A DNA stretch of 32,284 nt from Baffinella frigidus (taxonomy: Eukaryota; Cryptophyceae; Cryptomonadales; Baffinellaceae): the NCBI GenBank assembly GCA_026770585.1, contig MU646426.1, positions 81,504 to 113,787 on the forward strand, given 5' to 3'. Below are positions 1 to 32,284 of this stretch, piece after piece. Each line of letters opens with the position of its first letter. The first letter of the stretch is position 1. Made by a program: the position numbers and the translations under genes. A model generated the notes under the pieces. That model ran no database searches, was not told the DNA's origin, and worked only from the letters and a program-made list of their open reading frames with translations.

Positions 1-12
1 CTCTCTCTCTCG

Positions 13-398
13 GATCAGTCAACCCGTCGAGCGTGGCGGCAGGTGCGGCTGATGATGTTCGGGGCTGAACGGGGTTTGCGTGTGTGGATGCCGTACGAAA
101 CGTGCCCTGATCAGTCAACCCCTCACGCGTGGGAGCCTCGGGGGTTACGGCTCACGGCTTACGGCTGAGGGCGTACCTTTCGTACGAAACGTGCACATTT
201 GGATCAGTCAACCCGCCGTGCTTGGCGGCAGGTACGGCTGTAGGAAGGGGGGTATGAACCCCCCTATGTCCCTACGGGTTGCCTACCGTAGGGTCGTAGT
301 CTTATCGCTTAAGGGTTATTCAGAAATCTCTTCGAACTCCGCTGTGGGGGGTTTGGTGGTTGCCCGAACGTTCGGGGCGGCCGCGCGGGAGTATGGGA
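13..398 (+). repeat. Acceptor-side ghost copies of the exon at 907-997 (gene alpha)
   Basis: Three partial copies of the intron end and exon start that occur intact at about 790-945. The first is 13-75 (GATCAGTCAACCCGTC, then GGCGGCAG|GTGCGGCTGATG and GTTCGGGGC). The second is 201-244 (the same, ending GGCAG|GTACGGCTG and then a stop). The third is 370-398 (GTTCGGGGCGGCC then GGAGTATGGG). All lie upstream of the exon in the direction of transcription. They are separated by a partial family-A element and by a G-rich degenerate array at 400-455. I read them as duplicated splice-acceptor segments, not as separate exons. Confidence 0.55.
240..347 (+). mobile_element. Family A MITE-like element, truncated copy
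   Basis: This is the right half of the family-A element seen complete at 613-774. It has CCCCCCTATGTCCCTACGGG, the shared core GCCTACCGTAGGG, CTTATCGCTTAAGGGTTATT and the end TTCGAACTCCGCTGTG. The left terminal inverted repeat is missing. It sits between two ghost copies of the alpha exon boundary. Confidence 0.6.
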
Positions 399-612
399 GG
401 TTTAGGGTTTGGAGTTTAGAGTTTACGGTTTACGGTTTCAGGGTTTACGGTTGAAGGGTTTAGTGTTCCGAGTTTCCTGATAAGGCGACGGCTGTCGAAC
501 AATCCTTGCCGATTCCGGCTCAAAGTGCGTGGATTCCTCGAAACCGTGCCCGGATCAGTCAACTCCGAAGGGGGTCTCAGCGTGAGTACTGGGCATGTCA
601 TGGAGACACACT

Positions 613-774
613 CCACACAGCGAGCTACGAAGGGCTTTTCGGCCCATTTCGGGCCGAGTTTCCGTTACCTTATCCGTAGGAACCCCCCTATGTCCCTACG
701 GGTTGTTTACCGTAGGGTCGTAGGTCTTATCGCTTAAGGGTTATTCAGAAATCCCTTCGAACTCCGATGTGTGG
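613..774 (+). mobile_element. Family A MITE-like element, complete
   Basis: The 162-bp element has terminal inverted repeats of about 25 bp. The left end is CCACACAGCGAGCTACGAAG and the right end, read on the minus strand, is CCACACATCGGAGTTCGAAG. The interior carries CCCTATGTCCCTACGGGTTG and the core TACCGTAGGGTCGTAGG. There is no coding capacity. Other copies are at 240-347, 23925-24031, 24054-24212 and 26179-26337, with a partial one near 11213-11270. A non-autonomous DNA element is the simplest reading; no target-site duplication is clear here. Confidence 0.7.
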
Positions 775-906
775 CACCGGAGCGCTTGCCGGCAAGTGCG
801 GATCAGTCAATCCGTCGGCGCTAGGCGGACCCGTCCTCAAATCCTGAGGCGGGTCCGTCCTGAGATTCTGAGGCGGGCCCGTAGATTAACGTTGGAGTCT
901 TGGCAG

Positions 907-997
907 GTGCGGCTGACGATGTTCGGGGCAGCTGCAAAGGAGTATGGGGGGGGGGCAGACGCGGAAGCGCTGGCTGGCGCTGTGGCTGGCGAAATGG
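907..997 (+). CDS. Internal exon of gene alpha (unknown protein)
   Basis: The exon is preceded by the acceptor TTGGCAG and followed by the donor GTATGC. It starts in phase 0 and ends in phase 1. The reading is VRLTMFGAAAKEYGGG followed by ADAEALAGAVAGEM plus one base of a Gly codon, a small-residue-rich helical segment. Partial copies of its 5' boundary lie upstream (13-398) and of its 3' boundary downstream (1081-1660), which brackets the true exon. I do not recognise the family. The other exons of this gene lie left of the window or in the uninterpreted 1.0-2.0 kb stretch. Confidence 0.5.
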
Positions 998-1014
998 GTA
1001 TGCGCTCAATCTGA

Positions 1015-1625
1015 GAGAGAGGGAGAAAGTGACTTTACTAATATTGAGAGAGAGAAAGTGACTTTACTAATCTCCCCGACTGGCGCGGTGGCGGGCGAAA
1101 TGGGTGCGCGCCTCCCCGATTCAATTTCGGGCTTTTATTCGCGGTATATGAAGGTGTATATGCTATCTCTTGGCATACAACCCATGCCTAACATCGCATA
1201 AAAGAACAACAGCATCCTTTGTGGCTGGCGAAATGGGTGCGCGCCTCCCCGGTTGCTTGAGGATTGTAAAGCCACTGTCTCTGTCTCAAAGCGAGAGATG
1301 TTGCAGGAGCGTCAAATGTTGAAGGAGCTTCAAATGTTGTAGGAGCGTCAAATGTTGAAGGAGCGTGAGATGCGAGAGTGACTTGACGCCTCCCCGATTG
1401 AGAGAGAGAAAGTGACTTTACTAATCTCCGAGAGAAAGTGTCTTTACTAAGCTCCGAGAGGAAGTGACTTTACTAAGCTCCTGGCGCTGTGGCTGGCGAA
1501 ATGGGTACGCTCTAAATCTCCCCGCTTGAGAGAGAGAAAGCGACTTTACAATTCTCCCTGATTGAGAGAGGGACAGCGACTTTACTATTCTTCCCGATTG
1601 AGAGAGAAAAAGCGACTTGACGATT
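1015..1625 (+). repeat. Degenerate tandem array with four donor-side ghosts of the alpha exon
   Basis: The repeated unit is AGAGAGAAAGTGACTTTACT followed by AATCTCCCCGATTG, in about eight irregular copies. Interspersed are copies of the alpha exon end and its donor: 1081-1110, 1221-1242, 1481-1510 and 1631-1660. Each resembles GGCTGGCGAAATGG|GTGCGC, with donor variants GTACGC and GCGCGC. At 1303-1378 an 18-bp repeat (GGAGCGTCAAATGTTGAA) occurs four times. I see no convincing exon in this stretch. Confidence 0.55.
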
Positions 1626-1720
1626 CTCCAAAGCGCTGGCGGGCGAAACGGGCGCGCGCCACTGATTCAGTTGTATTTTTTATGCTACGGTGGGCTGTTA
1701 TTCGCGGACAAACGGTGCTG

Positions 1721-1897
1721 TCCCCCCTGGGCCACGCAACGATAACCTGTGTACCAAATCCGACCCGTCTTTCTATTATTCCTGCACTGCTAAAAGTGGT
1801 TTTCTTCGGAATCCGCGCAAAGTTGACAGATTTGTGGGCGAGTTGACTTTGAAAACAGGCCAATTTGATACACAGGCCATCGTCGCGTGGGGCAGAG
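1721..1897. mobile_element. Palindromic element with about 35-bp inverted ends
   Basis: The left arm is CCCCTGGGCCACGCAACGAT then ACCTGTGTACCAAAT. The right arm is ATTTGATACACAGG then CCATCGTCGCGTGGGGCAG, and it reads back as the complement of the left with a few mismatches. The middle contains an AAAGTTGACAG motif. No coding capacity is seen. It belongs to the general palindromic-element population of this window, but I found no second full copy. Confidence 0.5.
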
Positions 1898-1988
1898 ATT
1901 CCTGCGAGAGCCCGTAACCTGCCCCCCCCCGTGCAGGGATGGTCGGGGGAAAACGGGTCAGTTTCCTCCAGATAAACTGTATCCTTGC

Positions 1989-2092
1989 TATCCCTTAAGT
2001 GACCAGTAGGCTCATACGCCCTACCGTAGGGCCCTAGGACCTGCCTAGGACCTCTTGGCCCTCAGATTTGTCGACATGGCCACTTAAGGGTT
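1989..2092. mobile_element. Family C MITE-like element, copy 1
   Basis: Ends are TATCCCTTAAGTGACCAG and, on the right, CATGGCCACTTAAGGGTTA, which are near-perfect inverted repeats. The interior has ACGCCCTACCGTAGGGCCCT then AGGACCTGCCTAGGACC, again the CCTACCGTAGGG core. A second copy in inverted orientation is at 2338-2445. Confidence 0.65.
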
Positions 2093-2147
2093 ATCATAAA
2101 CGGCGCTGCCCCCCCTCTACATAAACGGTTCATTTCCCTGAAGAAAC

Positions 2148-2207
2148 GGCGCTCCTCTCCCGTGCAGGGATGGTCGGGCACAACCGCCTCGGCCTCGGCC
2201 GCCAGGA
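2148..2207 (-). CDS. Candidate internal exon of gene beta (unknown protein)
   Basis: On the minus strand the acceptor GGCTCAG precedes TCCTGGCGGCC and the donor GTTTCT follows GAGGAGCGCC. The exon starts and ends in phase 1. The reading is LAAEAEAVVPDHPCTGEER, an acidic stretch with one Cys. A copy of its middle (CCGACCATCCCTGCACGGG) recurs at about 1930-1950, and a copy of its donor boundary (GCAGCGCC|GTTTAT) at about 2095-2110. Both are downstream in this orientation, as for the other genes. The plus-strand reading is weaker. The gene lies downstream of gamma on the same strand. Confidence 0.4.
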
Positions 2208-2228
2208 CTGAGCCTCTTCCATAACCTG

Positions 2229-2305
2229 TCCGAGACTCTTCCGTCATGTTATGAGACTCTTCCGTCATGTCATGAGGCTTTTCCGTCATGTTATGCGACT
2301 CTTCG
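2229..2305 (+). repeat. 20-bp tandem repeat
   Basis: Four units of about 20 bp (GAGACTCTTCCGTCATGTTA and variants) lie between the candidate beta exon and the second family-C element. It looks like a minisatellite; no function is visible. Confidence 0.7.
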
Positions 2306-2337
2306 ACTGAGACCCTCAAGGCCTTGGAGGAAGGGAA

Positions 2338-2445
2338 TATCCCTTGAGTGGCCAGGAGGTCAAATTTGACCTCCAAGAGGTCCTAGCTAGGCAGCTCCTA
2401 GGGCCCTACGGTAGGGCGTATGCGCCTACTGGCCACTGAAGGGAT
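2338..2445. mobile_element. Family C MITE-like element, copy 2 (inverted)
   Basis: It begins TATCCCTTGAGTGGCCAGG and ends TGGCCACTGAAGGGATA, forming inverted ends. The interior GGTCCTAGCTAGGCAGCTCC then TAGGGCCCTACGGTAGGGCG is the reverse complement of copy 1. A local palindrome GAGGTCAAATTTGACCTC lies near the left end. Confidence 0.65.
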
Positions 2446-2538
2446 ACGATGGCCATGTTGGGTTTGATTCGTAATAAACGCACGTTTCTCTCTGTTTTGC
2501 CATGTTATCCACCCTCAACAAGTCGGTGGATGTATCAC

Positions 2539-2661
2539 TACAGGGGTACCTCGCTCATAAGTAAACGCCCCCTCCTAGGACCATACAGTAGGCCGATGCC
2601 TAGGGCTCTATTGGTCCCAGCTAGGGGGTAGGCGTTTTTTTATGAGCGAGGTACCCCTGTA
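2539..2661. mobile_element. Family B MITE-like element, copy 1
   Basis: Ends are TACAGGGGTACCTCGCTCAT and its complement ATGAGCGAGGTACCCCTGTA, followed inward by AAGTAAACGCCCCC and its complement. The interior is AGGACCATACAGTAGGCCGA then TGCCTAGGGC. This is one of four copies within one kilobase (2539-3527). Confidence 0.75.
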
Positions 2662-2699
2662 CATATCTGCTAATGCATCTTGTGGGGAATCGGGGAGAG

Positions 2700-2782
2700 A
2701 GTCTCGAAAAGCGGGGTCTCGAAAAGAAGCATGCTCGCCCCATGGCGAAACACTGTTTCTCTGAAGGGTCCTGGGGACAGGC
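2700..2782 (-). CDS. Candidate Cys-rich exon of gene beta
   Basis: On the minus strand the acceptor GTACTGCAG precedes GCCTGTCCCCAGGACCC. Phase 0 reads ACPQDPSEKQCFAMGRACFF, with three cysteines in 20 residues. The exon end is not clear: open reading continues into the flanking family-B element and no strong donor is seen, so the left limit is approximate. It sits exactly between two family-B elements (ending at 2661 and starting at 2796). The assignment to the same gene as 2148-2207 is inference. Confidence 0.3.
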
Positions 2783-2795
2783 CTGCAGTACATGA

Positions 2796-2917
2796 ACAGG
2801 GGTACCTCTCTCATAAGAAACCGCCCCCCCTTAGGACCCTACAGTAGGCCCATGCCTAGGGCCCAATGGGGGTCCTTGGGAGGGGGGCGGTTTCTTATGA
2901 GCGAGGTACCCCTGTAC
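2796..2917. mobile_element. Family B MITE-like element, copy 2
   Basis: The left end is ACAGGGGTACCTCTCTCATA and the right end TATGAGCGAGGTACCCCTGT. The interior GGACCCTACAGTAGGCCCAT then GCCTAGGGCCC matches the other copies. The short word GTACAT occurs on both sides (2788-2793 and 2914-2919), but part of it is the element end itself. Confidence 0.75.
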
Positions 2918-3106
2918 ATCTAGACCCAAAGATAGTGACGAATGTCGTTCGTTCGTCGAGAACCCTCTTTACTCTCCCGGGCATCAAATAAGCACGGGGG
3001 TACAGGGTTCCCACGCTCACAAGGAGCAGCCCCCCCCCCCAGGACCACCGTAGGGCTATCCACTGCCCCCCCTCCCACCCCCTCGGCACTTCCCGCCGCC
3101 ACTCGT

Positions 3107-3269
3107 CAACCCCCCCAAGTGTGACACTACAGGGGTACCTCGCTCATAAGAAACGCCCAACCCCCCAGGATTACCATAGGGCCCTAGGCATAGCCCTACT
3201 GTAGGGTTCTAGGGGGGTGCGGTTTCTTATGAGCGAGGTACCCCTGTACAACCCCCCCAAGTGTGACAC
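3107..3269. mobile_element. Family B element copy 3 with perfect 21-bp flanking direct repeats
   Basis: The element occupies 3128-3248 (121 bp) with family-B inverted ends. It is bounded immediately by two identical 21-bp sequences, 3107-3127 and 3249-3269, each beginning CAACCCCCCC and ending AAGTGTGACAC. The boundaries coincide exactly with the ends of the inverted repeats, so the duplication most likely arose at insertion. Twenty-one bases is far longer than the 2-11 bp usual for cut-and-paste DNA transposons. Confidence 0.8.
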
Positions 3270-3402
3270 CACGCCATCCCACGCCGCGGCGGACGACAGG
3301 GACACGTGTAAAGTCACACCCACGTGAAAAGTCACTCCGGCCATTTATCCCCAAGGTCGTTAAGGTCGTAAAGGTCCTCCGGGACTTGTCCAGCTGAAGA
3401 GC

Positions 3403-3527
3403 TGTACAGAGGTACCTCGCTCATGAGAAACCAACCCCCCTCTAGAACCCTGCAGCAGGCCTATGCCTAGGGCCCTGTGGTGATCCTAAGGGGGAGGGCG
3501 TCTCTTATGAGCGAGGTACCCCTGTAC
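3403..3527. mobile_element. Family B MITE-like element, copy 4
   Basis: The left end is TGTACAGAGGTACCTCGCTC (one mismatch to the family) and the right end GAGCGAGGTACCCCTGTACA. The interior retains CCCTGCAGCAGGCCTATGCC then TAGGGCCC, a diverged version of the common core. Confidence 0.7.
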
Positions 3528-3610
3528 AGCGTCAGACCCATCCCCCCCACATCCTTGCGACGTCGCATGCCTCCGCCATTCGTGCGCCACCCAGCTGTCT
3601 CAGTCTATTT

Positions 3611-3670
3611 AGGCTCACCAATGTGGCGAGCCCGGGCTCTTCCCCGCTCCGAAGTTGACGGATTTGCACC
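3611..3670 (-). mobile_element. Family D repeat, inverted partial copy
   Basis: Read on the minus strand it is GGTGCAAATCCGTCAACTTC then GGAGCGG, AGAGCCCGGGCTCGCCACAT and TGGTGAGCC. This matches copies at 8949-9031, 25456-25540 and 29156-29262. The middle GAGCCCGGGCTC is itself palindromic. No coding capacity. Confidence 0.6.
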
Positions 3671-3834
3671 GCACACCCAGAATGCCAACTTGACAATAGT
3701 CGGTTCACTCGAGTGAGGCTACCGCCGTGCGAGGAGCGACGCCACGAGAGTGTAAAGCTCGAACTCCAGCATCTTCTGAGCAGCCCCCCCCCCGTTTTAC
3801 CCCCTCCTCACCGCGCGCTACCGCCGCGAGCGCG

Positions 3835-3984
3835 CTACCGCAACGCGAAAAGCGATACCACGAGGGGCGCGAGCGCGGCGAGCAGCCATGAGGCTGAGAC
3901 GGACCGCGAGGAGGTTGAGGAGGCCCCTGACATCCAGCGGCGCGCGTCGAGCCAGCGCCGTGTTTTCGGCGTGTTGCGGTTGAT
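3835..3984 (-). CDS. Gamma terminal exon: GPI-anchor signal
   Basis: The acceptor CCCGCACGCAG precedes ATCAACCGC; the exon starts in phase 0 and ends at TAG (3835-3837). It begins INRNTPKTRRWLDARRWMSG, then a small-residue run ASSTSSRSVSAS, then the hydrophobic tail WLLAALAPLVVSLFALR to the stop. A cluster of S/G/A residues (omega-site candidates), a short polar spacer and a C-terminal hydrophobic segment with no cytosolic tail is the standard layout of a GPI-anchoring signal. A single C-terminal membrane anchor is the alternative. Acceptor-side ghosts lie upstream at 4201-4240 and 4281-4320. Confidence 0.75.
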   Translation of the reverse strand: MNRNTPKTRRWLDARRWMSGASSTSSRSVSASWLLAALAPLVVSLFALR

Positions 3985-6900
3985 CTGCGTGCGGGCTTCG
4001 GGTTTCGGTTTCGGGGGCACGCCACAAGACGTCCCAGCCCGCTCGCGCACACTCCCTCGAGATCAGGGGGGAACCAAGGAGCAAAAAATCTTGAATCCAC
4101 TGTTAGCATATGCTTGAGATTTTTTGCTCCTTGGTGTTGATGCCTGCGAGAGAACGCGACTTTACTGCGCCGCCTTACCCGGGTGAGGCGGCGCCTGACA
4201 GCCAGCGCCGTGTTTTCTGTGTGTTGTGGTTGATCTGGTGAGGATTTGGGGGTTGGGGCTTAGGGCTTGGGGCTTGCGGCGTGCTGCGGTTCAAGCCAGC
4301 GCCGCGCTTGCGGCGTGCTGGGGTTTGGGGTTTGGGGTTTGGGGTTTGGGGTTTGGGGTTTGGGGTTTGGGGTTTGGGGTTTGGGGTTTGGGGTTTGGGG
4401 TATCTGGGTTCGGGTTTGGGGTTTAGGATTTGTGGTTAGAGGTTTAATATTTAGGGTGTGCGGCGTGCTGTGGTCGAGGCACTGTATGCAGTCAAGACTT
4501 GGTGATGGCGTGTGGGACGCGTGCCTGTACTCTATTCCAGGCTCGTGAGTAATGCCGACACTGTACTCTATTCTAAGCTTGAGAGTACTAAAGAAGCACA
4601 AGGAGGAGGCTCTCGCTTCGGTGGACGTGAATATAGAGACATGTGTAGCCCGCCACCGCATTGCTCGCCTGTAAGGCCTTACTCTATGTCCTTAACCCCA
4701 AATACCAAACCCTCTAGACTTGCGAGCCACAAAGGAGGAGGCTCTCACCTTGGCGAAGGTGAAAATGGACACACACGTATAGCCCGTCACCATATTGCTA
4801 GTAGACCATTGGACCACTCAACATCAGGTTCGAGAGTGCTCACGGTTCGGGAGTAATCAAGTTTCGAACGTGATAAAGAAGAAGAAGAGAAGAAGGAGGA
4901 GGCGTGTCTGGGTGGAGGTGAAGATGGACACGCACGTGTAGCCCGTGACATCTACTCTATTCCCCAAGCCCTACACCCTCAGCCCTCTAGACTTGCGAGT
5001 AATAGAGAAGGCTTGCCTGGGTCGCCGTGAAGATGGACACGCACGTGTAGCCCGTGACCGAATTGCTCGTCTGGCCGCAATCCTGCGATCCACGGACCCG
5101 CCTCAGGAACCAGGCGCCCGCCTCAGGGCAAATCCCCCGACGGCCCCACCTCAGGGCAAAATTCCCACGGGCCCACCTCAGGGCAAAATCCCCACGGACC
5201 CGCCTAAGGGCAAATACCCCGACGGGCCCACCTCAGGGCAAAATCCCAACTGGCACGCCTCGGGCAGAATCACCAACCTCATACATAAGGATTGCCCTAG
5301 CTGTGGACTCATTTATTTGCACCGCCTCAGGGGAAATCCCCCGACAGGCCCGCCTCAGAACTACCGCAGAGCAAAATCCCCTACCTCCGTTCCGCCACAA
5401 AGAGAGCTGCAAAGACTCTTCAGTAAAGTCGCTTCAGGACCACGGGCCCGCTTCAGGGCAAAGTCACCTCATTCAGTAGGATTACCCTAGCGGTGGACTT
5501 TGCCTGCCTGAGGGCAAATGCCCCGACGGGCCCGCCTCAGGACTGCCGCAGGGCAAAATCCCCAACCTCCGTTCCGCTACAAAGACTCTTTAGTAACGTC
5601 GCTTCAGAAACACGGACCCGCCTCAGGGCAAAATCACCACCCTCCGTTCCGCTACAAAGAGAGCTGCACATAATCTTCATTAACGTTGCTTCAGAACCAC
5701 GAGCCCGCCTCAGGGCAAAATCACCATCCTCATACAGACGGTTTACCCTAGCTGTGGACTTATTCATTGTGACCGCCTCAGGGCGAAGTCCCCCGACGGG
5801 CCCGCTTCAGGAGCAAAAATCCCGCCTCAGGACTACCTCAGGGCAAAATCCCCACCCTCCGTTCCGCTACAAAGAGGGCTGCAAAGACTATTCAGCCAAT
5901 TGACCAAGGTCCAGTAAATTTCATGCATGGTTTCTGGAGAGGGGAGGCAATGGTACCGAGCTCTCCGGGCAGAGCGCGATGCCCTCCTTGTCGGTGACCG
6001 GCTTCCCATCTTCGTCAATGAGATCTGCCGAGGGGAGAACGCGCGTTTCCACTCAGCAGGGCTACAATACAGTCCATCTAAACGCCGTGGAGCCCCCAGT
6101 GGCTGCATGGATAAGATTCTAGTGCACTTCGTTTAGATGGACTGTATTGTCTGCTCAGTGAAAACTTCCCATCTTTGTCGATGAGGTGTGCCGATGGGGA
6201 TAGCGAATGCCGGTTAGAACCTGGCGAATGCCGGTTACAACCCCCCCCCCGTCACCATCACACTCCCTCTGTCATCAACCACCGTGCCCTCCTTGTCGGT
6301 GACCGGTTTCCCATCTTCGGTCTGCCGAGGGTCGAGGAACGCGCGGTTGTTACGGACAAACGCAACAATGCAGTCTGCCGATGGGAGAAGAAAGTGCGGG
6401 TTGGGGGGAAACACGAATCAGGTTAACAAAAATAGAATCGAGGTGCGGGAGAGAAACGTGCGTTTGTTACGGACCGAAATCGACTTTGCCTCCTCGTAAT
6501 CCCTTGCGTGAGGCAGAGGGGTTCCCATCAGATTTCATACGCAAACACTTATTATAAACTGGATCCAATGAAATTTACTACACATAACGATCTTTACTAG
6601 TAATATTAAAGCAAACGTGTAGTACCTTTCATTGAAACCAAGTTTATAAATTACAAGTGTTTGCATATGAGGTTATGGTTTCCGCAGCGAGTGCCGGTTA
6701 CAACCCCCCCCTCCTCGTCATCATCACACTCCCCCTGTCATCAACAACATTTGTACCTGAACCCGAGGCCGGATTCTGGCCTCGGACTTTCAGAACGTTG
6801 GGGGGGGGGGAAACATCTTCCGAAAATAGAATCGCATGTTCCGACGGCCCTCGCGAGCGGACCTGCGCAGGACTCGTCGTAGAGGTTCTCGTTGCTCTTA

Positions 6901-8189
6901 CCGTAGTGAATACTGTAGTGAATACCGTAGTGAATACCATAGTGAATACCGTAGTCAATACCGTAGTCAATACCGTAGTCAATACCGTAGTGAATGCCGT
7001 GGGCTCAACTACCCTGAATTAAGGCCGTGGCCCTATCAACCTGCGAAACATTCGTCGTTGATGTTCTCGAGAGGGCGACAGGTAGACACAGAGGGAGCGA
7101 GAGAGGGATAGGGCGAGGGAGGAAGGGAGAGAGGGAGGAAGGGAGAGAGGGAGGGAGGGAGGGAGGGAGAGAGAAAGAGAGAGAGGGTGAGAGGGTGAGA
7201 GCGAGAGAGCAAGATAGCGAGAGAGAGAGAGCGCAACCTGCGAAGGATTCGTCGTAGAGGTTCTCGTTACATTTGAAGTCCCCGACACCGAAGTGGTGCT
7301 TCACCTTCTTCTCCACATCCACCTACCCGAGGCGTTGATCAATTAGTATCACACACATTCTAATTAATAACTGGAGATCATCTCCACGTCAACCTATCCC
7401 CGAGGCGGGCCCATCAGAACCAGCCACTTATGGGACATCGGCCACTTACTGTCAGAACCGAGGCGGGCCGATCCGTCATGCACGGGCTTTGTGTCAGCAC
7501 CACAGTTGACTGAACCAGCACAGGTTTGTACCAGGCCGATCCCTCAACCGGGAAGGAACAGTACCACAGAAACCTGACATGAGTCAACACCTCCATCTTC
7601 ATGGGCGAGGCCATGCAATTCAAACCGTGTTTTTGCTATCTTGGGGTGGTCTTTGTCCTATGGTAAAGCTATGTCGACGCTAAAATAGCAAAATCTGACA
7701 AAATCCACCCTTAATATAGCATATAAGGCGGTTTAAATCGCATGACTTTGGACACTAATCTCCACATTCACCTGCCCCCGAGGCGGACCCGTCAGCCACT
7801 TAGGGGATATCGGCCACTTACTATCAGTACCGAGGCGGGCCCGTCAGCTCCTGCTGGCCACTTATGGTATGTCGGCCACTTACTGTCAGAAACGAGGCGG
7901 GACGATCTGTACACACGCACGCTTCTCTCCCCTGGGCAGACTTCAATAGGGCAACGGCCTGAAAATGGGGTAGTTAGGCCTACGGCATTGCCTAGGAACT
8001 CCTACCGTAGGCCGATACTTTTTGGTCCTAGGATCCCTCGGCCTACGGTAGGAGGTCCTAGGCAATGCCGTATGCCTAACTACCCCATTTTCAGGCCGTT
8101 ACCCTATGAACTTGACCGACACGGACGGCGGTTGGCTGTCCGGAGAGCGTGGTTCTCTCTCTCTCTCTCTCTCTCCCCCCCCCCCTCTT

Positions 8190-8233
<44 letters not shown>

Positions 8234-11200
8234 CCACTTTCTCTCTCTCCCTCCCTCCATCCCACTTTCTCTCTCTCCCTCTGACCGTGAATGGCAACAA
8301 CACACACGGTTGGGGCGGACCTTGATGAAGGTGCCATCGAAGTTATCGGAGCGCACACACCCGCCATCCCTCTCGGCAACCTGCGCGCACGCGATATCCC
8401 GTAAGTGGCCGATATCCCGCAAGTTGACGATGGCCCGTAAGTTGTGCGATAGCCGCAAGTTGACGATGTCCCGTCAGTGGTGCGATGTGCCGTAAGTTGC
8501 CGGTATTCCGTAAGTTGTGCGATGTCCCGTAAGTTGCCGATCCCCGTAAGTGGCTAGCAGCCTGCACGCTCCGCGCAGGCCTACACGCAGAGAGAGAGAG
8601 AGAGAGAGAGATAGAGAGAGGGAGAGAGGGAGGGAGAGAGAGAGAGAGAGAGGGAGAGAGAGGCTTGACTACTACCAACACGGCCGCCATGATAACGTCG
8701 ACAGGACCTTCACACAGCCTCTTCTCCGGCCCCTACATAAAGCCCAAATCACTTCTGTCCTTCTATTTTCCTGGTACAAGGACGCCGGATTCCGGCGTAG
8801 CCACGTCAGGTCCTAAACGAGAATTTCAAACACAACGTTTCGCGCTCAAAGTGTTTCGTGGTACAAAACAGTATAGTAGCGGCGGCAAAGAGCTCCAATT
8901 CCCAACACTAGGCTGGTACACGGGGTGCAGGTGACATGCTGGGTGTGTGGTACAAATCCGTCAACTTTGGAGCGGAAAAGAGCCCGGGCTCACCAAATTG
9001 GTGAGCCCAAACAGACTGCGGCAGATCTGGGGGGGGGGGCAGCTTGTTGACGTTGGATACGGAAAATTGGATCTCTGAAATGGTACACTGCCTCCACACG
9101 AGAATGCTAGAGGGACCTTTTTAAAAGTGAGTACGGCAGAACTGGGGGGGGAGGGGGCGCTGAACAACTATGCAGTGAGCGCGGAGAACGCTGGGGGCGG
9201 GCGGGAAATTAAACTAATTTCGCAGAGTTACGTGACCAATCTCACGAAAGTTGTGTTACAACTCACTTTTAAATAGGTCACTCTAGCATTCTCGTGTGGA
9301 GTGGGCAGGGGCCGGACCAGCTTGTTGACTTTGGATGAACCCAAGGTTGGACACGCTGGGTCGAAGAACACCTGTCGAGGGCGACAGCAATTTCATCTCG
9401 GAACACACCAGAATCTGTCCTGATTTATGCTATTTTAAGCCTTGATATTCTGCCTGAAATAGCATACCCCCCCTTATCTTCGGCGTTGGAAGCCATAAAA
9501 AGAGGGACAGACTCTGGTATGTTCCGAAATTAAATTTAGGGTGGATGGTTTAGGCTTCGCGGGGGAGGGTTGAGGGTCAGCGACGACGCTGTAGCACCAC
9601 AGGAACATCTCAACGCAGGAAACCGGATGCCTGTCGTGATGGCGATCTGCCATCACCAGCTGATGCAGTGATCATGCTCAGTGACACACCACGCATCACT
9701 GCTCTGTCATCAGAGCAGTGATGACTGCTGAGCAGTCATGACTGAGCAGTGATGCTTGGTGGGCTTCGAAGGAAGAAGGACATTTGGTGAATGTCGCCCA
9801 CCAAGCATCAGTAAATATGATCCCACATGTAAATATGATCCTCCAGCATTCTCGAGTGGCTAGACGCGTGCGACTGATTCGCTGTTTGGGATTCGACACA
9901 AGCGCAGAAGAAGCGCGAGACATTCACCAAATGAGCAGTGATGCTTGGTGGGCTTCGAAGGACATTTTAATAGTTTCCGACGCCTTCGCGAAGCAATAAT
10001 GGCTCCAAGCCCCATACAAATTTTGTATGGGACAAGACCATGGACACGACCGTGAAGTCGTTTAAATGTCCATGAAGGGTATTTTAGGGTCGTATCCAAT
10101 GTTTGGTACAAAATTTGTACCAGGGCTTGGAGCCATTATTGCTTCGCGAAGGCGTTGTGAACTATGAATTTGGTGAATGTCTCGCGCTTCTTCTGCGCTT
10201 GTGCCGAATCCCAAACAGCAAATCAGTCGCACGCGTAGGAGTCGGGAGGTGGTAGGTAGAGCGGGTTTCTCATCTGGTGGCCCCCAAATCAATGAAACCA
10301 TGACTAAAGTTGACGATGCTGGTACTAAACCGTCCACTTTTGCCACTTTTGCCATCGCTCGTTTCGTGGCCAACAGATGTGAAACCCGTGCTAGGTACCA
10401 CGCCAGATTTGTGGGAGGGGTCGCCAAAAGTCAACCCCTCGGAAGGAATAAGCGGAAATTATTCACTTTTGGCATAGTCGCACGCCAAAATTGGCGTTCA
10501 CAAAGGGAGCTACCCCCTCAAGCAGTCTGGCGTGGCACGCACGAACACCGCCCCATCAAACAAGGAGTCTCGTTTGGTGGTTTTCGGCTCCTAGGACTAG
10601 CGCTAGATACCTTGCGGATCAGGTAGACGCCCGCGCGGTTGGCCACGTAACTCTGCGAAATTAGGCCAGGCACGAGGTTGGAACACCCTATCCTGGTACA
10701 AATATTTACAACCCCACATGTAAATAGGACCCTCCAGTATTCTCGAGTGGCTAGGCACCTTGCGGATCAGGTAGACGCCCGTGCGGTTGGTCACGTAACT
10801 GTGCGAAATTAGCACAGTCACGAGGTTGGTTCCGTTATCCTGGTACAAATATATACAACCCCACATGTAAATATGATCCTCCAGCATTCTCGAGTGGCTA
10901 GGCACCTTGCGGATGAGGTAGACGCCCGTGCGGTTGGCCACGTAACTCTGCGAGATTAGGCCAGGCACGAGGTTGGAACACCCTATCCTGGCACAAATAT
11001 TTACAACCCCACATGTAAATAGGACCCTCCAGCATTCTTGAGTGGAGGTACCTTGCGGATGAGGTAGACGCCCGTGCCGCCCGCGGGCGTTCCCGGCGTG
11101 GACGGAAAGTTGTCCTGTAACAGCATCAGACGTTAGGGACGCTGTCGTGTCCCAAAGTAAGGGTTTACGGAAGCTGTCTTGTCCCAGGATCAGACGGTAG

Positions 11201-14200
11201 GGAAGCCTATCCATAGACCCTACGGTAGGCAATACCGTAGGGACATAGGGGGGGTTTTACGGATAAGGTGACGCCCTCCGGCGTTCCCGGCGTCGACGGA
11301 AAGTTGTCCTGTAGAGCGCTGTGCAGAGAAGCTGGCCACCGAAAATTGGGAAAATTTGAGCCATTTTGTCCACTTTTGAGAAATTCATGGTACTAAATTT
11401 CTCAAAAGTTGACAAAATGGCTCCAATTCCTCAATTTTCCATTATTTCCCGTGGCCAACTTCTCTGCACAGCGCCCTAACAGCATCAGGGGTTATGGCCG
11501 GCGTCGTGTGTGTGGAAGGGGATCCCGATTTTACGGTAACTTTTGCGGCAACGATGCGTTGACTTTTGGGGTGGTGCAGAGTGAAAGTGGAACCATCCCT
11601 GGCCTCAGTCATCTTCACTGAGCCGGTGTGCGGGTTATGAGCCCTGGACCCACATCAGGTTGGTGCGGCACCGGGCAGAGAGGCCCCTGCCAGCACACCC
11701 TCACACCCGAAACCCGAAACCCTGAAACCCGAAGGGCAGAGCGTCCCCTGTCAGCACGATCACTATAGTTGCTCGCTGCACCCTTGGCCGTGCAGCCTCG
11801 GGTAATACTAACAGCGAAGTTCTCTCTTTCTGCGCTCGAGCACCACTAGTTTCTCGCTCTAACTCGCTTCACCCTTGGCTGTCCAACCCCGGGTAATGCT
11901 AACAACGACGGTTGATTGAACCGGGGAGGGTGTGTACAAGGATGATACCTCAACCGGGAAGGAACAGTACCACAGAAACCTGACATTAGTCAACACTGTT
12001 GACCAACCACTCATGAGCACCCGAGTTCTATCTTCCTCGGATTTCCGGGGATCATTTCCAGCCCCTTTTCCTGAAATGAATTGCACATGGTACCATGATT
12101 GTTTAGATGGACACACCATCGAAGACATGTTGACTAATGCGGCGCCACTTAGTGGAATATTGGTCACGTATCACCCTGGAATCCAGGGTCAACGAAACCC
12201 TCGTAGCCCACCGTGTGGGTAGGAACCCTCCCCGGTTCAGTCAACCGTCGTGCTGGCAGGGGACGCTCTGCCCTTCGGGTTTCGGGGTTGGGGTTTCGTG
12301 CGCAGGGAGGACGCTCACCGGGCAAACCCTGGTGGAACAGTACCACAGAAACCTGACATCAGTCAACACTGTTGACCACCGACATTAGTCAACACTGTTG
12401 ACTAAACCTGTTGACTAACACTGTTGACTAAGCCAGCAACCAAGTGTTGACTAATTTTTCGCAGGGAGGACGCTCACCGGGCAGACCCTTGTGGTGAAGC
12501 GGCCTGTTTTGTTCCCGTCCGCCAGCACCTCCGCAGCGCACGAACGTGGGAAACACCTGCATAGAGTGTTTGACACGAATTCAGTGAGACACGTGACTGT
12601 AGGAACCCTCCCCGGTTGAGTCAAGCGTGGTGCTGACAAGGGACGCTCTGCCCTTCGGGTTTCGGGGTTGGGGTGCCGTGCTAGCACCTCCGCAGCGCAC
12701 CAACGTGGGAAACACCTGCATAGAGTGTTGGTCAGTAGCTAACCCCAGGCGGTTTGCAGACATGCAAAACCCAGGCGTTTGGCACGAATTCAGTGAGACA
12801 CGTGACTACACCGGGAAACATCCGACATCACACGGTCTTTTTTGACAAATGCATCAGCGCACCCGCGCGGGAAACACCTGCGAGCGCAAGAGGGGGTTGG
12901 TTCAGGATCTAGGCCTTAGAGGTTGGGGTCTAGGGTCTAGGGTCTAGGGTCTAGGGTCTAGGGTCTAGGGTCTAGGGTCTAGGGTCTAGGGTCTAGGGTC
13001 TAGAGTCTGGGGTCTAGGGTCTAGGGTCTAAGGTCTAGGGTCTAGGGTCTAGGGTCTGAGGTCTAGGGTTTAGGGTTTAGGGTTTCGGGTCTAGGAATTA
13101 GGGTCTAGGGTCTAGGGTTTAGGGTTCAGGGATTAGGATTTAGTGTTTAGTGTTTAGGGTGTTGGGTCTAGAGTTTAGGGTCTAGGGCTGAGGGTATAGG
13201 GTTTAGGGTTTAGGGTTAAGGGTTTAGGGTTCAGGGTTTAGGGTTTAGGGTTGAGGGTGTGGGGTTTGGGGTTTAGTGTTTGAAGTTTAGGGTTGGAGAT
13301 TCAGGATTTAGGGTTTAGGGTGTAGTGTTACCCGAGGCCGCGCGACGTGGCCGCGTCGGTGACCACCTGGGTTGGTGTTTGGTGTTTGGTGTTTGGGGTT
13401 GAGGGTTTAGGAGTTAGAGTTTGGGGTTAGGTGTGGGGGGGTTGGAGTTTGGTGTTTGGTGTTTGGTGTTTGGGGTTGAGGGTTTAGGGGTTAGGGTTTG
13501 GGGTTTGGTGTGGGGGGTTTGGGGTTTGGGGTGTGGGGTGTGGGGTGTGGGGTGTGGGGTGTGTGGTGTGGGGTGTGGGTTGTGGAGTTTGTGGTTTGTG
13601 GTTTGTGGTTTGTGGTTTGTGGTTTAGGGTTTAGGGTTTAGAGTTTAGGGTTTAGCAACAATCGGATCTCTGAAACAGCTGACAGGGCATATCACACCAG
13701 CTGACAAGAAAAGCAGAGAGGGGTGGGCCTCGCAACCTGTTTGAGCACCGGGGTGACCCCTCGATCGCACGTGTCCGTCTCGTGCCACTCATCGACTGAG
13801 TAGAACGTGCAGCGCTCGTGGTTCGACCGCAGCGTCACCTGTTCGGGGTTAGCAGTTGGGTTTTGGGGGGGAGGAGTTTGATAACGAGCGCTGCTCGTGG
13901 TTCGACCGCAGCTGTTACCTGTGTTGGTACGGTACGGTCAGCCGTCTGGCTCTGCCTGCTTCCTCTTGCTTCTCGACGCTGCGCACCAAGACAAACGTCG
14001 AGAGTGAGACGTCTCAAAACAAAGGGGGAACCTCTGTTAACTTAAGAAGTAACAGTGGAGTACATCTCGGCTCGCGATCACGGGTCGCATCTACAGCGCT
14101 CGTGGTTGGGCCGCAAGGTCACCTTCGAAGAATTAGGGGGTTGGGGTTGGAGGGAAACATAGGAAGAGGTTGAAAGTGATTGTGATTTTATTTCACTATC

Positions 14201-17200
14201 ACACGTGAAGCAAAAATGAGGGAGATAAGGGGGGAATGGGTGGGATGAGGATTTTAATGAGGTCAGGCAGCGCAAGTGGTTCGACCGCAAGGTCCCCTCC
14301 CCTGTTGAGCATTAGGGGTTTGAGGTTGGGGGTGAGGATTATCACGATCGCGCGGTTTGACCGCGGCGTCACCTGCAAGCGCGATGAACCTTGATGAAAT
14401 TGATTTTATACTCCTTTCTACGAGCCCTGCAGTCTACCTTAGTACATGCCGTATTCCAATGCACCCCGAATTTCTAGCTCTGTCTCAGTTAATCTGGGCT
14501 CCTCATTAAATATATTTTAATCGTGACTCCGTACACACGCTCCAGTACGAAGAGCATCTAAATGCATTTAATGTGGGGAGCCCATATTAAATGAGGCAGA
14601 GCCACACACCGACAAGTTATCTGTACGAACCTTGGAAGTGGAGCCGCCGAGAGAATTGCAGCGGTTGATGTCGGCAGTGATATCCGTGGATGCCAAGCAC
14701 TTGACCTAATTACGGCATTTCGTAGGATGCTACAGTAGGGTGATAGGGAATGCCGGCAGTAGGTTGACGCCGGAATTAGGGCGTCCACCCTTAGGTTATG
14801 AACCTTGGAAGTGCAGCCGCCGAGGTAGTCGCAGCGGTTGATGTCCGCGGTGATGTCCGTGGAGGCCGAGCAGTTCATGCAATCCACGTTACACTGTGCG
14901 TTCCAGCCCGGTGGCCTACCTTAGCCCAACCTGCATTCCAAACCACTCCGGAAAGGAATACATGGCGGCCGGAACCGTTGGTTCAGATCCGTAATAAACC
15001 CTTTTCTCCCAAGACCGACAGGCGACAGGTTATGTGCACGGACCTTGGAAGTGGAGCCGCCGAGATAGTCGCAACGGTTGATGTCCGCGGTGATGTCCGT
15101 GGCTGCCGAGCAGTTCGAGCAATCCGCGTTGCACTCTGTCTCGGTCTGCGCAGGGCTGAAAGTTTAGGGGGCGGGAATCGGAGTTTGGGCGATGCCCGTG
15201 GATAGGTTCAGGCGAGATGTCGTTGGGGGTTAGTCGATCGAGGTTTTAGTGATGTGAGCGGTGATGTCCGTGGAGGACAATCAGTCCGTGCCCTTACCCC
15301 CAATCACCTCAACCCCACAGACATCTCGCCTCAACCCATCAAGGGCATCACCTAAACCCCAATTCCTACACCCGAAACTTTCGACCCTTTGCAGATCGAC
15401 ACGCAATGCAACTCCGTCTGCGTTGCAGTGCGTGTCGATCTGCGTAGGTTTGAAAGTTTAGGGTTGAGGGTTTGGGGTTCAGGTGATGTCCGTGGTTGAG
15501 GTGATGTGGATGTCCGTGGCGGAAGGTCAGTTGGTGCAGACGGGGTTGCATTGCGCGTCGATCTGCGAAGGGTCGAAAGTTTCGGGTGTAGGAATTGGGG
15601 TTTAGGTGATGCCCGTTGATGGGTTTAGGCGAGATGTCCGTGGGGTTGCTACTTTAGACGTGACCGGGAGCAATCATAAGTTGACACCCTTGCAGAATAG
15701 CCCGAAAACGACCTATTCTTCCAAAAGTTGACCTCGCGGCAGTGAGGAGTTGACTTTTGCGATTGACCACCCTCAGGTCTAGCGTAGGAGGTGATTGGGG
15801 GTAAGGTGATGTCCGCGGTGTTGTCCGTGGAAAAGGAGCAGTTCGTGCAGTCGGAGTTGCACCGCGTGTCGATCTGCGAAGGGTTGAAAGGTTGGGTGTC
15901 TGGGGGGTTGCGTGGAGCGAACCATCGCCTTGTTGCAGTTGTAGCGCGTGTGCCACTTTTGAATCGTCAGCAAAAAAAGGGCCGCCTTAGTACTGGCGCG
16001 TTCTCAGGGAACACCGAATTTAGTACTGGCGCGTCCTGAAGACACACTCAGAAGTGGACAGACGCACCATCGCCTTGTTGCAGTCGTAGCGCTTGTGCCA
16101 CCATGACTCTTCCGTGTTGTTCCCGCACTTCTGAGTGTGCCTCCAGGACGCGCCAGTACTAAACCATGTGTTCCCCGAGGACGCGCCCGTACTAACCCGG
16201 GACGCGCCAGTACTAAGACCACCATATTTTTGCTACGTACCATAGCCTTGTTGCAGTCGTAGCGCTTGTGCCAGCGCGTCTCTTCCGTGTTGTTCACTTG
16301 CGCTGCGTCGTACGCCGCTACCGCCGCCTCTGAAGGCTTCGTCCCTGTGTTGGGGTTCAGGGTTTAGGGTTTAGGGTTTAGGGTTTAGGGTTTAGGGTTT
16401 AGGGTTTAGGGTTTAGGGTTTAGGGTTTAGGGTTTAGGGTTTAGGATTGTTGGCGATTTGCTCGTCGGCAAGGCACGCCGCGTCCGATTCAGCATCGGGA
16501 GTGAAATTTACTACACAAAATGAGTTTTATGAAATTTACTACACAAAATGAGAATAAAATCTGCTCTATTCACCGCCCACCACAAGGGGGCGCACCGGAT
16601 ATGTTGGCGGTTTGCTCGTCGGGGAAGCCGCGTCCGATTCGGCATTGGGAGTTGGAACCACTCTGCTCTATTCACCACCCACCACACGGGGGCGTACCAC
16701 TTCTAGCCTCGAGTGGTGGGTGTGTTGTCCATGAGATTCGAGTGTGTTCGTGCGCCAAGGTTAGGTTTTCGTGGTCAGAAAAGGGGGTGCACCGGAGATG
16801 TTGGCGGTTTGCTCGTCAGGGACGCACGCCGCGTGGAGGATCATGTCGATCCGCATCTATCGATCGCTAGGATAGAAGCGGGTAGTATAAGCGCGCTTGC
16901 GGTCACTCAACTCCGCTCTATCCACCGCCCACCGCACGGGAGATGTTAGCGATTTGGTGTGGTGGGTGGTGGATAGAGCAGAATTGAGTGGTGGATAGAG
17001 CAGAGTTGAGTTACCGGAGATGTTGGCGGTTTGCTCGTCGGGAAAGCACGCTGCGTGGAGCGTCATGTCGATCCGCAAGATGGCGTTGTTCTCGAAGAAC
17101 TTCTTGTACGTGGCCGCGTCCCCGCTCTGCGGCGCGCAGATCCCTGCGGTTCGGACGATCACTGGATCAGTTGCACGTTTATGCTCCCGTTGATCGCCCT

Positions 17201-20200
17201 CCGCTCTTATCTCAGAAAAGGACTTTTAGAAGTCCGAGACCTTTTGGTCCTAGGATCCCTCGGCCTACGGTAGGAGGTCCTAGGCAATGCCGTAGGCCTA
17301 ACTACCCCATTTTCAGGCCGTTAGCCTATGAACATGATCTTGAGCATGGGCCGGACACTCGAACCCTTAGGGTGTGGGGTGTGGATTCAGGCTGCGCAAA
17401 CACCCCTAGGGTTTGGGGTTTGGTTTTAGGTTGCAGGTTGCTCAATGTTTGTGTTGAGGTTGCTTTGGGGGTTGGGTTTAGGTTGCCCAATTGTTCACTA
17501 TTCGGGATTGAACCTGCGGTGTGGCCAGGCGGCCACGGGGTGACGATGTAGGTGACCGTGGCTCGTGCCTAAAGGACCATAGGCTATTGTATATCACTCA
17601 ACTCAAGGCTCAAGTGCCTATCTAGGACCTACATCGAGAGTAATCAAGAAAAAGAAGTGCAGGATTGAACCTGTGGTGTGGCCCGCCGGCCAAGGTGTAG
17701 CGTTGTAGGAGACCGTTGTGATGTAGGTACCAAGACTCACGGCTGAGTGTCCATCTATGTAGGCACCAAGCCTCAACACTCAGCCTTCAGTGTCCATCTA
17801 TTCGCCCTTGTAGGGACCCCCTAGGCCCCTACGGGGTTTCCACCGTAGGGCCATCCGAAATCGGAAAGCGTCTATCTAGATCTGGTTCTCTTCTGGTCGC
17901 GGGTGGGACCTGTGGTGCGGCAAAATCACTCAACTCAAGGCTCAAGTGCCTATCTAGGACCTGCATCGAGAGTAATACAGAAGAACAAGAAGTTCGGGAT
18001 TGAACCTGTGGTGCGGCCTACCGGCCACGGGGTAGCGTCGTAGGTGACCGTGGCTCGTTCCGTAAGGCTCACAGGCTATTGTATCACTCAACTCAAGGCT
18101 TAAGACCCTGTCCAGGACCTATATCGAGAGTAATAACAAAGAAGAACACGGAGTGAAGAATTGAACCTGTGGTGCGGCCGGCCGGCCACGGGGTGGTGTT
18201 GTAGGAGACCGTGTGATGTAGGCACCAAGACTCAAGGCTGAGTGTCCATCTATGTAGGCACCAAGACTCAAGACTCAGCCTTCAGGGGTGGTGATGTAGG
18301 TAACCGTGGTGAGGTAAGCGCCGGGCAAGGGCTTGCACGCCGAAAAAAAGGGTGGATATGCTACTTTAGGCACACAACCAAGGCTTAAAATAACACGAAT
18401 CGAATTTAGGCATACAACCAAGGCTTGATATAGCATAAATCGACGTTAAAAGTCTTTGTTGGCCACAGATTGTGTGATGTTCCGAGATGATATTGGACCT
18501 GTGGTGCGGCCTGCCGGCCACGGGGTAGCGTTGTAGCTGACTGTTGTGATGTACGCGCCGGGCGGGGCTTGGAAGTCGCCTGCTTCAGGGTGTAGGTTTT
18601 AGGTGAGGGGGGGGGANNNNNNNNNNNNNNNNNNNNNNNNNNNNNNNNNNNNNNNNNNNNNNNNNNNNNNNNNNNNNNNNNNNNNNNNNNNNNNNNNNNN
18701 NNNNNNNNNNNNNNNNNNNNNNNNNNNNNNNNNNNNNNNNNNNNNNNNNNNNNNNNNNNNNNNNNNNNNNNNNNNNNNNNNNNNNNNNNNNNNNNNNNNN
18801 NNNNNNNNNNNNNNNNNNNNNNNNNNNNNNNNNNNNNNNNNNNNNNNNNNNNNNNNNNNNNNNNNNNNNNNNNNNNNNNNNNNNNNNNNNNNNNNNNNNN
18901 NNNNNNNNNNNNNNNNNNNNNNNNNNNNNNNNNNNNNNNNNNNNNNNNNNNNNNNNNNNNNNNNNNNNNNNNNNNNNNNNNNNNNNNNNNNNNNNNNNNN
19001 NNNNNNNNNNNNNNNNNNNNNNNNNNNNNNNNNNNNNNNNNNNNNNNNNNNNNNNNNNNNNNNNNNNNNNNNNNNNNNNNNNNNNNNNNNNNNNNNNNNN
19101 NNNNNNNNNNNNNNNNNNNNNNNNNNNNNNNNNNNNNNNNNNNNNNNNNNNNNNNNNNNNNNNNNNNNNNNNNNNNNNNNNNNNNNNNNNNNNNNNNNNN
19201 NNNNNNNNNNNNNNNNNNNNNNNNNNNNNNNNNNNNNNNNNNNNNNNNNNNNNNNNNNNNNNNNNNNNNNNNNNNNNNNNNNNNNNNNNNNNNNNNNNNN
19301 NNNNNNNNNNNNNNNNNNNNNNNNNNNNNNNNNNNNNNNNNNNNNNNNNNNNNNNNNNNNNNNNNNNNNNNNNNNNNNNNNNNNNNNNNNNNNNNNNNNN
19401 NNNNNNNNNNNNNNNNNNNNNNNNNNNNNNNNNNNNNNNNNNNNNNNNNNNNNNNNNNNNNNNNNNNNNNNNNNNNNNNNNNNNNNNNNNNNNNNNNNNN
19501 NNNNNNNNNNNNNNNNNNNNNNNNNNNNNNNNNNNNNNNNNNNNNNNNNNNNNNNNNNNNNNNNNNGGGTGTAGGGTGTAGGGTGTAGGGTGTAGGGTGT
19601 AGGGTGTAGGGTGTAGGGTGTAGGGTGTAGGGTGTAGGGTGTAGGGTGTAGGGTGTAGGATGTAGAGTCTAGGTTGTAGGGTATAGGGTGTAGGGTGTAG
19701 GGTGTGGGGTATAGGGTGTAGGGTGTAGGGTGTAGAGTGTAGGGTGTGAGGTGAAGGGTGTAGGAGTAGGGTGTAGAGTGTAGGGTGTGAGGTGAAGGGT
19801 GTAGGATGTAGTGTGTGAAGTGAAGGGTTTAGGATGTAGTGTGCAGTGTGTAGGGTGTGGTTTGGAGGTAACACACAGGCACGGGATATACAACTTCGCC
19901 TGGCAGTCCTGTCTGCTGACCTATAGGGTGTGGGATTGAGGGTTAGGGTGTAGGGTTTAGGGTTTAGGGTTGGGGTGGACAGTCCTGCCTGTTGGACATG
20001 TAGGGTTTGGGGTTTGGGGTTTGGGGTTTGGGGTTTGGGGTTTGGGGTTTAGGGTGCAGGTTTCAGGGTTTGGGGTTCAGGGTTTAGGGTTTAAGGTTGG
20101 CAGTCCTGCCTGTTGGACATATAGAGTCTAGGGTTCAGGGTTCAGGAGATTAAGTTTTGGTTTAGGATTCATGGATCAGGGTTCAGGGTTTAGGGTTTAG

Positions 20201-21561
20201 GGTTTGAGGTTTGGGGTTTATAGTTTAGGGTTTAGGGTGTATGGTTTATGGTTCAGGGTTCAAGGTTTAGGGTCTAGGGTTTAGGGTTTAGGGAAGAAGT
20301 GCTGCCTGTTGGACGTATAGGGGTTACAGTTTGACGTTTGAAGGTTTAGGGTTTAGGGTTGAGGGTGTAGGGTTTATGGAAGAAGTGCTGCCTGTTGGAC
20401 ATGTTGAAGATGTCGTGCGTCGCTGGTCGCAGCCCCACCTGTTGGGGGTTTGGGTTTGAGGGTTTTGGGTTTTGGGTTTGGGGTGTTGGGTTTTGGGTTT
20501 TGGGTTTTGGGTTTGGGGTTTGGGGCTTAGGGTTCAAGTTTTGAGGTTTAGGTTCTAGGGTTTAGGGTTTAGGGTTCAGGGTTTAGGGTTTAGGGTTTAG
20601 GGTTTGGGGTTTAGGGTTGAGTGTTGAGTGTTTAGGGCTTAGGGTTTAGGGTTATGTTCAGAGTTCAGGGTTGAGGAGCCCTCAGCCTGCTGCAGAACCC
20701 CGTTCGTGGTACACGACCCTTTGACGTAGCTTCATCTCCAGAAGTGTTCAACAATTGCGTTTTGGCAACGAAAATCGCCACACGATTTGCTCATTCATGT
20801 AATAGTAAAGCGTTTGTGTAGCACATTTCGTTGTGCCAAAAGCAATTAATTAATACTTTTGTTGAGATGCAGCTATTTTCCTCGGTGAAGAGTTCCTTGA
20901 TTTGCACCAGGGGGGCGGGGTGCGGCGAGGGGGGGCGCCGTGAGGCGACCCTACTCTGGTACAAAGCCACCCACCGTCACTTCGGAGGGCTAGTGGGTGC
21001 TGGCGGTGACGCGGAAGGAGGTATTTGTTTCAAAGGCAGGGGCTGTGCGGCGGAGCAATTTTTAGTTTTCAAGAAAAAAATGGTGCGGACCTGGAAAGGG
21101 GTCCCGAGACACGTCGGCGAGAAAAAGCGCCGCGTCACCTCCCAGTTGCTCGTGCACTTGCTCATGTCGCAGCTCAGCGATCTGCCGCCGCAAGTCTTCA
21201 CCGGCGTCTTCCACTCCGTCGTGTCCACAGTTGTAAATCGCGTCTGTACCCCCTGGACGAAAAAACGCTGCTCGGCGGGTCGATCGTGCATGCTGCACGA
21301 CGGTTGCAGGCAAGCTCGGCACGTCGCATCGATCTCCTTCTGCAGCCACTTCGGGCAGCCCCCTACGCCCGTCTTGCCGCCGAAGATCTCAAGTCCTGTA
21401 GCCTGCTTGTAGCCACAAGCACCACGGATGCCGAGAAAGCCGTTGGCGCACATCTTTGGGTCGATATTGCAGTCGTAGGCCAGGAGCGGCGAGGCGGTGC
21501 GGAGCGGCTGCACAAAGCCCAGGAAGCAAACCACCGCGAGCAGCCTTCGCGGACCCATCAT
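3835..21561 (-). CDS. Gene gamma: spliced gene for a secreted Cys-rich, probably GPI-anchored protein (whole span)
   Basis: The span was reconstructed from AG|exon|GT(GC) segments on the minus strand. It starts at ATG 21561 with a signal peptide and ends at a TAG at 3835-3837 after a GPI-type tail. Coding exons in order: 21561-21091, possibly 20438-20401, 19908-19875, (gap), 18579-18499, 17143-17015, 16329-16241, 15145-15044, 13838-13737, 13366-13332, 12556-12478, 11114-11052, 8380-8321, 7322-7238, 6024-5957, 5082-5017, 3984-3835. From 19908 to the stop every adjacent pair has matching intron phase (0/1/1/1/0/0/0/2/0/0/0/1/0/0), which argues for one gene. The product is about 515 residues with some 30 cysteines, so probably disulfide-bonded and extracellular. 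I do not recognise the family. Exons inside the N gap could be missing. Confidence 0.65.
4073..4135. repeat. Short inverted repeat (hairpin)
   Basis: The left arm is ACCAAGGAGCAAAAAATCTT and the right arm AGATTTTTTGCTCCTTGGT, with a loop containing AGCATATGCT. It lies in the last intron of gamma, between the terminal exon and its acceptor-side ghosts. Confidence 0.7.
4190..4320 (-). repeat. Acceptor-side ghosts of the gamma terminal exon
   Basis: On the minus strand, 4240-4201 reads CACCAG|ATCAACCACAACAC then ACAGAAAACACGGCGCTGGC, a diverged copy of the terminal exon start. A second fragment at 4320-4281 keeps CGGCGCTGGCTTGAACCGC. Both are upstream of the intact exon in transcription order, and both are broken before the GPI region. 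Confidence 0.6.
4320..4400 (+). repeat. Telomere-like array (TTTGGGG)n
   Basis: About eleven uninterrupted TTTGGGG units, followed by degenerate TTTAGGG-like text to about 4460. It is located in the last intron of gamma, between ghost copies, with the G-rich strand being plus. Confidence 0.9.
4615..4950 (-). repeat. Three donor-side ghosts of the gamma exon at 5017-5082
   Basis: Copies at 4615-4675, 4745-4803 and 4901-4950 each retain the exon's second half. On the minus strand the middle one reads MVTGYTCVSIFTFAK then the donor GTGAGA; the others are more diverged and lack a clean donor. All are downstream of the intact exon in transcription order. The spacers contain AGGAGGAGGCTCTC and AATACCAAACCCTCTAGAC type repeats. 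Confidence 0.65.
5017..5082 (-). CDS. Gamma exon (phase 0-0), GC donor
   Basis: The acceptor GGATCGCAG precedes GATTGCGGCC and the donor is GCAAGC (GC-AG intron). The 22 codons begin DCGQTSNSVTGYTCVSIF and end TATQ, with two cysteines. Donor-side ghosts downstream show GT at the same position in at least one copy, so the GC may be a derived change. Secreted-domain context is inferred from the neighbouring exons; the family is not recognised. Confidence 0.65.
5083..5925 (+). repeat. Irregular tandem array, unit about 20-110 bp
   Basis: The sequence GCCCGCCTCAGGGCAAAATC recurs more than fifteen times with single-base variants. It is nested in a longer unit of about 110 bp that also carries CCTCCGTTCCGCTACAAAGA and a CAGTAAAGTCGCTTCAG-like segment. 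On the minus strand parts stay open and read GTEGGDFALRR repeatedly, but the spacing varies and stops interrupt, so I treat it as an intronic array of gamma. Apart from this array I see nothing in the stretch. Confidence 0.6.
5957..6024 (-). CDS. Gamma exon (phase 1-0)
   Basis: The acceptor CCTCGGCAG precedes ATCTCATTGACG and the donor is GTACCA. With the G left by the previous exon the first codon is GAT. The reading then is LIDEDGKPVTDKEGIALCPE followed by SS: acidic, with one Cys. The upstream intron holds two acceptor-side ghosts (6165-6205 and 6288-6331). A family-J hairpin separates the exon from the first of them. Confidence 0.7.
6065..6149. mobile_element. Family J hairpin element
   Basis: The ends CAATACAGTCCATCTAAACG and its complement CGTTTAGATGGACTGTATTG flank a 45-bp loop. 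The word CTCAG occurs next to both ends (6051-6055 and 6152-6158 region). The same arm sequence recurs in tandem at 25826-25862. Confidence 0.7.
6163..6345 (-). repeat. Acceptor-side ghosts of the gamma exon at 5957-6024
   Basis: On the minus strand 6205-6163 reads CATCGGCACACCTCATCGAC then AAAGATGGGAAG. The stretch 6331-6288 reads CCTCGGCAG|ACCGAAGATG then GGAAACCGGTCACCGACAAG. Both are copies of the intron end plus 25-45 nt of exon. A further fragment of the acceptor is near 6368-6382. Confidence 0.65.
6534..6669. mobile_element. Family E palindromic element (arm type 'CATACGCAAACACTT')
   Basis: The outer arms CATACGCAAACACTTATTAT and, at the right, ATAAATTACAAGTGTTTGCA are complementary. 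The inner core is ATGAAATTTACTACAC on the left and GTGTAGTACCTTTCAT on the right, with TTACTAGTAATATTAAAGC between. The core is shared with five other elements whose outer arms are different. Confidence 0.7.
6861..7070 (-). repeat. Donor-side ghosts of the gamma exon at 7238-7322 with a 12-bp tandem array between them
   Basis: On the minus strand, 6895-6861 reads AACGAGAACCTCTACGACGA then GTCCTGCGCAGG, and 7070-7038 reads GAACATCAACGACGAATGTT then TCGCAG|GTTGATAG. Both are copies of the exon end and donor. Between them 6899-7003 holds about nine units of ACCGTAGTGAAT and variants. Confidence 0.7.
7083..7230 (+). repeat. GA-rich low-complexity tract
   Basis: GAGAGGGAGGGAGG-type simple sequence lies exactly between a donor-side ghost (7038-7070) and the intact exon donor at 7238. 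In the gamma sense strand it is CT-rich. Confidence 0.9.
7238..7322 (-). CDS. Gamma exon (phase 0-1)
   Basis: The acceptor CTCGGGTAG precedes GTGGATGTGGAG and the donor is GTTGCG. The 28 codons begin VDVEKKVKHHFGVGDFKCNE and continue NLYDESFA, ending with one base of the next codon (G). It is charged, with one Cys. Copies of the acceptor side occur upstream (7380-7410 and 7758-7789) and of the donor side downstream (6861-7070), so both limits are independently marked. Confidence 0.75.
7380..7410 (-). repeat. Acceptor-side ghost of the gamma exon at 7238-7322
   Basis: On the minus strand it reads CCGCCTCGGGGATAG|GTTGAC then GTGGAGATG, compared with CGCCTCGGGTAG|GTGGATG in the intact exon. A second copy is at 7758-7789 (CCGCCTCGGGGGCAG|GTGAA then TGTGGAGATTAG). 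The word GAGGCGGGCCCGTCAG recurs further at 7400-7900. Confidence 0.65.
7541..7590 (-). repeat. Dispersed copy of a 50-bp segment also found at 11949-12000 and 12331-12380
   Basis: The shared sequence is CAACCGGGAAGGAACAGTAC then CACAGAAACCTGACAT and a GTCAACA stretch. On the minus strand the copies read VRFLWYCSFPVE in one frame. A TGTCAG|GTTTCTGTGG acceptor-like junction is conserved, but phase 0 gives an early stop, so I could not place it as a gamma exon. It may be a ghost of an exon I failed to recognise. Confidence 0.4.
7630..7728. mobile_element. Family F element
   Basis: It contains TTTTTGCTATCTTGGGGTGG, ATGGTAAAGCTATGTCGACG, CTAAAATAGCAAAATC and ends CACCCTTAATATAGCATA. The repeated GCTATTTTA/TAAAATAGC words make it self-complementary. 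The closest copy is 30683-30780; weaker copies are at 9425-9475, 18352-18440, 24325-24405 and 28735-28800. Confidence 0.6.
7758..7789 (-). repeat. Second acceptor-side ghost of the gamma exon at 7238-7322
   Basis: It carries GACACTAATCTCCACATTCA then CCTGCCCCCGAGGCGG on the plus strand, i.e. intron end plus about 18 nt of exon on the minus strand. A family-F element and a copy of the 50-bp dispersed segment lie between this and the previous ghost. Confidence 0.6.
7946..8107. mobile_element. Family G palindromic element, complete
   Basis: Inverted ends are ATAGGGCAACGGCCTGAAAA and TTTTCAGGCCGTTACCCTAT. The arms continue for about 65 bp each (GTAGTTAGGCCTACGGCATT then GCCTAGG). The middle is GATACTTTTTGGTCCTAGGA. 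It includes the core CCTACCGTAGG twice, once per arm. Other copies are at 17239-17329 (half) and 22704-22869 (diverged, complete). Confidence 0.75.
8153..8281 (+). repeat. CT-rich low-complexity tract
   Basis: (CT)n interrupted by poly-C and TCCCACTTTCTCTC words. It lies just downstream of the exon at 8321-8380 in gamma orientation. Confidence 0.95.
8321..8380 (-). CDS. Gamma exon (phase 0-0)
   Basis: The acceptor GTGCGCGCAG precedes GTTGCCGAGAGG and the donor is GTCCGC. The 20 codons read VAERDGGCVRSDNFDGTFIK, with one Cys. The reading would stay open through the donor for another dozen codons including CCC, so the exon could be slightly longer. The phase matches both neighbours as given. 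Confidence 0.65.
8394..8562 (+). repeat. Minisatellite, about 24-27 bp unit
   Basis: Six to seven units of CCCGTAAGTTGCCGATGT type with variants (GTTGACGATG, GTTGTGCGAT). It lies in the intron directly upstream of the exon at 8321-8380 in gamma orientation. The unit contains GTAAGT on the plus strand. Confidence 0.8.
8587..8663 (+). repeat. GA-rich low-complexity tract
   Basis: (GA)n with a few GGGAGAGG interruptions, followed by unremarkable intron sequence to 8948. Confidence 0.95.
8949..9031 (+). mobile_element. Family D repeat
   Basis: It starts GGTACAAATCCGTCAACTTT and contains AGAGCCCGGGCTCACCAAAT then TGGTGAGCCCAAACAGACTG. The middle CTCACCAAATTGGTGAG is a perfect palindrome. Copies: 25456-25540, 29156-29262 and inverted 3611-3670. 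Confidence 0.65.
9092..9301. mobile_element. Family K element, palindromic
   Basis: The arms are CTCCACACGAGAATGCTAGA (left) and TCTAGCATTCTCGTGTGGAG (right), continued inward by GACCTTTTTAAAAGTGAGT and its near complement. The interior holds TTCGCAGAGTTACGTGACC, a segment that also recurs inside the 147-bp repeats at 10603-11051. The end CATTCTCGAGTGG recurs at about 9845-9860. Confidence 0.6.
9425..9475. repeat. Family F fragment
   Basis: TGCTATTTTAAGCC and CTGAAATAGCATA face each other around a 20-bp loop. The remainder of 9300-9700 shows no gene; it carries a GGAACACACCAGAATCTGTC / GACAGACTCTGGTATGTTCC inverted pair at 9400-9420 and 9506-9527. Confidence 0.5.
9694..9810. repeat. Nested short palindromes (GAGCAGTGATG words)
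   Basis: CATCACTGCTCTGTCATCAG then AGCAGTGATG is a near-perfect hairpin, followed by CTGCTGAGCAG and CATGACTGAGCAGTGATG. Then TGATGCTTGGTGGG (9749) pairs with CCCACCAAGCATCA (ending 9810). The TGATGCTTGGTGGGCTTCGA word recurs at about 9940. Confidence 0.6.
9862..10240. repeat. Large inverted repeat, about 380 bp overall
   Basis: The left arm 9862-9932 contains GACTGATTCGCTGTTTGGGA, then ACAAGCGCAGAAGAAGCGCG. Its complement is 10169-10240. An inner pair, TTCGCGAAGCAATAATGGCT then CCAAGCCCC at 9983-10012, is complementary to GGGCTTGGAGCCATTATTGC at 10122. A 30-bp piece (GAGCAGTGATGCTTGGTGGG) is inserted only in the left arm. No coding capacity. It lies in a gamma intron. Confidence 0.7.
10396..10536. 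mobile_element. Family H element, copy 1
   Basis: The left end is TACCACGCCAGATTTGTGGG and the right end TCAAGCAGTCTGGCGTGGCA, which are inverted. The interior carries CCAAAAGTCAACCCCTCGG and a small hairpin GGAAATTATTCAC. Related copies are at 22454-22585 and 23031-23161. Confidence 0.6.
10603..11051 (-). repeat. Three-copy 147-bp tandem repeat carrying donor-side ghosts of the exon at 11052-11114
   Basis: The exon end plus donor (minus strand ACGGGCGTCTACCTCATCCG then CAAG|GTGCCT) recurs with starts near 10611, 10759 and 10906, a period of 146-148 bp. The intact exon follows at 11052. Each unit also has a K-type piece, CCACTCGAGAATGCTGGAGG then ATTTACATGTGGGG, and a hairpin CACGTAACTGTGCGAAATTA then GCACAGTCACG. 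The minus strand is open through all copies, but it is a translation of the repeat, not a protein. Confidence 0.75.
11052..11114 (-). CDS. Gamma exon (phase 0-0)
   Basis: The acceptor GCTGTTACAG precedes GACAACTTTCCG and the donor is GTACCT. The 21 codons start DNFPSTPGTPAGGTGVYLIR and end K. There is no Cys; the Pro/Gly/Thr-rich run looks like a linker. Acceptor-side ghost upstream at 11271-11314; three donor-side ghosts downstream at 10603-11051. This is the clearest single example of side-specific ghosts. Confidence 0.75.
11213..11314 (-). repeat. Acceptor-side ghost of the gamma exon at 11052-11114, next to a family-A fragment
   Basis: On the minus strand 11314-11271 reads CTCTACAG|GACAACTTTCCG then TCGACGCCGGGAACGCC, almost identical to the intact exon start. 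At 11213-11270 a family-A fragment (CCCTACGGTAGGCAATACCG then TAGGGACATAGGGGGGG and TTACGGATAAGGTGACG) separates the ghost from 11115-11212. Confidence 0.7.
11316..11474. mobile_element. Palindromic element, about 159 bp
   Basis: The ends GCGCTGTGCAGAGAAGCTGG and CCAACTTCTCTGCACAGCGC are inverted. Inside, CATTTTGTCCACTTTTGAGA then AATTCATGGTACTAAATTTC faces TCTCAAAAGTTGACAAAATG. No coding capacity. Confidence 0.75.
11700..12400. repeat. Mosaic of dispersed repeats in a gamma intron
   Basis: The segment AGGGCAGAGCGTCCCCTGTC at about 11735 is the inverted copy of GACGCTCTGCCCTTCGGGTT at about 12264 and 12643. The 50-bp segment AACCGGGAAGGAACAGTACC occurs at 11949-12000 and, shortened, at 12331-12380. 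GTCAACACTGTTGACTAA words are tandem at 12360-12455. A small hairpin GTATCACCCTGGAATCCAGG lies near 12170. I find no exon I can defend here. Confidence 0.5.
12299..12338 (-). repeat. Donor-side ghost of the gamma exon at 12478-12556
   Basis: On the minus strand it reads CACCAGGGTTTGCCCG|GTGA then GCGTCCTCCCTGCG, versus CACAAGGGTCTGCCCG|GTGA in the exon. It lies downstream in transcription order. Confidence 0.65.
12478..12556 (-). CDS. Gamma exon (phase 2-0)
   Basis: The acceptor CTATGCAG precedes GTGTTTCCCACG and the donor is GTGAGC. The first base completes the GG left by the exon at 13332-13366 (GGG, Gly). The 26 codons begin CFPRSCAAEVLADGNKTGRF and end TTRVCP, with three Cys and an N-glycosylation sequon NKT. 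Acceptor-side ghosts are at 12680-12731 and 12852-12890, and a donor-side ghost at 12299-12338. Confidence 0.7.
12680..12890 (-). repeat. Acceptor-side ghosts of the gamma exon at 12478-12556
   Basis: 12731-12680 on the minus strand reads CTCTATGCAG|GTGTTTCCCA then CGTTGGTGCGCTGCGGAGGT. 12890-12852 reads GCTCGCAG|GTGTTTCCCGCG then CGGGTGCGCTGATGC. Both keep 30-45 nt of exon and then diverge. The word ACGAATTCAGTGAGACACGT is also duplicated (about 12575 and 12783). Confidence 0.7.
12918..13330 (+). repeat. Telomere-like arrays (GGGTCTA)n grading into TTTAGGG variants
   Basis: About eleven near-perfect GGGTCTA units from about 12927, then mixed GGGTCTA, GGGTTTA and GGGTTCA. It sits between an acceptor-side ghost and the exon at 13332-13366. 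Confidence 0.95.
13332..13366 (-). CDS. Gamma micro-exon (phase 0-2)
   Basis: The acceptor CCAACCCAG precedes GTGGTCACCGAC and the donor is GTAACA. The 35 nt read VVTDAATSRGL plus two bases of a Gly codon. It is an island of non-repetitive sequence between two long telomere-like arrays, with phases that join the exons on both sides, which is why I accept it despite its size. Confidence 0.55.
13372..13660 (+). repeat. Degenerate telomere-like array (GGTGTTT / GGGGTGT / GGTTTGT)
   Basis: Runs of GGTGTTTGGTGTTTGGTG, GGGGTGTGGGGTGTGGGG and GGTTTGTGGTTTGTGGTT blend into GGGTTTA at the right end. No coding content; the plus-strand open frame is repetitive. Confidence 0.95.
13737..13838 (-). CDS. 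Gamma exon (phase 0-0)
   Basis: The acceptor CCGAACAG precedes GTGACGCTGCGG and the donor is GTTGCG. The 34 codons begin VTLRSNHERCTFYSVDEWHE and end TDTCDRGVTPVLKQ: two Cys, aromatic and acidic residues typical of a folded extracellular segment. Four acceptor-side ghosts lie upstream between 13884 and 14380. Confidence 0.75.
13884..14380 (-). repeat. Four acceptor-side ghosts of the gamma exon at 13737-13838
   Basis: Copies on the minus strand: 13922-13884 (ACACAG|GTAACAGCTGCGGT then CGAACCACGAG), 14126-14095 (CGAAG|GTGACCTTGCGGCC then CAACCACGAGCGCTG), 14304-14268 and 14380-14345 (CTTGCAG|GTGACGCCGCGG). Each keeps about 35-45 nt of exon start. They are separated by a family-I repeat, G-rich tracts and unique text. 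Confidence 0.75.
13986..14059 (+). repeat. Family I repeat, copy 1
   Basis: CCAAGACAAACGTCGAGAGT then GAGACGTCTCAAAACAAAGG and ACCTCTGTTAACTTAAGAAG. It contains two perfect short palindromes, GAGACGTCTC and GTTAAC. The second copy is 31975-32048, 18 kb away, at about 85% identity by eye. Confidence 0.75.
14477..14602. mobile_element. Palindromic element with a GCTCTGTCTCA end
   Basis: The left arm GCTCTGTCTCAGTTAATCTG then GGCTCCTCATTAAATATATT is complementary to the right arm AAATGCATTTAATGTGGGGA then GCCCATATTAAATGAGGCAG, AGCC. No coding capacity. Confidence 0.65.
14629..14897 (-). repeat. Two donor-side ghosts of the gamma exon at 15044-15145 around a hairpin
   Basis: 14702-14629 reads CLASTDITADINRC then NSLGGSTSK and the donor GTTCGT. 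14897-14801 covers nearly the whole exon (QCNVDCMNCSASTDITADIN, then RCDYLGGCTSK and GTTCAT) but lacks a proper acceptor. Between them 14704-14790 is a hairpin (CCTAATTACGGCATT / GACGCCGGAATTAGG) with the GCTACAGTAGGG core. The longer copy could still be used as an alternative exon. Confidence 0.65.
15044..15145 (-). CDS. Gamma exon (phase 0-0), Cys-rich
   Basis: The acceptor CCCTGCGCAG precedes ACCGAGACAGAG and the donor is GTCCGT. The 34 codons begin TETECNADCSNCSAATDITA and end DINRCDYLGGSTSK, with four cysteines (CxxxCxxC then C). Acceptor-side ghosts lie upstream (15313-15645 and 15807-15880) and donor-side ghosts downstream (14629-14897). Confidence 0.75.
15313..15645. repeat. Inverted pair of acceptor-side ghosts of the exon at 15044-15145
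   Basis: 15313-15421 and 15536-15645 are about 109-bp inverted copies of each other. Both contain intron text (ACATCTCGCCTCAACCCATC, AATTCCTACACCCGAAACTT), the acceptor CTTTGCAG or CTTCGCAG, and exon text ATCGACACGCAATGCAACTC. The right copy is in gamma orientation and the left one is flipped. A third short copy abuts at 15421-15437. Stops and frameshifts make none of these usable as a complete exon. Confidence 0.75.
15807..15880 (-). repeat. Acceptor-side ghost of the gamma exon at 15044-15145, with an open frame
   Basis: On the minus strand CCTTCGCAG is followed by ATCGACACGCGGTGCAAC, reading IDTRCNSDCTNCSFSTDNTA then DIT before the similarity stops with no donor. It lies upstream of the intact exon. 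A splice to an alternative donor cannot be excluded. Confidence 0.6.
15916..16122 (-). repeat. Two donor-side ghosts of the gamma exon at 16241-16329
   Basis: 15957-15916 reads KWHTRYNCNKAM then the donor GTTCGC. 16122-16060 reads NNTEESWWHKRYDCNKAM then GTGCGT. Both are downstream of the intact exon and keep its 3' half plus the donor. Confidence 0.75.
15985..16222. repeat. TTAGTACTGGCGCGTC inverted motif cluster
   Basis: The motif TTAGTACTGGCGCGTC and its complement occur about five times (near 15987, 16020, 16150, 16185 and 16203), plus ACACACTCAGAAGTGGACA facing CGCACTTCTGAGTGTGCC. They bracket the donor-side ghost at 16060-16122 as an inverted repeat. It looks like an element in which a ghost is enclosed. 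Confidence 0.6.
16241..16329 (-). CDS. Gamma exon (phase 1-0)
   Basis: The acceptor AGCCTTCAG precedes AGGCGGCGGTAG and the donor is GTACGT. With the preceding G the first codon is GAG (Glu). The reading continues AAVAAYDAAQVNNTEETRWH then KRYDCNKAM. It carries an NNT sequon and one Cys. The telomere array at 16356-16446 lies immediately upstream. Confidence 0.75.
16356..16446 (+). repeat. Perfect interstitial telomeric array (TTTAGGG)n
   Basis: About twelve exact TTTAGGG units, the cleanest telomere-type array in the window. It lies between the exon at 16241-16329 and the first donor-side ghost of the next upstream exon. Confidence 0.97.
16449..16857 (-). repeat. Three donor-side ghosts of the gamma exon at 17015-17143
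   Basis: Minus-strand readings: 16492-16449 AACLADEQIAN; 16645-16596 GFPDEQTANIS then donor GTGCGC; 16857-16793 MRIDMILHAACVPDEQTANI then GTGCAC. All are downstream of the intact exon. The spacers carry CTCTATTCACCGCCCACCAC repeats and, at 16501-16556, two copies of GAAATTTACTACACAAAATG (half of the family-E core). Confidence 0.75.
17015..17143 (-). CDS. Gamma exon (phase 1-1)
   Basis: The acceptor GAACCGCAG precedes GGATCTGCGCGCC and the donor is GTAACT. After the completed Gly the reading is ICAPQSGDAATYKKFFENNA, ILRIDMTLHAACFPDEQTAN, IS. It has two Cys and a helical look. A symmetric phase-1 exon, as is common in modular extracellular proteins. Confidence 0.75.
17239..17329. mobile_element. 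Family G element, right half
   Basis: Nearly identical to the right half of the element at 7946-8107 (TTTTGGTCCTAGGATCCCTC then GGCCTACGGTAGGAGG through TTTTCAGGCCGTTAGCCTAT). The left arm is absent. Confidence 0.7.
17505..18350 (-). repeat. Five donor-side ghosts of the gamma exon at 18499-18579 in a duplicated block
   Basis: Copies at about 17507-17560, 17663-17727, 17995-18055, 18164-18224 and 18286-18350. On the minus strand typical readings are TVTYIVTPWPPGHTAG, YITTVSYNATPWPAGHTTG and TVTYDATPWPVGRTTG, each with the donor GTTCAA. The last copy keeps only the 5' part (PLPGAYLTTVTYITTP). The spacers alternate between ACTCAACTCAAGGCTCAAGT and GTAGGCACCAAGACTCA units, so a block of about 490 bp appears duplicated. 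A short CCTACGGGG/CACCGTAGGG stretch lies at 17815-17860. Confidence 0.75.
18352..18440. repeat. Family F-like element
   Basis: It contains ATATGCTACTTTAGGCACAC, AACCAAGGCTTAAAATAACA and a second AACCAAGGCTTGATATAGCA; the two halves are a direct repeat of about 45 bp with inverted TATGCTA/TAGCATA ends. Confidence 0.5.
18499..18579 (-). CDS. Gamma exon (phase 1-1)
   Basis: The acceptor CCTGAAGCAG precedes GCGACTTCCAAG and the donor is GTCCAA. After the split first codon it reads DFQAPPGAYITTVSYNATPW then PAGRTT, with an NAT sequon. If joined to the exon at 19875-19908 the split codon becomes TGC (Cys). The five downstream ghosts are more conserved in reading frame than at silent sites would require by eye, so some may be recent. 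Confidence 0.7.
18617..19566. other. Assembly gap (950 N)
   Basis: An unbroken run of N. It begins after a GTAGGTTTTAGGTGAGGGGG tract and ends directly in a GGGTGTA array, so it probably hides more simple repeat. One or more small gamma exons could be inside it. Translations across it are meaningless. Confidence 0.99.
19567..19862 (+). repeat. Telomere-like array (GGGTGTA)n
   Basis: About fourteen exact GGGTGTA units next to the gap, then units degraded to GGGTGTAGAGTGTA and GGGTGTGAGGTGAA. The true length is unknown because of the gap. Confidence 0.95.
19875..19908 (-). CDS. Gamma micro-exon, Cys-rich (phase 0-1)
   Basis: The acceptor AGCAGACAG precedes GACTGCCAGGCG; the donor is GTGTTA (GTTACC two bases further is the alternative). 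The reading DCQAKLYIPCL plus one base joins the next exon to give a Cys codon. Copies of its acceptor recur upstream at 19981, 20101, 20300 and 20387. A short exon between arrays, supported by phase and by the ghosts. Confidence 0.5.
19909..20400 (-). repeat. Acceptor-side ghosts alternating with telomere-like arrays
   Basis: The plus-strand word CAGTCCTGCCTGTTGGACAT (minus: ATGTCCAACAGGCAGGACTG) occurs at about 19980-20000 and 20101-20120, with the variant GAAGTGCTGCCTGTTGGACG/A at about 20296-20315 and 20382-20401. The first, diverged copy is the exon acceptor at 19901-19920. Between every pair is a G-rich array: 19921-19975, 20001-20095 (TTTGGGG then TTTAGGG), 20125-20295 and 20316-20380. 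Confidence 0.8.
20401..20438 (-). CDS. Possible gamma micro-exon
   Basis: The acceptor CCCCAACAG precedes GTGGGGCTGCGA, and a GTCCAA donor follows TTCAACAT. Phase 0 reads VGLRPATHDIFN. It is non-repetitive text inside arrays, but its end phase (2) does not fit the next exon as I place it, so either the limits are wrong or a partner exon is in the gap. Its right flank overlaps the ghost word described at 19909-20400. Confidence 0.35.
20445..20683 (+). repeat. Degenerate telomere-like array (TTTGGGT / TTTAGGG)
   Basis: TTTTGGGTTTTGGGTTTTGG, then GGGTTTAGGGTTTAGGGTTT with CAGGG and GAGTG variants. First gamma intron. Confidence 0.95.
20734..20868. mobile_element. Family E element (arm type 'ATCTCCACAAAAGT'), copy 1
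   Basis: The left end is ATCTCCAGAAGTGTTCAACA and the right end AATACTTTTGTTGAGAT. Inner arms GCGTTTTGGCAACGAAAAT and ATTTCGTTGTGCCAAAAGC. Core CACACGATTTGCTC on the left and GCGTTTGTGTAG on the right. Same arms as 23540-23677 and 26346-26481. It lies in the first gamma intron. Confidence 0.8.
21091..21561 (-). CDS. Gamma exon 1: signal peptide and Cys-rich N-terminal domain
   Basis: The ATG at 21561 is followed by a second Met. Residues 1-28 (MMGPRRLLAVVCFLGFVQPL then RTASPLLA) have a basic start and hydrophobic core, a clear signal peptide. The mature part has cysteines at about residues 31, 38, 49, 69, 81, 84, 89, 124, 131, 136 and 151. The exon most likely ends after TPFQ at the donor GTCCGC (157 codons, phase 0). 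A GTGACG donor after SNWE, 16 codons earlier, is also in phase 0. Codon use is GC3-rich compared with the introns. The frame stays open beyond 21091 without protein-like content. The fold is not recognised. Confidence 0.7.
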
Positions 21562-21748
21562 CGTTGCGATCAGCGCCTCTTCCCACCTTTGGTGCCCTCC
21601 TCAAAAGTAGTGCCTTCTGTCAAAAGTCAACTTTTCTGGTTATCAGGTTATGAGAAAACAGTTCAAACAAGAAACAGCGCCGCTCTGTTTCGACGTTCCC
21701 TCGGCGGCCTGTGACCGTTCCCTGTCCGCAGCATGACAGAGTACCGCC
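21562..21748. promoter_or_regulatory. Shared 187-bp region between the divergent genes gamma and delta
   Basis: The minus-strand ATG (21561) and the plus-strand ATG (21749) are 187 bp apart, so the space must hold both 5' leaders and promoters. It contains GTCAAAAGTCAACTTTTCTG, CAGCGCCGCTCTGTTTCGAC and no TATA box that I can see. An upstream plus-strand ATG at 21733 could extend delta by a few codons. None of the palindromic families is present, unlike elsewhere. Confidence 0.55.
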
Positions 21749-21760
21749 ATGGAGGGCGCG
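21749..21760 (+). CDS. Delta start exon
   Basis: ATGGAGGGCGCG followed by the consensus donor GTGAGT; the start context GCCATGG is strong. It encodes MEGA. An ATG at 21733 (MTEYRHGGR) would end in phase 1 at the same donor and could join the alternative acceptor GAGCAG|GG six bases before the phase-0 acceptor of exon 2, so both starts are consistent. Confidence 0.5.
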
Positions 21761-24700
21761 GTGAGTTCCGCTCTTCCTCGGAGCACGCAGTGGCTCGCCG
21801 GTCGACTCGCACTGCTGGGCAAAATACCTCGTTAGTAGTACCCTCCTCCCAGTAGGCTCTTCCATCGGCTAACGGAGGTGTCTGTTTGGGGGAGCAGGGC
21901 AGGAGGCAAAGATCATCCGGATCGTGCGCGACCTCGAGGAACGCACTGAGGACTCCTGGGACTTCCTGTGGGGCGAAACAGGCGACACAGTATCAACAAT
22001 GAGGTCCTGAGAGCACCGCACTTCCAGGGTGGTTCTTGCGTGATGGTGGCTCTGGTCCAGAGATCCCTTTTGGAGGTTGGCGGAGCCTCTTCGAATGACA
22101 TTCCCCACACCGGGAAACGCGAGAACATTCAGCTCCTGCCTCTGTCCACTACCAAATCATCGATTTTAGACTTGAGATTTACCCTTTGCAGAAACCCCAG
22201 ATCCGGGGTCTCTGCACGGGTAAACCAAGGGCGAATCTGAGATCCAAAATCGACGATGTGGTCCAATCGTGAGGGCTGGTGGGTCCAGGGGCTGAAAAGT
22301 CCTGCCGCCCGAAAAGCATCGGAATGCAGAAAGCGACACGCCTGCTGAACCACCAACAACCCGGTGCAGCTTTTAACCGGATCGGGTACAACAGTGTTTT
22401 TCAGCTAAACCCAAAAAACCTCTTGAGTACTTCCCGTCAGCAATTCGAGGTCCCTACCACGCCAGAGTGGAGGAGGGGGTTGCATTTTTTGAAATCTGTC
22501 TGATAAGGTTCTTTGACTTTTGAAAACCACTGCCTTGAGGAGAAATCGACTTTTCGCAACCCCTTCCAACAATCTGGCGTGGTAGGGTTTTCTTCCGTAG
22601 GGTCCTACGAATAATTTTAAAAAAAGAATTTCATTTCCGGATCTTGCAAGGATCCGGTAAAAGCTGCTACGGGTTGCTGGTGGGAAACCTACCCGCCATG
22701 TTCATAGGGGTAACGTCCTGAAAACCGAGTAGTTGGGCCTACGGTATCGCCTAAGGTAGGCCGTAGGGACCAGGGGGGACCCTACGAAACATTAGGTCCT
22801 AGGAGCCCTACGGCCTACCGTAGACAATACCGTAGGCCTAACTACCCGGTTTTCAGGACGTTACCCTATTAATGTGTTCGACACACCGGATGTCTAGCTC
22901 TCCCTCAGTCGGGTTGGCTGGCGATTCTTAAGTTGACTTGCTGGGGTTGTGTCTTAAGTTGACATGCTGGGGTTGTGTGGAGGTGTGGGGGGGGCCTTCG
23001 TGGCCATGAAGATATCAACAAACGCCTCTCCTACCACGCCAGAGTGGAGGAGGGTGTTAATGCTTTTAAACCGTATGTGGATACGGTTGTTAACTTTTGA
23101 AAACCACTGCATTGAGGGGAAATTAACTTTTGGCAACACCTTCCAAGAATCTGGCGTGGTGCGCACAGCTAGCGCGCGGTTGAAACCGCAGGGTGGCACT
23201 GCCGCTGTCGCCGGGGGCTCGTTTTGGAGAGGAGAGACTTTGACCTTTTCAGGGTAACATCGCGCAGGTAGGAGGAGGGGTTCACCCGTGAAACCGCAGA
23301 GTGCACGCTCTATGACCCTACGATGGTCCCAGGGGGAGGGGTGCGCCTAAACACTCAACATTAAACACTAAACACTAAACACTAAACACTAAACGCTAAA
23401 CACTAATCCCCTAAATACTAAACACTAAACACTTAACACTAAACACTACACACTAAACCCTAAACCAAACCCGGCAGGTGGGAGGAGGTGACGCTGTGGC
23501 TGGCCGCGATGGGCGCACCTTTTGAAGCGATCCAGGTTAATCTCCACAAAAGTATTAATTCATTGCTTTTGGCGCAACGAATTTTACCACACAAATGCTT
23601 TTACTGTTACTTTTATGAGCAAATCGTGTAGTAATTTTCGTTGCCAAAAAGAAATTAATTAACACTTCTGTGGAGATGAAGGTGCCCACCAACCTTCACG
23701 CCACTCGAGGCTAGAAATATGACCATTGTAAAACTGGGATTCTTTTACAAGTGAAGGAAAAAAAGGTGGGTGTAGTAATTTTCACACAAATTTGGGGCGT
23801 TTGGTCACGTTACTGGGGATATTCCCCCAGTCACGTGACCAAGCCTGCCCGTGACTGGTACTGAGGAAGTCACGCTGTGGCTGGCCGCGATGGGCGCGCC
23901 GTTTGAAGCGATCCAAGTGCCCACCACACAGCGGACTTCGAAGGGATTTCGAATAACCCCTAAGCGATCAGACCTAGGACCCTATGGTAGGCAACCCGTA
24001 GGGACATAGGGGGGTTCCTACGGACAAGGTAGCGATCCAGGTGCCCACCAACCCACACAGCGGACCACGCAGGGACTTTCGACCCAGATCGGGCCACCTT
24101 TTCGTTACCTTACCCGTAGGAACCCCCCTATATCCCTACTGGTTGCCTACCGTAGGGTCCTAGGTCTTATCGCTGAGGGGCTATTCAAAATCCCTTCAAA
24201 GTCCGCTGTGTGAAACTCTCACAGCCTGGGCAAATCGTCGATTTTTGGGATCCATTTTCCCCTGGGAGGCCGTCGAATTCCTAGGGTGGCTACTACTGCG
24301 AAAACAGGTTCAATCTAAAGCGCTTTTTTGGTGCTATCTTAAGTGTAAACGTTGGTATTTTAGCCCCCACATAGCTTTTCTATAGCACAACACCCAACCC
24401 TAAGATAAAAACGAGGTGATTTAATTTAGCAACGAGGTGATTTAATTCAAATTGAATCTGTTTCCATGAGAGTGAGTACTCACATGGAAACTGTTGAGCT
24501 TTTCTGGGAAAGGAAACTCTTGACCCCGCCAGAATGATCGAGGGAACCCGACGCCTTATCCGCGTCAGATCTGACGCAGTTGACTTAAGAATTCAAGGCA
24601 TTTTCCTTGAAAGATGTCAAAAGTGGATGTTTCGAGTGCCCTGGCGTGGGAGCTTTATCTCTTACTCTTGAGCTTTTCCTAGTACACCGCCTGCTAGGAT

Positions 24701-24973
24701 CTCATCTCGTCAGGTGTTTGATTTAAATGGTTCGGAGCCCCCGGAATGCACGAAATTTACTACACGTTTGTCACGTCCAGCCCTTATTATTACTAGTAGG
24801 AGCAAACGTGTAGTAAATTTCGTGCATTCCGGGGACTCCGAACCATTTAGATCAAATGCCAGGATGGGGTCAGTTATCGTCCTGATACAGAGTTGCTCGG
24901 TTATGTCAACTAGTGGCACAACCGTGGTCTGTATGAAGTCACTCGTCCCTCTCTTTCTGCCTCGCTCTCTTCC

Positions 24974-25023
<50 letters not shown>

Positions 25024-25180
25024 TCTTCTCTCTCTCTTTCCCTCCCTCCCTCTCTATCACCCCCTCCCTCTCTATGTCCAGCAATACAAGTAACCCCCCC
25101 TCCCCGCCCGCGCGGATGTAGGTACAGCAGCGAGACCAACATTCCGAACAGGACATTGAGGACTACCTCACCGCCTCCCG

Positions 25181-25214
<34 letters not shown>

Positions 25215-28200
25215 CCCCCTCTCTCTCTGTCTCTCTGTCTCTTTCTCTCTTCCTCTCTCTCTCCCTCCCCCTCTCCCTCTCTCTCTCTCTCTCTCTCCCT
25301 CTCTCTCTCTCTTTCCAGCAATATAAGTTACCCCTTCCGGCGGATTCAGGTGCAGCAACGCGACCAACATTCCGGACAGGACATCGAGGACTACCTCACC
25401 GCCTCGCTCACCGACTCCGAGGGCATCCACAAGGTCAGGTTATCAGAAAAGAGTGCCGGTACAAATCTGTCAACTTTGCAACGGGATAGCGCCCGCGCTC
25501 ACCAAAGTGGTTGGCCCAAACAGACTGAGACAGAGCACCGGCGCTGTGAGTGAGACGCGGTCTGTGAAGGCAGACTCCGGACAAGAGCGCACCCCCAGGC
25601 AAATTTGGCAACTTAAGATTATTTTTCCCACAGGGCGATCAGAATCTGATCGCCCCGTGATGAATGGATTCTGGTATTAAATGGCTTTACAAGTATTATA
25701 GTGGTACTAAACGTGTCAACTTTTGCGATAAAGGGTTATTCAGCATTTAACCCCGGGTAGGCTCCTGTCCGGCTCAGACGAGCCCTCCTCGGGGTGAGAG
25801 ACCCGACCTCCTTAGCAGCCACGGATACAGTCCATCTAAACGGATACAGTCCATCTAAACTATTTTTTCTAGAATCTTATACATTGCCCTCTAACCTAAC
25901 GGGAATTTCACCTTGCATTCAAGGCGAAAAGGTCCTCGGTCGCTGCTAAGTGGAAAGCCACTTTCTCTCCCGCCACCCAGCGGGCTCCGAAGGAAGTTTC
26001 GACCGATAACCCGGTCGAAATGTCGCTTGGTAAGATGTCTGATGTTAACCGAACAATTATTAATTGGTCATTTAGAACGAAACTTCATGGACCGAATTAC
26101 GACGAAACTGAATGGCCCGATTCACGAAGCCCACGGTGTGGGCGAGACGACGTTGGTGAAGTGTCTCGGAGGGCATGCCACACAGCGGACTTCGAAGGGA
26201 TTTCGAATAACCCCTAAGCGATCAGACCTAGGGCCCTACGGTAGGCAACCCGTAGGGACATAGGGGGGTTCCTGCGGATAAGGTAACGGAAACTCGGGCA
26301 ATGAGCGCCCGAAAATCCCTTCGTAGCCCTCTGTGTGGTACACTAATCTCCATACAAGTATTAATTAATTGCTTTCGGCAACGAAAATTACTACACGATT
26401 TGCTCATAAAAGTAATAGTCAAGCGTTTGTGTAGTAAATTTCGTTGCACCAAAAGCAATTAATTTATACTTTTGTGGAGATGAACACGGTCAGAGAGCCG
26501 TCCTGCCAGTAGAGCGTTTGCGGTGATTGTTGTCCGTTTTGAAAGTACGGTTTTCCGGTTTTACGGTTTTCATGTGCCCCCCCCCCCGATTCATTTGTAC
26601 CAGAGAAGTGTCCATTTAAAACATTCAACGACCTTTACAACATTTTAAAAAACCGTAAAACCGGAAAACCGTACTTTCAAAACGGACAACAATTACCGCA
26701 AACGCTCTACCTTGATCTGACTCCCGTGAGTGAAGCCAAGTTGGCTTCCTCAAATTCACGTTCGGTAAGCCCTAAATAAAAGTTGACACACCTGGGTCAG
26801 ATCAGGAATACCCCTTCCCCTCCTGCGGGGGGAGGGGTATTCCTGATATGAAAATCAGGTCTGTAGGGCATCTCATGTGGAAACCGATTCAATTTAAATC
26901 TCGTGTGGAAACTCGTGTGAAAACCGATTCAAGTGTGGAAACCGATTGTCATGTGGAAACCGACTCAATTTGACCACTTACGTCGTCTCTCTCTGGCCGT
27001 TGGCCACAGCTGTGACCAACGGCCAGAGAGAGACGACGTAAGTGAACTGACTCGACAGTTTTTTTTCGCTGCCACGGCTTTCCAGCAATAAACTCCTCTC
27101 CCCCTAATACCCCCCCCCCCCACTGCAGGCTGTGACAATGGTCGGCCTTAGTGAACTGCCTTGGAGGGCATGTACACGGTTACAGAGACATCCTGCTCAT
27201 ACCCTGCCCCCTGCAGGGAGGGGTATTATGAAGACGGTCAGAGAGAGATGACGTCAGTGACCTGACTCTCGAGGTTTTCCGCTGTCACGGCTTTCCAGCA
27301 ATAAACTCCTCCCGCCCTAACACCCCCCCCCTCCCTGCAGGCTGTGACAATGTTCGGCGTGACGCGCAAGATGGCGGTGCGCCTCTACATGAACATGCGC
27401 TTGCGACGAAAACAGGCCGCCCAGGCAAGTGCCCTGCCGTTCGCACTGGTGTTAGCGGTTAGGCCCGTTCGCACTGCTGTTAGCTAACACTACGTCCCGG
27501 GTAGGCAAACGAAATCACCCCGGTCGGGGGGGGGAGGGGGGGTGGGGGTTGTGGGTATGATCTCAGCTTGCGAGGGAAGCAGGCGGCCCAGACAATCGCC
27601 CCCTCTACGGTGATAGCGGTTAGGCCCTGGGTTGCCACACCAGGTCTCCTCGGTCGGGGGGGGCATGGTGGACATGTTGCATGTGATCCGATCTCATTTG
27701 AAAACGGTTTTAATTTAAAACCATTGGAGTCAATGAAAATTACTACACGAATGCTTTGATATTACTAGTAAAATTCATTGTGTGTAGTAAATTTCATTGC
27801 CAGCAAGTTTTAAATTAAAACCGATTCCCTATGAGATCCACGGTGTATTTCGCGAAATAGGGGTTAGTGGATAGGGGTTGGGGGTTAGGGGATTGGGGAT
27901 ACGGCGAAGCGTGTCATCCATCGCAGACATGAACATATGATCACATTAATATGTGATCAGATGAGCGAATGGTCAAATGGCAGTGAGTGGTCAAATGGTC
28001 GAATAGTCAAATGACAGGCATCGGAGGAAGGCACGCAGCGCTCCTGATCGAATGCGTACGTGATCACAGCCATGAGTGTGCGATCACGTTATCGTGTGCC
28101 GAAATGGTCAAATGTCAGTCACGTTATCATGTGACAAAACGGTCAAATGTCAGTCACGTTATCATGTGCCAAAATGGTCAAATCGCAGGCATCGGATGAA

Positions 28201-30986
28201 GGGACGCAGTGCTCCTGATCAAAAGCATATTTGATCCCAACCATGAGTGAGCAAACTGGTCAAAATCGTCGTGTGACGAAATGGTCAAATGGCAGTCCTC
28301 GGAGGACGTGACGCAGCGCTCCGTGCTCAACACCATCCACGAACTCGTCGACATTGTCCAGGTCCGTAACCTTAAGGAATCCTCTTCACTCAGCGAGATA
28401 GACCACACGAGGCTATCCCATGTCTCAATTTAAAATCGGGTTTAAATCATGTAGTAATTTTTATGTGTTTGGTCGGATAGAAAGACCCGATACACGCTTT
28501 GCGTGCCACCTAAACACTCCCATACAAAACGGCACAGTTGACTTTTATTCTGGGTGCATGGGCAGCCTCGTGTGGAAGCGGGTTTCGCATCTGTTGGGCA
28601 CGAAAACACGAAAAGGAAATGGGGCGACCCACTGTACAAACCCGCCAGACCTATTGTAGATTTCGGCTTAGCACGGAATTTTGGGAGATCAGGTCGGGAG
28701 ATCGGGAACCGAAAAAAAGTGAAAATGAACCGAAAGGGTGTATTTTACGGGTGGGGGTTGCGATCTTGTCATCAAATCCATGCGTAAAATAGCATAACAC
28801 TTTAGATGGACGTGAAAATTATCGCGATTTTTTCGATTTTCTCGATCCCCCGACCCCAAGTGAATTCCGCGCTAAGCCGAAATCTACAATATCCGCGGCA
28901 CTTGACCGCAACGAGCCTATGGCGAGCGATCGTGTGGTGGGCTAACGCGCGTGTCCAGATGAAATTTAGTGGATGCACACAATATCAAAAACTCCCTTAG
29001 TTTCCAGGGAGAAGAGTTTGTCAGCCTGGTCAAAACGATCAAAGTTGACAGGTTGACATTTGACGTGATTTCAGATTGTCAAGCGCGTGACAGGAGGCAC
29101 CCTCTGGCGTTGCATCACTCGGGTTGACCGACTATTCTCAAGTTGACACACTGGGTCTGCGGTACAAATCCGTCAACTTTGGGGTGAAAAAAAGCCCGGG
29201 CACACCGGTACACATCGGGAGCACCAAATGGTCGAGCCTGAACAGACTGAGTCAGAGCTATGCCCTCCCTCGGCAGGACATGCGGACGCGAGGGTTCGTC
29301 GTCTCCAAGTTCGCCTCCTCCCCATAGGCTACAAAACGAGCCTCATCCCACCAAAGCGGTGAAATAGACTGAGACGGAGCTATGCCCTCCCTCAGGACGG
29401 TACCACGGCGCAGCTGCCGCTCTGTGGTTGGACACGGTGAAGGGCGTGTGCCATACGGCGAAGCGTGTGTTAGCCCAAGTAGACTGAAACCAAGCTATGT
29501 CATCGGCAGGATATGCGGACGCAAGGTTTCGGGCGGTACCACGGCGCGGCGGCCGTCGCTTCGAAGTTCGCCTCCAACCGCGGGGTGGACGCGCTGGTGA
29601 GGGGGTGAGGGTTCAGGGGTTTAGGGGGTTAGGCTTTAGGGTTTAGAACGCCCGCGGCACCTTCCCCGCGACACGGGCGAGATGCGGTCATGGGCGAAAC
29701 CCTTAACAGCAAACCATGTGCATCGTGGTAGGTGCGGATAGCGAGGGAGGGGCACGACGAGACGTCCACCGCGGCCCTCTGGGCCCTCGTGCTCCTCTCC
29801 GACTCCTCGGAGGTGCGAAACCCTAGACTTTGAACCCCTAAACCGTTAAAACAACCCAACCCCCAAACCCCCTAAATCCTCAACTCATCAACTCCTTAAT
29901 CCTAACTTTTAACACCCTGAAGCCCCTATCCCCCTAAAACGCTATCTTCATGAACCTCAAAAATTTAAATCCTACACCCTAAATTCTTTACTCCCTAAAA
30001 TCCTAAATCTCTAAACCCTAAACCCTGAACTCTGAACCCTGAACCCTGAACCATGAAGTAGGTGCGGCCGTCAGAGGCATCGCGAGAGGAGGCAGCGCGT
30101 CGCTTCGACATCCGCAAGCTCATCGTAAAGGTGCGCCAGATGATCAGAAAGGGGGCCTCAAATGCATATCAAGGTGCTCCGAATGCATATAAAGATGCGT
30201 CAAATGCATAGAAACGCCTTGACACCCGCAAGCTCGTTGCCAAGGTGCGTCCAATGCAAACAGATCACCAGAAAGATACGCCAGATTATGATAAATTGCG
30301 CTCAAGATGCGCAAAATGATCACAAAGAAAGGGGGGGCCTCAAATGCATATAAAGGTGCCTCAAATGCATGTAAATGCCTTTGACATCCAAGGAGCCTCA
30401 AATGCAGATAAAGGTGCGCCAAACACAAAAAACTCTGTATCATAAAGGTGCGCTAAATGATCGTAAAAGTGCGCCAACGGCGTCAAGGCGTTCCGGCGGG
30501 ATCTCACCACGAAGGGCTCTTGGGGGGTTATTCAAAAGTCAATTTGCCAAGGAAAAACGATATTCAAAAGTCAATTTTCAATTGAAAATGGCTCCAAGGG
30601 TGACCCAACGGCTCCAAGAACGGGGCTGGGATGACCCTCGAAGGGCCCTGCGTGGCACGGAAACTACTTTGATTTGAAACACGGTTTTGCTATCGTACGG
30701 GTGGGTTTTGTGCAATGGTAAAGCTACGTCCAGTCTAAGATGGCAAACCCCACTCGTAAGATAGCACATACCGGTGTTTTAAGATGATTATGGCGTCTCG
30801 TTTCTAATAATAAAGATAGCTGTTTCTGGCTTCTCGTTTTTCATTATAAAGATAGCTGATTCTGGCTTCTCGTTCTTGATAATAAAGAAAGTTTTTAATA
30901 GTAAAGATTTTTCCTGGCGTGTGTTGCAGGCGGACGGGGCTAACGTAATGCTGGAGGTGATTGAAACGAGGCCTGAGGACGCGTAA
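21749..30986 (+). CDS. Gene delta: spliced gene, SAM-like domain plus armadillo/HEAT-like repeats (whole span)
   Basis: Exons in order: 21749-21760, 21903-21989, 23485-23535, 25350-25433, 27341-27424, 28296-28361, 29075-29122, 29510-29596, 29732-29812, 30062-30130, 30470-30526 and 30930-30986 (TAA). Nearly all are multiples of three in phase 0, so each could be skipped without frameshift. Exons 3-5 together (about 73 residues) resemble a SAM domain: EVTLWLAAMG helix, DIEDYL, SLTDSEGI and MFGVTRKMAVRLYM. Exons 8-10 read like an armadillo/HEAT helix pair (GVDALVRIAREGHDETSTAA). An adaptor or scaffold role in the cytosol is inferred. Exons may be missing between 21990 and 23484. Confidence 0.6.
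21903..21989 (+). CDS. Delta exon 2
   Basis: The acceptor AGCAGGGCAG precedes GAGGCAAAGATC and the donor is GTATCA (a GC donor after GAAACAG is an alternative). It reads EAKIIRIVRDLEERTEDSWD then FLWGETGDT: a charged helix ending in an aromatic stretch. Phase 0 at both ends. No ghost copies were found for this exon. Confidence 0.6.
22454..22585. mobile_element. Family H element, copy 2
   Basis: The ends CTACCACGCCAGAGTGGAGG and AACAATCTGGCGTGGTAG are inverted. The interior has CTTTTGAAAACCACTGCCTT then GAGGAGAAATCGACTTTT. Closely related to 23031-23161. Confidence 0.75.
22704..22869. mobile_element. Family G element, diverged complete copy
   Basis: Ends ATAGGGGTAACGTCCTGAAA and TTTCAGGACGTTACCCTAT; arms CGAGTAGTTGGGCCTACGGT and CCGTAGGCCTAACTACCCGG. 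Compared with 7946-8107 the arms differ at paired positions (CGTCCTG/CAGGACG here, CGGCCTG/CAGGCCG there), i.e. the pairing is kept. Confidence 0.75.
23031..23161. mobile_element. Family H element, copy 3
   Basis: The ends CTACCACGCCAGAGTGGAGG and CAAGAATCTGGCGTGGTG are inverted. The interior CTTTTGAAAACCACTGCATT then GAGGGGAAATTAACTTTTGG parallels copy 2. Confidence 0.75.
23345..23470 (+). repeat. C-rich telomere-like array (ACACTAA)n
   Basis: About fourteen units of CTAAACA/CTAACAC type ending in CCCTAAACC. It ends ten bases before the acceptor of the next delta exon and may serve as its pyrimidine-containing tract. Confidence 0.9.
23485..23535 (+). CDS. Delta exon 3: first part of a SAM-like domain
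   Basis: The acceptor GGTGGGAG precedes GAGGTGACGCTG; CGGCAG seven bases upstream would add W-E in phase 2. It reads EVTLWLAAMGAPFEAIQ. The present donor is GTTAAT, but the downstream ghost shows AAGTGCCC and a third copy CAG|GTGCCC, so the original donor was probably GTGCCC, with a family-E element now inserted two to four bases into the intron. W-L hydrophobic spacing matches SAM helix 1. Confidence 0.6.
23540..23677. mobile_element. Family E element, copy inserted at a splice donor
   Basis: Ends ATCTCCACAAAAGTATTAAT and TTAACACTTCTGTGGAGAT. The core is ATTTTACCACACAAATGCTT and GAGCAAATCGTGTAGTAATT. It starts four bases after the end of delta exon 3. The sequence on its far side, AAGGTGCCCACCAAC, is what follows the exon in the ghosts. 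Confidence 0.8.
23862..24053 (+). repeat. Two donor-side ghosts of delta exon 3
   Basis: 23862-23924: TGAGGAAGTCACGCTGTGGC through GCGATCCAAGTGCCCACC, nearly the full exon (AAG in place of CAG|G). 24031-24053: AGCGATCCAGGTGCCCACCA only. A family-A element begins right after each (23925-24031 and 24054-24212). Upstream at 23800-23850 is a small hairpin, TTGGTCACGTTACTGGGG / CCCCAGTCACGTGACCAA. Confidence 0.75.
23925..24031. mobile_element. Family A element, truncated
   Basis: CACACAGCGGACTTCGAAGG through GACCTAGGACCCTATGGTAG, CCCGTAGGGACATAGGGGGG and CGGACAAGGTAGCG. It lacks the other terminal repeat. It is followed by a ghost and then by an inverted full copy. Confidence 0.7.
24054..24212. 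mobile_element. Family A element, complete
   Basis: Ends CACACAGCGGACCACGCAGG and CCTTCAAAGTCCGCTGTGTG; the interior has CCCTACTGGTTGCCTACCGT then AGGGTCCTAGG. Confidence 0.75.
24325..24405. repeat. Family F-like element
   Basis: TTTTTTGGTGCTATCTTAAG, GGTATTTTAGCCCCCACATA and TCTATAGCACAACACCC, ending CCCTAAGATA. Self-complementary TGCTATCTTA/TAAGATA and GTGCTAT/ATAGCAC words. At 24465-24495 a separate short hairpin GTTTCCATGAGAGTGAGTAC / TCACATGGAAAC. Confidence 0.45.
24717..24856. mobile_element. Family E element (arm type 'TTTGATTTAAATGGTTCGGAG')
   Basis: Outer arms TTTGATTTAAATGGTTCGGA and TCCGAACCATTTAGATCAAA, continued by GCCCCCGGAATGCACGAAAT and its complement. Core TTTACTACACGTTTG and CAAACGTGTAGTAAA around TTATTATTACTAGTAGG. 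About 60 bp of arm per side with few mismatches. Confidence 0.85.
24957..25076 (+). repeat. CT-rich tract
   Basis: (CT)n with TTCTTCTT and TCCCTCCC interruptions, directly before the acceptor-side ghost of delta exon 4. Confidence 0.95.
25077..25180 (+). repeat. Acceptor-side ghost of delta exon 4
   Basis: It copies both intron end (GTCCAGCAATACAAGTAACC) and exon: GATGTAG|GTACAGCAGCGA then GACCAACATTCCGAACAGGA, reading VQQRDQHSEQDIEDYLTAS before the similarity ends at a CT tract. The intact exon repeats the same order 220 bp later, with a second CT tract between them. Confidence 0.8.
25181..25316 (+). repeat. CT-rich tract between ghost and exon
   Basis: (CT)n with GTCT and CCCT interruptions. 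It would act as an unusually long polypyrimidine tract for delta exon 4. Confidence 0.95.
25350..25433 (+). CDS. Delta exon 4: middle of a SAM-like domain
   Basis: The acceptor GCGGATTCAG precedes GTGCAGCAACGC; the donor is GTCAGG. 28 codons, phase 0-0: VQQRDQHSGQDIEDYLTASL then TDSEGIHK. Acidic; LTDSEGI matches the position of the LTxxDL turn in SAM domains. Confidence 0.75.
25456..25540 (+). mobile_element. Family D repeat
   Basis: GGTACAAATCTGTCAACTTT then AGCGCCCGCGCTCACCAAAG and TTGGCCCAAACAGACTGAGA. It lies just downstream of delta exon 4. In the following stretch to 26178 I see no exon; there is a hairpin GGCGATCAGAATCTGATCGCC at about 25636 and a doubled GGATACAGTCCATCTAAAC (family J arm) at 25824-25860. 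Confidence 0.65.
26179..26337. mobile_element. Family A element, complete
   Basis: Ends CACACAGCGGACTTCGAAGG and TTCGTAGCCCTCTGTGTG; interior GACCTAGGGCCCTACGGTAG then GCAACCCGTAGGGACATAGG. Immediately followed by a family-E element. Confidence 0.8.
26346..26481. mobile_element. Family E element, copy 3 of the ATCTCC arm type
   Basis: Ends ATCTCCATACAAGTATTAAT and ATTTATACTTTTGTGGAGAT; core AAATTACTACACGATTTGCT and AAGCGTTTGTGTAGTAAATT. About 90% similar to 23540-23677 but in opposite core orientation. Confidence 0.8.
26511..26708. mobile_element. Long palindromic element, about 198 bp
   Basis: The left arm AGAGCGTTTGCGGTGATTGT then TGTCCGTTTTGAAAGTACGG and TTTTCCGGTTTTACGGTTTT pairs almost perfectly with the right arm ending CGCAAACGCTCT. 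The unpaired middle is about 80 bp. Confidence 0.8.
26804..26965. repeat. Hairpin and short tandem block
   Basis: ATCAGGAATACCCCTTCCCC faces GGGGAGGGGTATTCCTGAT (26804-26849). Then 26876-26965 holds four copies of CATGTGGAAACCGATTCAA and variants. Confidence 0.7.
26975..27044. repeat. Near-perfect 70-bp palindrome
   Basis: CACTTACGTCGTCTCTCTCT then GGCCGTTGGCCACAGCT, followed by its complement with a single mismatch and no loop. Each arm ends in a GTAAGTG donor-like word facing outwards. Confidence 0.85.
27030..27148 (+). repeat. Acceptor-side ghost of delta exon 5
   Basis: AGAGAGACGACGTAAGTGAA, CACGGCTTTCCAGCAATAAA, CCCACTGCAGGCTGTGACAA then TGGTCGG matches 27237-27360 in order and spacing: about 100 nt of intron end and 15-20 nt of exon. 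Between the two lies 90 bp of unique text. Confidence 0.8.
27341..27424 (+). CDS. Delta exon 5: end of the SAM-like domain, GC donor
   Basis: The acceptor TCCCTGCAG precedes GCTGTGACAATG; the donor is GCAAGT (GC-AG, otherwise consensus). 28 codons, phase 0-0: AVTMFGVTRKMAVRLYMNMR then LRRKQAAQ, a basic helix. MFGVTRKMAVRL corresponds to the LGI-K-G-R turn and last helix of SAM. Confidence 0.75.
27560..27630 (+). repeat. Donor-side ghost of delta exon 5
   Basis: AGCTTGCGAGGGAAGCAGGC then GGCCCAGACAATCGCCCC, reading LRGKQAAQ, followed by GATAGCGGTTAGGCCCTGG. The intact exon is followed by CTGGTGTTAGCGGTTAGGCC in the same order. The donor is destroyed (GACAAT). Confidence 0.7.
27690..27838. mobile_element. 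Family E element (arm type 'GATCTCATTTGAAAACGG')
   Basis: Outer arms GATCTCATTTGAAAACGGTT and AACCGATTCCCTATGAGATC; TTTAATTTAAAACC and TTTTAAATTAAAACC inside. Core AATGAAAATTACTACACGAA and TGTGTAGTAAATTTCATT around GATATTACTAGTAAA. Confidence 0.8.
27955..28295 (+). repeat. Acceptor-side ghosts of delta exon 6
   Basis: The branch/acceptor word GAAATGGTCAAATGGCAG recurs about eight times with variants (GGTCAAATGTCAGTCACGTT). Two copies carry exon text: 28013-28055 (GACAGGCATCGGAGGAAGGC then ACGCAGCGCTCCTGATC) and 28188-28225 (GCAGGCATCGGATGAAGGGA then CGCAGTGCTCCTGATC). All are upstream of the intact exon. Confidence 0.75.
28296..28361 (+). CDS. Delta exon 6
   Basis: The acceptor AAATGGCAG precedes TCCTCGGAGGAC; the donor is GTCCGT. 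22 codons, phase 0-0: SSEDVTQRSVLNTIHELVDI then VQ, an amphipathic helix. It links the SAM-like part to the helical repeats. Confidence 0.7.
28735..28800. repeat. Family F-like hairpin
   Basis: TGTATTTTACGGGTGGGGGT faces AATCCATGCGTAAAATAGCA. Two outer copies of GTAGATTTCGGCTTAGC(A/G)C occur as an inverted pair at 28658 and 28868. No exon is seen in 28362-29074. Confidence 0.4.
29075..29122 (+). CDS. Probable delta exon 7
   Basis: The acceptor GTGATTTCAG precedes ATTGTCAAGCGC. Reading IVKRVTGGTLWRCITR, with the weak donor GTTGAC; an earlier GTTGCA (phase 1) is possible. It is the least certain of the delta exons because no ghost marks its limits, and a family-D element begins shortly after. 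Confidence 0.45.
29156..29262 (+). mobile_element. Family D repeat
   Basis: GCGGTACAAATCCGTCAACT then AAAAGCCCGGGCACACCGG, an extra ACACATCGGGAGCACC, and AGCCTGAACAGACTGAGTCA. A third AGACTGAGACGGAGCTATGC lies at 29368, showing partial duplication. Confidence 0.6.
29268..29430 (+). repeat. Acceptor-side and internal ghosts of delta exon 8
   Basis: 29268-29325: TCGGCAG|GACATGCGGACGC then GAGGGTTCGTCGTCTCCAAG, reading DMRTRGFVVSKFASSP then stop. 29395-29430: CAGGACGGTACCACGGCGCA then GCTGCCGCTCTGTGG. Both are upstream of the intact exon; the word CAGAGCTATGCCCTCCCTC precedes each. Confidence 0.7.
29510..29596 (+). CDS. Delta exon 8: start of the armadillo/HEAT-like region
   Basis: The acceptor CATCGGCAG precedes GATATGCGGACG; the donor is GTGAGG. 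29 codons, phase 0-0: DMRTQGFGRYHGAAAVASKF then ASNRGVDAL. The last residues continue in the next exon as an ALVRIA helix start. The reading frame is supported by the ghost FVVSKFASS. Confidence 0.65.
29732..29812 (+). CDS. Delta exon 9: armadillo/HEAT-like helices
   Basis: The acceptor CATCGTGGTAG precedes GTGCGGATAGCG; the donor is GTGCGA. 27 codons, phase 0-0: VRIAREGHDETSTAALWALV then LLSDSSE. The pattern matches the armadillo consensus second and third helix (ALVxLL-x-G-x-AAxALxxLS). GC-rich, free of repeats. Just upstream is a short G-rich array (29600-29646). Confidence 0.7.
29820..30056 (+). repeat. Degenerate C-rich telomere-like array
   Basis: CCCCTAAACC, CCCCCTAAATCC, CCTAAATCTCTAAACCCTAA and CTGAACCCTGAACCCTGAAC fill the intron between delta exons 9 and 10. 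Confidence 0.9.
30062..30130 (+). CDS. Delta exon 10
   Basis: The acceptor CATGAAGTAG precedes GTGCGGCCGTCA; the donor is GTGCGC. 23 codons, phase 0-0: VRPSEASREEAARRFDIRKL then IVK, a strongly charged helix. At least three partial copies of its 3' end follow in the next intron. Confidence 0.7.
30131..30469 (+). repeat. Intron made of repeated delta exon 10 donor boundaries
   Basis: 30205-30248 CGCCTTGACACCCGCAAGCT then CGTTGCCAAG|GTGCGTCC is a clear exon-end copy (LDTRKLVAK). 30388-30400 keeps TTTGACATCCAAG. The minimal unit AAAG|GTGCGCCAAATGATC recurs at about 30128, 30165, 30238, 30304, 30352, 30407, 30444 and 30465. Between copies are CCTCAAATGCATATAAAGGT units. Confidence 0.75.
30470..30526 (+). 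CDS. Probable delta exon 11
   Basis: The preceding AG (CGTAAAAG) is weak as an acceptor. The reading CANGVKAFRRDLTTKGSWG runs to GTTATT. A diverged copy of the same stretch (ACCCAACGGCTCCAAG then GATGACCCTCGAAGGGCCCT) follows at 30598-30655, as expected for a donor-side ghost of a real exon. Limits are approximate. Confidence 0.4.
30598..30655 (+). repeat. Donor-side ghost of delta exon 11
   Basis: GTGACCCAACGGCTCCAAGA then GGGATGACCCTCGAAGGGCC parallels GTGCGCCAACGGCGTCAAGG then GGGATCTCACCACGAAGGGC. Between the two is a short inverted word, ATTCAAAAGTCAATTTGCCA and TATTCAAAAGTCAATTTTCA. Confidence 0.5.
30683..30780. mobile_element. Family F element
   Basis: GGTTTTGCTATCGTACGGGT, GGGTTTTGTGCAATGGTAAA, GCTACGTCCAGTCTAAGATG then GCAAACCCCACTCGTAAGAT, AGCACATA. 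It aligns along its length with 7630-7728, 23 kb away. Confidence 0.65.
30789..30900 (+). repeat. About 41-bp tandem repeat, three units
   Basis: TCTGGCTTCTCGTTTTTCAT then TATAAAGATAGCTGAT and variants, in the last delta intron. Confidence 0.75.
30930..30986 (+). CDS. Delta terminal exon
   Basis: The acceptor CGTGTGTTGCAG precedes GCGGACGGGGCT; reading ADGANVMLEVIETRPEDA then TAA (30984-30986). It is an acidic C-terminus. A diverged copy of the last 38 nt including the stop follows at 31133-31174. Confidence 0.7.
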   Translation, partial: ADGANVMLEVIETRPEDA

Positions 30987-31080
30987 CCCCCAAACCCTAC
31001 ACCCTGAAACTCCCTGAAAACTCCCCACAAACTCCCTCAACACTCCCGAATCCCTCCCGAAACCCTCCCGCCACCCTACA

Positions 31081-31290
31081 ACCTACACCCTACACCCTAC
31101 ACCCTACACCCTACATTTCACACCCCATACCCCACATGCTGGAGCTGATCCAAACACGACCCGACGACGCGTAACCCCCAAACCCCAAACCCCAAACCCC
31201 AATCTACAAACCCCCAACCCCAAACCCCAAACCCCAAACCCCAAACCCCAAACCCCAAACCCCAAACCCCAAACCCCAAACCCCAACCCC
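31081..31290 (+). repeat. Telomere-like arrays and a ghost of the delta terminal exon
   Basis: 31083-31114 is (CCCTACA)n; 31133-31174 is the ghost CACATGCTGGAGCTGATCCA then AACACGACCCGACGACGCGT, AA, reading MLELIQTRPDDA and stop. 31175-31288 is (CCCCAAA)n with about thirteen units. The intact terminal exon is followed by the same CCCCCAAACCC text, so the 3' flank was duplicated too. Confidence 0.8.
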
Positions 31291-31294
31291 CCCC

Positions 31295-31580
31295 ACTCCT
31301 CACCCCTCACCAAACCAAACCAAAAAAACCTCAAAAAAATCAACCCCCCCGCAAACAAAGCCAAACCAACCCCTCCCCAAAAAGACAACCCCCAAAAAAC
31401 CCACACACACTCAATAAAAACCACACCCGAAACCAGGTGCCAGCTAGCGCCCCACCTGCTCCGGGCACTTCTCGCGTTCCAAAACGAACCCAATCGAACC
31501 CACGCAAACCAAAACAAAACACCACAAACCCAAACACACCCAAACAAACCCAAACAAACCCAAACAGAACAAAACAAAAT
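31295..31580 (-). repeat. Donor/3'-side ghost of the epsilon terminal exon in A/C-rich low-complexity DNA
   Basis: 31482-31434 on the minus strand reads GGAACGCGAGAAGTGCCCGG then AGCAGGTGGGGCGCTAGCTG and GCACCTGGTTTCGGG, a copy of the exon at 31580-31647 with an internal stop. The rest is CCAAACAAACCC and CCCAAAAAACC simple sequence, which could contain the 3' ends of both converging genes. Confidence 0.6.
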
Positions 31581-31647
31581 CAAACCCCGAAACTAGGTGC
31601 CAGCTCGCGCTCCACCTGCTGCGCGCACTTCTCGCGTTTCCGAACAA
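31580..31647 (-). CDS. Epsilon terminal exon (gene continues beyond the right edge)
   Basis: The acceptor GGGCCGATCCAG precedes TTGTTCGGAAAC; phase 1 start. Reading VRKRKEC-like: VRKREKCAQQVERELAPSFG then V and TGA (31580-31582). A basic/acidic amphipathic C-terminus. An acceptor-side ghost lies upstream at 31926-31966 and a 3'-side ghost downstream at 31434-31482. The family is not recognisable from one exon. Converges tail-to-tail with delta. Confidence 0.5.
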
Positions 31648-31966
31648 CTGGATCGGCCCGTCTGGGACAGTACACCCCAAACCATAAACCATAATCATGC
31701 AGAAAGTTTAGATAAAAGAAGGACTTAGGACGCGACTCCGTACAACATTTACAATGCAAAACAATCTTGGGCTTTAAAAGTCTTGGAATTGCTTTTAAAA
31801 TCGTTTTAGTGGTGACACGTCCCCCTTTAACGAGGGACTTGAGGTGCCCACCAACATACGCATTCGGCATTACTAAACGATAATGAGAAAAACGCGTGTT
31901 TGAAGAGGACTTATCTGGACGCGACGCGGTGCAAACTGGATCGGCCCGTCCGGGACAGTATAGAGC
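31648..31966 (-). repeat. Epsilon intron with an acceptor-side ghost
   Basis: 31966-31926 on the minus strand reads CTATACTGTCCCGGACGGGC then CGATCCAG|TTTGCACC. The intact copy is TACTGTCCCAGACGGGCCGA then TCCAG|TTGTTCGG at about 31672-31640. In between: GGACTTAGGACGCGACTCCG and GGACTTATCTGGACGCGACG as a diverged direct repeat, plus AATCTTGGGCTTTAAAAGTC. Confidence 0.6.
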
Positions 31967-31974
31967 GCGGCCCA

Positions 31975-32048
31975 CCGAGACAAAAGTCGAGAGTGGAACG
32001 TCTCAAAGCAAAAGTGGAACCTCTGTTAACTTAAAAAGTAACAGTGGA
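31975..32048 (+). repeat. Family I repeat, copy 2
   Basis: CCGAGACAAAAGTCGAGAGT then GGAACGTCTCAAAGCAAAAG and ACCTCTGTTAACTTAAAAAG, TAACAGTGGA. Matches 13986-14059 along its length. Confidence 0.75.
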
Positions 32049-32054
32049 AACCAT

Positions 32055-32284
32055 AAACCCTCAGGGTTTCGTTTATCCAGGGCAAACTCCGATTCCCTCG
32101 AAAATTTCCTCGAACCCTGAACCCTGTACCGTAAACCATATACCGTCAACGCTAAACCCTCGACCTATGCAGTGTGGCATCTCAAGAAGGAATTTCATGG
32201 ACTGCAAACCCTCAACCTTCAACCCTCAACCCCAAACCCTAAACCCCAAACCCCAAACCCCAAACCCCAAACCCCAAACCCCAA
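32055..32284 (+). repeat. C-rich telomere-like array at the right edge
   Basis: Degenerate CCCTGAACCCTGTACCGTAA text from about 32115, then a clean (CCCCAAA)n run from about 32228 to the window end. It continues beyond the window. Confidence 0.85.

Follow-up and report, generated by a model that had tools for sequence, protein, structure and literature searches.

Exons and genes of the window

How do introns grow, and does the growth begin at splice junctions? Introns of very different sizes are common, though their growth is rarely visible step by step. The question is raised by a stretch of 32,284 nucleotides from the cryptophyte Baffinella frigidus (hereafter the window), in which a first-pass annotation had reported truncated copies of exon boundaries in the adjacent introns. 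Since the exon edge keeps its original form, every truncated copy reveals the age and orientation of a duplication. With a dense record of such copies in a genome, one could measure directly how fast and by what sizes introns grow and where the breakpoints fall, and could test whether intron size is fed by break repair.

I analysed 22 exons, which were defined independently of the copies wherever possible. Ten exons of the + strand (E2-E6, E8-E10, E12, and E13) are contiguous in a 384-aa homologue, P0004. As P0004 covers all of them, E2-E13 is one gene, and the five genes of the first-pass annotation are unsupported for the right half of the window. P0004 skips two guessed exons, at 29073 and 30473, which were therefore rejected. 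Two exons of the - strand are supported by other homologues: exon A (21091..21561), the first exon of a - strand gene, matches P0002 and P0003, and P0003 extends by eye into exon B (20392..20438). The remaining ten - strand exons are putative and are my own reading from open frames and splice signals, some of them having been taken from the earlier annotation. A homologue search with the assembled - strand gene gave no match, and a Pfam search with four pieces gave none either.

Boundary copies of the two strands

Local direct repeats are frequent in the window. With a pair defined as an alignment scoring at least 36 less than 1500 bp apart, and with simple sequence masked, 149 pairs were found, compared with 0 in each of five dinucleotide shuffles. 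Scanning the exons for their own copies at a cut-off of 34 revealed a partial boundary copy near 17 of the 22 exons (8/10 on the + strand and 9/12 on the - strand). The earlier claim of partial boundary copies at 17 or more exons is thus real.

In the + strand gene, E2 (21903..22003) and E9 (29732..29812) have no boundary copy that was found. E3 (23478..23535) has a donor-side copy downstream (23863..23918, score 87). Before E4 (25350..25433) lies a near-abutting tandem copy of a CT tract, the intron end, and the E4 start (24946..25177; unique part 25102-25160). E5 (27341..27424) has an acceptor-side copy upstream (27019..27146), followed by an insert (27147-27233), and a donor-side copy downstream (27580..27627). 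Acceptor-side copies also lie upstream of E6 (28296..28361; copies 28162..28228 and 28002..28044) and of E8 (29510..29596; copy 29244..29298), an exon present in P0005 and P0006 too. E10 (30062..30130) is followed by an abutting donor-side copy (30215..30256) and by a second one (30439..30495). The donor-side copy downstream of E12 (30930..30982) is at 31136..31192, with a telomere-like array partly within the repeat. E13 (31597..31669) has an acceptor-side copy upstream (31429..31478), which belongs to an abutting tandem copy (31320-31485), and a donor-side copy downstream (31934..31960). The annotation had placed this last exon at 31580-31647; the copies on both of its sides stand, while homology sets the bounds given here.

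On the - strand, no copy was found for exon A, for exon B in the masked scan, or for putative exon M (8321..8380). Donor-side copies lie downstream of putative exons D (18499..18567; copies 18160-18226, 17999-18051, 17664-17725, and 17507-17559), F (17015..17143; 16791-16855 and 16594-16631), and G (16241..16344; 16062-16122 and 15918-15955). Putative exon H (15044..15145) has donor-side copies at 14802-14898 and 14610-14702 and acceptor-side copies at 15494-15620 and 15417-15493. Acceptor-side copies accompany putative exons I (13737..13838; 13899-13922, 14094-14124, 14267-14351, and 14354-14375) and O (5957..6024; 6285-6348 and 6165-6200). Putative exon K (12478..12556) has acceptor-side copies at 12676-12729 and 12855-12881 and a donor-side copy at 12301-12335. 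Putative exon L (11052..11114) has an acceptor-side copy at 11268-11313 and donor-side copies at 10605-10636, 10698-10784, and 10845-10931, the latter three being held in a tandem array of 147 bp x 3.2 (10602..11077). For K, L, and E5, which the annotation had offered as clear examples, copies were verified on both sides. For putative exon N (7238..7322), another of its examples, both donor-side copies (6865-6893 and 7043-7069) were recovered, while the acceptor-side ones proposed at 7380 and 7758 fell under the cut-off.

Sides and ends of the copies

If copies had been pasted randomly in the vicinity, either side of the exon would be equally likely. It was found that 39 of the 40 boundary copies in the window lie on the side that the annotation's rule predicts, acceptor-type upstream and donor-type downstream (binomial p ~7e-11, the copies of one exon being not fully independent). 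The + strand gene contributes 12 of 12, including the E12 copy, which appeared only in an unmasked run of four exons and was added by hand. The - strand contributes 27 of 28, including the two copies of exon N, which end 2 nt before the junction. The single exception is a copy of the acceptor side of exon D that lies downstream (18285..18335, - strand). Outside the window, the rule holds for 8 of 8 boundary copies, found at 3 of 17 exons of two conserved gene families.

Does the side rule require a machinery directed at splice sites? The rule follows from every in-place duplication over a junction, in the order X-(insert)-X, since the intact exon is simply the copy still joined to the remainder of the exon. 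Thus, no such machinery is required. The annotation had argued that truncation is not expected from simple tandem exon duplication; by logic, a duplication running from intron into exon must produce a truncated copy, and on the predicted side, and that argument fails. Its proposal that introns grow while one intact exon is kept is supported.

The copies end sharply: identity falls from 0.87 over the last 12 nt inside to 0.28 at 4-18 nt past the break, a contrast somewhat inflated by the way local alignments end. The depth to which copies reach into the exon does not depart significantly from uniform (KS p=0.097), as expected from random breakpoints. The copies have diverged alike in their exon and intron portions (identity 0.864 over 544 nt and 0.870 over 990 nt). 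Three copies are from the interior of an exon rather than its edge; one lies upstream of E8 (29395..29419, exon positions 22-46) and two belong to exon H (15807-15862 and 15250-15273). Among the copies from the scans of either strand's exons, none was classed as reaching over both junctions. In a simulation, which sets the sides by rule and is informative solely on how large a share of whole or interior copies to expect, ~11% whole-exon copies were expected without selection against the 0 observed, and the interior copies were fewer than the 17% expected. In some two-sided exons, the upstream and downstream breakpoints lie within 8 nt of each other, which was judged by hand to be non-significant.

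These copies are probably the result of repeated in-place duplications that occur throughout introns, reach exon edges, and are filtered by selection on exons. The duplications would be tens to ~200 bp long, mostly with an insert, and would recur throughout introns. In each event, a staggered break may have been repaired, or the template switched, with flank being copied and joined to other DNA; I infer that duplication and insertion were coupled in one event. A minority of events may have been plain abutting tandem duplications, some of them amplified later into arrays. Duplications that break an exon would be purged by selection, leaving the truncated copies on the outer side to survive. Palindromic elements and telomere-like arrays may enter separately, sometimes between or within copies. 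The X-(insert)-X order is that of in-place duplication, and sharp-ended duplications of tens of base pairs round filler, as staggered-break or patch-mediated repair would leave them, are present, for example as the perfect 40-nt repeat of locus L006. Against this explanation stand the excess of repeat pairs at junctions described below, the lack of a whole-exon copy, the few interior copies, and the one wrong-side copy.

Spacers between copies

Are the copies simply tandem duplications, made by slippage or unequal exchange, with inserts that were late arrivals or represent degraded portions of the repeat unit? I consider this rather unlikely for the copies as a whole. Five of the 22 nearest copies abut their parent (gap of 20 nt or less), one tandem array has 3.2 units of 147 bp and another 2.9 units of 35 bp, and plain tandem cases are seen at 24946-25405, 31320-31645, and 10602-11077. 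In addition, the spacer at E3 contains an element that arrived later, and in the HSP70 gene at locus L042 the spacers of successive acceptor-side copies are in some cases partly homologous, as in a tandem array. However, abutting copies are the minority: in 17 of 22, an unaligned spacer of 40-325 nt separates the parent from the nearest copy. The aligned parts of all the nearest copies are 24-222 nt long. Over all copies, the gap is 20 nt or less in 5 of 39 by an anchored measure; an earlier measure, which gave 6 of 39, was loose for non-nearest copies and was dropped. Moreover, later insertions would be expected mostly to hit the interior of a copy and not the place between two copies, and the drop of identity is sharp, not gradual.

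The annotation had stated that there is always an insert, and that it is a palindromic element, a telomere-like array, or a CT/GA tract. The first statement is too strong, given the abutting cases. As for the second, the spacers of all 80 adjacent spaced repeat pairs in the window are mostly neither palindrome nor simple array, and such sequences are not enriched in them (24 of 80, compared with 30.9 +/- 4.3 expected).

Splice junctions and fixed break points

It is conceivable that recurrent breakage at fixed points, such as palindrome axes or particular sites in exons, drives the duplications, so that exon edges would be a fossil record of break repair. At the HSP70 locus L042, exon position 41 is the end point of three of the four upstream copies, and the three downstream ones all begin at position 45. 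The downstream repeated unit, which opens at exon position 45, extends by eye to the apparent middle of a palindromic element. The reading is based on these bounds of the unit and on the upstream stops at 41, and I regard it as unlikely. If it were true, the introns of this lineage would have been built by repeated break repair.

The annotation itself inferred an insertion process duplicating flank at or near splice junctions; taken as a dedicated process, it would be directed to the junctions and leave long target-site duplications behind. The inserts in 17 of 22 nearest copies favor such a process, and the bounds at 41 and 45 in L042 look as though one site was cut repeatedly; the latter pattern is also given by tandem amplification. 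Counted by pairs, junctions are enriched: 33 of 87 pairs, compared with 14.0 +/- 4.1, and 13 of 29, compared with 3.6, among pairs with at least 90% identity. For the + strand gene alone, the count is 8 of 21, compared with 3.8 (p=0.025). The pair-level enrichment was set aside, since multi-copy families are counted repeatedly and the shifted null takes in masked sequence. Counted by junctions, the preference is not significant overall. Clean sequence holds 27 of the 43 junctions, and 11 of the 27 are spanned, the corresponding fraction for clean positions in introns being 0.31 (p=0.195); with numbers this small, junctions could still be preferred as much as about twofold. With at least 90% identity, 5 of 15 junctions are spanned on the - strand, compared with 0.13 (p=0.03), and 5 of 27 on both strands, compared with 0.09 (p=0.07). 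Many duplications are purely intronic, 49 pairs right of 5900 touching no listed exon, and the depth of the breakpoints is not significantly non-uniform. Thus, what stands of the proposal is the duplication of flank, mostly with an insert, while its action at splice junctions is quite unlikely.

Intron birth and exon decay

Could the introns have been born by duplication of an exon stretch with AG|GT, whose two copies then served as donor and acceptor? By eye, intron starts resemble the start of the next exon in L040/L036 and in HSP70 L041 g3/g4, and in the intron at exon B the copies run through a segment that P0003 has without a break. The relatives P0005 and P0006 lack some introns that are present in the E2-E13 gene. 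P0002 and P0006 attest to relatives whose proteins are 84-88% identical. However, the similarity in register between intron starts and ends was 10.5 of 30, compared with 9.6 +/- 2.5 in mismatched pairs (11 introns), and contiguous repeats were 3.60 long in matched ends and 3.51 in mismatched ones (20 introns). Intron birth of this type is very unlikely as the source of the copies. It is also highly improbable that the copies are remnants of tandem duplications of complete exons, with the spare exon decaying from one side. Exon H does have one near-whole copy (exon positions 8-104 of 102), and two copies of exon K are equidistant, 159 nt on either side, but the cuts are sharp and no copy was classed as covering both junctions.

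Palindromic elements

The palindromic elements are 26-399 nt long and resemble MITEs in having inverted repeats, TA or AGGT target duplications (in two comparisons), and dispersed matches, which number dozens for one family. The element at the E3 donor (23537..23680) shows a 4-bp target duplication, AGGT, against the uninterrupted copies 23904-23926 and 24031-24060, and the element within an exon L copy (11312..11478) shows a 2-bp one, TA, against uninterrupted exon sequence. Since these target duplications are just 4 bp and 2 bp, the elements are not the cause of the copies in the two testable cases. A duplication of flank over tens of bases by the very transposition of such elements is hardly credible, in spite of the element at L006 between two perfect 40-nt copies and one at L003 between two of ~45 nt (by eye), as flanking direct repeats scoring at least 28 occur at just 6 of 74 elements (at least 36 at two of the six) and palindromes are not enriched between copies.

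Other loci and known systems

Is the process confined to the window? Among 20 random loci of 10 kb, 12 are all N and two more have less than 2 kb unmasked. Seven of the 20 have at least 1 kb unmasked and were joined by L009, which adjoins the window. In these eight loci, local direct repeats make up 13-36% of the unmasked sequence. The duplication process is thus general in the genome.

Tandem duplications with or without filler arise at repaired staggered breaks, as in patch-mediated repair in rice and paired-nick repair in plants. There too, flank is duplicated in place over tens to hundreds of bases, often with filler and genome-wide. In contrast, only end products are seen here, they are dense beside exons, and a single-step origin is the likely reading rather than an observed one.

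Introners are described as inverted-repeat elements in introns with repeats of 3-9 bp and 3-5 nt (PMC9860276, PMC7789003). They share with the present introns the inverted-repeat elements and the short target duplications. The present case differs from introners as described there in that a single element is much shorter than most of the introns, and in that the copies range from tens to ~200 nt; by size, the 20 introns tested are 135-2671 nt, compared with palindromic elements of 26-399 nt. No excess of short target duplications of the introner type is seen at the ends of these 20 introns (3.60 and 3.51, as above). Rogers and Bendich (2025) describe direct repeats of 4-30 bp that pair both ends of one intron (PMC11782384). 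Those repeats also lie at or near splice junctions and are taken there as traces of insertion and break repair, whereas the present copies are mostly longer, pair a junction with the intron interior, and are often multi-copy.

Interstitial telomeric repeats are reported as inserted at repaired breaks (PMC2246262). The telomere-like arrays here likewise lie within genes, often beside boundary copies. In contrast to that account, they are strongly oriented with the gene: 39 of 41 are C-rich on the coding strand. Both this bias and the copy density are unusual. The orientation is a separate lead, which may point to selection on G-rich repeats or to their strand-specific insertion. Short copies of exon B, ATGTCCAACAGGCAG..., are seen by eye among the telomere-like arrays at ~19981, 20099, and 20296.

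Gene models of the window

The source genome (382 Mb in 1364 contigs; the window is G000:C124:81504-113787) is evidently that of an intron-rich eukaryote. A minus-strand gene (or genes) with its start at 21561 fills the left half, and a plus-strand gene lies in the right half. The latter was put together from reading frame and splice signals and then used as a homologue query. The whole query was matched by P0004, a 384-residue protein, and the alignment of the corrected chain runs unbroken through exons E2, E3, E4, E5, E6, E8, E9, E10, E12, and E13. Two guessed exons at 29073 and 30473 are absent from P0004 and were dropped. On the minus strand, exon A has homologues at 88% (P0002) and 63% (P0003) identity, and P0003 reads on, by eye, into exon B; the other ten exons are putative, from my own reading alone. 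Long N runs occupy 18617-19566 and parts of many sampled loci (12 of 20 random 10-kb loci are entirely N), and thus the contigs may be gapped scaffolds.

Side-specific copies of exon edges

The window has 149 local direct-repeat pairs, while each of five shuffles has none. Exons, each extended by 60 nt of flank, were aligned to the 2 kb on either side, with the true exons blanked. As proposed in the first-pass annotation, partial copies of exon edges were found to follow a side rule: acceptor-side copies (intron end plus exon start) upstream of the parent exon and donor-side copies (exon end plus intron start) downstream, in 39 of 40 cases. The plus-strand gene accounts for 12 of 12, including an E12 copy seen only in an unmasked run that took in four exons, and the minus-strand exons for 27 of 28, two of the 27 ending 2 nt before the junction. 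At least one boundary copy was found for 17 of the 22 exons. The copies reach 9-95 nt into the exon and end sharply there (identity of 0.87 inside and 0.28 beyond the break). Expressed as a share of exon length, this depth shows no significant departure from uniform (KS p=0.097). Three more copies are interior to exons, and no window copy was assigned to the whole-exon class.

What does the side rule mean? If a segment X across an acceptor were duplicated in place, the product would read X-(insert)-X-rest of exon. Since the remainder of the exon would then be attached to the second X alone, the truncated copy would be the upstream one; at a donor, it would lie downstream. Copies pasted at random nearby should, as a matter of logic, fall on both sides equally. 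Thus, the side rule indicates duplication in place and is uninformative on splice-site targeting. A simulation, which has the sides built in and informs only the expected shares, gave about 11% whole-exon and 17% interior copies without selection; the observed shares are lower.

Targeting was assessed at two levels. At the level of repeat pairs, 33 of 87 lie at junctions (14.0 +/- 4.1 expected), as do 13 of 29 with at least 90% identity (3.6 expected) and 8 of 21 in the homology-defined plus-strand gene alone (3.8 expected, p=0.025). When each junction is counted once, the 27 clean ones (43 junctions in total) include 11 that are spanned, compared with 0.31 of the intron positions free of masking and palindromes (p=0.195). 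The sole subset below 0.05 at this level is the minus strand at an identity of at least 90%, with 5 of 15 compared with 0.13 (p=0.03). Targeting of splice junctions by the suggested insertion process is therefore unsupported overall, and there may be an up to twofold preference.

Sequences between the copies

It had also been claimed that an insert always separates the copies. This holds for 17 of the 22 nearest copies per exon side, which are set off from the parent by 40-325 nt without extended similarity, but not for the five that abut it (E4; E10; E12; E13, acceptor side; and L, donor side). Nor is a palindrome or simple array the regular insert: in a wider set of 80 adjacent spaced pairs of any kind, one covers over 25% of the spacer in 24, with no enrichment over random placement (30.9 +/- 4.3). 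Compared with uninterrupted copies, the palindromic element at 11312-11478, within a copy of exon L, has a TA duplication and that at 23537-23680, at the E3 donor, an AGGT duplication; only 6 of 74 elements have a longer flank repeat scoring 28 or more. Where checkable, palindromic elements are ordinary short-duplication insertions and not the source of copies of tens of bases. At L006, elsewhere in the genome, an element with a 4-bp duplication of its own inside the insert lies between the two copies of a perfect 40-nt repeat. By eye, another palindromic element in L003 is flanked by a donor-side repeat some 45 nt long, and a fragment of that element's family lies between copies in L005 and at 11216-11273.

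Some further features of these elements were seen by eye. Several palindromic families in the window (1-32284) differ in their arms and have a common CCTACGGTAGG-like centre. Partial copies halt near the symmetry axis at 17231-17337 and 11216-11273 and at L042 3342-3822, and some of these sit at duplication junctions.

The pattern elsewhere in the genome

The outside sample comprised nine chaperonin exons (PF00118; L032-L040) and eight exons of two HSP70 genes (L041 and L042), with cores from Pfam matches and approximate ends; L031, the tenth PF00118 match, was left out since its exon was unplaced. Copies were found in 3 of the 17 exons. L033 has one donor-side copy downstream, exon h3 of L042 has four acceptor-side copies upstream and three donor-side copies downstream, and L040 has two short upstream copies from near the exon start, classed as interior. 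All eight boundary copies obey the side rule. Thus, the pattern extends beyond the window, although copies are more plentiful in the window than in these conserved genes. Local direct repeats of any sort occur widely: they take up 35% of unmasked bases in the window and 13-36% in eight further 10-kb loci where 1 kb or more is unmasked, namely L009, next to the window, and seven of the 20 random loci (the majority of the 20 read N).

Possible mechanisms

Staggered-break repair or template switching would produce a duplication plus an insert, with sharp ends and random depth, and I infer such a step here; the abutting and amplified cases would be plain tandem events. Patch-mediated repair and paired-nick repair are known in plants. 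At L042, partial homology links two pairs of the spacers that separate the upstream copies (s2-s3 and s2-s4), and tandem amplification with later changes is therefore the better reading there. Exon position 41 ends three of the four upstream copies, position 45 begins all three downstream copies, and the downstream unit appears by eye to enter the middle of a palindromic element. Recurrent breakage at palindrome axes and exon sites, which these endpoints might suggest, is unlikely.

Are the copies traces of intron origin or of growth? Two relatives differ in introns: P0005, encoded on a 910-bp contig, runs continuously from E8 through E9, E10, and E12 to E13 without the four introns that this gene has there, and P0006 reads straight from E8 into E9. 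Inside E12, P0005 has a 30-residue insert, apparently its own unspliced intron. From such unspliced-looking stretches, both sequences seem to derive from DNA rather than spliced RNA. Two tests on introns gave no sign of junction sequence repeated at both ends; thus, the copies are better read as intron growth than as intron origin. In two conserved genes (L040/L036 and L041 5193/5436), the intron start looks by eye like the beginning of the following exon (VIPN/VIPK and VFER/VFEG), a likeness absent from the tests on window introns.

Mostly shorter repeats have been reported: 4-30 bp direct repeats close to the borders of every one of 213 introns studied (Rogers & Bendich 2025, PMC11782384), direct repeats of 3-5 nt with inverted repeats of 8-20 nt in Amoebophrya introners (PMC7789003), and duplications of 3-9 bp in some introner families generally (PMC9860276). 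Titles and abstract openings, searched with subscription journals mostly outside the scope, gave no account of multi-copy exon-edge copies ordered by side.

Telomere-like arrays and HSP70 genes

Telomere-like arrays are C-rich on the coding strand in 39 of 41 cases (two-sided p ~8e-10), counted in 4001-32284 and in L031-L034, L036-L039, L041, and L042 with overlaps merged and each window half treated as one gene direction. Counts of 7-mers come to 136:8 in one window half and 49:9 in the other; the first 4 kb has 4:3, and the conserved-gene loci, among which there are overlaps, have 471:19. Long CT/GA stretches have no strand bias (12 vs 11). At G000:C709:130108-134621, two full-length HSP70 matches lie in opposite orientation as single open frames and are apparently intronless, while other HSP70 matches of this genome are fragmented.
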